This document shows positions 1 through 64,000 of a stretch of 64,000 nucleotides of DNA, one piece after another. Source of the stretch: Fuscovulum ytuae (lineage in GTDB: Bacteria > Pseudomonadota > Alphaproteobacteria > Rhodobacterales > Rhodobacteraceae); NCBI RefSeq assembly GCF_029953595.1, contig NZ_CP124535.1, positions 3,021,001 to 3,085,000 of the forward strand, written 5' to 3'. How positions within the stretch are numbered: the first letter of the stretch is position 1; every line of letters starts with the position of its first letter. The notes below the pieces were generated by a model. That model saw only the letters and a list, made by a program, of their open reading frames with translations. It ran no database searches and had not been told where the DNA came from. The position numbers were made by a program, and so were the translations under genes.

Positions 1-239
1 TCCGCCGCAAAGGGCGGGGGCACGAAGACGAGAGAGGCCTCGGCCCCCGTGGCCTCTACCGCCTCGCGCACGGTGTTGAAGAGGGGGCGGCCCAAGAGCG
101 TCTCGCCGCCTTTGCCGGGGGTCACGCCGCCCACGACATTGGTGCCGTGCTTGATCATGTCCTCGGCATGGAACTGGCCGATGCGGCCCGACATGCCCTG
201 CACGATGACGCGGGTCTTTTCGGTGATGAGAATGGCCAT
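1..239 (-). CDS. mtkB: Malate-CoA ligase alpha subunit, 5' part
   Basis: Only the first 79 residues are in the window; the gene runs off the left edge. The visible part starts [19 protein letters not shown] and carries the CoA-binding Rossmann segment with GVTPGKGG, as in succinyl-CoA synthetase and malate thiokinase alpha chains. A strong ribosome site (AGGGGGAA) precedes the ATG at 239. It lies 12 bp after mtkA in the same operon as mclA and sgaA, which favours malate over succinate as substrate: the enzyme would form malyl-CoA with ATP for the serine cycle. SucD is the alternative by sequence alone; neighbours make malate thiokinase more likely. Confidence 0.85.
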
Positions 240-251
240 CTGCGTTCCCCC

Positions 252-1424
252 TTATGCGGCAAGTTGCTGGCGCGTGGCGACGGCCTTCATGGCAGCGTCC
301 TCCAGCGTGTCGGCAGTGATCAACGGTAGGCCGGAAGCGTCGATGATGCGGCGGCCTTCTTCGACATTCGTGCCCGCAAGGCGGACGACGACGGGCAGCG
401 TCAGGCCCAGTTCCCGATAGGCCAGAACCACGCCTTGGGCGACCCAGTCGCAGCGGTTGATGCCGGCGAAGATGTTCACGAGGATGACGCTGACATTACG
501 GTCGGCCAGCACGGTGCGGAAAGCCCGCACTACCCGCTCCGGGCTGGCCCCCCCGCCGATATCGAGGAAGTTTGCAGGCTCCCCCCCGGCGAGTTTGATC
601 ATGTCCATCGTCGCCATGGCCAGACCCGCACCGTTGATGATGCAGCCGATATCGCCATCAAGGCCGACATAGGCGAGGCCGTGGTCGCCCGCCGTGCTTT
701 CGCGGGGGTCTTCCTGGCTGCGGTCGCGGAGTTCCGCGATTTCCGGGCGGCGGAAGAGGGCATTGGTGTCGAAAGACATCTTGGCGTCGAGCGCGACAAG
801 GTCGCCCGTGCCGGTGATGACAAGTGGATTGATCTCGACCATCATGGCGTCAAGATCGCGATAGGCGCGATAGCAGGCCTTGAGGATGGTCACCATCTGG
901 GCGATCTGGCCGCCCTTCAACCCCAGTTGAAAGGCCAGTTCGCGGGCCTGAAATTCCGACAGGCCCACGGCGGGGTCGATCGTCATGCGGCGCAGCGAAT
1001 TGGGGTCTTTTTCGGCAAGATCCTCGATCTCCATCCCACCATGGGCGGAGGCGACGATCATGATGCGTTCGGATTTCCGGTCGAGGACGAAGCCGAGATA
1101 AAGCTCTTGCTTGATGTCCGATGCGCCTTCGACCCAAAGGCGGTAGACGCCCTTGCCATTGGCGTCGGTTTGTTTGGTGACAAGCTGGCGGCCGAACAGG
1201 GTGGCGGCGAATTCCTGCACCTCGGCCTCGGACCGGCAGAGCTTTACCCCACCTGCGGCGCCCCGGCCACCGGAATGGATCTGCGCCTTGACGACCCATG
1301 CGCTGCCGCCCAATTCGCGGGCGCGGTAACCCGCCTGTTCGGGGCTATAGGCAAGGCCGCCACGCGGGACGGGCACGCCGAAGCGAGCGAGGATTTCCTT
1401 GGCCTGATATTCGTGGATGTCCAT
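252..1424 (-). CDS. mtkA: Malate-CoA ligase beta subunit (ATP-grasp)
   Basis: A 390-residue ATP-grasp protein starting [17 protein letters not shown], the usual N-terminus of SucC/MtkA. It has the ATP-grasp segment ending in EINPLV, the ALDAKMSFD stretch, and the C-terminal GGGAS and [13 protein letters not shown] motifs. The phrase [13 protein letters not shown] plus [11 protein letters not shown] resembles Methylobacterium MtkA as I remember it. The start at 1424 is chosen for its AGGGAGGAAGAAC ribosome site; an upstream in-frame extension looks non-native. It should form, with MtkB, the enzyme turning malate, CoA and ATP into malyl-CoA, which the neighbouring MclA cleaves. Confidence 0.9.
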
Positions 1425-1480
1425 GTTCTTCCTCCCTGTTGCGGTAGGTTGATGGGCCATTGGCCCATCCGCCCCTGCGG

Positions 1481-2419
1481 TCACTTTCCGGCGATGGCTT
1501 CGGCAATCACCAACACGTTGCGCGCCATTTTTTCCGATGCGGCGTCGATCATCTTGCCATCAAGGCTGGCCGCGCCCTTGCCTTGGGCCTCTGCGATTTT
1601 CAGTTCCTCGATGATGCGCTGGGCCTTGGTCACTTCGGCGTCGGTCGGGCTGAACACCTCGTTCGCCATGGAAACCTGGCTTGGGTGGATCGCCCATTTC
1701 CCTTCGCAACCCAAGGCGGCTGCGCGGCGCGCGCCTTCCTTGTAACCCTCGGGGTCCGAGAAATCACCAAAGGGCCCGTCGATGGCGCGCAGGCCATAGG
1801 CGCGGCAGGCGATGACCATGCGCGAGATGGCGGCATGCCACTGGTCGCCCGGATAATGCGGGTTCAACCCGCCGATATTCGTGGTGCGGGCGCGCATGGA
1901 GGCGGCATAGTCAGCCACGCCGAAATGCAGTGCCTCAAGCCGGCCGCCGAATTGGGCGATGCTTTCGACATTGGCCATGCCAAGCGCGGTTTCAATCAGC
2001 GCCTCAAGCCCCACGCGGGTGGTGTAGCCCTTGCCCTGTTCGATCTGGTTGACCATCGCTTCGACCATGTAAAGGTCATCGCGCACCCCAACCTTGGGCA
2101 CCAAAAGCGTATGGACGCGGTCGCCCGCCTGTTCCATCACATCGACCACATCGCGATACATGTAATGCGTATCAAGGCCGTTGATGCGGACCGAGACGGT
2201 CTTGCCCTTCGCGGCCCAGTCGATGTCATTCAGCGCCTGAATCGCGTTCTTGCGGGCCTGTTCCTTTTCCGGGGGCGCGACGGCATCCTCCAGATCAAGA
2301 AAGACATAATCGGCGGGGCCTTGGGCGGCCTTGTCGATCATCGTGGGGTTCGACGCCGGGACAGCGAGTTCCGATCGCTGCAGGCGTTGACGCCGCAGCG
2401 GGTACAAAGTGTGAGACAT
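1481..2419 (-). CDS. mclA: L-malyl-CoA lyase
   Basis: 312 residues of the HpcH/HpaI citrate-lyase-beta family. LDLEDAVAP (acidic metal-binding region), [31 protein letters not shown] and KWAIHPSQ are typical of malyl-CoA lyases that split malyl-CoA into glyoxylate and acetyl-CoA. The opening [10 protein letters not shown] and the [14 protein letters not shown] region match the methylotroph MclA type more than the R. sphaeroides Mcl1 type, by memory. Start at 2419 has a GAGGAAATC ribosome site; the open frame upstream antisense to sgaA is not needed. It sits 14 bp after sgaA and 56 bp before mtkA. Confidence 0.9.
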
Positions 2420-2433
2420 GATTTCCTCAGGGG

Positions 2434-3654
2434 TTATTCGGCGGCGATACGTGCGGCAGAGCGGGCGCTGCGCTGCACGGCGCGGGCGACAGGTTCGGCA
2501 TACACCTCTTGTGCTGCGGCGACGCCCGATCCAAAGCGGATCTGCGCGCCAGCGGCGGCAAGGCACAGTTCCGCGATGGAAATGGCCGACAGGCACATGC
2601 CTTCGTTCAGATCGCCCAGATGGCCGATGCGGAACACCTTGCCATTCAGCGGGCCAAGCCCCGCGCCGAAAGAGCAGTTGTAGCGGTCATAGGCGATGCG
2701 GATCACGTCGCGTGCATCCACCCCTTGCGGCACGCGGATCGCGCTGACCGTGTCGGAATAGAGCGAGGGGTGTTCGGCGCAAAGTTCCATCCCCCAGGCG
2801 GCGACGGCATTGCGCACACCGGTCGCAAGGCGGCGGTGGCGGGCGAAGATGTTCTCCAGCCCCTCATCCAGCATGCGGTCCAGCGATTTGCGCAGGCCGT
2901 GGAACAGGGGAACCGGGGGGGTGTAGGGGAAATAGCCGGTGGCATTCACGCGCGCCATATCGGCAAAGTCGAAATAGGCGCGGCGCATCGTGGCGGTTTC
3001 AGACATCGCCATCGCCTTGGCCGAAACACCGATCATGCCAAGGCCCGCAGGCAGCATGAACCCCTTCTGGCTACCCGTTACGGCAAGGTCGACGCCCCAT
3101 TCATCCATGCGGAAATCGATCGACCCGATCGAGGACACGCCATCCACGAACAAGAGCGCGTCGTGGAAGCTTTCGTCCAGCGCGCGGCGAACCTGCGCCA
3201 CGTCCGAGGTCACGCCCGTGGCGGTTTCGTTGTGCGTCACGAAGACGGCCTTGATCTTGCCGTGGCGGTCATTGCCCAGAATACGGGCGAATTCATTGGC
3301 CGGGCAGCCCGCGCCCCATGCCAGATCGACGATTTCCACATCCAGACCCAGCTTCTGCGCCATGTCGACCCAGAGCAGGCTGAACTGCCCATGCCGTGCC
3401 ATCAACACCTTGTCGCCGGGGTTGAGCGTGTTGGTGATCGCCGCTTCCCAGCAGCCGGTGCCCGATCCCGGGAACATCATCACGGTTCCGGTTTCCGTTT
3501 TGAAAACCTTTTTCATGTCGCTGAACAGGTTCATCGTCAGATCGCCGAAATCCGGGGCCCGATGGTCCTGCATGGGAACGATCATCGCCTGACGCACCGA
3601 TTCCGGCACATTGGTCGGGCCGGGAATGTAAAGGTGCTGGGTTCCGGTTTTCAT
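2434..3654 (-). CDS. sgaA: Serine-glyoxylate aminotransferase
   Basis: 406-residue class V aminotransferase beginning MKTGTQHLYIPGPTNVPE. The FVTHNETATGV and DGVSSIGSIDF segments and the PLP lysine in GSQKGFMLP (about K197) identify the SGAT group, which transfers the amino group of serine to glyoxylate to give hydroxypyruvate and glycine, a core serine-cycle step. The start at 3654 has an AGGGAGGACC ribosome site; a much longer open frame upstream runs antisense to the regulator and is rejected. The tail after about residue 380 is alanine/arginine rich. It is the first gene of the sgaA-mclA-mtkA-mtkB operon. Confidence 0.92.
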   Translation of the reverse strand: MKTGTQHLYIPGPTNVPESVRQAMIVPMQDHRAPDFGDLTMNLFSDMKKVFKTETGTVMMFPGSGTGCWEAAITNTLNPGDKVLMARHGQFSLLWVDMAQKLGLDVEIVDLAWGAGCPANEFARILGNDRHGKIKAVFVTHNETATGVTSDVAQVRRALDESFHDALLFVDGVSSIGSIDFRMDEWGVDLAVTGSQKGFMLPAGLGMIGVSAKAMAMSETATMRRAYFDFADMARVNATGYFPYTPPVPLFHGLRKSLDRMLDEGLENIFARHRRLATGVRNAVAAWGMELCAEHPSLYSDTVSAIRVPQGVDARDVIRIAYDRYNCSFGAGLGPLNGKVFRIGHLGDLNEGMCLSAISIAELCLAAAGAQIRFGSGVAAAQEVYAEPVARAVQRSARSAARIAAE

Positions 3655-3754
3655 CGTGGTCCTCCCTGACGTTTTTCCTGTTCGCTTGGGATGACAGATG
3701 CCACTGGTTGCGATTCCGGCAAATCGAAAGCGGGTTCTGCTGTGAATGCGAGAA

Positions 3755-3786
3755 TTTACAAACTGTGTAATTTGTAATATTGTAAA
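3755..3786. promoter_or_regulatory. AT-rich inverted repeat between sgaA and the ScfR-like regulator
   Basis: TTTACAA at 3755-3761 is answered by TTGTAAA at 3780-3786, and TTTACAAA at 3755-3762 also pairs with TTTGTAAT at 3771-3778 (one end mismatch). The AT-rich block stands out in GC-rich surroundings and lies in the 162-bp divergent gap, about 30 bp before the regulator. RamB/PccR regulators are known to bind TTTGCAAA-like repeats, so this is a plausible operator. The binding is inferred, not shown. Confidence 0.55.
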
Positions 3787-3816
3787 CATGACGAAGCCAG
3801 GAATGTGTGCGACGGT

Positions 3817-5214
3817 ATGCAAAAAACCTTCATCGGGCCGCATCTGCGGCGCCTCAGGATCGAGCGGGGCGAAACGCAAGGCGCGATGGCCAAGGCGCTG
3901 GGCATCAGCGCCTCTTACGTCAACCTTCTGGAAAACAATGAAAGATCGGTTTCGGTTTCCGTTCTGTTGCGGCTTTTCGATGTTTACGGCGTCGATTGGC
4001 GGGAAATCGCGGATGAGGATGGGACCAGCCAGCTCGCCGATCTGCGGGCCGTGATGCAGGACCCGCTTTTCGCCGAGACTCGGCCAGATCTTGCCCAGAT
4101 GCGCGCGGCGCTGGTGCATTCGCCGGGGCTGGTGGGGTCGTTTCTGCGGCTGCACAGTGCTTATCAGGCGGCGACGGATCAGCTTTTGTCGCTGACGGAA
4201 GGGGAGGCGCCGCAAATCCTGTCAACGCCCGAGGCGGCGGTGCATAACGAGTTTCGCAAGCACCGGAACCATTTCCGCGAGTTGGAAGAGGCTGCAGAAG
4301 GCTTTTGGGGCAGCGTTTCTGTCGAACCGGATGAGATTTACGTGGCGCTGAAACGGCGGTTACGGGGGCGGGTGGGTGTCACCGTGCGGCTGGTGCGGGT
4401 GGAAGACCTGCCTGACACGCTGCGCCAATATGATGAAGCGCGGCGCGAGATATTGCTGTCCGAGGCGCTGGATCACACCAACCGCATCTTTCAGTTGGTG
4501 CATATGGCGGGGCTTTTGGAACAGCGGGCGCTGCTGGATTCCCTTGTTGCACGTTCCGGCATCACTGATCCGCGCGGGGTGGCGCGGCTGCGGGTGGAAC
4601 TGGCCAATTACTTCGCCGCCGCCGTCCTGATGCCCTATGACGCCTTCATAGCCGAGGCGCGGGCCACGAAATACGACCTTGACCATATCGCCACGCGCTT
4701 TGGCGTCAGTTTCGAACAGGCCTGCCACCGTGCGACGACCTTGCAGCGTGAAGGGGCGCTGGGCGTGCCCTTCTTCTTTCTGCGGATCGACAAGGGCGGT
4801 AACGTGACCAAACGGTTCAACGCCACGGGGTTCCATCTGGCCGAACATGGCGGCGCCTGCCCGCGGCTGGACGTGCATACGTCTTTCCGCACGCCGGGGC
4901 GGATCGTGCCGCAATTCGTTGAAATGCCGGACAAATCGCAGTTCTTTGTCTTTTCGCGCACGGTGGACCGGCCCACATGGGCGCGGCATGCGCAAGACAA
5001 TCGCCTTGCCGTGGCGATGGGCTGCGCGATCGAACACGCGCCTGAGATCGGCTATGCCGAGGCGTTTTCTGTGGCGGGCGCGCGCATGACGCCGGTCGGG
5101 ATCAATTGCCGCATCTGCCCGCGCGCGGGTTGCGACCAGCGCGCGCATCAGGCGGTGGTCCTGTCCCAACCCGTGGATGAAAAGCGCCGGGGCGCGACGC
5201 GATTCGAAGTTTAG
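3817..5214 (+). CDS. XRE-family regulator, ScfR/RamB/PccR type
   Basis: 465 residues. A Cro/C1 helix-turn-helix fills residues about 8-62 (LRRLRIERGETQGAMAKALG, YVNLLENNERSVS). A middle ImmA/IrrE-like (DUF955) region follows, then a C-terminal DUF2083-like domain ending in the cysteine pattern CRICPRAGCDQRA. This architecture is that of short-chain acyl-CoA-responsive regulators such as RamB and PccR. ATG 3817 is chosen because family members begin MQK-type just before the HTH; a GTG at 3805 is in frame but sits against the AGGAA. No HExxH is visible in the IrrE-like part, so peptidase activity is unlikely. It is divergent from the serine-cycle operon and may control it. Confidence 0.8.
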   Translation: MQKTFIGPHLRRLRIERGETQGAMAKALGISASYVNLLENNERSVSVSVLLRLFDVYGVDWREIADEDGTSQLADLRAVMQDPLFAETRPDLAQMRAALVHSPGLVGSFLRLHSAYQAATDQLLSLTEGEAPQILSTPEAAVHNEFRKHRNHFRELEEAAEGFWGSVSVEPDEIYVALKRRLRGRVGVTVRLVRVEDLPDTLRQYDEARREILLSEALDHTNRIFQLVHMAGLLEQRALLDSLVARSGITDPRGVARLRVELANYFAAAVLMPYDAFIAEARATKYDLDHIATRFGVSFEQACHRATTLQREGALGVPFFFLRIDKGGNVTKRFNATGFHLAEHGGACPRLDVHTSFRTPGRIVPQFVEMPDKSQFFVFSRTVDRPTWARHAQDNRLAVAMGCAIEHAPEIGYAEAFSVAGARMTPVGINCRICPRAGCDQRAHQAVVLSQPVDEKRRGATRFEV

Positions 5215-5221
5215 GCGCGCG

Positions 5222-5962
5222 TCACGCCGCCTTGGAATAGGTGAACCCCGCCTCGGCCATCAGTGCGTCAGAGGCGGTTTCGACCACCTGCTCCAACTCT
5301 GCCATGAAATCAGAAACGCTGCGCCCCGGCGGGATGGCGGGCAGAAACTCCACCACCGCCAGCCCCGGCTTGCGATAGATGCCATGGCGCGGCCAGAAGA
5401 CGCCCACATTGGTGGCCGCCGGGATGCAGGGCTGGGTGATCTGCTGATAGAGAAGCCCCGTCCCCACCTTGTAGGGCAGTGCCGCCCCCGGCGCGACGCG
5501 GGTGCCTTGCGGATAGATGATCAACTGCCCCGGCACGGCGGACCCTGCAGCGACGGCCTTCTTCATCTCGGCAATCGCACGGCCCTTCTTGCCGCGATCG
5601 ACCGGGATGCAGCCGATCCGCCATGCATAGAACCCCAAAAGGGGCGCCCATTTCAGTTCCTTTTTCATGATGAACTTCGGACGGCGCACCACTGAACAGA
5701 TTAGGATGATGTCGAAGAAGCTTTGATGCTTTGAGGCGATCAGAACCTCGCCCTCTGGCACCTGTCCGCGGATTTCCGACCGCAGGCCCACCAGAAGATG
5801 CGCCGTGGCGCGCACATAGTTGCAATAGGCATGGATGCCCGCCCATGCGCCATTCCGGCTTAGAATAGCATAGGGTGCATAGGCCAAGGCATAGACCACC
5901 ATCGCCAGATACATCTGGATGATGAAGATCAGAGACATCAGCCAGCGCAGAGCATAGATCAT
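5222..5962 (-). CDS. plsC: 1-acyl-sn-glycerol-3-phosphate acyltransferase
   Basis: 246 residues with an N-terminal membrane segment (about 8-32), then the acyltransferase motifs: HQSFFD (the HX4D catalytic pair), the IPVDRG substrate-binding block and PQGTR. PlsC converts lysophosphatidic acid to phosphatidic acid at the inner membrane. The third motif reads PQGTR where many homologues have PEGTR. The start at 5962 overlaps the ftsX stop by ATGA, so the two are translationally coupled in an ftsE-ftsX-plsC operon. Confidence 0.88.
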   Translation of the reverse strand: MIYALRWLMSLIFIIQMYLAMVVYALAYAPYAILSRNGAWAGIHAYCNYVRATAHLLVGLRSEIRGQVPEGEVLIASKHQSFFDIILICSVVRRPKFIMKKELKWAPLLGFYAWRIGCIPVDRGKKGRAIAEMKKAVAAGSAVPGQLIIYPQGTRVAPGAALPYKVGTGLLYQQITQPCIPAATNVGVFWPRHGIYRKPGLAVVEFLPAIPPGRSVSDFMAELEQVVETASDALMAEAGFTYSKAA

Positions 5963-6855
5963 GGCAATTCCCGAAGCTTGCGGAAGGCTGCGGCCCCCGT
6001 GGCCAGCAGCGCCACCACCGCAGCCACCGGGGGTAGCAGAAGCGGCAGCAGCCATCCAGCCCCCTGAAAGCCCAAGCCTGTCAGGAAGCCCCCCGCCTCA
6101 TCCACCGGGGGCAGCAGCGCGATGCCGATCATGCCCACCACAGCGCCTGCCGCCGATCCAACCAAGGCGCGCAGGGTAAAGCGGCGCACGAAGGCGGCAG
6201 CGATATAATCATCCTGCGCCCCCACCACCCTTAGCACGCGGATCACCTGCGCATTGGCCGCCAACGCCGCATTGGCCGCCAGCGTGATCATCGCGGCCAT
6301 CGCCGCCCCGATCAGCGCGATGGACAGGGCCCCCAGAAGGTTTAACCGCGCCGCTGCCACCGCCAACGGGCGACGCCATCGGGTATGATCGTCCAGCACG
6401 GCACCGGGCGCCTCGGCCCGCAATCTTTGGCGCAGGCCTTCGCTGTCATAGCCTTCGGGGGTTTCCGTCACCTCGACGAGACGGGGCAGGGGCAGGGCAT
6501 CCACAGGCAAGTCCGGCCCGAACCACGGCGCAAGCAATGTACGCTGTTCATCATCGCTCAGGGCGCGGGATGCGGCGATGCCGGGGGTGGTGCGCAGCAC
6601 CTCCAGCACGGCGGCGGTCTGCGCCTCCATCTGGTCGGGCGGGGCGCTGATGCGGATCGTTGCCGTGCGCTGCAGGGCATCCGACCAGCGGTCGGCCAGC
6701 CGGTCAGCGGCCAAGGACAAGGCAAGGGCAAAAACGGCAAGAAAGGTCATCGCCCCGGCGGTGAATCCGGTCAACCATGCGGTATGGCCCGTCGGCGGGA
6801 CCACACGGTCGGCCTGCCGGTCGGGCGTCAGGAACAGGCGGAGGCGCACGATCAC
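5959..6855 (-). CDS. ftsX: Cell division permease FtsX
   Basis: 298 residues with a hydrophobic segment at about 30-50, a periplasmic domain, and three C-terminal membrane segments from about residue 170 on, the FtsX layout. It follows ftsE with an ATGA overlap (6852-6855) and precedes plsC with another. FtsEX recruits and activates cell-wall hydrolases at the division site. Sequence conservation in FtsX is low; identification rests on topology and on the partner gene. Confidence 0.82.
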   Translation of the reverse strand: MIVRLRLFLTPDRQADRVVPPTGHTAWLTGFTAGAMTFLAVFALALSLAADRLADRWSDALQRTATIRISAPPDQMEAQTAAVLEVLRTTPGIAASRALSDDEQRTLLAPWFGPDLPVDALPLPRLVEVTETPEGYDSEGLRQRLRAEAPGAVLDDHTRWRRPLAVAAARLNLLGALSIALIGAAMAAMITLAANAALAANAQVIRVLRVVGAQDDYIAAAFVRRFTLRALVGSAAGAVVGMIGIALLPPVDEAGGFLTGLGFQGAGWLLPLLLPPVAAVVALLATGAAAFRKLRELP

Positions 6856-7523
6856 AGGTCAGCCCCCGCAAGCTGGATGCGACGATTGCGGATGCGCAGC
6901 ACGCGCGCCGCGACCTGATTCTTGGCGGTGCGGATCAGGTTCATGTCATGGGTGGCGACAAGGATGGTCTTGCCCATCTTGTTCAACTCTACCAGCAGGG
7001 TCAGCAGGCGCAGCGACATCTCCCAATCCAGATTGCCGGTGGGTTCATCGGCAAGGATCACATCCGGCCCCATGATGACCGCCCGCGCCAGCGCCGCGCG
7101 TTGCCGTTCCCCGCCCGACAATTGTGGCGGCAGGGCATCCGACAAGTCGGCCAGCCCGACCCAAGCCAGAAGATCGGTCAGGTCACGCGGATCTCCCGCG
7201 CGCCCCGACACGGTCAGCGGCAGGGACACATTCGCCGCCATCGGCAGATGGTCAAGGAATTGCACATCCTGATGCACCACCCCGATCCGCCGCCGCGTGC
7301 GCGCCACATCGTCGCGTGACAGGCTGCGGACATCGCGGTCGAAAATGGTCACCCGGCCCGCCGTCGCCTGCAATTCGGCATAGGCGAGTTTCAGGAAGGT
7401 TGTCTTGCCCGCACCCGAAGGCCCGGTCAAAAAATGAAAAGAACCGGGGGCAAGGCGCAGGGTGACCTCAGAAAGAAGCTCTCCCCCGCCGTAATTATAG
7501 GCGACGTTGTCAAAGGCGATCAC
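6852..7523 (-). CDS. ftsE: Cell division ATP-binding protein FtsE
   Basis: 223-residue ABC ATPase with Walker A GPSGAGKTT, signature LSGGERQR, Walker B VILADEPTGNLD and switch histidine in VATHD. EPTGNLDW is typical of the FtsE/LolD branch. It is coupled to ftsX by an ATGA overlap. With FtsX it would link ATP hydrolysis in the cytoplasm to peptidoglycan hydrolase control. The first gene of its operon, divergent from the zinc-ribbon gene across 191 bp in which I see no clear site. Confidence 0.9.
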   Translation of the reverse strand: MIAFDNVAYNYGGGELLSEVTLRLAPGSFHFLTGPSGAGKTTFLKLAYAELQATAGRVTIFDRDVRSLSRDDVARTRRRIGVVHQDVQFLDHLPMAANVSLPLTVSGRAGDPRDLTDLLAWVGLADLSDALPPQLSGGERQRAALARAVIMGPDVILADEPTGNLDWEMSLRLLTLLVELNKMGKTILVATHDMNLIRTAKNQVAARVLRIRNRRIQLAGADL

Positions 7524-7714
7524 TTGTATTCACTGCCCCATGCTTGCTGGCCCTTGCCTGCGCCCGCAGCATTGCCCAAGGTGGCGGCGGTTGCAATGCA
7601 GGCCGACTGGCAGTTGTGGTGCCGGTGGGTTGATGTCATCTTGCGGCGACGTTGGGTCATCCGGCCGGGGTCGGGCTGGCGCTGCGGCGATGGGTGAAAT
7701 TGGGGTAGTGGCGA

Positions 7715-8620
7715 ATGCGGCTGATCTGTCCGAACTGCGATGCGGAATATGAGGTGGAGGATTCCGCCATTCCGGATACTGGGCGGGACGTGCAATGTTC
7801 GAATTGCGGTCATGCCTGGTTCCAGCTTCCGCCAGAGATCGAATTGGCGCTGGAACAGGAAGAGGAACTCTTCGGTCAGGCCGCCGCCGCCGAGCCGTCC
7901 TCCGCGTCCGAGGCAGCCGTAGCCGAGGCCCCCGCGCAATCACGGGCGGATGAGGCGATGCCCCCCGCCATGGCGGCAGATGCCGCTTCGATGGTTTCTG
8001 ACGCGGCTACGCCCTCTGATCCGCCCCGCCGCACGCTGGACGACAATCTCATGGCCATCCTGCGCGAAGAGGCGGAGCGTGAGGCCGCCGCCCGCCGCAG
8101 CGAAGGCAGCGTCATCGAAACGCAGCCCGATCTTGGCCTTGCTGCGCCCGCGTCCCCGCCACCGTCCCCGCCCCCTGCGCCTGTCACGGGTGGGCTGGCC
8201 GGCGCCGCGCGCCGCATCGCGCAGATGCAAGGCAAGGACCCGGATGCCCCGCCCCCTGCGCCGCCCCGCGCGGCAACGCGGCGCGATCTTCTGCCGGATA
8301 TTGAAGAGATCAACTCCTCCCTCAAGGGCAATGAAATCCCGGCCCAGTTGGGCGAAGACGGGCAGGCCGTCGCTGCCGCCTCTGAGGCGCGCGGCTTCCG
8401 CAGCGGCTTTGCCTTGGCGCTGTTCATCGCCGTTGTGCTTCTGGCGGCCTATGTCGCCGCCCCTCAGATCAAGGCGCAGATCCCTGCCGTGGCAAGCAGC
8501 GTGGATGCCTATGTCGCGGCGGTCGATGGGTTGCGGCTATGGCTGGATGGGGCGATGCGCGCCGCGACCGATAGCCTGCGTGGCATGCTTGCGGCCGAGG
8601 GTGGGTCTGCGGGCGGTTGA
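7715..8620 (+). CDS. MJ0042-type zinc-ribbon membrane protein
   Basis: 301 residues. The N-terminus MRLICPNCDAEYEVE ... VQCSNCGHAWFQ is an MJ0042-family zinc finger with two CxxC pairs. It is followed by a long acidic and Pro/Ala-rich region (about 45-215) that is probably disordered, one membrane segment (about 230-250), and a short C-terminal tail. Alphaproteobacterial genomes often carry this gene beside ftsEX. Cellular function is not known to me; the layout suggests a cytoplasmic zinc ribbon tethered to the membrane. Confidence 0.75.
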   Translation: MRLICPNCDAEYEVEDSAIPDTGRDVQCSNCGHAWFQLPPEIELALEQEEELFGQAAAAEPSSASEAAVAEAPAQSRADEAMPPAMAADAASMVSDAATPSDPPRRTLDDNLMAILREEAEREAAARRSEGSVIETQPDLGLAAPASPPPSPPPAPVTGGLAGAARRIAQMQGKDPDAPPPAPPRAATRRDLLPDIEEINSSLKGNEIPAQLGEDGQAVAAASEARGFRSGFALALFIAVVLLAAYVAAPQIKAQIPAVASSVDAYVAAVDGLRLWLDGAMRAATDSLRGMLAAEGGSAGG

Positions 8621-8626
8621 CGCCCG

Positions 8627-11122
8627 TCAGAACTGATCCAGCAGACGACGCAGGTAGTCCCGTTCGCTTTCGGGCCGCGCCTGTTCGCCGGAACGCCGAC
8701 GGATTTCATCCAGAATATCCTGCGCGCGGCGATAAACGTCTTCGCCCTGCAACATGTTGCGATCCGATCCGATGCGCGCGGAATTGCCCGGCTCACGCCC
8801 CAGCGGATCGCGCTGCCCATTCGGATCGGCCTGGCCGAATTCCTGCCCCTGCGCGGCATCGCCCTGCTGGCGCTGTTCTTCGGCCAGCGCATCGCCGAAC
8901 TGTCGCATGCCGTCGCGCATCGCCTCCATCGCCTCGGCCTGACGGTCCAGCGCGCCGGGAAGATCGCCCTCGCGCAGCGCCTCTTCGGCCTGTTCCATCG
9001 CGCGGCCTGCCCGATCCAGCTGGCGGCGGCCCTCTTCACCGGCGGCACTGCCATCGCCGGGAAGCTGACCTTCCTGCAAACGGCCCAGCCGATCGCGCAG
9101 CCCCTGCTGGCGTTCGGCAAAGCTTTGGCCCTGACCTTCGCCTTCCCCTTCGCCCTGACCTTGCTGTTGTCCGGGCTGCTGGCCGTCATTCCCTTCCTGC
9201 CCGTCTTGCAGATCGCGGAAGGCATCGTCGGAAAGGCCCTGCTGGCCGCGCAGCGTATCCTGCAATTCACGCATAGCCTGCTGGCCGGGGCCGCCTTGAC
9301 CCTGACCTTGGCCTTCGCCCTGCGCCACCTGCATGTTTTCCATCAGCTGGCGCAGCATCTCCATCAATTCCTGCGCCTCGGCCATCCGGCCTTCCTCCAT
9401 CAGGCGCTGCAATTCATCCAGCATCTGTTGCAGCTGGTCGCCCGACATCTCCATCCCTTCCATGTTCTGGGAAAGCTGGCTGTCGGGGTTGCGCTGGGCC
9501 TCTTCGGCCAATTCACGCATGTAATCGTTCAGCGCCTCGCGCAGTTCCTGCATAAGTTGTTCGATTTCGGACGGGTCGGCACCGTTCCGCATCGCCTCAT
9601 CCAGACGATCCTGCGCGCGGCGCAGCCGTTCCATCGCGCTGGCCAGATCGCCCTCTTCGACCAGAAGGGCAATTTCCCACAATTCGGCGGCGATGGCGTC
9701 GCGGGAATCGGGGGTCAGGCTAACTGCTTGCGCCTCTAGGTCACGCATCAGAACGCGCAGGCGCAGATAGGCGCGTTGATTGCGGATCAGGTCTTCGGGG
9801 CGATGGGTGACCGCCTTCAGGATTTGCGTCGCACGGGGGGCATTGGCGCGCGTCCATAGAAGATCGCGCCGCATCTCGATCAAGGCGGCGGCCAGCGGGT
9901 CGAAGAACCGCTTGCCCGGCAGGGTGACATGGACGGGGTCGGCGCTGCCTTCCTGCCCAGCGGCATCGGCCACGGTAAAGGTCATGGCGACGGGCAGATT
10001 GGCAAAGGGATGCTGCGACAGGTCGTCAACCAAGGTTTCGGCGATCTGCGCGCGGTCGCCCGTCATGGGCATGGGCAGGTCAAGGACCACAGGCTCGCGC
10101 GCCTCTGGCTCTGCGGAAAGACCAAAGCGGCGGTCGATTGCGGGCAGGTCAAGCGCGATGCTGACGCGCCCTGAGGCCACGCCGTAATCATCGGCGGCAG
10201 CGAATTCCATGGTGAACTGGCCGTTGCCTTCGCGGTCCGCGCTGGTCGCCGGGGTCACCGAAGGGGCCATGTCGGGCGTCGCGGTGATCCGCCATGTTCG
10301 CCCACCTTCGCCACCCACCGCCACTTCGCCACTGCGTTGCAGCGTGAAGTCATGCAGCGGGTCGGATGCGGCGGGCACCTCTGTCCGGCCCGACACGGTT
10401 TCGGACAGGGTCAGATCGCCCACCTCGCCATAGAGGCGGAATTGCAGACGGGTGCCGATGGGCAGATCAAGGCTGCCTTCGGGAATGTCATTCAGGTACA
10501 GCGACGGCTTGCCTGTGTAAGCCGGCGGCTGCGCCCAGCCTTCCCATGACGGCCCTGCGGCCAATTCGTTCCCCGCTCCCGGAGCCAGCGCCTCAACCGA
10601 TGTGACCCGCCAGAGCGACCCGAAGATCATCGCCATCACAAAGGCCGTCAGCGCCACATAGCGCAGGGCAAAGGGATCGCGGCGGGCAAGTTTCAGATCA
10701 GGCTCCACCGGTCGCGCGGCGGCGGCACGGGCCGCCATCCGCGCGCGGTGGGCCTGCCACACGGCCAAGGAGGCGGGGTCATTGCCGCCGATCGCCTGCG
10801 TATCGGTCAGCGCCGCGATGGGCTGGCCGGGCAGACGGCTGTCCAGCCGGATCAGCGCCTCGGTGCGCGTGGGTGCGCGAAAGGCCCGCAGCCCGCGCCA
10901 AAGCGTGGCCACCGCCGCCACAAGGGCCAGCACCAGCGAAAACCATGCCGCTTCAAGCGGAAGGTGGTCTTGCAGGCCGAAGGACAGGGCCGAAAGGGTA
11001 ACCAGAAGCACGGTCCAGAACGGCCAGAAGCACCGGGTCAGCCGTTCCGCCCACAGCCCCAGCAGCGTCAGCCGCAAGGGGCGGGTAATGACCGATAATG
11101 TGCTGTCCTGATCCGTGTTCAT
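8627..11122 (-). CDS. TIGR02302/DUF4175 family membrane protein
   Basis: 831 residues with two hydrophobic segments near the N-terminus (about 30-75), a third at about 155-175, a beta-rich middle, and a C-terminal half that is helical and very rich in Q, G and E, with runs such as GEGQGQGQGGPGQQ and EGEGEGQGQSF. This is the layout of the alphaproteobacterial TIGR02302 (DUF4175) proteins; role unknown, possibly envelope. It ends 6 bp from the convergent zinc-ribbon gene and lies 45 bp after lysA. The low-complexity stretch could vary in length between strains. Confidence 0.78.
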   Translation of the reverse strand: MNTDQDSTLSVITRPLRLTLLGLWAERLTRCFWPFWTVLLVTLSALSFGLQDHLPLEAAWFSLVLALVAAVATLWRGLRAFRAPTRTEALIRLDSRLPGQPIAALTDTQAIGGNDPASLAVWQAHRARMAARAAAARPVEPDLKLARRDPFALRYVALTAFVMAMIFGSLWRVTSVEALAPGAGNELAAGPSWEGWAQPPAYTGKPSLYLNDIPEGSLDLPIGTRLQFRLYGEVGDLTLSETVSGRTEVPAASDPLHDFTLQRSGEVAVGGEGGRTWRITATPDMAPSVTPATSADREGNGQFTMEFAAADDYGVASGRVSIALDLPAIDRRFGLSAEPEAREPVVLDLPMPMTGDRAQIAETLVDDLSQHPFANLPVAMTFTVADAAGQEGSADPVHVTLPGKRFFDPLAAALIEMRRDLLWTRANAPRATQILKAVTHRPEDLIRNQRAYLRLRVLMRDLEAQAVSLTPDSRDAIAAELWEIALLVEEGDLASAMERLRRAQDRLDEAMRNGADPSEIEQLMQELREALNDYMRELAEEAQRNPDSQLSQNMEGMEMSGDQLQQMLDELQRLMEEGRMAEAQELMEMLRQLMENMQVAQGEGQGQGQGGPGQQAMRELQDTLRGQQGLSDDAFRDLQDGQEGNDGQQPGQQQGQGEGEGEGQGQSFAERQQGLRDRLGRLQEGQLPGDGSAAGEEGRRQLDRAGRAMEQAEEALREGDLPGALDRQAEAMEAMRDGMRQFGDALAEEQRQQGDAAQGQEFGQADPNGQRDPLGREPGNSARIGSDRNMLQGEDVYRRAQDILDEIRRRSGEQARPESERDYLRRLLDQF

Positions 11123-11167
11123 CCGTCGGGGCCGGGCCTCTGTCGCAACTGACGCGGCCTTGCCGCC

Positions 11168-12433
11168 TTACAACCACGCTGGGATGGTATCTCGGTTCAG
11201 GATTTCGTCAAAGGTCGGTCTTTCCCGAATGACGGCGAAGTGATCCCCCTTCACCAGAACCTCAGGCACCAAGGGGCGCGTGTTATACTCCGACGCCATC
11301 ACCGCGCCATAGGCCCCGGCCGAGCGGAAGGCGATCAGATCGCCTTCGCCCACGGCGGGCATCTCGCGCGCCTTGGCAAAGGTATCGCCTGTCTCGCAGA
11401 CCGGACCCACCACATCAAAGGGCTGCACGGGGACGGCGGGGGCGGGTTCGATGACAGGGACGATGTCATGATGCGCGCCATACATGGACGGGCGCACCAG
11501 ATCGTTCATCGCAGCGTCAAGGATCAGGAAATCCCGCCCCTCGCCCTTTTTCACATAGATCACCGAGGTGACCAGAAGCCCCGCATTGCCGGAAATCAGG
11601 CGGCCGGGTTCAATCTCAACCTCGCAGCCCAGATCGCCGACCGTTCGCTTGATCAGCGCACCGTAATCGGTGGGCAAGGGCGGGGCCTCGTTCGACCGCG
11701 TGTAAGGAATCCCAAGACCGCCCCCCAGATCGAGGCGGCGGATGTCATGCCCTTCGGCCCGCAGGCGATGGGTCAGGTCGGCCACCTTGAGATAGGCCTG
11801 CTCAAAGGGTTCCAACTCGGTCAGCTGGCTGCCGATATGGACATCGATGCCGACCACGTCGATTCCCGGCAGGGCTGCCGCCTCGGCATAGACTTCGGAG
11901 GCGCGGGCGATGGGGATGCCGAATTTGTTTTCCTTCTTGCCTGTCGCGATCTTTTCATGCGTGCGGGCATCCACATCCGGGTTGACGCGGATGGTGATCG
12001 GCGCGGTCACGCCCAGCGATGCCGCCACCTCGGACAGGGCGCGCAATTCCGGTTCGCTTTCCACGTTGAACTGCCGGATGCCACCCGTCAGGGCCAACCG
12101 CATCTCTTCGCGCGTCTTGCCGACGCCGGAAAAGACGATCCGATCCCCCGGCACGCCCGCCGCCCGGGCGCGGCGATATTCCCCGCCCGACACCACATCC
12201 ATGCCCGCGCCCAGATCCCCCAGCAGTTTCAGCACAGCCACATTGGACAAGGACTTGATGGCAAAGCAGACAAGATGGGGCAGGGGCGAAAGCGCCTCGG
12301 TGAAGAGGTGGTAATGCCGTGTCAGGGTGGCGGCGGAATAGACATAGAAAGGCGTGCCCACCTGCGCCGCGATATCGGCGATCGGCACATCCTCGGCATG
12401 CAGGGCACCGTTGCGATACAGGAAATGGTCCAT
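11168..12433 (-). CDS. lysA: Diaminopimelate decarboxylase
   Basis: 421 residues, a fold-type III PLP enzyme making L-lysine from meso-diaminopimelate. The PLP lysine is in CFAIKSLSN (about K60). DVVSGGEYRRA, IRVNPDVDARTHEKIATGKKENKFG, HIGSQLTE, DLGGGLGIPY, EPGRLISGNAG and the catalytic cysteine region GPVCETGDTF are all present. It lies downstream of argH and the small lipoprotein genes on the same strand, as in other Rhodobacteraceae. Confidence 0.95.
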   Translation of the reverse strand: MDHFLYRNGALHAEDVPIADIAAQVGTPFYVYSAATLTRHYHLFTEALSPLPHLVCFAIKSLSNVAVLKLLGDLGAGMDVVSGGEYRRARAAGVPGDRIVFSGVGKTREEMRLALTGGIRQFNVESEPELRALSEVAASLGVTAPITIRVNPDVDARTHEKIATGKKENKFGIPIARASEVYAEAAALPGIDVVGIDVHIGSQLTELEPFEQAYLKVADLTHRLRAEGHDIRRLDLGGGLGIPYTRSNEAPPLPTDYGALIKRTVGDLGCEVEIEPGRLISGNAGLLVTSVIYVKKGEGRDFLILDAAMNDLVRPSMYGAHHDIVPVIEPAPAVPVQPFDVVGPVCETGDTFAKAREMPAVGEGDLIAFRSAGAYGAVMASEYNTRPLVPEVLVKGDHFAVIRERPTFDEILNRDTIPAWL

Positions 12434-12508
12434 CCCTAGGCCCCTGCGGAAAAACTGATCTCGCCCGTTGCTATAGCAGACCCGACAGGGGGCGCAATTC
12501 GCCCCGTC

Positions 12509-12820
12509 TCAGCCCGCGCGGCGCAGCAACAGATAAAGCGGCAGTCCACAGCTGACCCCGATACAGAAGGTGGCCGGTATCGCCACCAACCCGCGCCAAT
12601 TGCGCTGCGCGATGGTCTCTACCAGCACCCAGACGGTCAGGGTCACTGCCGCGATGGTCAGATCCCATGTCAGCCCGGTGGTGGAGGCATTGACATACCA
12701 AGCATCGATCAACCCCGAAAGGCCCGTGCCGGTTTCCTGCATATAGGTGACGAACCAATACATGGGATGCACCGCACCCCAGATGGCCAAGGCAAGCCAG
12801 ACCCAACGCATCGGTGTCAT
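12509..12820 (-). CDS. DUF2834-type small membrane protein
   Basis: 103 residues with three or four hydrophobic segments. The start MRWVWLALAIWGAVHPMYWF and the LIDAWYVNASTTGLTWDLTIAA pattern recall the DUF2834 family. Function unknown. Its ATG overlaps the stop of the upstream lipoprotein gene by ATGA, so it is probably co-translated with it. Confidence 0.65.
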   Translation of the reverse strand: MTPMRWVWLALAIWGAVHPMYWFVTYMQETGTGLSGLIDAWYVNASTTGLTWDLTIAAVTLTVWVLVETIAQRNWRGLVAIPATFCIGVSCGLPLYLLLRRAG

Positions 12821-12975
12821 CCGTTGCCCCCCACCACGCCGATCTGCGCCTGACCCGATATGGTCACGGCGGGTGGCGGCGGTTCGGCAGGCACTTGCGA
12901 CGGCGGGATCGGCGGGCCATCGACACCGCAGGCAGCAAGAAGGGCAAGCGAGGCAAAGGCGAAAAGGCGCGTCAT
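12817..12975 (-). CDS. Small lipoprotein (third of three)
   Basis: 52 residues starting MTRLFAFASLALLAACGVDG, a clear lipoprotein signal with lipobox LLAAC, followed by a proline-rich stretch (PPIPPSQVPAEPPPPAV) and a short glycine tail. The start at 12975 is taken at the signal peptide rather than at longer upstream in-frame codons. Coupled by ATGA to the DUF2834 gene. Short lipoproteins next to argH occur in related genomes; role unknown. Confidence 0.7.
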   Translation of the reverse strand: MTRLFAFASLALLAACGVDGPPIPPSQVPAEPPPPAVTISGQAQIGVVGGNG

Positions 12976-13009
12976 GGCTTTCCCTTCTCCGTGTCGTTTC
13001 GCGTTATGT

Positions 13010-13165
13010 TCAAGGCGCATAGCTGATACGTCCCCCTGCCAGCCCAGCGGAAACGGAAGGCCGCACCGACAGCCCATCCGCGCCAAGACTTAGCCCGGCA
13101 TTCAGGCGCGGCGAGGAACAGGCGCAAAGGGCGATCAGGGCGAAAAGGGCAAAGGGGCGGGTCAT
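13010..13165 (-). CDS. Small lipoprotein (second of three)
   Basis: A 51-residue frame read directly from the complement: MTRPFALFALIALCACSSPR, then a short Ser/Gly/Leu-rich mature part ending RISYAP. The lipobox is ALCAC. Its ATG overlaps the stop of the preceding small gene (13162-13165, ATGA), which supports real translation. It shares the MTR-F-A start with the next lipoprotein, suggesting a local duplication. Function unknown. Confidence 0.65.
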   Translation of the reverse strand: MTRPFALFALIALCACSSPRLNAGLSLGADGLSVRPSVSAGLAGGRISYAP

Positions 13166-13350
13166 CCGGGCAACCTGTCAAAAGGATCGATCACGGTGAT
13201 GCCAAGGACCGGGTCCTCGGCCCGCAGGTCGGTGCCAAAAGTGCTCCGATCCCCCAAGGGAACGGTCAGGTTCGGCACCCGTGCCTCGGCACAGGCGGCA
13301 AGCGCGAGAAGAGGCATCAGGCCTGCGGCAAGGACTTGGCGTGTGATCAT
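13162..13350 (-). CDS. Small lipoprotein (first of three)
   Basis: 62 residues starting MITRQVLAAGLMPLLALAAC, with lipobox LALAAC. The mature part (about 43 residues) contains VPLGDRSTFGTDLRAEDPVLGITVIDPF. ATG 13350 is preferred to the in-frame GTG at 13359 because GAGGAA lies at workable distance from the ATG and only 2 nt from the GTG. It lies 61 bp downstream of argH and overlaps the next lipoprotein gene by ATGA. Function unknown. Confidence 0.65.
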   Translation of the reverse strand: MITRQVLAAGLMPLLALAACAEARVPNLTVPLGDRSTFGTDLRAEDPVLGITVIDPFDRLPG

Positions 13351-13411
13351 GCGCGCCACTGTTCCTCAACCATGGCACAGAGGCAAGGCTGGCCTTGCCC
13401 ACCCCGGCTGA

Positions 13412-14815
13412 TCACCCCAGACGCGCCTTCCAATCGGCGATGCGCGCGCGCACCTGATCGGGTGCCGTGCCGCCATAAGACTTGCGCGACCGGACCGAGT
13501 TTTCCACCCCCAGCACGTCAAAGACATCGGCGCGGATGCCGGGATGGACGGCCTGCATCTCGGCCAAGGTCAGGTCGGGCAGGTCGCAGCCCTTCGCCTC
13601 GGCCCGGGCGACGAGGGTGCCCGTCACATGATGCGCTTCGCGGAAGGGCAGGCCAAGTTCGCGCACCAGCCAATCGGCAAGATCGGTGGCGGTCGAAAAG
13701 CCAGATGCCGCCGCCTGCGCCAGAACATCCCGGTTCGCGGTCATGTCCGACACCATCCCCGTCATCGCGGCAAGGGCCAGCATCAGCGTATCGGCCGCGT
13801 CAAAAACCTGTTCCTTATCTTCCTGCATATCCTTGGAATAGGTCAGCGCCAGCCCCTTCATCACGGTGAACAGGGCCACCGTCGCCCCCATGATGCGCCC
13901 CAGCTTGGCCCGCAAAAGTTCCGCCGCATCGGGGTTCTTTTTCTGCGGCATGATCGAGGACCCGGTGGTCCAGCGATCCGAAAGCCGCACGAAACGGAAC
14001 TGCGCGCTGGACCAGATCACCAATTCCTCGGCAAAGCGCGACAGGTGCATGGCGCAGATGCTGCTGGCGGCAAGGAATTCCAAGGCAAAGTCGCGGTCGC
14101 TGACAGAATCAAGGCTATTCGCTGTGGGCCGGTCAAAGCCCAAGGCGCGCGCCGTCATATGCCGGTCGATGGGGAAAGAGGTGCCCGCCAGCGCCGCCGC
14201 GCCCAAGGGGCATTCGTTCATCCGCGCGCGGGCGTCGATGAATCGGCCCCGGTCGCGCGCCAGCATTTCGACATAGGCCATCATGTGATGGCCCCATGTC
14301 ACCGGCTGTGCCGTTTGCAAATGGGTGAAGCCGGGCATGACCCAATCCGCCCCCGCCTCGGCCTGCGCGAGAAAGGCGCGGATCAGCGCCTCAAGCCCCG
14401 CGATGGCGGCATCGCATTGATCGCGCACCCAAAGACGGAAATCCACCGCCACCTGATCGTTGCGCGACCGGGCGGTGTGCAGGCGACCTGCGGGTTCGCC
14501 GATGATCTCTTTCAGTCGGGCTTCCACATTCATGTGGATGTCTTCCAACTCCGTGCGGAAGGGGAAGGCACCCGTTTCAATCTCTGACAAGACCGTGAGA
14601 AGGCCTTCCCCGATCGCCTCGGCATCCTTATTGGTCAAGATGCCTGTCGCGGCGAGCATCGCCGCATGGGCGCGTGACCCTGCGATGTCCTGCGCGTAAA
14701 GCCGTTTGTCAAAACCGATGGAGGCGTTGATCGCCGTCATGATGGCATCCGGACCTTCGGCAAAGCGCCCGCCCCACATCTGGTTGGCGGTGCGGGACGG
14801 ATCGGGACTGGACAT
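13412..14815 (-). CDS. argH: Argininosuccinate lyase
   Basis: 467 residues, full length. The fumarase/aspartase superfamily signature [20 protein letters not shown] is present, together with [11 protein letters not shown] and [12 protein letters not shown]-like segments (here [18 protein letters not shown]). It cleaves argininosuccinate to arginine and fumarate in the cytoplasm. The start at 14815 gives the usual N-terminus NQMWGGRF within 20 residues. It heads the minus-strand run argH-lipoproteins-lysA. Confidence 0.95.
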
Positions 14816-14834
14816 GGCGGCGGCCTTCGGAGGG

Positions 14835-15404
14835 ATGATGCTGCGGAAAATTCTGGCCGTCCTCTACACGGCCTTGGCCATCGGTGCAAATGCGGCCCTT
14901 GCGGGGCCTGCTTTGGCTGGGGATGTCGCGGACCTGCGCGAAGGCGATATGAAGAAACTGGCGCTACATGCCGAACCCGTGGCGGTGCCGGACGGGGTGT
15001 TTCTGGATGCCGCCGATGCCGAAGTGCCGCTTGCGCAATGGCGCGGGCAATGGGTGGTTCTGAATTTCTGGGCCACATGGTGCGCGCCCTGCCGGAAAGA
15101 GATGCCCTCGCTTCTGCGCCTGCAACAGGCGATGCCCGAGATCGCGGTCCTGCCCGTGGCAACAGGGCGCAATGCGGTGGAAGGGATCGAACGGTTCTAC
15201 GAAGAGGCTGGCGTGCAGGCCCTGCCCATCCTGCGCGACCCGCGCAGCGATTTCGCCCGGCCAATGGCAGTGATGGGCCTGCCGGTGACGGTGATCCTGA
15301 ACCCGGAAGGACAGGAAGTGGGCCGCCTGATCGGTGACGCCGAATGGGACAGCGCCCATGCCCAGACCATCATCCGTGCCTTGATGGCCGGAAACGCTCA
15401 ATAA
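14835..15404 (+). CDS. TlpA-like thiol-disulfide oxidoreductase
   Basis: 189 residues: a hydrophobic N-terminal signal or anchor ([19 protein letters not shown]), then a thioredoxin fold with [16 protein letters not shown] (C83 and C86) and the cis-proline region GLPVTVIL. This is the periplasmic TlpA/ResA-like group. Divergent from argH; either of two adjacent ATG codons (14835, 14838) may start it, right after GGAGGG. Substrate not evident; cytochrome c or oxidase maturation is a common role of the family. Confidence 0.82.
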
Positions 15405-15425
15405 GAAAGTGATCGGCACGCGCCG

Positions 15426-15527
15426 GGCGGGGCGCCCGCCGCGCATTCCTTTTTCTCGCGGCGCCGCCTTCGGCTTTGCCGCGGGTGAGGGGGGCCAGCC
15501 CCCCGGCACGGCCCGCCTGCGCGGGCC
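15426..15527. repeat. GC-rich multi-hairpin intergenic element
   Basis: Three inverted repeats stand in the gap between the convergent TlpA-like and tag genes: GGCGGG/CCCGCC (15426-15431, 15435-15440), GGGGGG/CCCCCC (15489-15494, 15499-15504) and GGCCCGC/GCGGGCC (15510-15516, 15521-15527). They may act as terminators for both genes or belong to a dispersed REP-like family; I see no second copy in this window. Confidence 0.45.
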
Positions 15528-15530
15528 GCA

Positions 15531-15563
15531 CCTCCCCCCGGAGTATTTTTCGCCAAGATGAAG
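15531..15563. repeat. Probable dispersed Rhodobacteraceae intergenic motif
   Basis: The string CCCCCCGGAGTATTTTTCG followed by CCAAGATGAAG looks like a short sequence I recall as very common between genes in Rhodobacteraceae genomes. Its T-run breaks the GC-rich surroundings and directly abuts the end of tag. Its role is unknown; the recollection cannot be checked here. Confidence 0.35.
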
Positions 15564-15564
15564 A

Positions 15565-16152
15565 TCAGCCCCCCTCGCCCAAGGCACGGATGCGGGCATG
15601 GGCGGGGCAGGTGGTGAGGTGGTCGTTCACCAGCCCCGCGGCCTGCAGGAAGGCATAGGTGATGGTGGGGCCGCAGAAGGTGAATCCATCGGCCTTCAGC
15701 TGTTTCGAGATGGTCTTTGACAGCGGGGTTTCATTCGGCACCTCGGCCATGCTGCGGGCGTTGGTCTGGTGCGGGCGGCCATCGAGATGTTTCCAGAGAG
15801 AGGCGGAAAAACCTTCGCGTTCTTCCACCGCCAAAAAAGCGCGGGCCGAGCGGATCGTGCCTTCGATCTTGCCGCGATGGCGCACGATGCCGGGATCGGC
15901 CATCAGGCGGGTGACATCGCCGTCGCCCCAAAGGGCGATGGTCGCGGGGTCGAAGCCGGCAAAGGCGGTGCGAAAATTATCGCGCTTTTTCAGGATTGTG
16001 ATCCAGCTAAGCCCAGCCTGAAACCCTTCTAGGATCAGCTTTTCCCAAAGCGCGCGGGGATCGCGTTCGGGAATGCCCCATTCTTCATCGTGATAGGCGA
16101 CATAAAGCGGATCGGTTCCGCACCATGGGCAGCGATCCTGCATCCCTGTCAT
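15565..16152 (-). CDS. tag: DNA-3-methyladenine glycosylase I
   Basis: 195 residues matching Tag: N-terminal zinc/binding start RCPWCGTDPLYVAYHDEEWG, then LILEGFQAGLSWITILKKR, and the C-terminal GFTFCGPTITYAFLQAAGLVNDH with conserved Cys and His. It removes 3-methyladenine from alkylated DNA. Two start codons three codons apart (16152 and 16143) are possible; both follow purine-rich runs. Confidence 0.93.
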   Translation of the reverse strand: MTGMQDRCPWCGTDPLYVAYHDEEWGIPERDPRALWEKLILEGFQAGLSWITILKKRDNFRTAFAGFDPATIALWGDGDVTRLMADPGIVRHRGKIEGTIRSARAFLAVEEREGFSASLWKHLDGRPHQTNARSMAEVPNETPLSKTISKQLKADGFTFCGPTITYAFLQAAGLVNDHLTTCPAHARIRALGEGG

Positions 16153-16249
16153 CCCTTTTGGCCTGCCTTCGGCTTTACCCGATCTTTACGGGGATTGGGG
16201 CAGGCTGGCCAGCGGTTAGGACCTTCATGGGGTGCAGGGGGCACGAAAG

Positions 16250-17032
16250 ATGGAAGACGGGCTGGGAAGCCCGCTCTCGGCCGCGATTGCCGAAAGCGAG
16301 GCCCGCATCTTGGACCGGGTGGCAGAGGCAGTGCGCCAGCGTCGCCTGCGACTGGCCTATCAGCCGGTGGTCTTGGCGCGCAATCCACAGCGGATCGGGT
16401 TCCATGAGGGGCTGATCCGGCTGCTCGATCCCGGTGGGCAGGTCATCCCCGCGCGCGATTTCATCCGGGCAGTGGAGCCGCACAGACTGGGCCGCGAGAT
16501 CGATTGTGCTGCTCTGGCCATCGGTCTGGATGCGTTGATCCGCCATCCCAGCCTGCGCCTGTCGATCAATATGTCGGCGCGTTCTGTGGGTTGGCCAAGT
16601 TGGCTGCGCCTGTTGCGGGTGGGTCTTTCCCGTACGCCGGGACTCGGGGATCGCTTGATCCTTGAGATCAGTGAAGCCAGTGCGATGACGGTGCCTGAGC
16701 TTCTGACCCCGCTGATGGAAGAGTTGCGACCCAAGGGAATCGCCTTCGCGCTGGATGGTTTCGGGGCCGGGGCCATGCATCTGCGCCACCTGCGCGACCT
16801 GCAATTCGATCTGATGAAGATCGACGCCGGGTTTACCCGCGATGTCGCCGCGCAGCCCGACAATCAGGTCATGATTTCGGCCTCCCGCGCGTTGGCGCGC
16901 GAGTTTGACATGCTGACCGTGGCGCAAGGCGTGGAAACGGCGGCCGAGGCGGATTGTCTGGCCGCCTTGGGCGTGGATTGCCTGCAAGGCCATCATCTGG
17001 GTGTGCCGAAACTTTATCCCCACGGGCTGTGA
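16250..17032 (+). CDS. Degenerate EAL-domain protein
   Basis: 260 residues, essentially one EAL domain. The motif normally written EAL reads EGLIRL. The NxS asparagine (LSINMSA), the glutamate of ILEISEAS, the lysine in LMKID and the QGVET segment are kept, but the DDFG loop reads LDGFGAG, losing the second aspartate, and the following residues differ from YSSL. Loss of this metal-binding aspartate usually impairs c-di-GMP hydrolysis, so it may be a binder or protein-interaction module. ATG 16250 is preferred (AGGGGG upstream); GTG 16232 is an alternative. Confidence 0.8.
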   Translation: MEDGLGSPLSAAIAESEARILDRVAEAVRQRRLRLAYQPVVLARNPQRIGFHEGLIRLLDPGGQVIPARDFIRAVEPHRLGREIDCAALAIGLDALIRHPSLRLSINMSARSVGWPSWLRLLRVGLSRTPGLGDRLILEISEASAMTVPELLTPLMEELRPKGIAFALDGFGAGAMHLRHLRDLQFDLMKIDAGFTRDVAAQPDNQVMISASRALAREFDMLTVAQGVETAAEADCLAALGVDCLQGHHLGVPKLYPHGL

Positions 17033-17078
17033 CCCTGCGCCCGCCACCGCAGCCATGCCCCTGCGTCAATCTGCTTGG

Positions 17079-17091
17079 GCAATAATGTTGC
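17079..17091. promoter_or_regulatory. GCAA-N5-TTGC element upstream of phaA
   Basis: GCAATAATGTTGC, 86 bp before the phaA start. The identical 13-mer recurs before phaB and a one-base variant before the ETF-QO gene, so it is a candidate operator or promoter element of a shared regulator. AT-rich core in a GC-rich gap. Confidence 0.5.
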
Positions 17092-17176
17092 TTTTGTTCC
17101 CCCCGCCGTCTAGGCCATGCTGCAAGGCGGCAGGGTCGCGTGGACCCTGCCCGGTGTGGGAAAGAGAGGACCAGCC

Positions 17177-18352
17177 ATGACCAATGTCGTCATCGTTTCC
17201 GCGGCCCGGACGGCCGTCGGCAGCTTCAACGGTGCCTTCGCCAATACCCCGGCGCATGACCTTGGCGCCGCGGTGATTGAGGCCGTGGTGGCCCGTGCCG
17301 GCATCGACAAGGCCGAGGTGGAGGAGACGATCCTCGGTCAGGTTCTGACCGCAGGGCAGGGCCAGAACCCCGCCCGTCAGGCGCATATCAAGGCCGGCCT
17401 GCAGAAAGAGGCCAGCGCCTGGTCGCTCAATCAGGTGTGCGGGTCGGGCCTGCGGGCGGTGGCGCTGGGCGCGCAGCATGTGCAGCTGGGCGATGCGCGG
17501 ATCGTGGTTGCGGGCGGGCAGGAAAGCATGTCGCTCTCGCCCCATGTCGCGCATATGCGCGCCGGCACCAAGATGGGCGATATGAAGTTCATCGATTCGA
17601 TGATCAAGGACGGGCTGTGGGATGCCTTCAACGGCTATCACATGGGCCAGACGGCCGAGAATGTCGCCGCGCAATGGCAGATTTCGCGCGACATGCAGGA
17701 CGAATTCGCGCTGGCCAGCCAGAACAAGGCCGAAGCTGCGCAAAAGGCCGGGAAGTTCAAGGATGAGGTGATCCCCTTCACCATCTCTACCCGCAAGGGC
17801 GACATCACGGTGGATGCGGACGAATATATCCGCCATGGCGCGACGCTGGAATCGATGCAGAAACTGAAACCCGCCTTCACCAAGGACGGGTCGGTGACGG
17901 CGGGCAATGCCTCGGGCCTGAATGATGGCGCGGCGGCGGTTCTGATCATGTCGGCGGAAGAGGCGGAAAAGCGCGGCCTTACGCCGCTGGCCCGCATCGC
18001 GTCCTATGCGACGGCGGGGCTTGATCCGTCGATCATGGGCGTGGGCCCGATCCATGCCAGCCGCAAGGCGCTGACCAAGGCGGGCTGGAAGGTCGGCGAC
18101 CTTGATCTTGTCGAGGCGAATGAGGCTTTTGCCGCACAGGCCTGTGCGGTGAACAAGGATATGGGCTGGGACCCGTCCATCGTGAACGTGAACGGCGGCG
18201 CCATCGCCATCGGCCACCCGATCGGGGCCTCGGGTTGCCGTATCCTGAACACGCTTCTCTTTGAAATGGCGCGGCGCGATGCCAAGCGCGGCCTTGCCAC
18301 GCTCTGCATCGGCGGCGGCATGGGCGTCGCCATGTGCCTTGAGCGTGCCTAA
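17177..18352 (+). CDS. phaA: Acetyl-CoA acetyltransferase (thiolase)
   Basis: 391 residues. The acyl-accepting cysteine lies in [12 protein letters not shown] (C88), the catalytic His in [15 protein letters not shown], and the second Cys in [11 protein letters not shown] near the C-terminus. It condenses two acetyl-CoA to acetoacetyl-CoA, the first step of polyhydroxybutyrate synthesis. The start [17 protein letters not shown] at 17177 has AGAGAGGA upstream. phaB follows after 119 bp; a PHA synthase is not in the window. Confidence 0.93.
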
Positions 18353-18362
18353 GGACAGAATG

Positions 18363-18382
18363 CTGCGGCCACATTGCCGCAG
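18363..18382. terminator. Hairpin just after phaA
   Basis: CTGCGGC (18363-18369) and GCCGCAG (18376-18382) form a perfect 7-bp stem with a 6-nt loop, starting 10 bp after the phaA stop. No long T-run follows, so it could equally be a processing or stabilising hairpin. Confidence 0.4.
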
Positions 18383-18391
18383 GTGCAAAAT

Positions 18392-18416
18392 GGGCGCGCA
18401 ATAATGTTGCGCGCCC
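18392..18416. promoter_or_regulatory. Long palindrome with GCAA-N5-TTGC core upstream of phaB
   Basis: Perfect 10-bp arms GGGCGCGCAA (18392-18401) and TTGCGCGCCC (18407-18416) around TAATG. The core GCAATAATGTTGC (18398-18410) is identical to the one before phaA. It could be a terminator for phaA (TTCTTC follows), an operator for phaB, or both; the repeated core favours a binding site. It ends 55 bp before the phaB start. Confidence 0.55.
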
Positions 18417-18471
18417 TTCTTCATTTCGGTAACACCATTTCAAGCATGTCCGCATTCAGAAGGAGGGACTT

Positions 18472-19197
18472 ATGGCACGAGTGGCTTTGGTGACGGGTGG
18501 TTCGCGCGGGATCGGCGCCGCGATTTCGGTGGCGCTGAAGGCGGCGGGCTACAAGGTGGCCGCGAATTACGCCGGAAACGATGAGGCCGCGGCGGCCTTC
18601 ACCAAGGAAACAGGCATCCCTACCTTCAAATGGTCGGTCGCGGATTATGACGCCTGCGTCGCGGGCATCGCCAAGGTCGAGGCCGAGGTTGGCCCGGTGG
18701 ACGTTCTGGTCAACAATGCGGGTATCACCCGTGATGCCATGTTCCACAAGATGACGCCGCAGCAGTGGAAAGAGGTGATCGACACCAACCTCACGGGTCT
18801 GTTCAACATGACACATCCGCTTTGGTCGGGGATGCGCGATCGCAAGTTCGGGCGGGTGATCAATATCTCTTCCATCAACGGGCAAAAGGGGCAGGCGGGG
18901 CAGGCGAACTATTCCGCCGCCAAGTCGGGCGATCTGGGCTTTACCAAGGCCTTGGCACAGGAAGGCGCACGGGCGGGGATCACGGTCAATGCGATCTGCC
19001 CCGGCTATATCGCGACCGAGATGGTGAAGGCGATCGATGAAAAGGTTCTGGCCGAACGCATCATCCCGCAAATTCCCGTGGGCCGTCTGGGCGAACCCGA
19101 AGAAATCGCGCGGACCGTGGTCTTCCTTGCGTCAGACGATGCGGGCTTCATCACCGGGTCGACGATTTCGGCCAATGGCGGGCAGTTCTTCGTCTGA
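18472..19197 (+). CDS. phaB: Acetoacetyl-CoA reductase
   Basis: 241-residue short-chain dehydrogenase with TGGSRGIG near the N-terminus, NNAG, the catalytic Ser in NISSINGQKGQAGQ and YSAAK. The GQAGQANYSAAKSG block and the LAEGAR-like QEGARAGITVNAICPGYI segment are those of PhaB enzymes that reduce acetoacetyl-CoA to (R)-3-hydroxybutyryl-CoA with NADPH. A strong AGAAGGAGGG ribosome site precedes ATG 18472. Follows phaA. Confidence 0.93.
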   Translation: MARVALVTGGSRGIGAAISVALKAAGYKVAANYAGNDEAAAAFTKETGIPTFKWSVADYDACVAGIAKVEAEVGPVDVLVNNAGITRDAMFHKMTPQQWKEVIDTNLTGLFNMTHPLWSGMRDRKFGRVINISSINGQKGQAGQANYSAAKSGDLGFTKALAQEGARAGITVNAICPGYIATEMVKAIDEKVLAERIIPQIPVGRLGEPEEIARTVVFLASDDAGFITGSTISANGGQFFV

Positions 19198-19218
19198 CCT
19201 GACGTTGGCGAAAGGTCG

Positions 19219-19263
19219 CGGAATTTGACACAAATTCCGCGTCGATTTCTGACGCAGAAATCG
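19219..19263. repeat. 45-nt double-palindrome unit A1
   Basis: Two perfect 9-3-9 palindromes in a row: arm CGGAATTTG with its complement at 19231-19239 (loop ACA), then after the linker CGT, arm CGATTTCTG at 19243-19251 with its complement at 19255-19263 (loop ACG). The unit begins 22 nt after the phaB stop. The same 9-3-9-3-9-3-9 plan occurs at 19318, 40795 and 40868. Confidence 0.8.
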
Positions 19264-19265
19264 GT

Positions 19266-19298
19266 TCTGCCCTGCCGACAGTGGGTCGGCAGGGCAGA
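19266..19298. terminator. Strong hairpin downstream of phaB
   Basis: TCTGCCCTGCCGAC (19266-19279) pairs perfectly with its complement at 19285-19298 around loop AGTGG, a 14-bp stem. It sits between the two 45-nt repeat units, 69 bp after phaB. No T-run follows, so the hairpin may be part of the repeat structure rather than a simple intrinsic terminator. Confidence 0.5.
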
Positions 19299-19317
19299 CG
19301 GCGCAACGCCAAGGCCC

Positions 19318-19362
19318 CGGAATTTGCGTCAAATTCCGATCCGGTTTCTGCGCCAGAAACCG
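19318..19362. repeat. 45-nt double-palindrome unit A2
   Basis: Arm CGGAATTTG (19318-19326, loop CGT, complement to 19338), linker ATC, then arm CGGTTTCTG (19342-19350, loop CGC, complement 19354-19362). Relative to unit A1 the second palindrome carries an A-to-G change matched by T-to-C on the other arm, so pairing is kept. It ends 53 bp before the DMT exporter start. Confidence 0.8.
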
Positions 19363-19415
19363 TCTTTTCCTTACCCGACGCCCCGCCTAAGTTGCGCGCG
19401 GAACGCGAGGCAGGG

Positions 19416-20279
19416 ATGACGCAGAGAAACGCAACGGCCATCGGCTTTACCGCCGTTCTGATGTGGGCGCTTCTGGCGCTGTTCACGATCGGATCGGCCC
19501 CAGTGCCGCCCTTCCTTCTGAACGCGCTGACCTTTGGCATCGGAGGCACGCTGGGCCTGATCTGGACCCTGCGCAATGGCTTGGGCCGCCTGCGCGGCAT
19601 CTCATGGCGGGTTTATGCTTTCGGGATCATCGGCCTTTTCGGCTATCACGCGCTTTACTTTACCGCCTTCCGGATCGCGCCTGCGGCCGAGACCGGGCTC
19701 ATGGCCTATCTCTGGCCCCTCTTCATCGTGCTTTTCGCCAGCTTCCTGCCGGGCGAAAGGCTGCGCCCCATGGTCGTGATCGGGGCCATAATCGCCTTTG
19801 CGGGGGCCGCGCTGATCGTGCTCGGCCGGGATGCAGGCGGGGCGGCCACGCCGATGGGTCTGCTTCTCGGCTTTCTCTGCGCCCTGACATGGGCGGGCTA
19901 TTCCACCCTGTCGCGCCGTCTGGGTGATGTGCCCACCGAAAGCGTAACCATCTTCTGCCTTGGCACAGCCGTTTTGTCGGCGCTGGTGCATCCGATGCTA
20001 GAGGAAACCGTCTGGCCCGCCACCACCTTGGGCTGGCTGGCCATCCTTGGGCTTGGTATCGGCCCGGTCGGCGCGGCCTTCTTCACATGGGATATCGGTA
20101 TGAAGAAGGGCAATATCCAACTCTTGGGCGTTGCCTCCTATGCGGCACCGCTCTTGTCTACCCTTGCCCTTGTCGCCGCTGGCATCAGCCCGGCCTCATG
20201 GACGATCCTCGCCGCGGCGGTGCTGATCACAGGGGGGGCGGCGCTGGCAGCCCGGGCAGGCACCAGCGCCGGGGACTGA
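19416..20279 (+). CDS. DMT-family (EamA) exporter, YddG-like
   Basis: 287 residues, about ten hydrophobic segments forming two EamA halves. The sequence AAETGLMAYLWPLFIVLFASFLPGE in the first half and EEGQ-like DIGMKKGNIQLLGVASYAAPLLST in the second resemble the YddG aromatic amino-acid exporters. Substrate is inferred only by similarity. The start MTQRNATAIGF at 19416 follows CAGGG; the frame extends upstream through the repeats but that part is not membrane-like. Confidence 0.75.
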   Translation: MTQRNATAIGFTAVLMWALLALFTIGSAPVPPFLLNALTFGIGGTLGLIWTLRNGLGRLRGISWRVYAFGIIGLFGYHALYFTAFRIAPAAETGLMAYLWPLFIVLFASFLPGERLRPMVVIGAIIAFAGAALIVLGRDAGGAATPMGLLLGFLCALTWAGYSTLSRRLGDVPTESVTIFCLGTAVLSALVHPMLEETVWPATTLGWLAILGLGIGPVGAAFFTWDIGMKKGNIQLLGVASYAAPLLSTLALVAAGISPASWTILAAAVLITGGAALAARAGTSAGD

Positions 20280-20283
20280 TCCC

Positions 20284-20451
20284 TTACGCCTGCTGGAGGC
20301 GGGTCATTTCTTCCTTGAGCCTGAGTTTCTGTTTCTTCAGCTCAGCAATCCTCAGGGCATCCGCGCCGGGGCTTCGCTGCTCACGCTCGACCATTTCAGA
20401 GAGGTGCTCATGCTTGCGGCGCAGTTCCTGCAGATGCGAAGCAATCGTCAT
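20284..20451 (-). CDS. YdcH/DUF465 small helical protein
   Basis: 55 residues: MTIASHLQELRRKHEHLSEMVEREQ, then a second helix ELKKQKLRLKEEMTRLQ. Two antiparallel charged helices of this kind define the DUF465 (YdcH) family; function not established. It ends 4 bp from the convergent exporter gene. ATG 20451 has AGGACGG upstream. Confidence 0.8.
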   Translation of the reverse strand: MTIASHLQELRRKHEHLSEMVEREQRSPGADALRIAELKKQKLRLKEEMTRLQQA

Positions 20452-20531
20452 ATCCGTCCTCCTCATGACTGGTTCCGACAGGTTGAGTGCAACACAACCG
20501 TCGAGTCGTGTCACGGATAATCGATGCAGAC

Positions 20532-21317
20532 TTACGGAGGTGTTATACCATCCCGGCCAAAGGCCGCCGAAAGATCGCCGCCCATGCGCAACACCGCGTT
20601 GGCGCCGGGGGTATAGTTTTCCCTGTCCCCATCATGCGCCGCACCGTCATGCAGGGTGAAGGGGGCCAGCAGACGAAAGGCGGCTCGCCCCCCCTTCCTT
20701 GCCTGCAAGATCACACGCGGCGGCGCGCGGCCGATGCGCGGTGCCAAGGGCAGCACGCTGGCCGAGCCGAGTTTCGGTGCCAACGCCGCCAGCGCCTCAG
20801 GCAGGCAGGGCGTCGCGAAGATCATGGTCAGCCAGCCGCCTGGCCGCAGCCGCGCCCCCGCGGCGGCGACCCAGGCGGCGATGGGCGTATCCACCCTGAC
20901 CGCCCGATCCCGCCCCGCCACCGGCGAGGGCGTGCCCCCCGCGCCGTAATAGGGCGGGTTGGCGATCACATGGTCAAACTCCCGCCGCAGCACCTTTGGC
21001 ATCGCGGCCAGATCGCCCGTCACCACTTCCATTGCCATGCCATTTCGTTGCGCATTGCGTCGCGCCAAATCGGCATAGTCGGCTTGCACTTCCAACCCTG
21101 CCAGAACCACACCGGGCACCCGTGCCGCAAGGCACAATCCCGCCGCCCCCGCCCCGCAGCCCAGATCCAGCACGCTTTCCCCGGCCCGCGCTGGGCAGGC
21201 CGCGGCAAGCAGCACGGGGTCCGTCGCCGCGCGATAGCCGCGCGCGGGCTGCAACAGCCTCAGCCGCCCCATAAGGAATTTGTCATCCGACAGGGCATCG
21301 TCGGGGAACACGCTCAC
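20532..21317 (-). CDS. SAM methyltransferase, TrmN6-like
   Basis: 261 residues. Class I SAM fold with VLDLGCGAGAAGLCLA (motif I), ANPPYYGAGG (the NPPY motif of adenine-N6 or similar amino methyltransferases) and RPGGWLTMIF. This matches the tRNA1(Val) adenine-37 N6-methyltransferase family (YfiC/TrmN6). An N-terminal LLQPARGYRAATDPVLLAAACPA block is typical of the family. Coupled to the upstream DUF2007 gene by ATGA. Confidence 0.78.
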   Translation of the reverse strand: MSVFPDDALSDDKFLMGRLRLLQPARGYRAATDPVLLAAACPARAGESVLDLGCGAGAAGLCLAARVPGVVLAGLEVQADYADLARRNAQRNGMAMEVVTGDLAAMPKVLRREFDHVIANPPYYGAGGTPSPVAGRDRAVRVDTPIAAWVAAAGARLRPGGWLTMIFATPCLPEALAALAPKLGSASVLPLAPRIGRAPPRVILQARKGGRAAFRLLAPFTLHDGAAHDGDRENYTPGANAVLRMGGDLSAAFGRDGITPP

Positions 21318-21532
21318 TCTTGCCCCGTAGGGATGTCATTGTCGCGCAGCACGGCGCGGGCGATGAACAGATCCTCGTCCCGCACCATCAACCGGCGTGG
21401 CAATATGCCAAGGCTGCCGTCAAGGATGCTCATGTGGACGTCCAGATCGAATACCTCTATATCCTCCCCCTCAAGAAGGGCGGTGGCAAAGGCGATGATC
21501 GTCGGATCGGTGCTGCGCAAAAGCTCTTTCAT
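21314..21532 (-). CDS. DUF2007 domain protein
   Basis: 72 residues starting MKELLRSTDPTIIAFATALLEGEDIEVFDLD, the form of DUF2007 proteins (putative prokaryotic signal-transducing proteins), which often precede this methyltransferase in Rhodobacteraceae. It overlaps trmN6-like by ATGA and is divergent from the prenyl synthase gene. Function unknown. Confidence 0.75.
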   Translation of the reverse strand: MKELLRSTDPTIIAFATALLEGEDIEVFDLDVHMSILDGSLGILPRRLMVRDEDLFIARAVLRDNDIPTGQE

Positions 21533-21579
21533 GCGATAGAATTAAGGGGCGCCGCCCCGGAATGTCGAGAGGCGGGGGA

Positions 21580-22581
21580 ATGGGTTTGGACCAAGCAGCG
21601 CAGAAACCGCATGACCGGCTGGCGCATTGGCTGGCCGAGGATATGGCGGCGGTAAATGCTCTGATCCGCACCCGCATGGCCAGCGAACATGCCCCCCGTA
21701 TCCCCGAAGTGACGGCCCATCTGGTCGAAGCGGGGGGAAAACGCCTGCGCCCGATGCTGACGCTCGCCGCCGCGCGCATGTGCGGCTATCAGGGCGAGAA
21801 CCATGTCAAACTCGCCGCGACGGTGGAATTCATCCACACCGCGACGCTTCTGCATGATGATGTGGTGGATGAAAGCGAACGCCGCCGGGGCCGCCCCACG
21901 GCAAACCTGCTGTGGGACAACAAATCCTCTGTGCTGGTGGGCGATTACCTTTTCGCCCGGTCCTTCCAGTTGATGGTGGAAACGCAATCGCTGCGCGTCA
22001 TGGATATCCTTGCCAATGCCTCTGCCGTGATCGCCGAGGGCGAGGTGCTTCAACTCACCGCCGCGCAGGATCTTGGCACGACCGAGGCCATTTACCTTCA
22101 GGTGATCCGTGGCAAGACGGCGGCCCTGTTCGCCGCCGCGATGGAAGTGGGCGGCGTCATCGCCGCCGTGCCCGAGGCGCAGGTGCAGGCGCTGCGTGCT
22201 TATGGCGACGCGCTGGGCATTGCTTTCCAGATCGTCGATGACCTTCTGGATTACGGCGGCACCGATGCCGCCATCGGCAAGAACACGGGCGACGATTTCC
22301 GCGAAAGAAAGCTGACGCTTCCGGTCATCAAGGCCGTCGCAAAGGCCGATGCCGAAGAACGCGCCTTCTGGACCCGCACCATCGAAAAGGGCGATCAGCG
22401 CGACGGCGATCTCGCCCATGCCATGGCCCTGATGGATCGGCATGGCGCGATGCGGGCCGCGCGGGATGAGGCGCTGATGTGGGCCGAAACCGCGCGCCGC
22501 GCGTTGGATATCCTGCCCGCGCATGAATTGCGCGACATGCTGTCGGACCTTGCCGATTACGTGGTGGCGCGGATCAACTGA
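21580..22581 (+). CDS. ispB: Polyprenyl (octa/decaprenyl) diphosphate synthase
   Basis: 333 residues, trans-isoprenyl diphosphate synthase. First aspartate motif LLHDDVVDESERRRGRP, second FQIVDDLLDYGG, plus GGKRLRPML and RGKTAALF. It makes the ubiquinone side chain (decaprenyl in most Rhodobacteraceae). ATG 21580 (GGGGGA just upstream) gives the usual length; an in-frame ATG at 21562 adds six residues. Confidence 0.92.
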   Translation: MGLDQAAQKPHDRLAHWLAEDMAAVNALIRTRMASEHAPRIPEVTAHLVEAGGKRLRPMLTLAAARMCGYQGENHVKLAATVEFIHTATLLHDDVVDESERRRGRPTANLLWDNKSSVLVGDYLFARSFQLMVETQSLRVMDILANASAVIAEGEVLQLTAAQDLGTTEAIYLQVIRGKTAALFAAAMEVGGVIAAVPEAQVQALRAYGDALGIAFQIVDDLLDYGGTDAAIGKNTGDDFRERKLTLPVIKAVAKADAEERAFWTRTIEKGDQRDGDLAHAMALMDRHGAMRAARDEALMWAETARRALDILPAHELRDMLSDLADYVVARIN

Positions 22582-22676
22582 TCCGCGGTTCACGCAACGA
22601 TAACATCGGCGTCAGACCCGTTGCGCAGGCGTGATCCCACCCCGACCTCTCTGCCACGCAGATGATGGAGGGTTTC

Positions 22677-23018
22677 ATGCGCAGCTTATTCCTTCTTGCC
22701 GGTCTTGCCGTCGCAAGCCCAGCTTTTGCCAACACGACGCCTGCCACCGCCGTTGCCATTGGCGACCTGCAATATGGCAGCAGTGCCACGATCCGTGGCG
22801 TCGTCGATCAGATCACGGATGAGGATGAATTCCGCCTCCGCGATGAAAGCGGGTCGGTCCTTGTCTATATTGGCCCCGGCATCGTGCCCTTTAACACGGG
22901 TGAAGAGATCACGATCAGCGGGATCGTCGATCGCGACTTCGGGCGGCTCGAGGTTTATGCCCGCGAAGCGACCCGCGCCGATGGCAGCCTTGTCACCTTT
23001 GATCACCGCTATGACTGA
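22677..23018 (+). CDS. Secreted OB-fold (YgiW/NirD-like) protein 1
   Basis: 113 residues: signal peptide MRSLFLLAGLAVASPAFA, then a small beta-barrel with TIRGVVDQITDEDEFRLRDESGSVLVYIGP and GEEITISGIVDRDFGRLEVYA. This pattern (G-V-V...DEFRL-D-tG-V-V-igp) is that of bacterial OB-fold (BOF) periplasmic proteins. ATG 22677 is chosen for GGAGGG upstream. A clear paralogue lies 80 bp downstream. Ligand unknown. Confidence 0.72.
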   Translation: MRSLFLLAGLAVASPAFANTTPATAVAIGDLQYGSSATIRGVVDQITDEDEFRLRDESGSVLVYIGPGIVPFNTGEEITISGIVDRDFGRLEVYAREATRADGSLVTFDHRYD

Positions 23019-23097
23019 TCCGGGCAGGCCGCCCCTTGCGAAGGGCAGGCGGCTTCCCCACCTCCCTAGACAACAAAAACACGTCAGGGAGATGACG

Positions 23098-23424
23098 ATG
23101 ATCCGTTCCGCCGCGATGGCTGCGGTTCTGCTTTCAGCCTCGGCCGCCTTTGCGACACCTGTTCCCATCACCAAGGCCCCGCGCGGCCAGCCCGTCACCC
23201 TATCGGGCAAGGTGCTGCGCATCACCGATACTGATGCCTTCCGATTAAAGGATGAAACCGGCGTGGTCACCGTCTATGTCGGCCCCAATGACCTGCCGGT
23301 CGAGGTGGGCGAAGAGGTCACCGTTCACGGCGCGCTGGAGGAAGGCTTCCCCCCCGAATTCGTGGCCTGCGCCCTGCGCCGCGCCGATGGGCGCGAGGTG
23401 GCCTTCCGTCACGACTGGGGCTGA
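23098..23424 (+). CDS. Secreted OB-fold (YgiW/NirD-like) protein 2
   Basis: 108 residues, signal peptide [19 protein letters not shown] and the same core as the preceding gene ([41 protein letters not shown]). It is therefore a tandem duplicate. ATG 23098 lies 6 nt after AGGGAG; ATG 23092 is too close. The last 16 bp overlap the convergent ispE gene. Confidence 0.7.
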
Positions 23425-24251
23425 AGAAGCGGCGCATCCGCCACCCACCAGCCCGGTTCCGCCGCCCGGATGGCCCGCGCGGCGGCACTGGCCGAAAGCG
23501 GATCGGCAAATAGCCCGAAACAGGTGGCCCCCGATCCCGACATCCGCGCCATCAGGCATCCTGTCTGCGCCGAAAGCTGCGCCTTCACCCGCCCGATCAC
23601 GGGTTGCAGCGCGATGGCGGGCGGTTCCAGATCGTTCCGCTGCATCATCAGAAAGGCCGCAAGCTCTGCCGCCGTCTTCAGGCGCGGCAGATCGCGCGGC
23701 AGGGGGGCATTCTCCGCCCGCGCCAGCGCGCGAAAGATCGACGGTGTCGAAACCGCCACGCCGGGATTGGCCAGCACCAACCACGCGTCCGGCAAGGCGG
23801 GCAGGGGGGCCAGCCCCTCGCCAATCCCCGTCATGCGCACGGGGCGGCCTTCCAGACAGACCGGCACATCCGCGCCAAGCGCCAGCACGGTGGCGGCATC
23901 GGGCAGCGAGCGCCCCGACAGCCGTGCCAGCAGGCGCAGGGCGGCGGCGGCATCCGCCGACCCGCCGCCGATGCCCGATGACACAGGCAGGTGCTTTACC
24001 AGCACGATCTGCGCTGAAAGCCCCATCGCCCGCGCGGCGCGCAGAACAAGGTTATCCCCCTCGCCCGACAGTCCCGCCGCCATCGGCCCGGTCACCGAAA
24101 GGGACGGGGGATCGGCCAGCGTCCCGCTGACCCGATCCCCCACCCCGGCAAAGACCACCATGGAATCAAGCAGGTGATAGCCATCCGCCCGCCGCCCCGT
24201 GACATGCAGGCAAAGGTTGATCTTGGCCGGCGCGAATTCAGTTGCTGCCAT
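23409..24251 (-). CDS. ispE: 4-diphosphocytidyl-2-C-methyl-D-erythritol kinase
   Basis: 280-residue GHMP kinase: [25 protein letters not shown] at the N-terminus, the ATP loop [18 protein letters not shown], and the C-terminal [12 protein letters not shown]. It phosphorylates CDP-methylerythritol in the non-mevalonate isoprenoid pathway. Its first 14 bp overlap the end of the TPR gene upstream, so the two are likely coupled. Confidence 0.94.
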
Positions 24252-25947
24252 TCGCCACTTCGGTCAACGGTTTCGCGCCTTCTTCCGCCAGAACGGCATC
24301 AAGTCCGATCTCCAGCTTGCGACGAATGCGCTTGGCGTCCTTCTCTTCCGGGTCAAAGGACAGCGCGCGGTGCCATTGGAACTGCGCCTCCAGCTTGCGG
24401 CCCACGGCCCAATAGACATCGCCCAGATGATCCGTCACCACCGGATCGACGGGTTCCAGAAGCGACGCCCGCTCCATCGGTTCGACTGCGTCTTCATAGC
24501 GGCCCAGCCGGAACAGCGCCCAGGCAAGGCTGTCGATGATATATCCCGCATCGGGCTGCGCCGCGACGGCGCGTTCAATCATTCCCAGCGCCTCGTCCAG
24601 ATTTTCGCCCCGGTCGACAAAGCTGTAGCCCAGATAGTTCAACACCTGCGGCTGATCCGGGTTCAATTCCAAGGCGCGGCGGAAATCGGCCTCGGCTTCG
24701 GGCCAATTCCCCGCGCGTTCGTTGCTGATCCCACGCGAATAATACAGCGTCCAGTGCCGCTGTTCGGTCTTGGCGATCTGGTCGATGGCGGCGCTGTAAT
24801 AGGGGATGGCATCGGCAAAGCGTTCCTGCCGCCGCAGCGCGTCACCCATCGCGGATTGGACCTCGACCAGATGGCCATGGCTGCGGGTCAGGGCCTGCAA
24901 CACCTCTAGCGCTGCGTCCACCTTGCCTTCCGCGATCAGCGTATCGGCACGGCCCACCTCGGCCACGTGATAGGCCGGGTCATCGGCCGGGATCGTGGCA
25001 TAGACCTCGCCCGCCAGGGCGAATTGATCCAGCGCTTCCAGCATCCCGCCCGCCAGCAACCGCCCCTCGGCATGATCGGGGCGCAGATGCCCCGTAACGC
25101 GGGCATAGATCAGGGTATAGCCATCCTCGGCCTCGCCGCGCAGGGCGGTGGCAAGGGTGAAAAACACCTCTGCAATCCCGTCCTGCGCATTGCGCACGAT
25201 GTCAAAGGGAACAGGCTCCCCCGCCGAAAGCCTTGCGCGCAGGGCATCAAGCTGGGGGTCGGCCTCTGTCCCGAAGGCACGGTCCAAGAGGGCCAGCGCA
25301 TCCGGGTTCCGTTCCAGCTGGCTTAGGATCTGCGCATGCGCTACCGCACCCCGCCGCATCAGGACGATCTGCCCCGCCTCGCGCCCCGACAGAATATTGT
25401 CCGCCCCCTCGAAATCCCCGACCGAGGCCAGCGCAAGCGCCTTATGATACAGGCCAAACGCCTCAAGCCCCGGCGATTTCGCGAGCGCGTCAAAGGCATC
25501 CAGCGCATCCGACATGCGCCCTTCGCCAAGGCCGGCCCAAGCCATCACCAGATCATCAACCAGCCGCCCGACCGTCCGCCCCGCCTTGATATCGGCGATC
25601 AGCCCGGAATAGTCTTCGCGCTTCGCCTGATCGGCCAGCAGGGCGATATAGGCCGGCTGGCTGCGCCCGCCCTTCTGCACCAATTGCCGCGCAAGCTCTG
25701 CCGCGCGGTCCACCTCGCCAAGGCTCATATGCGCGATCACCGCGCCTTCCAGCGTGGCCGGATCGTTCATCCCCGCCATAATCAGACGGTCATACCACCG
25801 CGCCGCTTCTCGGAAATCGTTCTCGGATGCCGCCACTCGGGCGGCAAGAAAGGCCCCTGCCGATCCGTCATAGGCCTGTTGCTGCGCGGCGACGGGCAGG
25901 GCCATCACCGAGGCAAACAGCAGGGCGGGCAGGAAACGGGTCGGCAT
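24238..25947 (-). CDS. Periplasmic or membrane-attached TPR protein
   Basis: 569 residues with signal peptide [22 protein letters not shown], then repeated helical pairs; the C-terminal third has clear TPR units ([46 protein letters not shown] and the following ones). ATG 25947 is set by the signal peptide. Role unknown; the family is commonly found beside ispE in Rhodobacteraceae. Confidence 0.82.
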
Positions 25948-26010
25948 CAGGCAACTCTCCGGCGCGAGGGATGGGGGAAAGCTAGCCGCGCCTGCCCCCG
26001 CTGGCAATCG

Positions 26011-26036
26011 GGCCGGGGGCATTTCGCCACCCGGCC
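26011..26036. terminator. Possible terminator after ETF-QO gene
   Basis: GGCCGGG (26011-26017) and CCCGGCC (26030-26036) can pair with a 12-nt loop, 33 bp beyond the stop of the minus-strand ETF-QO gene and upstream of the TPR gene. There is no T-run, so confidence is low. Confidence 0.3.
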
Positions 26037-26068
26037 TGCTGTCCTACACGGAAATGTCACCGCTTGGG

Positions 26069-27715
<1,647 letters not shown>

Positions 27716-27747
27716 TCCGCCTGCTCCTTCCCCGCTATCCCTTGCTT

Positions 27748-27770
27748 GCCCGCGCAATAATCTTGCGGGC
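27748..27770. promoter_or_regulatory. GCAA-N5-TTGC palindrome upstream of the ETF-QO gene
   Basis: Outer arms GCCCGC (27748-27753) and GCGGGC (27765-27770) enclose GCAATAATCTTGC (27754-27766), one base different from the elements before phaA and phaB. It lies 39 bp before the ETF-QO start on the opposite strand. As with the others it may be an operator. Confidence 0.5.
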
Positions 27771-28012
27771 GGCTCGCAATCCCCTAGCCGATGCTGCGCC
27801 AAGGGGTCAATCGGAACGCGGCATCACAATGTCGCTTCGCGGCATGTCGTCGCGTTCCTTGGCCTTGTCCTGCCGCCGATTTCCGCATTCCGCCACGGCA
27901 GGGCCTTGCATTTGCCGTCCCGGTCGGTTTGGGTATGGATGAAATCGCAGGACGGATCACGCCACTGCCTTGGAAACAGGGCCGTGGCCTTCCTTTTGTT
28001 ATGTAGGGGCCG

Positions 28013-28483
28013 ATGGAAAAGATTCCGATGACGCGCGCGGGCTTCACCGCGCTGGATGAAGAGTTGAAGGTGTTGAAATCGGTCGAACGTCCCGCAGTGA
28101 TCCGCGCGATCGCCGAGGCGCGCGAACATGGCGACCTGTCGGAAAACGCCGAATACCACGCCGCGCGCGAAAAGCAGTCCTTCATCGAGGGCCGGATCAA
28201 GGAATTGGAAGGGATGCTGTCGCTTGCCGATGTCATCGACCCGTCGAAACTTTCGGGCGCGGTGAAATTCGGCGCGACGGTCACCATCGTCGACGAAGAC
28301 ACCGACGAAGAACGCACCTATCAAATCGTGGGTGAGGCCGAGGCCGATATCGAACGCGGGCTGTTGAACATCCGTTCGCCCATCGCGCGCGCGCTGATCG
28401 GCAAGGATGAAGGCGACAGCGTCGAGGTGAAAACCCCCGGCGGCACCAAAAGCTATGAGATCCTGACCATCCGCTATATCTGA
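28013..28483 (+). CDS. greA: Transcription elongation factor GreA
   Basis: 156 residues. N-terminal coiled coil with [22 protein letters not shown] and the acidic tip [22 protein letters not shown]-terminal FKBP-like domain ending SYEILTIRY. It rescues backtracked RNA polymerase by promoting transcript cleavage. Preceded by 297 bp shared with the divergent ETF-QO gene; apart from the palindrome at 27748 I see nothing distinct in that gap. Confidence 0.95.
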
Positions 28484-28510
28484 CGCAAGCGAAGGAGACC
28501 GGGGAACGGC

Positions 28511-29509
28511 ATGGCGCAAGACCGCGAAAAGCCCGAACCATTGGGCATGTTCCTGCGCAGCGAGGACAGCCCCCCCTTCGGCCCGACCGAGATTGTCGCC
28601 GCCCTTCTGGCGCTGGTCTGGGTTGTGGCCGTGATCGCCTATGCGCTGATCTCGCCTGCCTCTGATGGCGGCGGGCTGCTGGGTCTGGTGATGACGCTGC
28701 TGGTCGTGTTCCTGCCCTTGGCCCTGATCTGGGCGGCGGTCACCACCCTGCGGTCCGTCCGCGTCCTGCGGGCCGAGGCGGCACGGCTTCAGGCCACGGT
28801 CGATGCGATGCGCAATGCCTATCTTCTGTCGCAGCAGACTCAGGCCGCCATCAAGCCGGTGGTGGAACAGAAGTTGGACGAGGTGGCAGGCGTTCTTGCC
28901 ACCTTCCAAACCCGCCGCGACCCGGGCCTGACCGTGCCTTCCGCCGATCGTAAGGCCGCCCTCGTGCCGCCACACCGTGGGGCGCAGGACGAACAGCCCG
29001 CCCTCGCCCTTGGCACCCCGGCCGAGGAATTGCGCCCCCCCGTGTCCGTGGCCGATGCCATCCGCGCGCTGAACTTCCCCGAAAACCCGGATGATCGCGA
29101 AGGCTTCCGCGCGCTGCGCGCCGCGCTGGAAGATCGGAATACCGCCAAGCTGATCCGCGCGGCGCAGGACGTGCTGACCCTTCTGTCGCAAGAGGGCATC
29201 TATATGGATGACCTTCGCCCCGACCGCGCCCGCCCAGAACTCTGGCGGCGCTTTGCCCAAGGCGAACGCGGGCGCACCATCGCCGCGCTGGGCGGCATCC
29301 GCGACCGGTCCTCGCTGGCGCTGACGGCGGCACGGATGCGCGAAGATACCGTCTTTCGCGACGCCGCCCACCATTTCCTGCGCAGCTTCGACAAGACCTT
29401 TCAGGAATTCGAAAAGGTCGCCTCCGATGCCGATCTGGCGGAACTGGCCGATACGCGCACGGCGCGGGCCTTTATGTTGTTCGGCAGGGTGACGGGCATC
29501 TTCGACTGA
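28511..29509 (+). CDS. Conserved alphaproteobacterial membrane protein
   Basis: 332 residues. Two adjacent hydrophobic segments (about 25-48 and 57-80), a coiled-coil stretch (RAEAARLQATVDAMRNAYLLSQQTQAA), a variable linker and a helical C-terminal domain (DREGFRALRAALEDRNTAKLIRAAQDVLTLLSQEGIYMDDL). I do not recognise a named family. It follows greA by 27 bp and may be co-transcribed. Confidence 0.7.
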   Translation: MAQDREKPEPLGMFLRSEDSPPFGPTEIVAALLALVWVVAVIAYALISPASDGGGLLGLVMTLLVVFLPLALIWAAVTTLRSVRVLRAEAARLQATVDAMRNAYLLSQQTQAAIKPVVEQKLDEVAGVLATFQTRRDPGLTVPSADRKAALVPPHRGAQDEQPALALGTPAEELRPPVSVADAIRALNFPENPDDREGFRALRAALEDRNTAKLIRAAQDVLTLLSQEGIYMDDLRPDRARPELWRRFAQGERGRTIAALGGIRDRSSLALTAARMREDTVFRDAAHHFLRSFDKTFQEFEKVASDADLAELADTRTARAFMLFGRVTGIFD

Positions 29510-29515
29510 CGGCGG

Positions 29516-30559
29516 TCAGCAGGCCTGCCACAGCCATGCGCCATCCTCGGACAGATGCCGCGTCACCTGCCCCCGCTGCCGCAGGCAATTCAGATGCGCC
29601 ACCGATTCCACCAGTGCCATGCCAAATTCCGGTCCGTCGATCTGCCGCTTGAAAAGCGGCAGGAAACAGCCCGCCGCCACCTGTGGCGTGGCCAGGTGGT
29701 CCAGCAGACGCGCCAAGGCCCCCTCATGGTTGTCGATCATCTGCCGCAGCCTTAGGGGCAGCCCGGTGAAGGGCAGCTTATGCCCCGGCAGTACCAGCTG
29801 ATCCTCGCGCGCCAGCGGCTGAAATTGCGCGCAACTGTCCAGCCATTCCGTCAGCGGATCGGCATCGGGTTCCGTCGGATAAACGCCGATATTGGCCGAA
29901 ATCCCCGGCAATAGCTGATCGCCGCCAAGGATCAGCCCATCCTCCACGCTCCACAGCGTCGCATGTTCCGGTGCATGCCCATCGCCGCAGCGCACCTGCC
30001 AGCGGCGGCCCCCGGCGGTGACCACATCCCCCTCGCGGATGCGCGTGAAACCGGGGGGCAGTGCGGCCACCACATCGGCAAAGTTGAAAGGCCGCGTTGC
30101 GGCATAGGATGCCAGCCGATCCGCCCCCACCCCCGCGCGGCGCTGGAACTCCACCGCCTCTGCAACAGGCAAAGGATGTTCATCCAGAACCAGCATCCGC
30201 GCATAAAGCCAGCTTGTCCGCGTCGTCACCAATTCCGCCCCGCGCGACTGGAACCAGCCTGCCAGCCCGATGTGATCGGGGTGGTAATGCGTCACGATCA
30301 CGCGGGTAACAGGCTTGCCCGCCAAGGGGCCCGCCAAAAGCCCCTCCCAGATCGCCTTGGCGCGTTTCGATGCAAAGCCCGTATCGACCACCGTCCAGCC
30401 ATCGCCATCATCCAGCGCGAAGACATTCACATGATCCAGCGCCATCGGCAGCGGCAGGCGCAGCCACAGGATGCCGGGGGCAACCTCCACCGCCTGCCCT
30501 TCGGCAGGGGGCGTATCGAACGGGTAGCGGATCCCTGTCTCTGGCGTCGCGTCAGTCAT
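29516..30559 (-). CDS. Metallo-beta-lactamase-fold hydrolase
   Basis: 347 residues. Metal site THYHPDHIGLAG, a further His in DGHAPEH and GGDQLLP, and LVLPGHKLPF near the C-terminus place it in the MBL-fold hydrolase group close to glyoxalase II-like and LACTB2-like enzymes. Substrate unknown. It follows the acyl-CoA dehydrogenase gene by 24 bp, so a role in thioester or acyl catabolism is possible but only inferred. Confidence 0.82.
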   Translation of the reverse strand: MTDATPETGIRYPFDTPPAEGQAVEVAPGILWLRLPLPMALDHVNVFALDDGDGWTVVDTGFASKRAKAIWEGLLAGPLAGKPVTRVIVTHYHPDHIGLAGWFQSRGAELVTTRTSWLYARMLVLDEHPLPVAEAVEFQRRAGVGADRLASYAATRPFNFADVVAALPPGFTRIREGDVVTAGGRRWQVRCGDGHAPEHATLWSVEDGLILGGDQLLPGISANIGVYPTEPDADPLTEWLDSCAQFQPLAREDQLVLPGHKLPFTGLPLRLRQMIDNHEGALARLLDHLATPQVAAGCFLPLFKRQIDGPEFGMALVESVAHLNCLRQRGQVTRHLSEDGAWLWQAC

Positions 30560-30583
30560 GCCCCCGCCTTAAGCCGCCCGCCC

Positions 30584-32287
30584 TCACGCAGCAAGGTCTT
30601 CCGCCGACAGCGCATAAAGCCCCGCCGCGCCTTCCCGCGCCTCGGCCAGCAGGCCTGCATGGGCAGGCAGCAGCCGCCGGATCGCCACCCGCGCCAACGC
30701 CACCCGCGCGCCCCCGGCGGCATGGGCCGCCCGCAGATGGGCATCCGCCCCAAGCACAACGGCGAAGGCCCGCAAATACGGCACCGCCCCCGCAAAGCGA
30801 TCCGTCATGTCTTGCCGCAGCAGCGCCTCTGTCCCCTCGCGCAGCGCCTCGGCCGCGTTCCAGACATCCCCCGCCAGATCGGGCAGCGCGGCCCGCGCCG
30901 CCTCGGCTGCCGCCTGCACCTCGTCGATCAGGGCAAAGGCCGCCGCCCCGCCATCGGCCATCTTGCGCGCCGTCAGGTCCATCGCCTGAATGCCGTTCGT
31001 GCCTTCATAGATCGTCGTCACCCGCACATCGCGGGCGAATTGCGCGGCCCCGGTTTCTTCGATGAACCCCATCCCGCCATGGACCTGCACGCCCATCTGC
31101 GCCACCTCATGCCCCGTATCCGTGCCATAGGCCTTGGCAATCGGGGTCAACAGCGCCGCGCGCGCCTGCCATTCGGGTGCGCCCGTCGCTGCCGCCATGT
31201 CAATCGCCACCGCACAGGACAGCGCGATGGCACGCGCCGAAAAGACCTGCGCCCGCATAGAGGCCAGCATCCGCCGCACATCGGCATGGTCGGTGATCGC
31301 CGCGCGCCCGGTGGGGGTGCGCCCCTGCACCCGCCCCTCGGCATAGGCCAGCGCCTGCTGGAACGCCGCCTCGGCCACACCCACGCCTTGCACCGCCACG
31401 CCCAGCCGCGCGTTGTTCATCATGGTGAACATCGCCGCCATGCCCTTATGCGGCTCTCCCACCAGCCAGCCTGTCGCGCCATCATATTGCATCACGCAGG
31501 TGGGCGACCCGTGCAGACCCAGCTTATGTTCCAAGGACACGACCGACAGGTTGTTCCTCTGGCCCGGGTTCCCTGCGGCATCCGGGATGAATTTCGGCAC
31601 GAGGAAAAGGCTGATCCCCGCCGTCCCCGCCGCACCATCCGGCAGACGGGCCAGCACCAGATGGCAGATATTCGGCAGGAAATCCGCATCCCCCCATGAG
31701 ATGTAAATCTTCTGCCCCGTGATCGCATAGCGACCATCACCCAGCGGCTCTGCCTTCGTGCGCAGCGCCCCCACATCCGACCCGGCCTGCGGTTCGGTCA
31801 GGTTCATGGTCCCGCCCCATTCCCCCGAAATCAATTTTGGCAAATAGATCGAACGCAGCGCCTCCGATGCGTGATGTTCCAGCGCCTCGATCTGCCCCTG
31901 TGTCAGAAGGGGGCCGATCTGCAAGGCAAGGCAAGCCCCCGCCAGCATTTCATTCACCGCCGTGGCCAGCGTCATCGGCAGGCCCATCCCGCCATTCTCT
32001 GCCCGCGCCGCCATCCCGATCCAGCCACCCTCGGCAATCGCGCGATAGCCGTCGGCAAAGCCGGGGGGGGTGCGCACGATGCCGTTTTCCAACCGTGCCG
32101 GGGTCTTGTCGCCCACGCGGTTCAGGGGCGCGATGGTAGTCTCGGCCAACCGCCCCGCCTCGGCCAGAATGGCGCGGGCCGTGTCGGGCGACGCGTCTGC
32201 GAAACGGTCGGTCGCCGCGACGCGCCCATAGCCCGTGACCAAAGACAGAAGCAGGTCGTAATCGGCAAGTGGCGCGCGGTAGGGCAT
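30584..32287 (-). CDS. Acyl-CoA dehydrogenase, long DmdC-like type
   Basis: 567 residues, longer than ordinary acyl-CoA dehydrogenases because of an extra N-terminal piece and a C-terminal domain of the AcylCoADH_C-like kind. FAD and substrate motifs include GGTMNLTEPQAGSDVG and KIYISWGDAD; the catalytic region contains YEGTNGIQAMDLTARK. The group includes the methylmercaptopropionyl-CoA dehydrogenase DmdC, but paralogues with other substrates are common, so the substrate is not assigned. ATG 32287 has GAAGGAAAG upstream. Confidence 0.87.
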   Translation of the reverse strand: MPYRAPLADYDLLLSLVTGYGRVAATDRFADASPDTARAILAEAGRLAETTIAPLNRVGDKTPARLENGIVRTPPGFADGYRAIAEGGWIGMAARAENGGMGLPMTLATAVNEMLAGACLALQIGPLLTQGQIEALEHHASEALRSIYLPKLISGEWGGTMNLTEPQAGSDVGALRTKAEPLGDGRYAITGQKIYISWGDADFLPNICHLVLARLPDGAAGTAGISLFLVPKFIPDAAGNPGQRNNLSVVSLEHKLGLHGSPTCVMQYDGATGWLVGEPHKGMAAMFTMMNNARLGVAVQGVGVAEAAFQQALAYAEGRVQGRTPTGRAAITDHADVRRMLASMRAQVFSARAIALSCAVAIDMAAATGAPEWQARAALLTPIAKAYGTDTGHEVAQMGVQVHGGMGFIEETGAAQFARDVRVTTIYEGTNGIQAMDLTARKMADGGAAAFALIDEVQAAAEAARAALPDLAGDVWNAAEALREGTEALLRQDMTDRFAGAVPYLRAFAVVLGADAHLRAAHAAGGARVALARVAIRRLLPAHAGLLAEAREGAAGLYALSAEDLAA

Positions 32288-32412
32288 GGGTCTTTCCTTC
32301 GAAGGCGCTGTCGCGGGCGGCTTGGCATCGGGGCCCTGCCGCGCTAGGACAGCGGACCTGCAAAGGTTTACAGCCCCGCGCCCCCCACTCAAGCCCAACG
32401 CTGCGTCACGAC

Positions 32413-33366
32413 ATGACCGATACCCTGACCCTGGCCCCCACGACCGACGGCCTCGCCCGCGCGGCGGGTCTGTTGCGCGCAGGCGGCTTGGTCGCCTTTC
32501 CCACGGAAACGGTCTATGGCCTTGGCGGCGATGCACGAAATGACCGGGCGGTGGCGGCGATCTTTGCTGCCAAAGGACGGCCCAGCTTCAACCCCCTGAT
32601 CGTGCATGTCCCCGATATGGAGGCCGCGCGCAGCGTGGCCCGCTTCGACGCGCGGGCCGAGGCATTGGCGGCGACCTTCTGGCCCGGTCCTCTGACCCTT
32701 GTCCTGCCCCTGCGGCTTGATGCCGGGATATCGCCCCTCGTGACGGCGGGCCTGCCCACGGTGGCCGTGCGCCTGCCCGCACATCCCGTGGCGCAGGGCT
32801 TGCTGCGCGCCTTTGGTGGGCCGCTCGCGGCACCTTCGGCCAATCCGTCGGGCAAGGTGTCGCCCACGCGGGCGGATCACGTGCTGGCGGGGCTTTCAGG
32901 CCGTATCGTGGCGGTGGTCGATGGCGGGCCCTGCGCGGTGGGGGTGGAATCCACCATCATCGGGTTGGACGGTGACCCCGCCCTCCTCCGCCCCGGCGGC
33001 GTGACGGTCGAGGCGCTGGAGGCCGCCCTTGGCCAATCCCTGCAGGCGGGCGGGTCTGAAACCCGCCCCAATGCGCCCGGCCAACTGGCCAGCCATTACG
33101 CCCCCGGCGCGCCGGTCCGGCTGAACGTCACCGCGCCCGAGGCGGGCGAGGTCTGGGTGGGCTTCGGCCCCTGTCCCGGCGCGGCGCTCTCGCTTTCTGA
33201 AACGGGCGATGATGTCGAGGCGGCGGCCCGCCTCTTCCATATTCTCCGGCAGGCGGATGATCTGGCAGGTCCCGCAGGCCGCATCGCCTTTGCCCCTATC
33301 CCCGACCGTGGCCTTGGCCGGGCCATCAACGACCGCCTTCGCCGCGCCGCCGCCCCCCGAGGGTAA
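32413..33366 (+). CDS. L-threonylcarbamoyladenylate synthase (Sua5 type)
   Basis: 317 residues: YrdC/Sua5 domain with GGLVAFPTETVYGLGGDA, KGRPSFNPLIVHV, LPLVLPLR-type LTLVLPLRLDAG, APSANPSGKVSPT and STIIGL, followed by a C-terminal Sua5 domain starting at SHYAPGAPVRLN. It makes threonylcarbamoyl-AMP for the t6A37 modification of tRNA. ATG 32413 lies in the divergent gap before the acyl-CoA dehydrogenase. Confidence 0.92.
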   Translation: MTDTLTLAPTTDGLARAAGLLRAGGLVAFPTETVYGLGGDARNDRAVAAIFAAKGRPSFNPLIVHVPDMEAARSVARFDARAEALAATFWPGPLTLVLPLRLDAGISPLVTAGLPTVAVRLPAHPVAQGLLRAFGGPLAAPSANPSGKVSPTRADHVLAGLSGRIVAVVDGGPCAVGVESTIIGLDGDPALLRPGGVTVEALEAALGQSLQAGGSETRPNAPGQLASHYAPGAPVRLNVTAPEAGEVWVGFGPCPGAALSLSETGDDVEAAARLFHILRQADDLAGPAGRIAFAPIPDRGLGRAINDRLRRAAAPRG

Positions 33367-33442
33367 TCACCGCCCTTGCAACCCCGCCCCCGATCCCGTT
33401 CCCTAGGGCCGCGACAGGGGGGGCAGGCACGGGGGGCAGGCC

Positions 33443-33925
33443 ATGACAGACGACATCCATACCACCGCCGAGGCGATCGAGGCTTCGGCCCTCCCGCGCG
33501 CCAAGGCCGTGCATTCCGACCCGTCGCAATGCGGCGCGCTGGAAACCGCGCCCCTCCCCAAGGCCGCCACCCGCCGCAAGGTCGAAGAGAAAAGCCCCGC
33601 TGAATGGGCCTATGAGCGCCTCATCCTTTATATCCAGAACTTCGAGGCACAGCTGGACGCCGATCACGAGGTGGCGATGGGTTTCGCAGGCGGGCAGGCC
33701 GGGGTTCTGGCCATCGAAGGCGTCGGCTTCTTCGACCCCGATCTTGTCACGTTCTATGGCCGCGACGAGGACGGGCTGAAGACCCAGCTCATCCAGCATG
33801 TCAGTCAGTTGAACGTCCTTCTGCGCGCCATTCCAAAGGAACAACCCGAAGAACCGCCCCGCCGCATCGGCTTTCAGATGATGTCGCAATGGGCAGGCGG
33901 CGAATCCGGCGATGCTTCGGCCTGA
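33443..33925 (+). CDS. Conserved hypothetical protein (DUF6173-like)
   Basis: 160 residues. A variable start, then AEWAYERLILYIQNFEAQLDADHEVAMGFAGGQAGVLAIEGVGFFDPDLVTFYGRD, which is strongly patterned like a conserved domain; from memory it resembles DUF6173. No catalytic motif is evident. It stands alone with 76 bp upstream. Confidence 0.6.
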   Translation: MTDDIHTTAEAIEASALPRAKAVHSDPSQCGALETAPLPKAATRRKVEEKSPAEWAYERLILYIQNFEAQLDADHEVAMGFAGGQAGVLAIEGVGFFDPDLVTFYGRDEDGLKTQLIQHVSQLNVLLRAIPKEQPEEPPRRIGFQMMSQWAGGESGDASA

Positions 33926-34000
33926 TGGGGCGCGCTGCAAGGGGTGACAGGCAGGCGTGAATCGGGTATTCGGCGCAGAAAGACGGAAAAGGGAACCGAC

Positions 34001-34147
34001 ATGGCCGACCATAACCACGAATTCAAGCCGGGCAGCATGGACATCCGGGCGCAGGAAAAGACCTTCGCGGGCTTCATGAAGTTCACGCAATGGGGCGTGA
34101 TCATCATCTTCGCGATCCTGATCTTCCTCGCCCTCGCCGGCGCCTGA
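34001..34147 (+). CDS. aa3-type cytochrome c oxidase subunit IV
   Basis: 48 residues: MADHNHEFKPGSMDIRAQEKTFAGFMKF then one membrane helix (WGVIIIFAILIFLALAGA). This is the small bacterial aa3 oxidase subunit IV seen in Paracoccus and Rhodobacter, encoded apart from the main oxidase genes. ATG 34001 is the start consistent with the family. Confidence 0.88.
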   Translation: MADHNHEFKPGSMDIRAQEKTFAGFMKFTQWGVIIIFAILIFLALAGA

Positions 34148-34182
34148 GGCAGGACCCGCCCCCTTTATTTCAGGACCTGATC

Positions 34183-34791
34183 ATGTTGCGCGCCGTTTTG
34201 GCACTTCTCGCGCTCCTCACGCTTGCGGCTTGCGGGGCAGAACCCGTCTGGGCCCCCGAGGAACGGGTGCAGGCGGCGCGCTACGTGCATGATGGCCCGA
34301 ACGCGATCACGCTTTTTACCGTGATCAACAACCGCTCCAACGCCGGGGCGCATAGCGGGCTGATGGTCAACGATTCCGAACGGATCATGTTCGATCCGGC
34401 TGGAACCTGGAACCATCCCCGCATCCCCGAACGCAACGATGTGCATTACGGGATCACCCCGCGCATCGTGGATTTCTACATCGACTATCACGCGCGCGAA
34501 ACGTTCCGCGTGGTCGAACAGACCATCGTCGTGTCACCCGGCGTGGCCGATCTGGTCGCGCGCCGGGTCAAGGAATATGGCGCGGTGCCAAAGGCGCAAT
34601 GCGCGCGGTCGATCACCGATGTTCTGCGTGGCGTGCCCGGGTTCGAATCCATCCGTTCCACTTGGTATCCGAACAAGCTGATGGAAGATTTCGGCCGCCT
34701 TCCCGGCGTCACCACTCGCGTCATCTATGACGAGGATGCCGATAAGAATCACGGCGTCCTTCTGGTGCAATCGGCGCAATCGCCGCTTTAA
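34183..34791 (+). CDS. Lipoprotein, possible permuted NlpC/P60-like fold
   Basis: 202 residues with signal MLRAVLALLALLTLAACGAE (lipobox LTLAAC, C17). The mature part has GAHSGLMV (H57) and, later, KAQCARSITDVL (C140). His first and then an N/Q-C-x-x-S/F-x-x-D-x-L motif is the order seen in circularly permuted NlpC/P60-like hydrolases, where Cys and His are catalytic. This is a motif-level inference. It lies 35 bp after the oxidase subunit gene and its stop overlaps that of azlD. Confidence 0.6.
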   Translation: MLRAVLALLALLTLAACGAEPVWAPEERVQAARYVHDGPNAITLFTVINNRSNAGAHSGLMVNDSERIMFDPAGTWNHPRIPERNDVHYGITPRIVDFYIDYHARETFRVVEQTIVVSPGVADLVARRVKEYGAVPKAQCARSITDVLRGVPGFESIRSTWYPNKLMEDFGRLPGVTTRVIYDEDADKNHGVLLVQSAQSPL

Positions 34792-35114
34792 CCCACCGTC
34801 GCCAGCAGCACGAACAGCGTCCCGCCTCCGGCAAGGATCGCCCCCATCGTGCTGCGCGTGGCCACCCCCACCGCCAGCGTGACCAAGGCAGCGGCGAGCC
34901 GCGCGGGGTCCGTCTCGCCTCCCGTCGCGGGCGGCCACAAGACGCCCGGTGCCACCAACGCGGGCAGCACCGCCACCGCCGTGTAGCGCAGGGCCCGCGT
35001 CAGCCAAAGGGGCAGGGGCCGCGCCCCCAGCGTGCCAAGAAAGGAAAAGCGGATCGCATAGGTGCCAAGGGCCAGCGCGGGCAGCACGATCCAGAAGGTG
35101 GTCTTGTCGATCAT
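34788..35114 (-). CDS. azlD: AzlD-type branched-chain amino acid transport subunit
   Basis: 108 residues, four hydrophobic segments, starting MIDKTTFWIVLPALALGTYAIRFSFL and containing RALRYTAVAVLPALVAP, the AzlD pattern. Together with AzlC it would form a two-part exporter of branched-chain amino acids. It overlaps azlC by ATGA (35111-35114). Confidence 0.85.
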   Translation of the reverse strand: MIDKTTFWIVLPALALGTYAIRFSFLGTLGARPLPLWLTRALRYTAVAVLPALVAPGVLWPPATGGETDPARLAAALVTLAVGVATRSTMGAILAGGGTLFVLLATVG

Positions 35115-35815
35115 CCCCGCCGCAACTCCAACCACCGCTCCAGCCCCGCACCCACCGCCATGGCGACCGATGCCGCCACCAGCAAGCCCGTGCCATAAGG
35201 CATCCCCGCCAAGGCCAGCGCCATCACGATCGACACCCCCGCCGCCGCCAGATGCGGCAGGCTGCGCAGCATTGGCGCAACCATGGCCAGAAAGGTGATC
35301 GGCAGCGCGAAATCCAACGCATAATCCGGCGGGATCGCCCGCCCGATCATCGCCCCCGCAAGCGACGCCATGAACCACAAAGGCGCCACCGCCACCACCG
35401 CACCAAAGAACACCGCCCGCTTTTCCTGCGCGGTCATGCCGGGGCGGCGGTCAATCTCGGCCACGGTTGTGGCGAAGCTCTGATCCACAAGGAAATAGGC
35501 CATGAGCGCCCGCGACCGCAGCGGCAATTCCCCGAAATGCGGGGCCAGCGTCACCGAATACATCACCATCCGCAGGTTCACCGCCAGCGCTGTGGCCAGC
35601 ACCACCAGAACCGGCGCATTTTCCTGCATCGTCTGAAGCGCCGCGAATTGCGACGCGCCCGCAAAGACGGAAACGGAAAACAGCATCGCCTCCGCGACGT
35701 TTAGCCCGGCTTCCGTTGCCACCACCCCGAACAACAGCGCGAAAGGGCCGACGACCACCGTCATCGGCAGGGCGGCCAGCAGGCCGCGCAGAAATGCGGT
35801 GCGATGGGGGGTCAT
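35111..35815 (-). CDS. azlC: AzlC-type branched-chain amino acid permease
   Basis: 234 residues with about six to eight hydrophobic segments. FAGASQFAALQTM, NLRMVMYS and FLVDQSFATT are hallmark AzlC motifs. Translationally coupled to azlD. Probable amino-acid export; substrate range not shown by sequence. Confidence 0.9.
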   Translation of the reverse strand: MTPHRTAFLRGLLAALPMTVVVGPFALLFGVVATEAGLNVAEAMLFSVSVFAGASQFAALQTMQENAPVLVVLATALAVNLRMVMYSVTLAPHFGELPLRSRALMAYFLVDQSFATTVAEIDRRPGMTAQEKRAVFFGAVVAVAPLWFMASLAGAMIGRAIPPDYALDFALPITFLAMVAPMLRSLPHLAAAGVSIVMALALAGMPYGTGLLVAASVAMAVGAGLERWLELRRG

Positions 35816-35896
35816 GGGCGAAGAGACATCCGGCCTCGCGCTTTACCTTGCGCAAGGAAGGGCTTAGGCCTTTCCGCAGCAAAGGGAAAGATCAGG

Positions 35897-36487
35897 ATGC
35901 GGATTTTCGGGGTGATCCTTGCAGGCGGGCAGGGGAGGCGGATGGGCGGGGCCGACAAGGCCCTTCTGCCGCTGGCCGGTCGCCCCCTGATCGCCCATGC
36001 GCTGGATCGGCTGGAACCCCAGGTCGAAGGTCTGGCCATCAGCGCGAATGGCGATCCCGCGCGGTTCGCGCCCTATGGTCTGACGGTCTTGGCAGATCAG
36101 GACGGCTCGCATGGCCCCCTCTCCGGCCTGCTCGCCGCGCTGGGCTGGGCCGCGTCCCACGGCGCGACCCATCTGGTGACGGCTCCCGTCGATGCGCCCT
36201 TCCTGCCGCCCGATCTGGTGCCGCGCCTTCTTCTGGCCGCCGAAGGCACGGGGGTGGCGCTGGCCCGATCGGGTGGCAATGATCATCCCACCTGCGGCCT
36301 TTGGCCCGTCACCGCGCGCGCGGCGCTGGCCACCTTCCTTGCCAGCGGCGCCAAGCCGCGCGTCCGCGACTTTGCCGATAGCCTTGCTGCGGCCCGCGCC
36401 GATTTCCCCGCCGATGGGGCCTTCGCCAATCTCAACACGCCTGAAGACCTTGCCACCGCCGAGGCACGCATAAGGGGCGCGGCATGA
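35897..36487 (+). CDS. mobA: Molybdenum cofactor guanylyltransferase
   Basis: 196 residues, GT-A nucleotidyltransferase: GVILAGGQGRRMGGADKALLPL at the N-terminus and LVTAPVDAPFLP as the metal-binding region, both typical of MobA. It attaches GMP to molybdopterin. It overlaps mobB by ATGA. ATG 35897 lies at the conserved MRIFGVILAGG start. Confidence 0.9.
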   Translation: MRIFGVILAGGQGRRMGGADKALLPLAGRPLIAHALDRLEPQVEGLAISANGDPARFAPYGLTVLADQDGSHGPLSGLLAALGWAASHGATHLVTAPVDAPFLPPDLVPRLLLAAEGTGVALARSGGNDHPTCGLWPVTARAALATFLASGAKPRVRDFADSLAAARADFPADGAFANLNTPEDLATAEARIRGAA

Positions 36488-36975
36488 GGGTCTATGGCGT
36501 CATCGGCTGGAAAAATTCGGGCAAGACCAGCCTGATGGAACGGCTGGTGGCTGAAATCACCGCGCGTGGCTTCTCCGTCTCTACCGTCAAACATGTCCAT
36601 CACGAGGTGGACCTTGATCAGCCGGGGAAAGACACCTTCCGCCACCGTCAGGCCGGCGCGCGCGAGGTGGTGCTGGCCTCCAAGGATCGCTTTGCCCTGA
36701 TGGTGGAACATCGCGGCCCCGAACCCGACCTTGCCGCCGTGCTGGCCCGGCTTGCCCCCGTCGATCTGGTGCTGGTCGAAGGTTACAAGCGCGATTCCCA
36801 TCGCAAGGTCGAGGTGTGGCGGCGCGAAACCGGCCAACCCCTGATCCAGACGGGCGACCCGCTGGTCCGCGCCGTGGCGACGGATGCGGCGGGCCTTGCC
36901 CTGCCCGTGCCGGTCCTTGACCTGAACGATACCAAGGCGGTTGCCGATTTCATTTTGGCCGAGGTTGGGCTGTGA
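36484..36975 (+). CDS. mobB: Molybdopterin-guanine dinucleotide biosynthesis protein B
   Basis: 163-residue P-loop protein with GWKNSGKTSLMERLV (Walker A), VKHVHHEVDLDQPGKDTFRHRQAGA and LVLVEGYKRDSHRKVEVWR, all typical of MobB, the GTP-binding helper of MobA. Coupled to mobA before it and to the next gene by GTGA (36972-36975). Confidence 0.92.
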   Translation: MRVYGVIGWKNSGKTSLMERLVAEITARGFSVSTVKHVHHEVDLDQPGKDTFRHRQAGAREVVLASKDRFALMVEHRGPEPDLAAVLARLAPVDLVLVEGYKRDSHRKVEVWRRETGQPLIQTGDPLVRAVATDAAGLALPVPVLDLNDTKAVADFILAEVGL

Positions 36976-37862
36976 CCATCGCAGCATTCGACACCGTTGC
37001 CATCGTGGATTGGTCGGCAAGCAATGGCCCGTCACCCGCCCGCCCCTCTGCCGATGCGATCTGGATCGGCACCGCGACCGCCGCAGGGACGGAAGCCCGC
37101 TATTTCCGCACCCGGGCCGAGGCCGAGGCACAACTTTCCGCCCTGATCGATGCCGAACGCACGGCAGATCGGCGCCTTCTGATCGGCTTTGATTTCCCGA
37201 TGGGCTATCCCAAGGGCTTTGCCGCCCGCCTGACCGGGCAGGCCGATCCCCGCGCCCTCTGGCGGTGGCTGGCCGAACGGGTGACGGATATGGGCAACCG
37301 CAACAACCGCTTTGCCGTGGCGGATGAAATCAACGCAAGTTTCGCCGCAAAGGCAGGGGCAGGGTCGGCGGGGGGCCCCTTCTGGGGCCGCCCCTCCGGC
37401 CTGCCCCTGTCCCATCTGCCAGAGCGAAAGGCCGTCGATTACCCCGCCCTCGGCCTGCCCGAACGCCGCGCTGTGGAGCGGTGCGTTCCCCGCGCGCAGC
37501 CTGTGTGGAAGCTCTTCACCACAGGCTCCGTCGGGTCGCAGGCCTTGATGGGCCTGCCCATGATCCACCGCCTGTCGCAATGCGCAGGCACCGCCGTCTG
37601 GCCTTTCGATCCGCCCGACACCTGCCCCATCGTTCTGTCCGAGGTTTACCCCTCGCTCCTCGCCCCTCTCGTCGCGCAACAGCCCGGCATCAAGGACGCG
37701 GCGCAGGTCACCCTTCTGGCCCGCGCGCTTTGGCGGCTTTCCGATCGGAGAGCGCTTGATCCCCTGTTTGCCGCCAAGGATATCGATGATCTCCACGAGG
37801 AAGGCTGGATCCTTGGCGCAGGCCATGAAACCGCGCTTCTCGCCGCGGCGGAGGGGCCATGA
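36972..37862 (+). CDS. Uncharacterised protein of the mob operon
   Basis: 296 residues, GTG start overlapping the mobB stop. The N-terminal VAIVDWSASNGPSPAR and RLLIGFDFPMGYPKGFAARL resemble the RNase H-like DUF429-type fold, in which short acidic motifs (VDWS, GFDFP) sit at strand ends. I do not know its role. Tight coupling on both sides (GTGA before, ATGA after) suggests a function tied to molybdenum cofactor, or merely operon inheritance. Confidence 0.6.
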   Translation: MTIAAFDTVAIVDWSASNGPSPARPSADAIWIGTATAAGTEARYFRTRAEAEAQLSALIDAERTADRRLLIGFDFPMGYPKGFAARLTGQADPRALWRWLAERVTDMGNRNNRFAVADEINASFAAKAGAGSAGGPFWGRPSGLPLSHLPERKAVDYPALGLPERRAVERCVPRAQPVWKLFTTGSVGSQALMGLPMIHRLSQCAGTAVWPFDPPDTCPIVLSEVYPSLLAPLVAQQPGIKDAAQVTLLARALWRLSDRRALDPLFAAKDIDDLHEEGWILGAGHETALLAAAEGP

Positions 37863-38452
37863 CCCGCACCGCCATCCGCATCGAACGGGGCCTGCCCGAT
37901 CACCTCCGCGCCGAGGCCGCCGCCCTTTACTGGCAGGCCTTTGGCGGCAAACTGGGCCGCGTCCTTGGCCCCGAAGAGGCCGCCCTACGCTTCCTCGCCC
38001 GTGTCATGCGCGCCGACCACTGCCTGACCGCCATCGACGCCGAAGGCCGCCTGCTGGGCCTTGCCGGGTTCAAGACCGGCCAGGGCAGCTTTGCCGGGGG
38101 AACCGATGCCGACCTCCGCGCCGTCTATGGCCAATTCGGCGGGCGCTGGCGCGGGCTTGTCCTGCGCCTTCTGGGCAATGAGGTGGACAACCGCCGCTTC
38201 CTGCTGGACGGCCTCTGCGTCAGCCGCGCCGCCCGTGGCCAAGGCGTCGGATCGGCGCTTTTGGAGGCCATCGTGACCGAGGCCCGCGCCCGTGGTTATC
38301 CGGCGGTCCGGCTGGATGTGGTCGATACAAACTGGCGTGCCAAGGCCCTTTATGAACGGCAAGGCTTCGTCGTGGCCCGCACCGCAGGCATCGGCCCTTT
38401 GCGCCTGATCTTCGGCTTCAACGCCGCCCATACGATGGTGCGGACAGTCTGA
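37859..38452 (+). CDS. GNAT-family N-acetyltransferase
   Basis: 197 residues. GNAT core: LDGLCVSRAARGQGVGSALLEAIVTEARARGYPAVRLDVVDTNWRAKALYERQGF, with the acetyl-CoA loop ARGQGVGSA and the C-terminal ALYERQGF. Substrate unknown. Start overlaps the preceding stop by ATGA, making it the last gene of the mob run. Confidence 0.85.
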   Translation: MTRTAIRIERGLPDHLRAEAAALYWQAFGGKLGRVLGPEEAALRFLARVMRADHCLTAIDAEGRLLGLAGFKTGQGSFAGGTDADLRAVYGQFGGRWRGLVLRLLGNEVDNRRFLLDGLCVSRAARGQGVGSALLEAIVTEARARGYPAVRLDVVDTNWRAKALYERQGFVVARTAGIGPLRLIFGFNAAHTMVRTV

Positions 38453-38573
38453 TCCCGGTCCCTTCGCGGCCCCACGCGAAAAAGGTGCATTCGTTCAAAA
38501 TCTATGCATACTTTCGGATGCCCCAAGCGAAAGGCGGCGGGGCCAAAACCGAAGAACCTAGGGAACCAGTGGA

Positions 38574-38999
38574 ATGCTCAACGAATTCAAAACCTTCATC
38601 GCCCGTGGCAATGTCGTCGATCTTGCTGTCGGTATCATCATTGGCGCGGCCTTCACCGCCATCGTCAATTCGCTTGTCGGCGACCTGATCAACCCAATCA
38701 TCGGCTTGGTCACGGGCGGGGTGGATTTCTCGAACCTCTTCATCGATCTGTCGGGCACCGACCCGGCCTCGCTTGCCGCTGCGCGCGATGCAGGCGCGCC
38801 GGTCTTTGCCTATGGGGCCTTCATCACCGCCGTGATCAACTTCCTGATCATTGCCTGGGTGGTGTTCCTTTTGGTCAAGGCGGTGAACAAGCTGAAAGAG
38901 GCCACCGCCAAGAAAGAGGCCGCCGAAGCCGCCGCCGCCCCGGCTGGCCCGACCGAACTTGATATCCTGATGGAGATCCGCGACGCGCTGAAGAAGTGA
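38574..38999 (+). CDS. mscL: Large-conductance mechanosensitive channel
   Basis: 141 residues: [35 protein letters not shown] (first helix with pore glycines), a periplasmic loop, second helix [23 protein letters not shown], and a C-terminal charged helix. It opens on strong membrane tension to release solutes in osmotic downshock. Confidence 0.95.
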
Positions 39000-39019
39000 C
39001 ATCCGCGTCTGTGGCGAAA

Positions 39020-39043
39020 GGGCCGCGGGTCATCCCGCGGCCC
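39020..39043. terminator. Bidirectional hairpin between mscL and ald
   Basis: GGGCCGCGGG (39020-39029) and CCCGCGGCCC (39034-39043) form a perfect 10-bp stem with loop TCAT in the 52-bp gap between these convergent genes, ideal for a shared terminator. ATCTCATTTC follows on the plus strand. Confidence 0.65.
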
Positions 39044-39051
39044 ATCTCATT

Positions 39052-40170
39052 TCAAAGTGCCAAGGCCTCGGCCCCGCTGATCGAGGGCAGACCCAGCGCC
39101 GTGCCCACCGCCTCATAGGTCAGCTTGCCCTTATGGGTGTTCAACCCGTTCAACAGATGCCGATCCTCGGCGCAGGCGCGTTTCCACCCCTTGTCCGCCA
39201 AGGCCAGCATGAAGGGCATTGTCGCATTCCCCAAAGCCAGCGTTGACGTCCGCGCCACCGCGCCCGGCATATTCGCCACGCAGTAATGCAGGATGCCGTC
39301 CACCTCATAGATCGGGTCCTGATGGGTGGTCGCGCGGCTCGTTTCGAAACATCCACCTTGATCGATTGCCACATCCACGATGGCCGCGCCGGGCTTCATC
39401 GTCTTCAACTGCGCCCGCGTCACCAGCTTTGGTGCTGCCGCGCCGGGGATCAGCACCGCCCCGATCACCATATCGGCCTCGGCCACAAGGTCCGCCGTTA
39501 GCCCTGCGCTGGCATAGCCCGTCTTCACCGTGCCGTGGAAGATGTCGTCCAAATAGCGCAGGCGCGGCACTGACCGATCAAGGATGGTGACATCCGCCCC
39601 CATCCCCGCCGCCACCCGCGCCGCATGGGTGCCGACCACCCCGCCGCCGATCACCACCACCTTGGCAGGCAACACGCCGGGAACCCCGCCCAGCAGCACG
39701 CCACGCCCGCCATTGGCCTTTTGCAGCGTCCATGCCCCGACCTGCGGGGCCAATCGCCCCGCCACCTCGGACATCGGGGCCAAGAGGGGCAACCCGCCCC
39801 GGTCATCCGTCACGGTTTCATAGGCAATCGCCGTGACGCCGGATTTCAACAGGTCATGGGTCTGTTCCGGATCCGGGGCAAGATGCAAATAGGTGAACAA
39901 CACCTGCCCCTCACGCAGCCGCGCCCGTTCCACCGCCTGCGGTTCCTTCACCTTCACGATCATCTCGGATTTGGCAAAGACCTCGGCCGCATCGGCGGCG
40001 ATGGCCGCGCCTGCTGCGATGTAATCGGCATCGGCAAAGCCCGCGCCCAGCCCCGCGCCGGTTTCCACCAGCACCTCATGCCCATGTGCCACCGCTTCGC
40101 GCGCCGCAATCGGCGTCATGCCAACGCGAAACTCCTGCGGCTTGATCTCTTTCGGACATCCGATCTTCAT
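39052..40170 (-). CDS. ald: Alanine dehydrogenase
   Basis: 372 residues. N-terminus [20 protein letters not shown], substrate region VKVKEPQ, NAD site [28 protein letters not shown], and [11 protein letters not shown] with the [21 protein letters not shown] block. It interconverts alanine with pyruvate and ammonia. ATG 40170 is the family start. Divergent from an Lrp-type regulator, which very likely controls it. Confidence 0.95.
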
Positions 40171-40273
40171 CTGACTTCTCTCTCTCCCGTGCGGGCCCTC
40201 CTCGGCCCGGATGGGAAAAGCTTCCGCCAGATCGGATGCAATTGCTTTGAATACTGGATGACGCCGGGCAGGC

Positions 40274-40296
40274 TTTGCGGTAACTTTCACCGCAAA
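40274..40296. promoter_or_regulatory. Palindrome between ald and the Lrp-type gene
   Basis: TTTGCGGT (40274-40281) and ACCGCAAA (40289-40296) are perfect 8-bp arms with spacer AACTTTC, 29 bp before the regulator start and 104 bp before ald. This symmetry and place fit an operator for the Lrp/AsnC protein encoded alongside. Confidence 0.6.
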
Positions 40297-40325
40297 TGGC
40301 ACTTTTGGCGAAGGTTTCTTCCACA

Positions 40326-40787
40326 ATGTCCGAACTTGACGCAACCGACCGCCGTATCCTGACCGTCTTGCAGAAGGAAGGCCGCATCACCAATGCCGAA
40401 TTGTCGGAACGGGTGAACCTCTCACCCTCGGCCTGCCACCGCCGCACCCAGCGGCTTGAGGAAGAGGGGTTCATCGCCGGTTACGTGGCGCTGCTCGACC
40501 CCCGCCGCCTAGGCCGTCCGACGACGGTCTATGTGGAGATCACGCTGCAAGGGCAGGCCGATGAATTGCTGGATGCGTTTGAACGTGAGGTGGCCCGCAT
40601 TCCCGACATCCTCGAATGCCATCTGATGGCGGGGCAGGCGGATTACCTTTTAAAGATCCTCGCGCAGGATACCGAAGACTTCGCGCGCATCCACCGTCAG
40701 TATCTGTCGCGCCTGCCGGGGGTCCGTCAGATGCATTCCTCCTTCGCATTGCGGACGGTGGTGCAAACGACGGCGCTGGCCGTGTGA
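40326..40787 (+). CDS. Lrp/AsnC-family regulator
   Basis: 153 residues. Winged HTH ([47 protein letters not shown]) and a C-terminal RAM effector domain ([23 protein letters not shown] ... [12 protein letters not shown]). Divergent to ald, so probably an alanine-responsive activator like AldR types. ATG 40326 starts directly before the HTH. Confidence 0.9.
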
Positions 40788-40794
40788 GGGGGGA

Positions 40795-40839
40795 CGGAAT
40801 TTGACGCAAATTCCGCACCGAAATCTGGCGCAGATTTCG
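40795..40839. repeat. 45-nt double-palindrome unit B1
   Basis: Arm CGGAATTTG (40795-40803, loop ACG, complement to 40815), linker CAC, arm CGAAATCTG (40819-40827, loop GCG, complement 40831-40839). It begins 8 nt after the stop of the Lrp-type gene. Confidence 0.8.
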
Positions 40840-40867
40840 GTGACCCACCGGGTACAAGGTTGACAGA

Positions 40868-40912
40868 CGAAATCTGCGTCAGATTTCGCCGCGATTTCTG
40901 CGCCAGAAATCG
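40868..40912. repeat. 45-nt double-palindrome unit B2
   Basis: Arm CGAAATCTG (40868-40876, loop CGT, complement 40880-40888), linker CCG, arm CGATTTCTG (40892-40900, loop CGC, complement 40904-40912). Unlike the other three units its first palindrome is the CGAAATCTG type, so units are assembled from interchangeable palindromes. Confidence 0.8.
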
Positions 40913-41079
40913 CGCTGCATCAGCGCACGATTAACCATGAATCGACCCCGATCTCTGCTGAAATTTGTATGTACAGTTTGCTGCACAAAAGGCGGCACAA
41001 AACAGGGCACAAATGTTTTCATCCATCCCGCTGAAAAACCAAACGAAATCCGCGAGTCTTAAGCAGCGAGGCAATGAAA

Positions 41080-41105
41080 AACCCCCGGCCTTGCGGACGG
41101 GGGTT
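41080..41105 (-). terminator. Intrinsic terminator of rpsU
   Basis: AACCCCCG (41080-41087) and CGGGGGTT (41098-41105) form a stem with a 10-nt loop; on the minus strand the stem is followed by TTTC. It lies 38 bp past the rpsU stop. Confidence 0.75.
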
Positions 41106-41143
41106 GATCGGGCGGGGATCGCTCCCCCAGTGTCGCTAACGCC

Positions 41144-41350
41144 TTAAAGGGCGCCTTCGCGCTGCGCCTTCTTGCGCGCGAGTTTGCGCGCACGGCGGAC
41201 CGCTTCGGCTTGCTCGCGCGCTTTCTTGACGGACGGTTTCTCGAAATGCTGCTTAAGCTTCATTTCACGGAAAACGCCTTCGCGCTGGAGCTTTTTCTTC
41301 AGGGCACGGAGTGCCTGTTCGACGTTATTGTCGCGGACGCTGACCTGCAT
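41144..41350 (-). CDS. rpsU: 30S ribosomal protein S21
   Basis: 68 residues: [61 protein letters not shown], the bS21 signature with a basic C-terminal helix. It sits on the small subunit near the anti-Shine-Dalgarno region. Alone in its transcript, followed by a clear terminator. Confidence 0.96.
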
Positions 41351-41470
41351 GTGGTTGTCACCACCTTCCTAAGTTAGAGTTGCACTACAGTGTGCAGGCG
41401 CGCGCCCTATAACAAAGGAAACGCGGCCTGTCCACCGATGCCGCCACCGCCACCCGTGAAGGAGACCGCC

Positions 41471-42175
41471 ATGGAAAGCCAGCAACCCCCTGAAAACGCG
41501 CGCGAAGCGGTGCTGAATGCGGCGCTGTCCCATGTGCCCTTCGACGGCTGGTCCGAAACCACCCTGCGCGCTGCCATTGCCGATTCGGGCGTGGCAGAGG
41601 GGTTGGCGCGCGCCCTTTACCCCCGTGGCGGTGTCGATCTTGCCGTGGCCTATCACAAGGACGGCGACCGCCGCATGGTCGAAACCCTTGGAATGACTGA
41701 CCTTTCCCAGATGCGCTTTCGCGACCGCATCGCCTTTGCCGTGCGCACTCGGCTTGATCTCGTGGAAGACCGCGAACTCGTCCGTCGGGGCACCACGCTC
41801 TTTGCACTGCCGCAGTACGCCGCCGAAGGGGCAAAGCTGATCTGGGGCACATCTGACGCCATCTGGACGGCGCTGGGCGATACGACACGCGATCTGAACT
41901 GGTATTCCAAACGCGCCACCCTTTCCGCCGTCTACGGCTCCACCGTCCTATACTGGCTGGGGGATGACAGCCTCGGCCATCAGGCGACATGGGATTTCCT
42001 CGACCGCCGCATCGCTGACGTGATGCAAATCGAAACCTTGAAGGCCAAGATCAAGGACAACCCGCTTGGCAAGGCCCTGCTTGCAGGCCCCGCCAAGGTG
42101 ATGGAGAAATGGCGCGTGCCGACAGTTCCCGATGACCTGCCCGGCAAGATGATGGATCGCTTCCGGCAAGGCTAA
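41471..42175 (+). CDS. COQ9 family protein
   Basis: 234 residues. FDGWSETTLRAAIADSGV near the start, LDLVEDRELVRRGTTLFALPQYAAEGAKLIWGTSDAIWTALGDTTRDLNWYSKRATLSAVYGSTVLYWLGDDS as the TetR-like lipid-binding core of COQ9. In eukaryotes COQ9 presents quinone intermediates to COQ7; the bacterial role is presumably in ubiquinone synthesis. ATG 41471 follows GGAGACC. Confidence 0.88.
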   Translation: MESQQPPENAREAVLNAALSHVPFDGWSETTLRAAIADSGVAEGLARALYPRGGVDLAVAYHKDGDRRMVETLGMTDLSQMRFRDRIAFAVRTRLDLVEDRELVRRGTTLFALPQYAAEGAKLIWGTSDAIWTALGDTTRDLNWYSKRATLSAVYGSTVLYWLGDDSLGHQATWDFLDRRIADVMQIETLKAKIKDNPLGKALLAGPAKVMEKWRVPTVPDDLPGKMMDRFRQG

Positions 42176-42190
42176 GACCAAGGATTTACA

Positions 42191-43180
42191 ATGGAACTTT
42201 CCCACACGATGCGCGCCGTGGAAATTACCGAACCCGGCGGGCCGGAGGTTTTGAAACCATGTACCCGTCCCGTTCCGGTGCCGGGCCACGGCCAGATCGT
42301 TATCCGCGTCGCCTATGCCGGGGTGAACCGCCCCGATGCCCTGCAACGCGCCGGAAGCTATGCGCCGCCCGCCAATGCCTCGCCCCTGCCGGGGCTAGAG
42401 GCGTCGGGAACCGTGGTCGAAATCGGCCCCGGCGTGACGCGCTGGTCAATCGGCGACAAGGTCTGCGCCCTCCTGCCGGGCGGCGGCTATGCAGAATATG
42501 TCACCACCCCGGAAGCCCACGCCCTGCCCATTCCCGAAGGCCTGTCGCTGCGCGAAGCGGCCTGCCTGCCCGAAACCTGCTTTACCGTCTGGTCGAATGT
42601 GGTGATGCGCGGCGGGCTGAAGGCGGGGGAACGGTTCCTCGTCCATGGCGGGTCGTCCGGCATCGGCACCACCGCGATTCAGATCGCCAAGGCGCTGGGC
42701 GCACGGGTCTTCACCACCGCCGGGTCAGATGACAAATGCGCCGCCTGTGAGGCGCTTGGCGCGGACAAGGCGCTGAACTACCGCACGGGTGATTTCGTCG
42801 CCATGATGCATGATGAAGGCGGCGCGCAGCTCATCCTCGACATGGTCGGTGGCAGCTATTTGCCCCGCAATGTCAAAGCCTTGGCAACCGAAGGGCGATT
42901 GGTGCAGATCGCCTTCTTGCAAGGCCCTAAGGTCGAGTTGAACTTTGCCGAGGTGATGATGCGCCGCCTCACCATCACAGGATCGACCCTGCGCCCGCAA
43001 AGCGACCTTGCCAAGGCCCGCATCGCGGCGGAGGTCGAGGCGCATGTCTGGCCGATGATCGCTGCCGGAAAGCTGCGCCCCGTGATGGACAGCGAATTCC
43101 CGTTGCAAGACGCCGCCGCCGCCCATGCCCGCATGGAAAGCTCCGGCCATGTGGGCAAGATCGTGCTGAAGGTGGAGTGA
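42191..43180 (+). CDS. NAD(P)H quinone oxidoreductase, zeta-crystallin type
   Basis: 329-residue medium-chain reductase without the zinc ligands of alcohol dehydrogenases. NRPDALQRAGSY, GLEASGTV, GERFLVHGGSSGIGTTAIQIAKALGARV (nucleotide-binding) and the C-terminal HARMESSGHVGKIVL fit the PIG3/quinone oxidoreductase group. It begins 15 bp after the COQ9 gene and probably shares its transcript. Confidence 0.87.
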   Translation: MELSHTMRAVEITEPGGPEVLKPCTRPVPVPGHGQIVIRVAYAGVNRPDALQRAGSYAPPANASPLPGLEASGTVVEIGPGVTRWSIGDKVCALLPGGGYAEYVTTPEAHALPIPEGLSLREAACLPETCFTVWSNVVMRGGLKAGERFLVHGGSSGIGTTAIQIAKALGARVFTTAGSDDKCAACEALGADKALNYRTGDFVAMMHDEGGAQLILDMVGGSYLPRNVKALATEGRLVQIAFLQGPKVELNFAEVMMRRLTITGSTLRPQSDLAKARIAAEVEAHVWPMIAAGKLRPVMDSEFPLQDAAAAHARMESSGHVGKIVLKVE

Positions 43181-43636
43181 TCAGACCTCGTCCAGCGCCG
43201 CTTGCAGGATCGGGGGCAGCTTTGACGGTCCCATCCCGGTCAGCGTTTTGGGAATGGTGCAAAGCAGGTTGATCTTCCCAGGCCCCGTCACCGCATCCTG
43301 CCGATCCAGTTCCGCCCGCACCGCGCCCAGAACCTGCGGCGCCGCTGCGATCATCACGGGTCGCGTCCCTGCAACCTTCTTCAGCTGGCCCACCACCTGT
43401 GCGGCCAGCCGCTCTCCGCCGATCCGGTCCAGATCGGGCATTTCCATCGCGGAACGGTGATCCTTGCCCACATCATGCATGCGCCCCGGCCTGTCGCTAT
43501 AGGGGGCCGGCGGGTCCGCCTCGATCCTGTCCACCTCCTGCAGATGCGGCCTGTCCACCGTCCCGGTATTTTCCAGAATGATGGCCCGCTCCTCGTCCAT
43601 CACAATCGCCCATGTTCCCTTCGCCAGAAGTGCCAT
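43181..43636 (-). CDS. Host attachment family protein
   Basis: 151 residues: LAKGTWAIVMDEERAIILENTG then a middle with DRPGRMHDVGKDHRSAMEMPDLDRIGGERLAAQVVGQLKKVA and IAAAPQVLGAVRAELD. This pattern is that of the host-attachment protein family (Agrobacterium attachment genes; related to archaeal Pelota/eRF1-like folds). Molecular function is unclear. It meets the quinone oxidoreductase gene end to end. ATG 43636 is taken. Confidence 0.75.
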   Translation of the reverse strand: MALLAKGTWAIVMDEERAIILENTGTVDRPHLQEVDRIEADPPAPYSDRPGRMHDVGKDHRSAMEMPDLDRIGGERLAAQVVGQLKKVAGTRPVMIAAAPQVLGAVRAELDRQDAVTGPGKINLLCTIPKTLTGMGPSKLPPILQAALDEV

Positions 43637-43715
43637 GTTCCTGTCCCTTCCAAGGTGAGTCGGTCCACGGATTAAACACCCGCGCCTAAGTCCCCGCCCT
43701 GATCTGGCGCAAATC

Positions 43716-44363
43716 TTAACGCACTGCCTCCATCCCAATCACACCCCGGCAGACCCGGCCCACATCTCCACTGCAGGCGCGGAATTCCAGCCCCTTGGTC
43801 AGGCAGATGCGCACCTCTTGCACCATACCCTGACGGCAGGTGACCACCACATCCTCCGGCACAAGCATCTGATTTGCCGCAAGAAATGCGTCCTCTACCA
43901 CATCTGCCTCCAGCCGGATGTCGCGTGCAAGGCCGCGGAACACCTCTGGCACCGTGACCCGCGCCCGCGCCTGCCGGGCCAAATCGTAGAACTCCGACGC
44001 TGAGAGCCCCGAACAGCGCCCGTGCTTTTTCCACTGGTAAAAGGCCGCCCCCGCGCCTCCGAACAGGTCCGCCTGCGCCGACGTCATCGAACGCGGCGGG
44101 TCCCGCTCTGCCGTCCGGCAGAAGCTGGGCCAGCCGTCCTCGTATTGTGGCCAAAGCCCGTGCAGCACGAAATCCAACCCCCGCCCGGCATCGCATTGCG
44201 GGTCGTCGCGCGCATCGCCCTCCAATGCGCACCAACTGGCCGACCATGACAGGGCCATCACGTAATAGTCGAAATCCCCCGCCCTCTCGCCCTCGGCCCG
44301 CGCGACCCCCGTCATCGCCCCCGTCATCGCCAGCGCCACTAGTACCGCAAAGATCACACGCAT
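43716..44363 (-). CDS. Ribonuclease T2 family enzyme
   Basis: 215 residues with a signal peptide (MRVIFAVLVALAMTGAMTGVARA), so probably periplasmic. Both catalytic blocks are present: CAS I FVLHGLWPQ (H68) and CAS II QWKKHGRCSG (H114), where many family members have EWxKHGTC. It should cut RNA non-specifically through 2',3'-cyclic phosphates. ATG 44363 follows AGGGAAGGGAAA. Confidence 0.9.
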   Translation of the reverse strand: MRVIFAVLVALAMTGAMTGVARAEGERAGDFDYYVMALSWSASWCALEGDARDDPQCDAGRGLDFVLHGLWPQYEDGWPSFCRTAERDPPRSMTSAQADLFGGAGAAFYQWKKHGRCSGLSASEFYDLARQARARVTVPEVFRGLARDIRLEADVVEDAFLAANQMLVPEDVVVTCRQGMVQEVRICLTKGLEFRACSGDVGRVCRGVIGMEAVR

Positions 44364-44487
44364 TTTCCCTTCCCTCCGCTTGCGAAACTGACTATATCCG
44401 CGCCTGAACTTCCCCGAAATCGTGGAATGGCGGCCCCGGTCGCAGCCGATTTCCCGGCCAGAGAAAGATATTGCAAGGAGCGATCCG

Positions 44488-45246
44488 ATGACGAAGCCCC
44501 TCATGGCAAAGGCCACCGCCGTCTGGCTTGTGGACAACACCACCCTGTCTTTCAAGCAGATCGCCGATTTCTGCGGGATGCACGAACTTGAGGTGCAGGG
44601 CATCGCTGATGGCGACGTGGCAGCCGGCGTGAAGGGTTTCGATCCCATCGCCAACAACCAACTGGAACAGATCGAGATCGAGCGTGGTCAGGCCGATCCG
44701 GCCTATAAGCTCCGCCTGAAGCACAACCTTGCCGCCGTGGGCGAGGAAAAGCGTCGCGGCCCGCGCTACACCCCCCTGTCCAAGCGTCAGGATCGCCCAG
44801 CGGCGATCCTTTGGCTGGTGAAGTTCCACCCGGAATTGTCGGATGGTGCCATCGGCAAACTGGTCGGCACGACGAAGCCGACCATCCAGTCGATCCGGGA
44901 ACGGACCCATTGGAACATCAACAACATCACGCCCATCGACCCCGTTGCCCTTGGCCTGTGCCGTCAGACCGAACTGGATACCGCGGTGCAGCAGGCGGCC
45001 CGCCGCAAGGCTTCCGAGGGGTCTGTCATGTCGGATGACGAACGGCGGAAACTGGTGTCGACCGAACAATCGCTTGGCATGTCGGACGATCCCAAGATGC
45101 CCACCGGCCTTGAAGGCCTTGCCGCCTTCACCCGCCGCGAAGAGGAAGAAAAGCCCGCCGATTTCTCGGATGCCGAAAGCTTCTTCAATCTGCCGCAATC
45201 GGATGACGATGACGAGGATGAGGAAGACGATACCCGCCGCCGCTGA
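44488..45246 (+). CDS. trcR: Cell cycle regulator TrcR (DUF1013)
   Basis: 252 residues. MAKATAVWLVDNTTLSFKQIADFCGMHELEVQGIADGD, then KRRGPRYTPLSKRQDRPAAILWLVKFHPELSDGAIGKLVGTTKPTIQSIRERTHWN; two helix-turn-helix-like parts and an acidic C-terminal tail (DDDDEDEED). This is the DUF1013 family, named TrcR as a cell-cycle transcription regulator in alphaproteobacteria. ATG 44488 has AAGGAG upstream. A strong terminator follows. Confidence 0.85.
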   Translation: MTKPLMAKATAVWLVDNTTLSFKQIADFCGMHELEVQGIADGDVAAGVKGFDPIANNQLEQIEIERGQADPAYKLRLKHNLAAVGEEKRRGPRYTPLSKRQDRPAAILWLVKFHPELSDGAIGKLVGTTKPTIQSIRERTHWNINNITPIDPVALGLCRQTELDTAVQQAARRKASEGSVMSDDERRKLVSTEQSLGMSDDPKMPTGLEGLAAFTRREEEEKPADFSDAESFFNLPQSDDDDEDEEDDTRRR

Positions 45247-45268
45247 TGGCTGTGGGCAATAGGATCAG

Positions 45269-45303
45269 GGGCCGGGAGCGTATTGCCCGGCCCTTTTCCT
45301 TTT
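45269..45303 (+). terminator. Intrinsic terminator of trcR
   Basis: GGGCCGGG (45269-45276) pairs with CCCGGCCC (45286-45293), loop of 9, followed by TTTTCCTTTT. It ends 7 bp short of the convergent recR gene. Confidence 0.8.
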
Positions 45304-45309
45304 CTGCGT

Positions 45310-45918
45310 TTAGAAAGACTTCCGCGCCCGCAGCGCCGCGCCCAACGTGCCGTCGTCAAGGTAATCCAACTCACCACCAATCGGCACGCCTTGGGCGAGG
45401 GAGGTGACTGTCACCTCAAGTCCGGCCAGAGCATCGGCGATGTAATGGGCCGTTGTCTGCCCATCCACCGTTGCGTTCAGCGCAAGGATCACTTCGCGCG
45501 CGCCCTCAGCCGCCACCCGGTCGATCAGGGCGGGGATGCGCAATTCCTCTGGCCCTACGGCATCCAGCGCGGAAAGTGTGCCTCCCAGAACGTGATAGCG
45601 CCCGCGGAACACACCGGCGCGTTCCAGCGCCCAGAGGTCCGCCACATCCTCCACCACGCAAATCTCGCCCGTGGCACGGCGGTCATCGGCGCAGATGGGG
45701 CACAGGTCCGCAGTCCCGATATTGCCGCAGACCCGGCAATCGCGGGCCGAGGCCGCGACCTGTGCCATGGCCTGTGCCAAGGGTGCCATCAACGCCCCCC
45801 GGCGTTTCAACAAAACCAAAACCGCGCGGCGGGCGGAACGCGGCCCAAGCCCCGGCAGACGCGCCATTAGGTCGATCAACGCCTCGATCTCGCGCGGGGT
45901 CTCGCCCCCGTTGCCCAT
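45310..45918 (-). CDS. recR: Recombination mediator RecR
   Basis: 202 residues: helix-hairpin-helix start [26 protein letters not shown]4 zinc finger [16 protein letters not shown], and the Toprim domain with [13 protein letters not shown] and the C-terminal [20 protein letters not shown]. It loads RecA at gaps with RecFO. Cluster recR-ybaB-x-dnaX is the common bacterial order. Confidence 0.95.
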
Positions 45919-45928
45919 GGAGGCCGCC

Positions 45929-46282
45929 TTAGAAAGGCAGTTTCATATCGGCGGGCAGGCCAAGCGCCTCGGTCATCCGGCGCATCTCTTCGGCCATGCG
46001 GTTCTGGCCCCTGACCTGCGCGTCTTTGATGGCGGCGATGATCAAGTCCTCCACCACCTCTTTTTCCGAGGCGACAAGGATCGACGGGTCGATATCCAGC
46101 CCCGTCACCTCGCCCTTGGCCGTTGCCCGTACTTTCACAAGGCCCGCGCCCGATTCACCCACCACGACGGTCGATGCCATCTGCTCCTGCATCTCGGCCA
46201 TCTTGGCCTGCATCTCCTGCGCGGCCTTCATCATCTTGGCCATGTCGCCCAGTCCGCCCAGACCGCCCAATCCCTTCAGCAT
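45929..46282 (-). CDS. YbaB/EbfC nucleoid-associated protein
   Basis: 117 residues: [36 protein letters not shown] (coiled helices) then the beta core with [21 protein letters not shown] and the C-terminal [17 protein letters not shown] small DNA-binding protein encoded between dnaX and recR in many bacteria. ATG 46282 gives the family start. Confidence 0.92.
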
Positions 46283-46335
46283 CGCGCCGCTCCTTCCATG
46301 ATCTTTTGCAGTGATAGGGGTTGCCCCCCGTTGCT

Positions 46336-46737
46336 TCAAGGCTGACGCCGCCGGGCGGTGAAGCCCCGCACCAGAACGGCCGCCGCAATCAGGATCAAGA
46401 TCGCCACTGTCGGCCCGATCCCGCCGATGCAGCCCTCGCCCATCGCAAGAACCGCCAGCTCGGCCCGCCGCGCCAAAAAGAAAAGGGCGGCAAATGCCAG
46501 CACAGGCAGCGCGACCACCACTGCCAACCAGCGGCGCGGCCAGATCATCGCCAGCAGCACGAAGGCCAAGAGGATCACTCCGAGAGGAGAGCCCAGCACA
46601 TAGCCCGCCTCAGCCAAAGCGCCAACCGGGCCATCGGACGGTGTCCAGCCGGGGCGCACCTCGCCGCAGACCTCAGCCGTCGCGGGCAACGGGGCAAGCG
46701 CGGCAAGGGCGATCAGCCATCCTCGAACGGGTCCCAT
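46336..46737 (-). CDS. Small hydrophobic exported/membrane protein
   Basis: 133 residues with signal MGPVRGWLIALAALAPLPATA, then three hydrophobic stretches (about 50-68, 70-88, 105-125), and one short loop with CIGGIG. No known family recognised. Its first 25 bp overlap the end of dnaX and it ends 53 bp before ybaB, so it is co-transcribed with both. An in-frame later start is possible. Confidence 0.55.
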   Translation of the reverse strand: MGPVRGWLIALAALAPLPATAEVCGEVRPGWTPSDGPVGALAEAGYVLGSPLGVILLAFVLLAMIWPRRWLAVVVALPVLAFAALFFLARRAELAVLAMGEGCIGGIGPTVAILILIAAAVLVRGFTARRRQP

Positions 46738-48467
46738 TCATCCTCGACTTCCGGCAGGGCTGCCGCTTCGGCCGCCGCAGCCATCGCCTCTGGCGTGCGG
46801 ATATCGGCGATCTTCGCACCCGGAAAGGCGGCCAGCACGGCCTGCACCAGCGGATTCTGCATCGCCTCAGCCTCAGCCATACGCCGCGTCTCGTCGCGGG
46901 TTTCCGCGATGGTGGGCGCGCCCCCCTCATTCACCACCGAAACGCCCCAGCGCGCGCCCGTCCACATCTGCAATCGTGCGCCCAGCTGCGCGGCAAGGTC
47001 TGGCGGCGCCTCGGGCGTTGGTTGGAACTCGATCCGGCCGGGGGAATATCGAACAAGGCGCAGGCCTTGCTCCACCTCGTAAAGCAGTTTCATGTCCCGC
47101 TTTTCGCGGATCAGTTCCACCACCTGATCAAAGCTGACATAGACCTGAAGCGTCCCTTCCGCGACGGCCAGCGCCTGCCCGCCTTGCATCACGGGTCCGC
47201 GTGTGGGGCTGGCCGGGGCCATACGCATCGCCGGCGCATGCATCATGCGCCCGCCGCCCCCGCCGCCCGCAGGCGCACCGCCCGGCATCGGGCCGGGGGC
47301 AGGGGCCTCGCTCAACTTGCGGATTAGGGTTTCAGGATCGGGCAGGTCGGCCACATGGGTCATGCGGATGACGGCCATCTCGGCGGCCATCATCGCATTG
47401 GGGGCCGCCGCCACCTCTTCCAGCGCCTTTAGCAGCATCTGCCACAGCCGCGTCAGCACCCGCATCGGCAGCTTTCCGGACATGTCCAGCCCCCGCGCAG
47501 CCTCATCCGGCGGGGTGGTCGGGTCCTCGGCGGCGGCAGGTGTCACCTTCACCACCGAAAGCCAATGCGTGATCTCGGCCAGATCGCGCAGCACGGCCAT
47601 CGGATCGGCTCCGTCGGCATATTGCGCCGCAAGTTCAGCCAGCGCCCCGCCCGCATCCCCTGTGACGACCAGATCAAACAGGTCCAGCACCCGCCCACGA
47701 TCGGCCAGCCCCAGCATGGCGCGCACCTGATCGGCGGTCACCTCGCCCATGCCATTGGCGATGGCTTGGTCCAGCATGGAGGTCGCATCCCGCGCCGACC
47801 CTTCCGCCGCGCGGGTAATGAGCGCGAGCGCCCCGTCGGTAATCTGTGCCCCTTCCGCCGTCGCGATCCGACGCAAGAGCGCCATCATCACCTCAGGTTC
47901 GATCCGTCGCAGATCGAACCGCTGGCAGCGCGACAATACGGTGACGGGCACCTTGCGGATTTCCGTCGTGGCGAAGATGAATTTCACATGGGCAGGCGGT
48001 TCCTCCAGCGTCTTGAGCAGCGCGTTGAACGCGCTGTTCGACAGCATGTGAACCTCGTCGATGATGTAAATCTTGTAGCGCGCCGAAGCCGCCCGGTAAT
48101 GCACAGAGTCGATGATCTCGCGGATATCGCCCACGCCGGTCCGGCTGGCGGCGTCCATTTCCATCACGTCGACATGCCGGCCTTCCGCGATGGCACGGCA
48201 GGGGTCGCATTTCCCGCAGGGGTCCGTCGTCGGCCCCCCCGTCCCGTCCGGGCCAATGCAATTCAGACCCTTGGCGATGATCCGTGCCGTCGTCGTCTTC
48301 CCGGTTCCACGGATGCCCGTCATAATGAAGGCATGCGCGATCCGGTCCGCGGCAAAGGCGTTGCGTAGCGTGCGCACCATCGCCTCTTGGCCGACCAGAT
48401 CGGCAAAGGTTTCGGGGCGGTATTTCCGCGCCAGAACGCGATAGGCTTTGTCTGCGGTTTCGGTCAT
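46713..48467 (-). CDS. dnaX: DNA polymerase III subunits gamma/tau
   Basis: 584 residues. AAA+ clamp-loader motor: Walker A GIRGTGKTTTARII, zinc site with CGKCDPC, Walker B region IYIIDEVHMLSNSAFNALLKTLEEPP and sensor LSRCQRFDLRRI. A Gly/Met/Pro-rich linker (about 390-430) leads to the tau-specific C-terminus, which is present in full. I see no obvious A/T slippery run for making gamma. Confidence 0.95.
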   Translation of the reverse strand: MTETADKAYRVLARKYRPETFADLVGQEAMVRTLRNAFAADRIAHAFIMTGIRGTGKTTTARIIAKGLNCIGPDGTGGPTTDPCGKCDPCRAIAEGRHVDVMEMDAASRTGVGDIREIIDSVHYRAASARYKIYIIDEVHMLSNSAFNALLKTLEEPPAHVKFIFATTEIRKVPVTVLSRCQRFDLRRIEPEVMMALLRRIATAEGAQITDGALALITRAAEGSARDATSMLDQAIANGMGEVTADQVRAMLGLADRGRVLDLFDLVVTGDAGGALAELAAQYADGADPMAVLRDLAEITHWLSVVKVTPAAAEDPTTPPDEAARGLDMSGKLPMRVLTRLWQMLLKALEEVAAAPNAMMAAEMAVIRMTHVADLPDPETLIRKLSEAPAPGPMPGGAPAGGGGGGRMMHAPAMRMAPASPTRGPVMQGGQALAVAEGTLQVYVSFDQVVELIREKRDMKLLYEVEQGLRLVRYSPGRIEFQPTPEAPPDLAAQLGARLQMWTGARWGVSVVNEGGAPTIAETRDETRRMAEAEAMQNPLVQAVLAAFPGAKIADIRTPEAMAAAAEAAALPEVEDEWDPFEDG

Positions 48468-48589
48468 GCAGGCTCCTTGGTCGGGACCAACCTAGTGCCT
48501 GCGCCCCGGCATGGGCAAGACGTGGCGTCCCGCATCACCGCGAAGTGGGTCTATTTCTTCGGGGTAACTGTGGCGCGCCAAGTGCGCGG

Positions 48590-49450
48590 TCAGTAGAGCC
48601 CCAACTCGCGCAGCACCGAAGGCCAGTCGCCCACCCTGCGCCGCGCCTTGTCAGGGTCCTCTGCCGCCACTGCATGGGTGACAAGGTTCAACAGCGTAGC
48701 CAGCGGCCCCGTGCTTTCCAGAAAGGCCCCCACCTTGGTCGCAGCGTGGAACACATAGGGCGTATGCGCCCGCGCCCATGTGTTCAACTCGTCTGTGATC
48801 ACCACCACCTCGATCCCCAGCCGTCTTGCGGTGCGCACCACCACTTCGGCCTCGCGCGCATACGGCACCATGTCCACAAGGATCAGCGCCCGCTTTTCCT
48901 GCGCGCGGCGGTCCGACGGCACCCATTCCACTAGACCGCCATCATGCGCTGCCATGAACCGCACCGATCCCCGCACGATAGATAGGCGACGGGCGAAATC
49001 TTCTGCCAGACCGCGCACCGTCTGGAACCCCGTCACGAACACTTCATCCGCGCGGAACAGCGCCCCGATGGCCTCGGCCCATTCGGGCCGCCCGATCTGC
49101 GCGCCAAGGCCAAGGATGGCATCAGCATCCCGGCGCAAAAGGGTGCCCAATTCCCCCTCCAACAGCCGCATATAGCGATCGGCTGCATGGATATGCAGGC
49201 TAGCGGCGGGCGATCCGATCTCGGCCTTCAACTCGGCGATGCCGCGAAACCCGATCCGCCGTAGGAAACGGCTGACGGTGATCTCGCTCACCCCGGTCTT
49301 GGCGGCGATGGATGCTCCCGTCTCTACGGCCAACCCCGTCTCGTTTAGGATGAGCCATTGTGCAATCCGTGCCTCGGATCTGGTCATTCCGTCCTGAAAG
49401 GCGCGCAATCTTGCGGCAAGGGGCGAGTCCGGGGGGGAGGAGTCATGCAT
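48590..49450 (-). CDS. RpiR/MurR-family regulator
   Basis: 286 residues: N-terminal HTH_6 (LNETGLAVETGASIAAKTGVSEITVSRFLRRIGFRG) and a C-terminal SIS domain (RADEVFVTGFQTVRGLAEDF; ALILVDMVPYAREAEVVVRTARRLGIEVVVITD). SIS domains bind sugar phosphates or related small molecules. It is divergent from the potD-like gene and is probably its regulator. ATG 49450 is chosen; no strong ribosome site is seen. A long upstream extension in this frame is antisense to potD and rejected. Confidence 0.85.
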   Translation of the reverse strand: MHDSSPPDSPLAARLRAFQDGMTRSEARIAQWLILNETGLAVETGASIAAKTGVSEITVSRFLRRIGFRGIAELKAEIGSPAASLHIHAADRYMRLLEGELGTLLRRDADAILGLGAQIGRPEWAEAIGALFRADEVFVTGFQTVRGLAEDFARRLSIVRGSVRFMAAHDGGLVEWVPSDRRAQEKRALILVDMVPYAREAEVVVRTARRLGIEVVVITDELNTWARAHTPYVFHAATKVGAFLESTGPLATLLNLVTHAVAAEDPDKARRRVGDWPSVLRELGLY

Positions 49451-49494
49451 GACAGTGTTTACAGCAAATAATGCGAATGTTAGCCTTCTGTCAT
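49449..49494. promoter_or_regulatory. Inverted repeat in the RpiR-potD gap
   Basis: ATGACAG (49449-49455) and CTGTCAT (49488-49494) are 7-bp arms 32 nt apart, one covering the RpiR start codon. The AT-rich piece between holds GTTTACAGCAAATAATGCG. A plausible operator and promoter zone for both genes. Confidence 0.4.
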
Positions 49495-49573
49495 AACATA
49501 CAGGTCCGAGTCGGTTGCGCAAAGACTGTTTCTCGCGCCCCGCCATCAGGCCGCTGACAACCGGGAGACGTCG

Positions 49574-50599
49574 ATGAAAACGCAAGCTGTGGGCTTTGCC
49601 CTGTCCTTCACCTTGATGGCGGGTGCCGCCGCTGCCGAGGGGACATTGTCGCTGTATAATTGGGGCGATTACATCAACCCCGATGTCCTGACGAAATTCA
49701 CCGAGGAAACGGGGATTGCCGTCACGTTGGACACCTATTCTTCGAACGAAGAGATGCTGGCCAAGATTCAGGCGGGGGCGACGGGATATGACATCGTCTT
49801 TCCGTCGGTCCATATGAATGACATCATGCTGAAACTGGGCCTTCTGGAAAAGACGGGCATCAACGCGCATCCCGATTTCAAGAATATCGATCCGGCCTTC
49901 CTGCGCGCCAAGGAAGACCCCGCCAGCGAATATTGCCTGCCCTATGCATGGGGGACGGTGGGGGTGTTCTATAACGAGGCTGTTACCGGGCCAGTGGCGA
50001 CTTGGGAGGATTTCTTCGCTATTCCCGAAAAATCGGGCGGAAAGATCACGCTTCTGGATGACATGCGCGAGGTGCTGGCCATCGGCCTGATGGTGAATGG
50101 CAAATCGGTCAACAGTGCCGAACCTGCCGATGTGCAGGCGGCGACTGATTACATCCTGTCCAACAAGGCCGCCGTGTCGGCGTTCACCTATGATTCCATG
50201 GCAATGCTGTCTTCGGGCGATATCGCGGCGGCGCATTTCTTTGTGGGCGGCAACGTCTTTTTCACCGAAACGCCGGACATCAAATATGTCATCCCGGCCG
50301 AAGGCGCGACGATGTATCAGGAAAACATCTGCGTTCTGGCCAGCGCTCCGAACAAAGAAAACGCCAAGAAATTCCTTGAATTCTACCTGCGCCCGGAAAT
50401 TGCCGCGCTGAACGTCGCGCAGCAGTTCAATGGGACGCCAAACATCCCCGCCAATGACCTCACGCCGGATTTCATCAAGGCCAATCCGAATATCAACGTG
50501 CAGGGTGACACGATGGCCCGGTTGCAGATCTTCGAAGATATCGGCGCGGCGCTCCGCGTCTATGACCGGGCGTGGAATACTGTCCGCACGGCGCAATAA
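49574..50599 (+). CDS. potD: Polyamine-type ABC transporter substrate-binding protein
   Basis: 341 residues with a signal peptide (MKTQAVGFALSFTLMAGAAAAE) and the PotD/PotF pattern LSLYNWGDYINPDVLTKFTEETGIAVTLDTYSSNEEMLAKIQAGATGYDIVFPS. YAWGTVGVFYNE and the C-terminal ARLQIFEDIGAALRVYDRAWNTV also fit. It should capture a spermidine/putrescine-like cation in the periplasm; the true ligand may differ given the peptidase in the operon. Confidence 0.88.
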   Translation: MKTQAVGFALSFTLMAGAAAAEGTLSLYNWGDYINPDVLTKFTEETGIAVTLDTYSSNEEMLAKIQAGATGYDIVFPSVHMNDIMLKLGLLEKTGINAHPDFKNIDPAFLRAKEDPASEYCLPYAWGTVGVFYNEAVTGPVATWEDFFAIPEKSGGKITLLDDMREVLAIGLMVNGKSVNSAEPADVQAATDYILSNKAAVSAFTYDSMAMLSSGDIAAAHFFVGGNVFFTETPDIKYVIPAEGATMYQENICVLASAPNKENAKKFLEFYLRPEIAALNVAQQFNGTPNIPANDLTPDFIKANPNINVQGDTMARLQIFEDIGAALRVYDRAWNTVRTAQ

Positions 50600-50606
50600 G
50601 GCAAGG

Positions 50607-50630
50607 GGGCGGCCCTTTCCGGGGCCGCCC
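50607..50630 (+). terminator. Hairpin between potD and potA
   Basis: GGGCGGCCC (50607-50615) and GGGCCGCCC (50622-50630) form a 9-bp stem with a 6-nt loop, starting 8 bp after potD. Such hairpins often let the binding protein be made in excess by partly stopping or protecting the transcript. Confidence 0.55.
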
Positions 50631-50647
50631 GCCACGAGTGATCCGAC

Positions 50648-51718
<1,071 letters not shown>

Positions 51719-51719
51719 C

Positions 51720-52598
51720 ATGGCACTCCGGCGTCAATCGGCGATCCTTGCCGTACTTCTCGCCCCGGTGACCATGTTCCTTGGGGTCTTTTTCCTCCTG
51801 CCCCTCCTGATCATCGCGCTGTTTTCCTTTCTCACGCCGGGGCTTTACGGCGGGGTGGAATGGGCTTTCTACCACTGGAACTATGGCCGCATCTTCGGCT
51901 GGGCTGACGGGATCATGGAGGTCTATGAACCCGTCTATCTCCAGATCCTTGGCCGCTCATTGGGCTATGCCGCGCTGACGGTGATGCTGTGCCTGATCTT
52001 GTGTTATCCGGTAGCCTTCTGGGTAAGCCGCCTGCCCGCGCGTTGGCGCCTTGTGTTCCTCTTCCTTATCACGCTGCCCTTCTTTTCCAGCCTGATCGTC
52101 CGGCTTTATGCTTGGCTTTTGATCCTGAAACCGTCGGGTATCCTGAACACCGTGCTGATGGCCACGGGGCTGATCTCAGAACCGCTGGAAATCCTTTATT
52201 CCCCCGCCGCCGTGGTGCTGGGGATGGTCTATGTGATGATCCCCTTCATGTTCCTGCCGCTCTTTGCCTCGGTCGATAACCTTGACCGTGCGCAGGTCGA
52301 GGCGTCCATGGACCTTGGCGGGAACCGCCTGCAGACCTTCGTCAAGGTTATCCTGCCGCAGACGCTGCCCGGTATCATGGGGGGCGCGGTGATCGTCTTT
52401 ATCCCGTCGGTCGGCAATTTTATCGTCCCCGATATCCTAGGCGGAGCCAAGGGGTTGATGATCGGCAACCTTGTCGAACAGCAGTTCCTCTCGGCCCGCA
52501 ACTGGCCCTTTGGCGCGGCTCTGTCGATGATCATCATGTCTGTGGTGTTGTTCGTCCTTCTGATCGCTGTCACCCGTGCGCGCAGAGGTCAGCCATGA
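51720..52598 (+). CDS. potB: ABC transporter permease, PotB-like
   Basis: 292 residues, six hydrophobic segments. The permease EAA loop is SVDNLDRAQVEASMDLGGNRLQTFVKVILPQTLPGIMGG, typical of the spermidine/putrescine branch. Starts one base after the potA stop (TGACATG) and overlaps potC by ATGA. Confidence 0.9.
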   Translation: MALRRQSAILAVLLAPVTMFLGVFFLLPLLIIALFSFLTPGLYGGVEWAFYHWNYGRIFGWADGIMEVYEPVYLQILGRSLGYAALTVMLCLILCYPVAFWVSRLPARWRLVFLFLITLPFFSSLIVRLYAWLLILKPSGILNTVLMATGLISEPLEILYSPAAVVLGMVYVMIPFMFLPLFASVDNLDRAQVEASMDLGGNRLQTFVKVILPQTLPGIMGGAVIVFIPSVGNFIVPDILGGAKGLMIGNLVEQQFLSARNWPFGAALSMIIMSVVLFVLLIAVTRARRGQP

Positions 52599-53431
52599 AA
52601 AGCCCCCTCGGCTGGGCCGCCCTGACGGCCTTTTCCCTGCTATTCTTCGCCTTCATCTACGCGCCGCTTTTCGTGATCATCGGCTATTCCTTCAATTCCA
52701 ACCCGGTCAACATGATGATCTGGGAGGAATTCACGCTGGATTGGTATACTGGCATCTTCGGGCTGACCGAACGCGCGATGGATGCCAACAGCCGCGCCGC
52801 CTATATCGAAAGCACCGACCAGATGCTGGCCGCGCTACGCAATTCGCTGTTCGTTGCGGTCTTCACCACCACGATCTCGACCGTCATGGGAACGGCGACG
52901 GCGATTGCGCTGGCCCGCTATCGGTTTAGGGCGCGCAAACTCTATGACGGGTTCCTTCTATTGCCGATGATGATGCCCGACATCGTGCTGGGCATCGGCC
53001 TTCTGATCTTTTTCGTCACGCTGGGGATGCAGCTTTCGCTGATGACCATCATCATCGGGCATTGCACCTTCCTGACCTCCTATGTCTTCATCATCGTGCA
53101 GGCCCGCATGGCGGGCCTTAACCCTGCGCTAGAAGAGGCCTCGGCCGATCTGGGCGCATCGGAATGGGTGACGCTGCGCAAGGTGCTGTTGCCGCAACTT
53201 GCCCCCGGCATCATGGGCGGGGCTCTTTTGGCCTTTGTCATTTCGATGGATGATCTGGTCATCACCTACTTCGTCTCAGGGACCGGCGACACGACGCTGC
53301 CCGTCTTCATCTTCGGCATGATCCGGCGCGGCGTGAAGCCTGAGATCAACGCCATCGCCACGCTTCTTATCCTTGCTTCGGTGGCCATTGCCGCCCTTGG
53401 CCTTTGGCTGCGTTCCAGAAAGACAGACTGA
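52595..53431 (+). CDS. potC: ABC transporter permease, PotC-like
   Basis: 278 residues with six hydrophobic segments; EAA loop LEEASADLGASEWVTLRKVLLPQLAPGIMGGALLAFVISMDDLVIT is the PotC/PotI pattern. Coupled to potB; the peptidase gene starts right after its stop (TGACATG). Confidence 0.9.
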   Translation: MKSPLGWAALTAFSLLFFAFIYAPLFVIIGYSFNSNPVNMMIWEEFTLDWYTGIFGLTERAMDANSRAAYIESTDQMLAALRNSLFVAVFTTTISTVMGTATAIALARYRFRARKLYDGFLLLPMMMPDIVLGIGLLIFFVTLGMQLSLMTIIIGHCTFLTSYVFIIVQARMAGLNPALEEASADLGASEWVTLRKVLLPQLAPGIMGGALLAFVISMDDLVITYFVSGTGDTTLPVFIFGMIRRGVKPEINAIATLLILASVAIAALGLWLRSRKTD

Positions 53432-53432
53432 C

Positions 53433-54500
53433 ATGACCAGACCCCGCGCCCGTGACCTTGGCCTTCCCTTTCCCGGCACGCCCGGCCCCCTGAACGCCAT
53501 CACCGATGTGGCGGGCGTGCAGGTGGGGTTCTGCACGCTGACCGATCCTGCGCGGGCCATGCGCACGGGGGTGACGGCGATCCTGCCGCGCAAGGGCCGC
53601 GACCCTCTTCCAGTGCGCGCGGGGCATTACGCGCTGAACGGGAATGGCGAGATGACGGGAACCCACTGGATCGACGATGCGGGTTATTTCCTCGGCCCCA
53701 TCCTGATCACCAACACGCATGGCGTGGGCGCGGCGCATCTGGGCGCCACGCGCTGGATGATCGACACCTATTCCGATTGGTTCCGTGACCAGCACGCCTG
53801 GGCCATGCCCATTGTCGCCGAAACCTATGACGGCGTCCTGAACGATATCAACGCCCTGCATGTGCAGCCTGAACATGCGCTGGCGGCGCTTGCGGCGCTT
53901 TCCGATGGACCTGTGGCCGAAGGCTCCACCGGCGGAGGTAACGGCATGATCTGCTATGAATTCAAAGGCGGCACGGGCACATCTTCCCGCCGTGTGCCGT
54001 TGGGTGGAACAGATTACACTGTGGCCGCCCTTGTGCAGGCCAATCACGGCATCCGCCCGTGGCTTTCCATCCTTGGTCGGCCCGTGGGCCGCCTGATTCC
54101 CGAAGACGCGCTCTACAGCGCCGAGATGGGGTCGATCATTGTCATCCTTGCCACCGATGCACCGCTTTCGCCTCTGTCGCTGCGCCAATTGGCCAAGCGG
54201 GCGGCGATAGGCATCGGGCGAAACGGCACGCCGGGTGGGAACAATTCGGGCGACATCTTCCTCGCTTTCTCCACCACCGATGACGGTCCCATGGCGCAGG
54301 TGCAGGGCCCCCTCGTCCAACGCACAGAGATCAACCCCGAATGGATCGACCCGATCTATTTGGCGGCGGTCGAAGCGGTGGAGGAAGCCGTCATCAACGC
54401 CCTTGTCGCGGGCGAGGATGCGCCCACCGTAAAGCCGCCCGGAAGAACCTGCCGCGCGCTGGATACGGCACGGCTGCGGACGATCTTCGTGGCACCCTAG
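53433..54500 (+). CDS. DmpA-type (P1, peptidase family S58) aminopeptidase
   Basis: 355 residues. It has the S58 family pattern: NAITDVAGVQVGFCTL and TGVTAILPRKG near the start, EGSTGGGNGMICYEFKGG in the middle, and TPGGNNSGDIFLAF, where the Ser of NNSGD (S272) is the nucleophile at which these N-terminal-nucleophile hydrolases cut themselves into two chains. Known members remove N-terminal residues including beta-alanyl and D-amino acids. It is the last gene of the pot-like operon, so it may process the imported compound. The last 4 bp overlap the convergent tetR-type gene. Confidence 0.85.
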   Translation: MTRPRARDLGLPFPGTPGPLNAITDVAGVQVGFCTLTDPARAMRTGVTAILPRKGRDPLPVRAGHYALNGNGEMTGTHWIDDAGYFLGPILITNTHGVGAAHLGATRWMIDTYSDWFRDQHAWAMPIVAETYDGVLNDINALHVQPEHALAALAALSDGPVAEGSTGGGNGMICYEFKGGTGTSSRRVPLGGTDYTVAALVQANHGIRPWLSILGRPVGRLIPEDALYSAEMGSIIVILATDAPLSPLSLRQLAKRAAIGIGRNGTPGGNNSGDIFLAFSTTDDGPMAQVQGPLVQRTEINPEWIDPIYLAAVEAVEEAVINALVAGEDAPTVKPPGRTCRALDTARLRTIFVAP

Positions 54501-55108
54501 CGCGTCTGTCCAAGGATCGCGCGGCTGATCCCCATCAGATAGGTCCAATCGTCGGGCATGCCGAACTTGCCCTCCGTCTTGCGGTCGATCGTGAGGAATG
54601 AATGGCCATGAACACAGGTCCAAAGCATATAGGCCCGCTGTCCTACGACCGGGTCGGCGACGGGCAGATGCAGCACTGCCGCCGTTGCACGCAGCACAAC
54701 GGCAAAGCAGTCCGACCCCATCTCTTGCAGTTTGGGGTCGTCCTCATGCCCTTCGGTCAACCCGAAGACCAGCCGGAACACCCCCGGCCCTGACCGCGCG
54801 AAATCCACATAGGCCTGACCGATCGCCGCCACGGATTCCAGCGATCCAGCCGGATAGCGCGCTGCCCCTGCCGCCATTGCATCGCGCAGGCGGTCCATGC
54901 CCTCGGCGGCCACCGCACGCAAAAGCTCGGGCCGGTCGCGGAAATGCTTGTAAGGGGCCGCCGAACTGACGCCCGCGCGTCGAGCGGCCTCGGCCACGGA
55001 AAACCCTTCTGGCCCATGGGTTTCCACCAAATCACCAACGGCAGCGATCAACTGCGCGCGCAGATCGCCATGATGATAGCTGCGGCGGGCGGGCGGGTCT
55101 TCGGACAT
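54497..55108 (-). CDS. TetR-family regulator
   Basis: 203 residues. HTH segment RRSYHHGDLRAQLIAAVGDLVETHGPEGFSVAEAARRAGVSSAAPYKHFRDRPELLRAVAAEGMDRL, then a TetR_C-type (WHG-like) ligand domain. ATG 55108 gives the usual short leader. Divergent from the RND efflux genes, which it most likely represses. Confidence 0.88.
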   Translation of the reverse strand: MSEDPPARRSYHHGDLRAQLIAAVGDLVETHGPEGFSVAEAARRAGVSSAAPYKHFRDRPELLRAVAAEGMDRLRDAMAAGAARYPAGSLESVAAIGQAYVDFARSGPGVFRLVFGLTEGHEDDPKLQEMGSDCFAVVLRATAAVLHLPVADPVVGQRAYMLWTCVHGHSFLTIDRKTEGKFGMPDDWTYLMGISRAILGQTR

Positions 55109-55182
55109 CTGATCTTCTCGCGGTCTTTCGGATCGGCGCTGCGCAGGAATAAGGGGCCATTCGCGGCGATCATGCAACGGGG

Positions 55183-55232
55183 CTTGCAATGTAAGTAACT
55201 CTTACATAAGTTAGCGGCACTCACATTGCAAG
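55183..55232. promoter_or_regulatory. Nested palindromes between tetR-type and RND genes
   Basis: Inner palindrome ATGTAAG (55189-55195) TAACT CTTACAT (55201-55207) is perfect. An outer pair CTTGCAATG (55183-55191) and CATTGCAAG (55224-55232) also matches perfectly over 9 bp. Both lie in the 142-bp divergent gap, the inner one 44 bp before the adaptor gene: strong TetR operator candidates. Confidence 0.65.
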
Positions 55233-55250
55233 AATCATCGCGAGGGCGAC

Positions 55251-56387
55251 ATGGCTGGCAAATCTGGACGGCGGACTTGGGCCCTTTTGGCATTTGGGGT
55301 GATGTCCTTGGGCGGATTGGCGGCAGCAGGGGCGGTACTGTCCCCCGGTGAAAGCGCCGGCCAGACCGTTGCCGCCGAACGTCCAGCACAGCCGGTGCGC
55401 GTCACCCGGATCGCCTTTGCGTCCGAAGAACGCATCACCCGCCACACGGGCACGGTCCGCCCCCGTCAGGAAGTGGTGTTGGGCTTCCGCCTGCCCGGAA
55501 AGATCACGGCCCGCCTTGTTGAATTGGGGGATGAGGTGACGGCAGGGCAGATCGTCGCGCGCCTTGATGATGCTGATGCCCGACTTGAACTGGAACTGGC
55601 CGAGGCTGAAGCAACCGCCTCCGACATTGATCTGATCCGCGCTCGCGCCGATGCCGCCCGCGCTGCCACGCTGTTCCGCGATGGCCATATCGCGCAGGCC
55701 GCGCTCGACCGCGCCACCTCGGGCGAGGCCGAGGCGGTTGCCCGCGCCGACCGCGCGGTGCGTGCGCTTTCCCTTGCGCGCAACCGTCTTGATTACACCG
55801 TTCTGCGGGCCGACAAGAACGGCATCGTCACCGCCACGCCGGGCGAGGTGGGCCAGGTCGTGAGTGCAGGCCAAGCCGTCGTCACGGTCGCGGAAAAAGG
55901 TGCGGCGGATGTGGTCTTTCAGCTGCCAGAACAGGGCCGCGCCTTGATTGATGCTGCGACGGCGCGGGCCGAACTTTGGGGCGATGCCGGGGCTGCCTAC
56001 GCTCTGTCCCTGCGCGACATCTCGCCCGATGTCGATCCCGCGGGCCGCACCTACCGCGTTCGCATGTCGATTGACGCGCCGGATGAGCGCGTGGCCTTCG
56101 GGCGGACGGTCACCGTAGAACTGGCGCTGGGCGCGGCAGAGCCGACGGTTACCTTGCCGCTTACGGCGGTCTTGAATGACGGGAGTGGGGCCACTGTCTG
56201 GCGCATAGATCCCAGTGGCACGCGGGTCGAACCCGTCCCTGTCGAGGTGGTTGACATCTCCGGCCAGACCCTGCGCCTCCACGGCCCACTTGGCGACGGG
56301 GATATCGTCGTCACTCTTGGTGCCCACAAGATCGATCCCGCCCGCCCAGTGCGCATCGTCGAAACCGCCTCTATCCCCGAAAGCTGA
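55251..56387 (+). CDS. RND efflux periplasmic adaptor (MFP)
   Basis: 378 residues with an N-terminal signal/anchor (TWALLAFGVMSLGGLAAAGAV). Barrel-sandwich pieces VVLGFRLPGKITARLVELGDEVTAGQIVARLDDAD and YTVLRADKNGIVTATPGEVGQVVSAGQAVVTV flank a helical hairpin; beta-barrel part follows. It would link the RND pump to an outer-membrane channel not encoded here. It ends 4 bp before the pump gene. Confidence 0.9.
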   Translation: MAGKSGRRTWALLAFGVMSLGGLAAAGAVLSPGESAGQTVAAERPAQPVRVTRIAFASEERITRHTGTVRPRQEVVLGFRLPGKITARLVELGDEVTAGQIVARLDDADARLELELAEAEATASDIDLIRARADAARAATLFRDGHIAQAALDRATSGEAEAVARADRAVRALSLARNRLDYTVLRADKNGIVTATPGEVGQVVSAGQAVVTVAEKGAADVVFQLPEQGRALIDAATARAELWGDAGAAYALSLRDISPDVDPAGRTYRVRMSIDAPDERVAFGRTVTVELALGAAEPTVTLPLTAVLNDGSGATVWRIDPSGTRVEPVPVEVVDISGQTLRLHGPLGDGDIVVTLGAHKIDPARPVRIVETASIPES

Positions 56388-56391
56388 TCCC

Positions 56392-59300
56392 ATGCGCGGC
56401 CTGAACCTCTCGCTTCTGTCCGTCCGTAATCCGGCGGTAACGCTCTTTGCGATCATCGTGGCGATGGCCGCCGGGGCGCTTGCCTATCTCAACATGGGGA
56501 GGGCCGAAGACCCGACCTTCACCATCAAGACCATGGTCGTCACTGCCGTCTGGCCTGGTGCTACGGCCGATCAAATGCAGAACCTCGTCGCCGAACCCAT
56601 CGAGAAGCGGATACAGGAACTGCCGCAACTCGATTACGTGCGTACCTTTTCGCGCGCAGGGGCCACCGTCCTTCAGGTGCAGTTGCAGGACAATGTCCGC
56701 GAAGAGGTGCCCGAGGTCTGGTATCAAATCCGCAAGAAGGTGAACGATCTGCGCCCCAACTTGCCGCAGGGTGTGATCGGCCCCTTCTTCAACGACGAAT
56801 ACGGCGATGTCTTCTCGGCCATCTATATGGTCACGGGCGAAGGTCTGGGGCGTGCCGAACTGAAAGCCTACGCGGAAAAATTGCGCACCCGTCTTCTGGC
56901 CGTCGAAGACGCCGCCAAAGTCGCCCTGATCGGTGAGGTCGAGGAACGCGTCTTTGTCGAAATCAGTCACAGCCGCCTTGCCACCTTGGGCATCTCGCCT
57001 CAGTCGATTTTCGACGCCATCGGACAACAGAATGCTATGGCCGCCACAGGCAGCATCCAGACCGCTGCGGATGAGGTGCAGGTCCGTATCACTGGCGATC
57101 TGGGCAACCTTGCCGCATTGCGCGATCTGGCGATCCCCGCAGGGTCCGCGACCCTTCGGCTTGGCGACATCGCCACGGTGCGGCGCGGCTACGAAGACCC
57201 GGCTGCCTATCTCGCCTTCTTCAACGGCCAACCCACCGTGGCTGTTGGTGTTGCCATGGCCGACGGCGCGAATGTCGTGCAACTGGGCGCGCGGCTGGCG
57301 GCCGAAGTAGATGCCTTCCGCGCCGATCTTCCCTTGGGGGTCGAGGTGACGCAGTCCTCCGATCAGGCCGCAATCGTCGAAGATGCCTTCGGTGAATTCA
57401 TCACCGCCTTCATTGAGGCCCTGGTCATCGTGCTTATCGTCTCTTTCGTGACGCTAGGTTGGCGGACCGGGATCGTGGTCGCCCTCTCCGTCCCGGTCGT
57501 TTTGGCCATCGTCTTCGTCATCATGCAGGCGATGGGCCTGAACTTCGACCGTATCACGCTTGGCGCGCTGATCATTGCGCTGGGTCTTTTGGTCGATGAC
57601 GCCATCATCGCGGTCGAGATGATGGTGGTAAAGATCGAACAGGGTTACGACCGCATTGCCGCTGCCTCTGCGGCATGGTCGTCGACCGCCTTTCCGATGC
57701 TGACCGGCACGCTGGTCACGGCGGCGGGCTTCCTGCCCGTGGGCCTCGCGCAATCCACCAGTGGCGAATACGCGGGCAATATCTTCTGGGTCGTGGGCAT
57801 CGCGCTGATCGTGTCTTGGTTCGTGGCGGTGATCGTCACGCCCTATCTGGGCCTGACGCTTCTGCCACCGCCCAAACCTGGCGGGCATCATGCGGCCTAT
57901 GACAGCCGCCTCTATCGCGGGCTGCGCACAGGCGTCACCGCCGCGATGCGCGCGCGCTGGTGGGTGATCGGGGCAACCGTTGCGGCGCTGGTAGCGACGG
58001 GCGTGGGCATGGGCTTCGTGCAGCAGCAATTCTTCCCGAATTCCGCAAGGGCCGAGCTTTTCATCGAAACCCGCATGCCCGAGGGCAGTTCCATCGAGGC
58101 CACAACTAAGGCCGCCTTGGCCGCCGAGGCGCTGGTCCGGGACGATCCGGATGTCCGTTTCGTGTCCACTTATGTGGGCGCGGGGGCACCGCGTTTCTTC
58201 TTCGCGCTCAATCCTGCGTTGCCCAATCCCTCTTTCGCGATGACCGTCGTGATGGCCAAGAACAGCGCTGCCCGTGATCGCCTGCGCGCCAAGATCGATG
58301 CCGCCGTCGCCGCCGGCGCGGTGCCCGAAGCGCGCATCCGTGTCGATCAGATCGTCTTTGGCCCCCCCGTAGGCTTTCCCGTGCAGTTCCGCGTCATAGG
58401 CCCCGATCCGGCCGAAGTGCGTCGTATCGCGACGGAAGTTCGCGCCGTGATGGTGGCCAATCCCCGCGCCATCGAGCCGCAATTCGACTGGAACGAACAG
58501 GCCAAGACGCTGGAACTGCGGCTGGATCAGGATCGAATCCGGGCGCTGGGACTGAACACGCAGGATGTTTCGAACACGCTGCAGACCCTGCTTTCCGGTC
58601 TGAAGGTGACGGAATATCGCGAAGGCACCGAATTGATTGACGTGATCGTCCGCGCCCCGCAAGAGGAACGGACCGATCCCTCGCGGATCGCTGAACTTAC
58701 GGTCCTTTTACCGTCAGGCGCCGCCGTTCCCTTGTCGCAACTGGCCGAAATCTCATACGGCTACGAAGAACCGATCCTCTGGCGTCGCAACCGCGACATG
58801 GCGCTGACGGTGCGTGCCGACGTGCCGCCTTCGGTGCAGGCACCCACGGTGACGGCGGAACTTCTGCCCGCGCTTCAACCGCTGATCGATGCGCTCCCCC
58901 CCGGCTATCGGATCGAAACTGGTGGAGCGGTCGAGGAAAGCGCAAAGGCCAATGCCGCGCTGTTTAAGATCTTCCCCCTGATGTTCATAGTGATGCTTTC
59001 GCTGCTGATGTTGCAACTGCGCAGCTTCTCGAAGCTGTTCCTCGTCTTCCTGACCGCGCCCTTGGGGGCAATCGGGGCGGTGGCCGCACTTTTGATCTTC
59101 AACGCGCCCTTCGGTTTCGTGGCGCTTCTGGGCGTTATCGCGCTTGCAGGCATGATTATGCGAAACACGGTGATCCTCGTGGACCAGATCGATCAGGACC
59201 TTGCCGCCGGGGCCGCCCCGTGGGAGGCGATCATTGAAAGCACGGTCCGACGCGCGCGACCCGTGGTCCTGACGGCGCTGGCCGCGATCCTTGCGATGAT

Positions 59301-59502
59301 CCCCTTGGCTCGGTCCATATTCTGGGGGCCGATGGCCATGTCGATTATGGGCGGGCTGATCGTGGCCACGGTGCTGACACTGTTCTTCCTGCCCGCGCTT
59401 TATGCGGCATGGTTCCGTGTCCGACCCACGCCGCAAAAGGAACCCAAGGCCAACGAACCCATCGGCCCGCCCCTGCTTGCGCTTCGTCTGGCGGGAGAGT
59501 GA
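56392..59502 (+). CDS. RND efflux transporter, inner membrane
   Basis: 1036 residues, the full RND length. RNPAVTLFAIIVAMAAGALAYLNMGRAEDP at the N-terminus, two repeats of large periplasmic loops, and the TM4 proton-relay segment GALIIALGLLVDDAIIAVEMMV with adjacent aspartates. It is nearer the AcrB-like HAE-1 relatives that lack a channel partner in the operon. Substrate unknown; drug or metabolite export is inferred. ATG 56392. Confidence 0.92.
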   Translation: MRGLNLSLLSVRNPAVTLFAIIVAMAAGALAYLNMGRAEDPTFTIKTMVVTAVWPGATADQMQNLVAEPIEKRIQELPQLDYVRTFSRAGATVLQVQLQDNVREEVPEVWYQIRKKVNDLRPNLPQGVIGPFFNDEYGDVFSAIYMVTGEGLGRAELKAYAEKLRTRLLAVEDAAKVALIGEVEERVFVEISHSRLATLGISPQSIFDAIGQQNAMAATGSIQTAADEVQVRITGDLGNLAALRDLAIPAGSATLRLGDIATVRRGYEDPAAYLAFFNGQPTVAVGVAMADGANVVQLGARLAAEVDAFRADLPLGVEVTQSSDQAAIVEDAFGEFITAFIEALVIVLIVSFVTLGWRTGIVVALSVPVVLAIVFVIMQAMGLNFDRITLGALIIALGLLVDDAIIAVEMMVVKIEQGYDRIAAASAAWSSTAFPMLTGTLVTAAGFLPVGLAQSTSGEYAGNIFWVVGIALIVSWFVAVIVTPYLGLTLLPPPKPGGHHAAYDSRLYRGLRTGVTAAMRARWWVIGATVAALVATGVGMGFVQQQFFPNSARAELFIETRMPEGSSIEATTKAALAAEALVRDDPDVRFVSTYVGAGAPRFFFALNPALPNPSFAMTVVMAKNSAARDRLRAKIDAAVAAGAVPEARIRVDQIVFGPPVGFPVQFRVIGPDPAEVRRIATEVRAVMVANPRAIEPQFDWNEQAKTLELRLDQDRIRALGLNTQDVSNTLQTLLSGLKVTEYREGTELIDVIVRAPQEERTDPSRIAELTVLLPSGAAVPLSQLAEISYGYEEPILWRRNRDMALTVRADVPPSVQAPTVTAELLPALQPLIDALPPGYRIETGGAVEESAKANAALFKIFPLMFIVMLSLLMLQLRSFSKLFLVFLTAPLGAIGAVAALLIFNAPFGFVALLGVIALAGMIMRNTVILVDQIDQDLAAGAAPWEAIIESTVRRARPVVLTALAAILAMIPLARSIFWGPMAMSIMGGLIVATVLTLFFLPALYAAWFRVRPTPQKEPKANEPIGPPLLALRLAGE

Positions 59503-59627
59503 TCCCCCACCCTTTGCATGCCGTGGGCTTTGGCCAAACTGACATTGCTTCAAACGGCGCAGGAAAGACCTCGCTCACGGGGCATAGCGTAGGCCGCCAT
59601 TGGTGATGGCTGACGGAGTTTTCTCCT

Positions 59628-60227
59628 GTGCCGATCGTGCACCCCTTACCGATTGTCGCCCTTTCCACAGATCAATTCGATCTCCGCCACCCTATGGCCG
59701 AATTCGAATCCGTCGCTGCTGCGATCGGCAAATTGGCCATCGTGCCCAAGGATCGTCAGGCCTATGCCGCTTCCTCTGCCATCAAGGTGACGCCCAGTGC
59801 CGTGACCGCCGGCACCACGCATTCCGCATCGATAATGACGCGGCCGCGCCCCGTTCCCGCCCCGGCGCCTGTCCCGGAACGGGCCGATCCCGCCGCCTTC
59901 GCTCCATCCGAGATTGAGGCCGCCACCGACATTCCCGCGCCAGAGGGGACCGAGGAGATGATCCTCGTCTCCTTCGACGGGGCCTATATCCAGTCCCGGC
60001 TGACGGGTGATGAGGTGGACACGCTTATGGGCGGCGACGGCATCTGCGAGCTGGAACTTTTCGATGAGATCGTCCCGCGCAATGGCACATGGGCCCCGGC
60101 CATCATCGCCCGTCAGGACAGCGGTGGTCCTGAAGGACTTGGCGCCCTCCTTGACCCTTTGTTGTCCAATGCGGCAGGCCCCCCCGCGCCGTTTGCTGGG
60201 CCGGCCGCTTTGATCCCAAGAAAATGA
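59628..60227 (+). CDS. Hypothetical protein, first of a coupled pair
   Basis: 199 residues from a GTG at 59628. A leader, then a Pro/Ala/Arg-rich linker (about 70-95), then TEEMILVSFDGAYIQSRLTGDEVDTLMGGDGICELELFDEIVPRNGTWAPAIIARQDS, which reads like a small folded domain. I recognise no family. It overlaps the next gene by ATGA (60224-60227). Nothing notable is seen in the 125 bp before it. The exact start is uncertain. Confidence 0.5.
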   Translation: MPIVHPLPIVALSTDQFDLRHPMAEFESVAAAIGKLAIVPKDRQAYAASSAIKVTPSAVTAGTTHSASIMTRPRPVPAPAPVPERADPAAFAPSEIEAATDIPAPEGTEEMILVSFDGAYIQSRLTGDEVDTLMGGDGICELELFDEIVPRNGTWAPAIIARQDSGGPEGLGALLDPLLSNAAGPPAPFAGPAALIPRK

Positions 60228-60490
60228 GCATCGGCCCCTCGTCGATGCGCTGGACGCGCAGGGGGCCGCGGGCCTTTACCGGGGCTGCGGATGGCGTCGA
60301 TATGTCGATGGCGAAGATCGCGGTCGCCGTCGATACCCGACTGGAAACTGAAGATCTGGCCAAAGGCAGCCTGCTTGTCACCTTTCGCACCGATGCCGCA
60401 GATGCATCGGGTCAAGCCATCTTCCGCGCTGCGGGAATGGCCGAATGCGATGTGGCAGTGGATGTCGACTTCGCCCGCAGCGGGGAATAG
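60224..60490 (+). CDS. Hypothetical protein, second of a coupled pair
   Basis: 88 residues: MSIGPSSMRWTRRGPRAFTG, then KIAVAVDTRLETEDLAKGSLLVTFRTDAADASGQAIFRAAGMAECDVAVDVDFARSGE, with alternating hydrophobic strands. No family recognised. The ATGA overlap with the preceding frame is the main support; it ends 11 bp from the convergent YeeE-type gene. Confidence 0.45.
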   Translation: MSIGPSSMRWTRRGPRAFTGAADGVDMSMAKIAVAVDTRLETEDLAKGSLLVTFRTDAADASGQAIFRAAGMAECDVAVDVDFARSGE

Positions 60491-60501
60491 TCACTCCCGT
60501 A

Positions 60502-61545
60502 TCAATCCGGCTGGAACCCCGAAATAAGCTGACGCAACCCCACACTTGCCCCCAACCCGATTGCCAGCAGCGTGACCGGGCCGGACCATGCAAGCGTTGC
60601 AAAGCCGGTCAGCCCTTGGCCAACAGAACAGCCCATTGCCACCACGCCGCCAATCCCCATCAGAACCGCGCCACCGACCTGACGACCCAGTTCGCGCGGG
60701 TCTTCGCAGGCCTCCCAGCGGAACAGCCCCCGGATCATCGACCCGATCAGCGCGCCCGCCATCACCCCCACGACGGATCCTACCGAAAAGGTGATCCCCC
60801 CGGCGGTCGAGGTCATCAGAAAAATCAGCGTCCTCCCGACGGGGGCGGTAAAGGACGGACCTTCCACCCCGATGGCGCCAAGGCTTTGGCTGGCGACCCA
60901 TGTCGTGCCGACGAAACACCACACGACCGCCACGCCGGCAGCGATTCCCCAAAGGATCATCCGGGGCGACCGGCGCAGATCGCCATAGGCAAGCCCCCAG
61001 CCAAGCAGGGCCAGTGCAAGAACAGTGATGACCACCAATGGCGGCAGGCCGATCAGGCTTGCGCTGTGCAAAATCCCCTGCGGTCCGTCGGCGTCAGGCT
61101 GCGGGAAAAGCGCCATACGCAGTGGCGCAAGTGGGCCGGACAGGGCGATAAAGCCGAATATCCCCATCACGATCACCACCACGAGCGACCGCAGATCCCC
61201 GCCGCCAAAGCGCACCAAGGCCCCAAAGCCACAATTGCCTGCCAGCGCCATGCCATAGCCAAAGACCAGACCGCCAACGATGGAGGCGATCGGGTTCCAT
61301 TGCAGGTCGTGGTAGAAGGTCGCGCCCAGATCGATCCAGCCGGCCATTGCGCCCAGTTGCGTGCCAAGGATCGCCACGGCAAGCACCACGCCCCAAAGCC
61401 GCAGCCGCCGCTGATCCTGCCCGTAAAGCGCGCTTTCTATCGCCCCTAGCGTGCAGAAATCCCCAAGTCGCGCGGCAAGGCCCAACACCAAACCCCCGAC
61501 AAGGCCGACGATGGCCGCCAGCATACCGATGGGAAAGCTTTCCAT
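60502..61545 (-). CDS. YeeE/YedE family transporter (thiosulfate-type)
   Basis: 347 residues, many hydrophobic segments with the conserved cysteine motifs GDFCTLGAIES, AGNCGFGALVRFGGGDLR and MGCSVGQGLTG, as in TsuA-type thiosulfate importers. ATG 61545 follows AGGGAGGAAGAACG. It lies 52 bp after the ArsR-type gene in the sox cluster, which supports a role in sulfur compound uptake. Substrate inferred by family. Confidence 0.85.
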   Translation of the reverse strand: MESFPIGMLAAIVGLVGGLVLGLAARLGDFCTLGAIESALYGQDQRRLRLWGVVLAVAILGTQLGAMAGWIDLGATFYHDLQWNPIASIVGGLVFGYGMALAGNCGFGALVRFGGGDLRSLVVVIVMGIFGFIALSGPLAPLRMALFPQPDADGPQGILHSASLIGLPPLVVITVLALALLGWGLAYGDLRRSPRMILWGIAAGVAVVWCFVGTTWVASQSLGAIGVEGPSFTAPVGRTLIFLMTSTAGGITFSVGSVVGVMAGALIGSMIRGLFRWEACEDPRELGRQVGGAVLMGIGGVVAMGCSVGQGLTGFATLAWSGPVTLLAIGLGASVGLRQLISGFQPD

Positions 61546-61597
61546 CGTTCTTCCTCCCTCTGGTGTCCCGCGGCGCAACCTGCGGGCTGGCCGCCCC

Positions 61598-61939
61598 CTA
61601 TCCCCGGTCTTTCGCCGAGGTGCCAAAGAGGCGGCAAAGCAGTTCAATCATCTCCGCGACCTTAGGGTCGAGAAGCGAATAATAGATCACCTGACCATCG
61701 CGCCGCGCGCTGACAAGTCCTTCAAGCCGCAGGCGGGCCAGTTGCTGGCTGACGACAGCCTGCCGTGCCGAAAGCAGGTTTTCAAGTTCGGTGACGGATT
61801 TCGGTCCGGAATGCAGGTGGCAAAGGATGGTCAGCCGTCCGTCATGCCCCAAGGCCTTCAGGAAATTGGCAGCGCTCTCCGCCTCGGCCACCAAAGGGGC
61901 AAGGTGATCGGGCGTGTCGTCTGCGCCCCGCGCTGTCAC
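61598..61939 (-). CDS. soxR: ArsR-family persulfide-type repressor SoxR
   Basis: 113 residues. ArsR winged helix: FLKALGHDGRLTILCHLHSGPKSVTELENLLSARQAVVSQQLARLRLEGLVSARRDGQVIYYSL. Cysteines at 40 (helix after GRLTIL) and 102 (LLCRLFG) are the pair used by BigR, SqrR and SoxR-type sulfane sensors. GTG 61939 is the likely start. With SoxS downstream-oriented on the same strand and soxVWX divergent, the order matches Paracoccus soxRS. It should repress sox genes until persulfide forms. Confidence 0.85.
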   Translation of the reverse strand: MTARGADDTPDHLAPLVAEAESAANFLKALGHDGRLTILCHLHSGPKSVTELENLLSARQAVVSQQLARLRLEGLVSARRDGQVIYYSLLDPKVAEMIELLCRLFGTSAKDRG

Positions 61940-62026
61940 GATCTGATCCAGTTCCCTGTCCCCGTTCTGTGCTGGCTATACATGACTTGGCCCACAGCGG
62001 ACCACAAGATAATGCCCTGCCACAGC

Positions 62027-62386
62027 CTAGCGCGCTTGGGCTGTGGCGATCATGCCCGCAAGAAGCGGCCAAAAGAAATCTTCGCCCGGATAGCCCTCGA
62101 TCCGGCCCTGTTCCACGCCATCGGCAAGCAGGATGAAAGTCGGCGTATAGACAGCTGGCACGGTAAGGGTAACGCCGTCGGGCAGGGCTGCGTGCAATTG
62201 GATGCGGCGCAGGGGCGCGGCCTTTCCCTCGGCCGTGATGGGATATTCGGGTGCCACTTCGGCATTCCAACGGGCGCAATAGACGCAACCGGGCTGTTCG
62301 ACCATCAACAGCTCCAGCTCTGCCGCAAAGACAGCCGGGGCAAGGCAGGCCAACATCGCGGCAAGGGCAAGGCTGCGGAGGGTCAT
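62027..62386 (-). CDS. soxS: Periplasmic thioredoxin SoxS
   Basis: 119 residues: signal peptide MTLRSLALAAMLACLAPAVFAAELE, then a thioredoxin fold with EQPGCVYCARW (C34, C37) and cis-proline segment VYTPTFILLADGVEQGRIEGYPGEDFFW. SoxS in Paracoccus is needed for full sox activity and keeps SoxY usable. ATG 62386 is taken at the signal peptide; ATG 62398 in frame is possible. Divergent from soxV. Confidence 0.85.
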   Translation of the reverse strand: MTLRSLALAAMLACLAPAVFAAELELLMVEQPGCVYCARWNAEVAPEYPITAEGKAAPLRRIQLHAALPDGVTLTVPAVYTPTFILLADGVEQGRIEGYPGEDFFWPLLAGMIATAQAR

Positions 62387-62406
62387 GTTGACGTCCATCA
62401 AAAGAT

Positions 62407-62425
62407 AGTAATATCCTAATATATG
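62407..62425. promoter_or_regulatory. AT-rich candidate SoxR site, soxS-soxV gap
   Basis: AGTAATATCCTAATATATG, a rare AT-rich run; its complement reads CATATATTAGGATATTACT, close to the CATATAGGAATATT found before soxX. Known work on Paracoccus places SoxR sites in exactly these two gaps. Candidate operator for divergent soxRS and soxVW. Confidence 0.5.
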
Positions 62426-62464
62426 TTTGCCGCTTCGGCAATGCAGCGCTTCAGGGAGGGGGCA

Positions 62465-63202
62465 ATGCTGGAGGTGAGCTTTACCGGTGCGGCTCTTGCG
62501 GGGCTTTTGTCCTTTTTGTCGCCCTGCATTCTGCCCATGGTGCCCTTCTACCTGTCCTACATGGCCGGTCTGTCGGTCAAGGAATTGCGCGACGGCGGCC
62601 GCATCGCGCCGGGGGCGCAGGGACGGCTGGTGGTGCAGGCAGTGGCCTTCGCGCTGGGCGTTACGTCGATCTTCGTTTTGCTGGGGATGGGGGCCACTGC
62701 TCTGGGCCGGGTCTTCCTGCAATGGCGCGAGGTGCTGTCTTGGGTCGCAGGCGGCATCCTGATTCTGTTCGGACTGCATTTCCTTGGCCTCTTGCGCATC
62801 GCCCTGTTTTACCGTGAGGCGCGGGTGCAGTCGCAGGCAAAGCCGCGCACCCTGATCGGGGCCTATGTGATGGGGCTGGCCTTCGGCTTCGGCTGGACGC
62901 CCTGCGTTGGACCGGCGCTGGCCGCGATCCTGATGGTGGCCAGCGGGATGGGCGATCTGTGGCGGGGGGGGGCGCTCCTGCTTGTCTATGGCCTTGGGAT
63001 GACGCTGCCCTTCGTGGTGGCGGCGGCCTTTGCGGGGCCATTCTTGGCGTGGGTGGCGCGGCACCGCGCCCTGATGGGGCATGTGGAAAAGGCGATGGGG
63101 GTGATGCTGATCATCTTCGGCCTGCTGATTGCCACCAATTCGGTGAACATCATCGCGGATTGGATGATCCGCAATTTCGATTGGTCGGCCACTTTGAAAT
63201 GA
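62465..63202 (+). CDS. soxV: Membrane electron carrier SoxV (CcdA-like)
   Basis: 245 residues with six hydrophobic segments. The two redox cysteines are in LSPCILPMVPFYLSYM (C21) and GWTPCVGP (C147), typical of CcdA/SoxV. It carries electrons from the cytoplasm to periplasmic SoxW. ATG 62465 follows GGAGGGGG. Confidence 0.92.
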   Translation: MLEVSFTGAALAGLLSFLSPCILPMVPFYLSYMAGLSVKELRDGGRIAPGAQGRLVVQAVAFALGVTSIFVLLGMGATALGRVFLQWREVLSWVAGGILILFGLHFLGLLRIALFYREARVQSQAKPRTLIGAYVMGLAFGFGWTPCVGPALAAILMVASGMGDLWRGGALLLVYGLGMTLPFVVAAAFAGPFLAWVARHRALMGHVEKAMGVMLIIFGLLIATNSVNIIADWMIRNFDWSATLK

Positions 63203-63218
63203 CGAATGGGAGGATGAG

Positions 63219-63806
63219 ATGAAGCGGATTTCGGGGATGCTTGCGGCGCTGGTCCTTTCTGCGCTGCCAGCCATGGCGGTGGAACTGGGCGATGATGGGC
63301 TGCACAAGCCCGAGTGGCTGCGCGAAACCTTCAAGGACCTGCGCGAAGATCTGGCCGAGGCCAACGCCGAGGGCAAACGCCTGCTGATCACGGTGGAACA
63401 GCGGGGGTGCATTTATTGCACCAAGATGCATGAAGAGGTCTATCCCGACCCCAAGGTCGATGCCCTGATCCGCGAAAGCTATTTCGTGGTCCAGATGAAC
63501 CTTTTCGGTGATGTCGAGGTGACAGATTTCGACGGCACTGTGCTGCCTGAAAAAGAGATGGCGATGCGCTGGGGCGTCATGTTCACGCCCACGCTGATCT
63601 TTCTGCCCGAAGAGGTGCCTGAGGGCGCAACGGCCGAAGAAGCTGCGGTCGCCATGATGCCCGGCGCGTTTGGCAAGGGCACGACGGCAGCCCTGATGAC
63701 ATGGGTTCGCGACCACCGATATGAGTCGGGTGAGCAGTTCCAGAAGTTCGTGGCCGAGCAGATGGCGCTGGAACAAGCAGGTGAACAGACAGGCGCAAGC
63801 GATTGA
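63219..63806 (+). CDS. soxW: Periplasmic thioredoxin SoxW
   Basis: 195 residues: signal peptide MKRISGMLAALVLSALPAMA, then thioredoxin fold with VEQRGCIYCTKMHEE (C64, C67) and FTPTLIFL. It takes electrons from SoxV. It lies 16 bp after soxV. SoxS is a distant relative with the same CxYC spacing. Confidence 0.9.
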   Translation: MKRISGMLAALVLSALPAMAVELGDDGLHKPEWLRETFKDLREDLAEANAEGKRLLITVEQRGCIYCTKMHEEVYPDPKVDALIRESYFVVQMNLFGDVEVTDFDGTVLPEKEMAMRWGVMFTPTLIFLPEEVPEGATAEEAAVAMMPGAFGKGTTAALMTWVRDHRYESGEQFQKFVAEQMALEQAGEQTGASD

Positions 63807-63816
63807 TGTTCCTTCG

Positions 63817-63848
63817 CATATAGGAATATTCACAGATACATATATTTC
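63817..63848. promoter_or_regulatory. AT-rich candidate SoxR site, soxW-soxX gap
   Basis: CATATAGGAATATT (63817-63830) and ACATATATTTC (63838-63848) form an AT-rich zone 63-94 bp before soxX, sharing the CATATA...GGA-TATT pattern with the site before soxV. Confidence 0.5.
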
Positions 63849-63910
63849 TGTTGCATGCGATGGCATCCCGTTGTTATCGTGATGTCAGGGAGAGATCAGG
63901 GAGGATCGCA

Positions 63911-64000
63911 ATGACACGCCGGCTTTGGCTGGCGTCGGCAGTGGCCTTTGCCGCTGCCACGCCCGCTTTGTCTGAAATGGCACCCAAAGATGTAGCCTAT
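63911..64000 (+). CDS. soxX: Thiosulfate-oxidation cytochrome subunit SoxX, 5' part
   Basis: 30 residues up to the window edge: MTRRLWLASAVAFAAATPALSE is a signal peptide, followed by MAPKDVAY. A GGGAGGAT ribosome site precedes ATG 63911. Identity as SoxX rests on position after soxV-soxW, the canonical order; the heme motif is outside the window. Confidence 0.7.
   Translation, partial: MTRRLWLASAVAFAAATPALSEMAPKDVAY

What the first reader, a model, noticed from the sequence alone, without database searches (positions are those of the whole stretch)
19219..40912. Four 45-nt double-palindrome units with strict 9-3 spacing and compensated arms
Units at 19219, 19318, 40795 and 40868 each follow 9-3-9-3-9-3-9: two perfect 9-bp palindromes with 3-nt loops, separated by exactly 3 nt. 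Arms belong to four types (CGGAATTTG, CGATTTCTG, CGGTTTCTG, CGAAATCTG) and, where types differ, both arms change together so pairing stays perfect. Each cluster holds two units, one cluster after phaB, one after the Lrp-type gene. Such covariation is not expected from drift and suggests a selected RNA or DNA structure, or a mobile-like repeat family. The 12-nt period is also 4 codons, so reading through gives repeated peptides, probably by chance.
Basis: seen in the sequence. Interest (0 to 1): 0.72.

Follow-up and report, generated by a model that had tools for sequence, protein, structure and literature searches.

The report
Twin-hairpin repeats at gene ends
Short DNA stretches that can fold into two neighbouring hairpins, often mirrored by a second such pair, sit mostly just behind the ends of genes in a group of bacteria around the genus Paragemmobacter and, spelled with other letters, in related genera, which suggests that their shape is what is being kept.

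Summary
They belong to a genome-wide family: 80 sites in the own genome, none for the reversed control pattern, and sites in 19 of 19 genus genomes. The full unit is doublet, variable spacer, inverted doublet. Neighbouring hairpins almost never share arms (0 of 231 doublets, 30 expected; one exception in the listing). At orthologous places the arms stay the same or change on both sides, while spacers diverge. 31 of 37 own-genome clusters lie within 40 nt of an in-sense stop codon. Other genera of the family carry the same architecture with other letters. No REP transposase (PF01797) reaches its cut-off in 19 genus genomes, and the tags that define GTAG and CGTC REPs are missing. I read it as a host-kept, REP-like 3'-end element, a new variant of a known kind. 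Whether it works as RNA or as DNA is open: mismatches show no G-U excess, which counts against a structure selected as RNA alone.

The parts
19219..19239 (+). Hairpin H1 of cluster 1, CGGAATTTG-aca-CAAATTCCG (outer left)
19243..19263 (+). Hairpin H2 of cluster 1, CGATTTCTG-acg-CAGAAATCG (inner left)
19266..19298 (.). GC-rich hairpin inside the spacer of cluster 1 (14-bp stem, 5-nt loop); the orthologous locus L051 has a spacer hairpin with different letters
19318..19338 (-). Hairpin H3 of cluster 1, CGGAATTTG-cgt-CAAATTCCG (inner right, inverted)
19342..19362 (-). Hairpin H4 of cluster 1, CGGTTTCTG-cgc-CAGAAACCG (outer right, inverted)
40795..40815 (+). Hairpin H1 of cluster 2, CGGAATTTG-acg-CAAATTCCG
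40819..40839 (+). Hairpin H2 of cluster 2, CGAAATCTG-gcg-CAGATTTCG
40840..40867 (.). Spacer of cluster 2, different in the four other genus genomes that hold the quartet here
40868..40888 (-). Hairpin H3 of cluster 2, CGAAATCTG-cgt-CAGATTTCG (inverted); same arms as H2, one of 5 such cases in 76 quartets
40892..40912 (-). Hairpin H4 of cluster 2, CGATTTCTG-cgc-CAGAAATCG (inverted)
18472..19197 (+). Short-chain dehydrogenase (phaB-like) gene; its stop lies 21 nt before cluster 1
19416..20279 (+). EamA transporter gene downstream of cluster 1; start chosen by me at the ATG at 19416
40296..40787 (+). Lrp/AsnC regulator gene; its stop lies 7 nt before cluster 2

Best explanation
A host-kept, REP-like 3'-end element. 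The unit is two short hairpins (9-bp stems, 3-nt loops, 3-nt link), often followed after a free spacer by a second, inverted pair, placed mostly just behind stop codons and enriched between converging genes. Shown: the architecture, the excess over chance, the placement, conservation at orthologous places, compensated arm changes, the non-identity of neighbouring arms, and the recurrence in other genera with other letters. Inferred: each twin marks the 3' end of the gene that runs into it. Transcribed, it would make two stable hairpins (predicted probability 0.98 each for an isolated doublet) that hinder RNA polymerase read-through and 3' exonucleases; the inverted second twin would serve the opposite strand. 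Neighbouring arms would have to differ because identical arms fold into one long hairpin instead of two. The confidence is for the RNA 3'-end mechanism; that this is a selected REP-like 3'-end element I hold at about 0.85.
For: Placement: 31 of 37 own-genome clusters and 44 of 59 clusters from other species (only clusters with two or more hairpins and 700 nt on each side were counted) have an in-sense stop codon within 40 nt of an edge; convergent gaps are 16 of 37 against 8 of 74 control gaps, divergent 5 of 37 against 29 of 74 (home-made gene caller). Arms at orthologous hairpins are identical in 50 of 72 comparisons against 284 of 1552 elsewhere, and 20 of 22 differences are compensated. 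Behind the Lrp gene 5 of 18 readable genus genomes hold the quartet with the same four arm types while spacer and flanks differ. Twin folding: P 0.98 for real doublets, 0.22 for in-script copies with identical arms. 115 of 121 own-genome hairpins have a paired partner at 22-26 nt, against 42 of 2420 random places. In the part that I could read, three orthologous sites hold other hairpin-type elements in its place, one of them a twin of other letters in genome G063.
Against: No excess of G-U over A-C mismatches: 11 to 10, 8 to 7 at stem position 7 in 19 genomes, 11 to 16 when oriented by the transcribed strand. No U-tract follows the hairpins, so these are not classical intrinsic terminators. 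In full-length quartet RNA the left and right halves compete for pairing; only 5 of 76 quartets keep all four hairpins above probability 0.5. Five of 37 clusters lie between divergent genes, some of them clearly real (purD/xseA-type and mreB-type genes). Full quartets are as frequent between tandem genes (6 of 18 clusters) as between converging ones (6 of 16; counted by me). Lone doublets point the expected way in only 8 of 12 cases (my reading). In the own genome alone the rule of unlike arms is not significant: 0 of 34 doublets, 3.8 expected. No transcript data were available.
Confidence: 0.42

Rival explanations
1. DNA-level element: the palindromes extrude as cruciforms or single-strand hairpins at gene 3' ends and are bound by a protein (gyrase- or nucleoid-type docking, as PMC3733652 reports for E. 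coli REPs), and the pairing is selected in DNA.
For: Mismatches are as often A-C as G-U, as expected when DNA pairing is what counts. The unit is symmetric for both strands. Some clusters lie between divergent genes. Loops are nearly uniform within the genus (ACG 207, GCG 60, ACA 21 of 297) and differ between genera, which fits a trans factor that changes with the lineage.
Against: Placement next to stop codons in the sense of transcription needs an extra reason. No candidate protein was found, and none was sought beyond PF01797. Rapid correction of imperfect palindromes during replication would also erase the G-U signal of an RNA element.
Confidence: 0.3
2. Non-autonomous mobile repeat of the REP kind, spread by an unknown transposase that recognises hairpins; the sites have no function for the host and 3' ends are simply where insertion is tolerated.
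For: Many similar copies per genome, inverted pairs, genus-specific letters, presence and absence among species. Stop codons supplied by the element itself in 5 of 37 and 7 of 59 clusters.
Against: Y1 transposase PF01797: 0 of 19 genus genomes over the cut-off, one weak match. Arms are conserved at orthologous sites although spacers are not, so copies do not decay freely. The exact doublet pattern has no match in the viral contigs; cluster 2 has no similar DNA in the plasmid collection and cluster 1 none in the phage collection (only one cluster was tried in each); no palindromic site on the two smaller contigs of the own genome, 5.5 expected.
Confidence: 0.2
3. Mutational bias: template switching at quasi-palindromes keeps the arms perfect and changes both sides together, without selection on structure.
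For: Intermediates are rare: 26 of 574 hairpins have one mismatch (a search that admitted at most one), and G-U and A-C are about equally rare.
Against: It does not explain the fixed 24-nt pitch (130 of 131 same-strand neighbours closer than 30 nt), the conserved arm types at orthologous sites, the lack of identical neighbours or the placement.
Confidence: 0.06

Closest known systems
CGTC-tagged REP repeats (Di Nocera et al. 2013, PMC3733652)
   Same: Short palindromes in alpha-Proteobacteria, 8-9 bp stems, often in inverted pairs, next (<20 bp) to 3' ends, between converging or tandem genes, no dedicated transposase, and often pairs of unlike hairpins (abstract, passages, sections 6 and 14, part 1 of section 17).
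   Different: No CGTC at the 5' foot (1 of 231 doublets; 20 of 231 have CGTC in the stretch between the two hairpins), 3-nt instead of 4-5-nt loops, C-G instead of A-T at the base of the stem, and the unit is a head-to-tail twin at fixed 24-nt pitch, whereas that paper calls head-tail dimers of CGTC repeats negligible. The paper takes the frequency of G-T pairing as support for RNA use; here it is not in excess.
GTAG REPs / REPINs with RAYT transposases (PMC6006769, PMC8049555; passages seen)
   Same: Inverted pairs of hairpins with a variable spacer, intergenic, families that differ between genomes.
   Different: GTAG or GTGG at the 5' foot in only 9 and 7 of 231 doublets; no PF01797 protein over the cut-off in 19 genomes.
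Intrinsic transcription terminators
   Same: Stable hairpins directly behind stop codons.
   Different: No run of T behind the stem, AT-rich stem core, two hairpins with exact spacing, inverted second pair.
puf operon mRNA-stabilising hairpins of Rhodobacter capsulatus (recalled, no paper read)
   Same: Hairpins at an RNA 3' end in the same order of bacteria, thought to block exonucleases.
   Different: Single operon-specific structure, not a repeat family; sequences not compared here.

Membership tests
REP repeats in the broad sense (short, repeated, extragenic palindromes) | Many copies of a 20-40 bp palindrome per genome | tested here: met
   80 sites in the own genome, 0 for the control pattern
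REP repeats in the broad sense (short, repeated, extragenic palindromes) | Extragenic, near 3' ends, few between divergent genes | tested here: met
   0 of 37 and 0 of 59 clusters inside called genes; 31 of 37 and 44 of 59 near a sense stop; divergent 5 of 37 and 5 of 59
GTAG REP / REPIN | GTAG or GTGG 0-2 nt 5' of the stem | tested here: not met
   9 and 7 of 231 doublets
GTAG REP / REPIN | Cognate RAYT (Y1) transposase in the genome | tested here: not met
   0 of 19 genus genomes over the cut-off; one match of 21.3 bits under it; control genomes ring in 5 of 14
CGTC REP | Terminal CGTC (or TGTC, CCTC) tag, 4-5-nt loop, AT at the stem base | tested here: not met
   CGTC at the 5' foot in 1 of 231, behind H2 in 2 of 231, between the hairpins in 20 of 231; loops 3 nt; stem base C-G. 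TGTC and CCTC were not counted.
CGTC REP | No dedicated transposase | tested here: inconclusive
   only PF01797 was searched, with none over the cut-off
Intrinsic terminator | Stem followed by a U-tract | tested here: not met
   flank profile of 231 doublets shows GC-rich, not T-rich, sequence behind the inner hairpin
Rfam family | Match at the gathering score | tested here: not met
   0 matches in the window
3'-end RNA stabiliser | RNA 3' ends or stabilised fragments at the element | not testable with these tools
   needs 3'-end sequencing

The most novel reading that the evidence does not exclude
A class of genomic elements shared by many genera of one bacterial family is defined by geometry alone: two unlike perfect hairpins at fixed pitch, behind stop codons, often mirrored. 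Letters of stems and loops are replaced lineage by lineage, while place and shape persist, because an unknown hairpin-reading factor that co-evolves with the loop uses them as two-way gene-end boundaries. The arms obey a rule of mutual non-pairing between neighbours in the quartet.
Probability: 0.3. Interest if true: 0.75.

Novelty: new variant of a known kind. Interest (0 to 1): 0.57.

Why it matters
REP-like repeats have been discussed as parasites, terminators, RNA stabilisers or gyrase sites. This family gives unusually clean evidence that a shape at fixed places is kept for long times without a recognised REP transposase. The rule that neighbouring arms do not match speaks to a point that the 2013 survey called without obvious explanation (pairs of unlike repeats; PMC3733652 section 14) and can be tested directly by swapping arms. 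It also offers natural experiments: at one gene end, two genera hold twins of different letters.

Tried and rejected
Rejected: chance. RAYT-driven REP. Classical intrinsic terminators (no U-tract). Helical phasing of the two halves: spacer lengths cluster at 18-19, 23 and 28 nt, but periods of 12 and 13 score better than 10.5. Kissing loops between left and right halves: loops do not covary. Structured spacers: only a mild excess, mean z -0.71, 26 of 127 below -2.

Led nowhere: Rfam; papers on such repeats (search listings only; passages of PMC8632094: other motifs). I found no description of this family in these searches of open-licence PMC papers; subscription papers were not covered. Model R1 and the first pair count used a wrongly shifted structure and were replaced. 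One search failed on file names and was repeated. The pattern-based sets admit at most one mismatch, so pairing percentages are raised by selection; off-pattern partners (25 of 55 perfect) and the generic scans are the fairer evidence. A counter-example to the arm rule, one doublet with identical arms, is in the listing (G007:C1:746560 and 746584). The listings are capped or partial; counts given are the whole counts where the tool states them. The output was cut, so I read only part of its 37 pairs without hairpins.
Full report
Observation. The window holds eight perfect hairpins with 9-nt arms and 3-nt loops at 19219, 19243, 19318, 19342, 40795, 40819, 40868 and 40892, in four doublets of 24-nt pitch, exactly as described. 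The pattern CGRWWTYTGNNNCARAWWYCG has 80 sites in the own genome (4.19 Mb, three contigs) and none when read backwards. With a wider pattern (88 matches) the palindromic sites all lie on the largest contig; the single match on contig 3 is not a palindrome. With 80 sites, 5.5 would be expected on the two smaller contigs.

Who has it. All 19 genus genomes have sites, from 1 to 118; of 42 genomes outside the genus 41 have none and one has a single site. NCBI now places two of the named species in Paragemmobacter, family Paracoccaceae.

Anatomy. In 81 sources (80 loci and the window) there are 297 hairpins in 82 clusters. Of 131 same-strand neighbours closer than 30 nt, 130 stand at a pitch of 24 nt and one at 23. 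Judged by the loop, 42 of 82 clusters read ++-- and 23 more read +-- or ++-. Sense loops are ACG 207, GCG 60, ACA 21 of 297. In 231 non-redundant doublets the base before H1 is G in 85% and pairs with the first linker base in 193 of 231, 165 expected if independent; the last linker base pairs with the base behind H2 in 125, 92 expected. In the own-genome stretches and the window 115 of 121 hairpins have a partner with at least 8 of 9 pairs at 22-26 nt, against 42 of 2420 random places. Of 55 off-pattern partners with at least 6 pairs, 25 are perfect.

Unlike neighbours. None of 231 doublets has identical arms; 30.3 are expected and 17 was the least in 2000 shuffles. In 76 quartets H1=H2 0 (9.1 expected), H3=H4 0 (8.6), H2=H3 5 (15.9), H1=H4 1 (9.1), whereas H1=H3 15 (8.6) and H2=H4 11 (9.3). 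With distinct arm sets only (56) the picture holds: 0 of 6.2, 0 of 6.0, 2 of 11.0, and more weakly 1 of 5.6 for H1=H4 (27 of 2000 shuffles as low). The own genome alone is too small to show it: 0 of 34 doublets with 3.8 expected, and nine quartets. The window's cluster 2 is itself an H2=H3 exception. One identical doublet exists in G007 (listing). Isolated doublets fold as twins with probability 0.98; copies with identical arms, made in the script, form one long hairpin with 0.77.

Evolution. Orthologous clusters were joined by their flanks. Among 29 quartets, 50 of 72 orthologous hairpin comparisons have identical arms, against 284 of 1552 between unrelated sites; 22 differ, by 1 to 4 positions, and in 20 of these both hairpins are perfectly paired. 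Cluster 1 of the window has the same four arm types in L051 although the GC-rich spacer hairpin has other letters. Cluster 2 has the same four types in G008, G006, G014 and G018, one base apart in G006, while spacer and flanks differ; 13 other genus genomes lack it in the 330 nt behind the gene and one is truncated. On 64 doublets chosen for different arms, 97% of cells pair and 256 cells show a change on both sides, 85 in shuffles; these rows were admitted with at most one mismatch per hairpin.

Beyond the genus. A covariance model of the doublet hits 13 of 149 family genomes, 11 of them outside the genus. Of the 37 places fetched, many show twins with other letters: for example CGGTTTCTT and CGAAATCTT stems in G020, GC-richer stems with acg and cgt loops in G189, a full quartet in G124. 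A scan that knows no letters (stems of 8 or more, loops 3-5, link up to 6) on 400 kb each found 2, 5 and 9 twins in three family genomes and 0 in a genome of another family; five local shuffles of each gave 0. G021 and G036 had no model hit, so the architecture is wider than the model shows; in G036 the loops are mostly atat or gcgc. One of the five twins in G189 lies inside a called gene. None of these 16 twins has identical arms (my reading). Genes beside out-of-genus twins have a homologue beside a Paragemmobacter-group cluster in 8 of 96 cases, control 35 of 1046. At one gene end the Paragemmobacter group and G063 hold twins of different letters.

Place. With a home-made gene caller, counting only clusters of two or more hairpins with 700 nt on each side, 31 of 37 own-genome clusters have an in-sense stop within 40 nt; gaps are convergent 16, tandem 16, divergent 5, against 8, 37 and 29 for control gaps in the same stretches. 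For 59 clusters of other species: 44 near a stop; 22, 32 and 5 against 32, 177 and 73. In 5 and 7 clusters the stop codon is the TGA made by stem and loop. Divergent cases include real ones such as purD/xseA-type and mreB-type genes.

RNA or DNA. Mismatches on the loop-defined strand are G-U 11, A-C 10, other 5; at stem position 7 in 19 genomes 8 against 7 matches, two of the 8 with further mismatches; on the transcribed strand 11 against 16, with 14 other. RNA structures normally tolerate G-U far better than A-C (general knowledge), so pairing here is not kept by RNA selection alone. DNA-level selection or replication-borne correction of palindromes fits; neither excludes an RNA use.

Comparison. 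The nearest described things are the REP super-families (PMC3733652; abstract, passages, sections 6 and 14, part 1 of section 17). Location and unlike pairs agree; tags, loop length, stem base and the fixed head-to-tail twin do not. No RAYT reaches the cut-off. I therefore do not file it under GTAG or CGTC REPs but as an untagged, REP-like variant with an unusual compound architecture.

Verdict. What it is: a selected, structure-defined, REP-like 3'-end repeat (about 0.85). How it works: RNA 3'-end barrier 0.42, DNA hairpin or docking site 0.30, mobile repeat without site function 0.20, mutational bias 0.06.

Noticed in passing
own genome and genus, pattern GRGTATTTRNNNMAARATGAA; L107:3980-4167; L189 near 2000: A second repeat, GGGTATTTGGGCCAAGATGAA with GC-rich hairpins near it in L107, has 46 sites in the own genome and 0 to 53 in the 19 genus genomes; it, or something like it, stands at two gene ends where relatives have the twin-hairpin quartet.
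   Followed up: partly
arms of 548 perfect hairpins in genus loci: Arm types GAATC and GATTC, which would make a GANTC site (the CcrM methylation site, recalled), are absent although 65.8 and 6.1 are expected if positions were independent; positions are not independent in general, so this may have another cause.
   Followed up: partly
L063:7206-7658 and L028:3416-4113: In loci titled Gemmobacter straminiformis the left doublet is repeated four times at about 102 nt (L063), and L028 shows a similar array of inverted doublets at 110 nt.
   Followed up: no
L148 (own genome C1:150418-150731): Hairpins at a period of 67 nt form a small tandem array with partly decayed partners.
   Followed up: no
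window about 41077-41105, minus strand: A classical GC-rich hairpin followed by a T-run on the minus strand lies behind a short minus-strand gene that looks like ribosomal protein S21 (recalled, not tested), so the gene facing cluster 2 seems to have its own terminator.
   Followed up: no
L323-L342 (G036): Two loop families, atat and gcgc, coexist in one genome; 8 of 9 twins carry the same loop twice and the ninth pairs gcgc with gcac.
   Followed up: no
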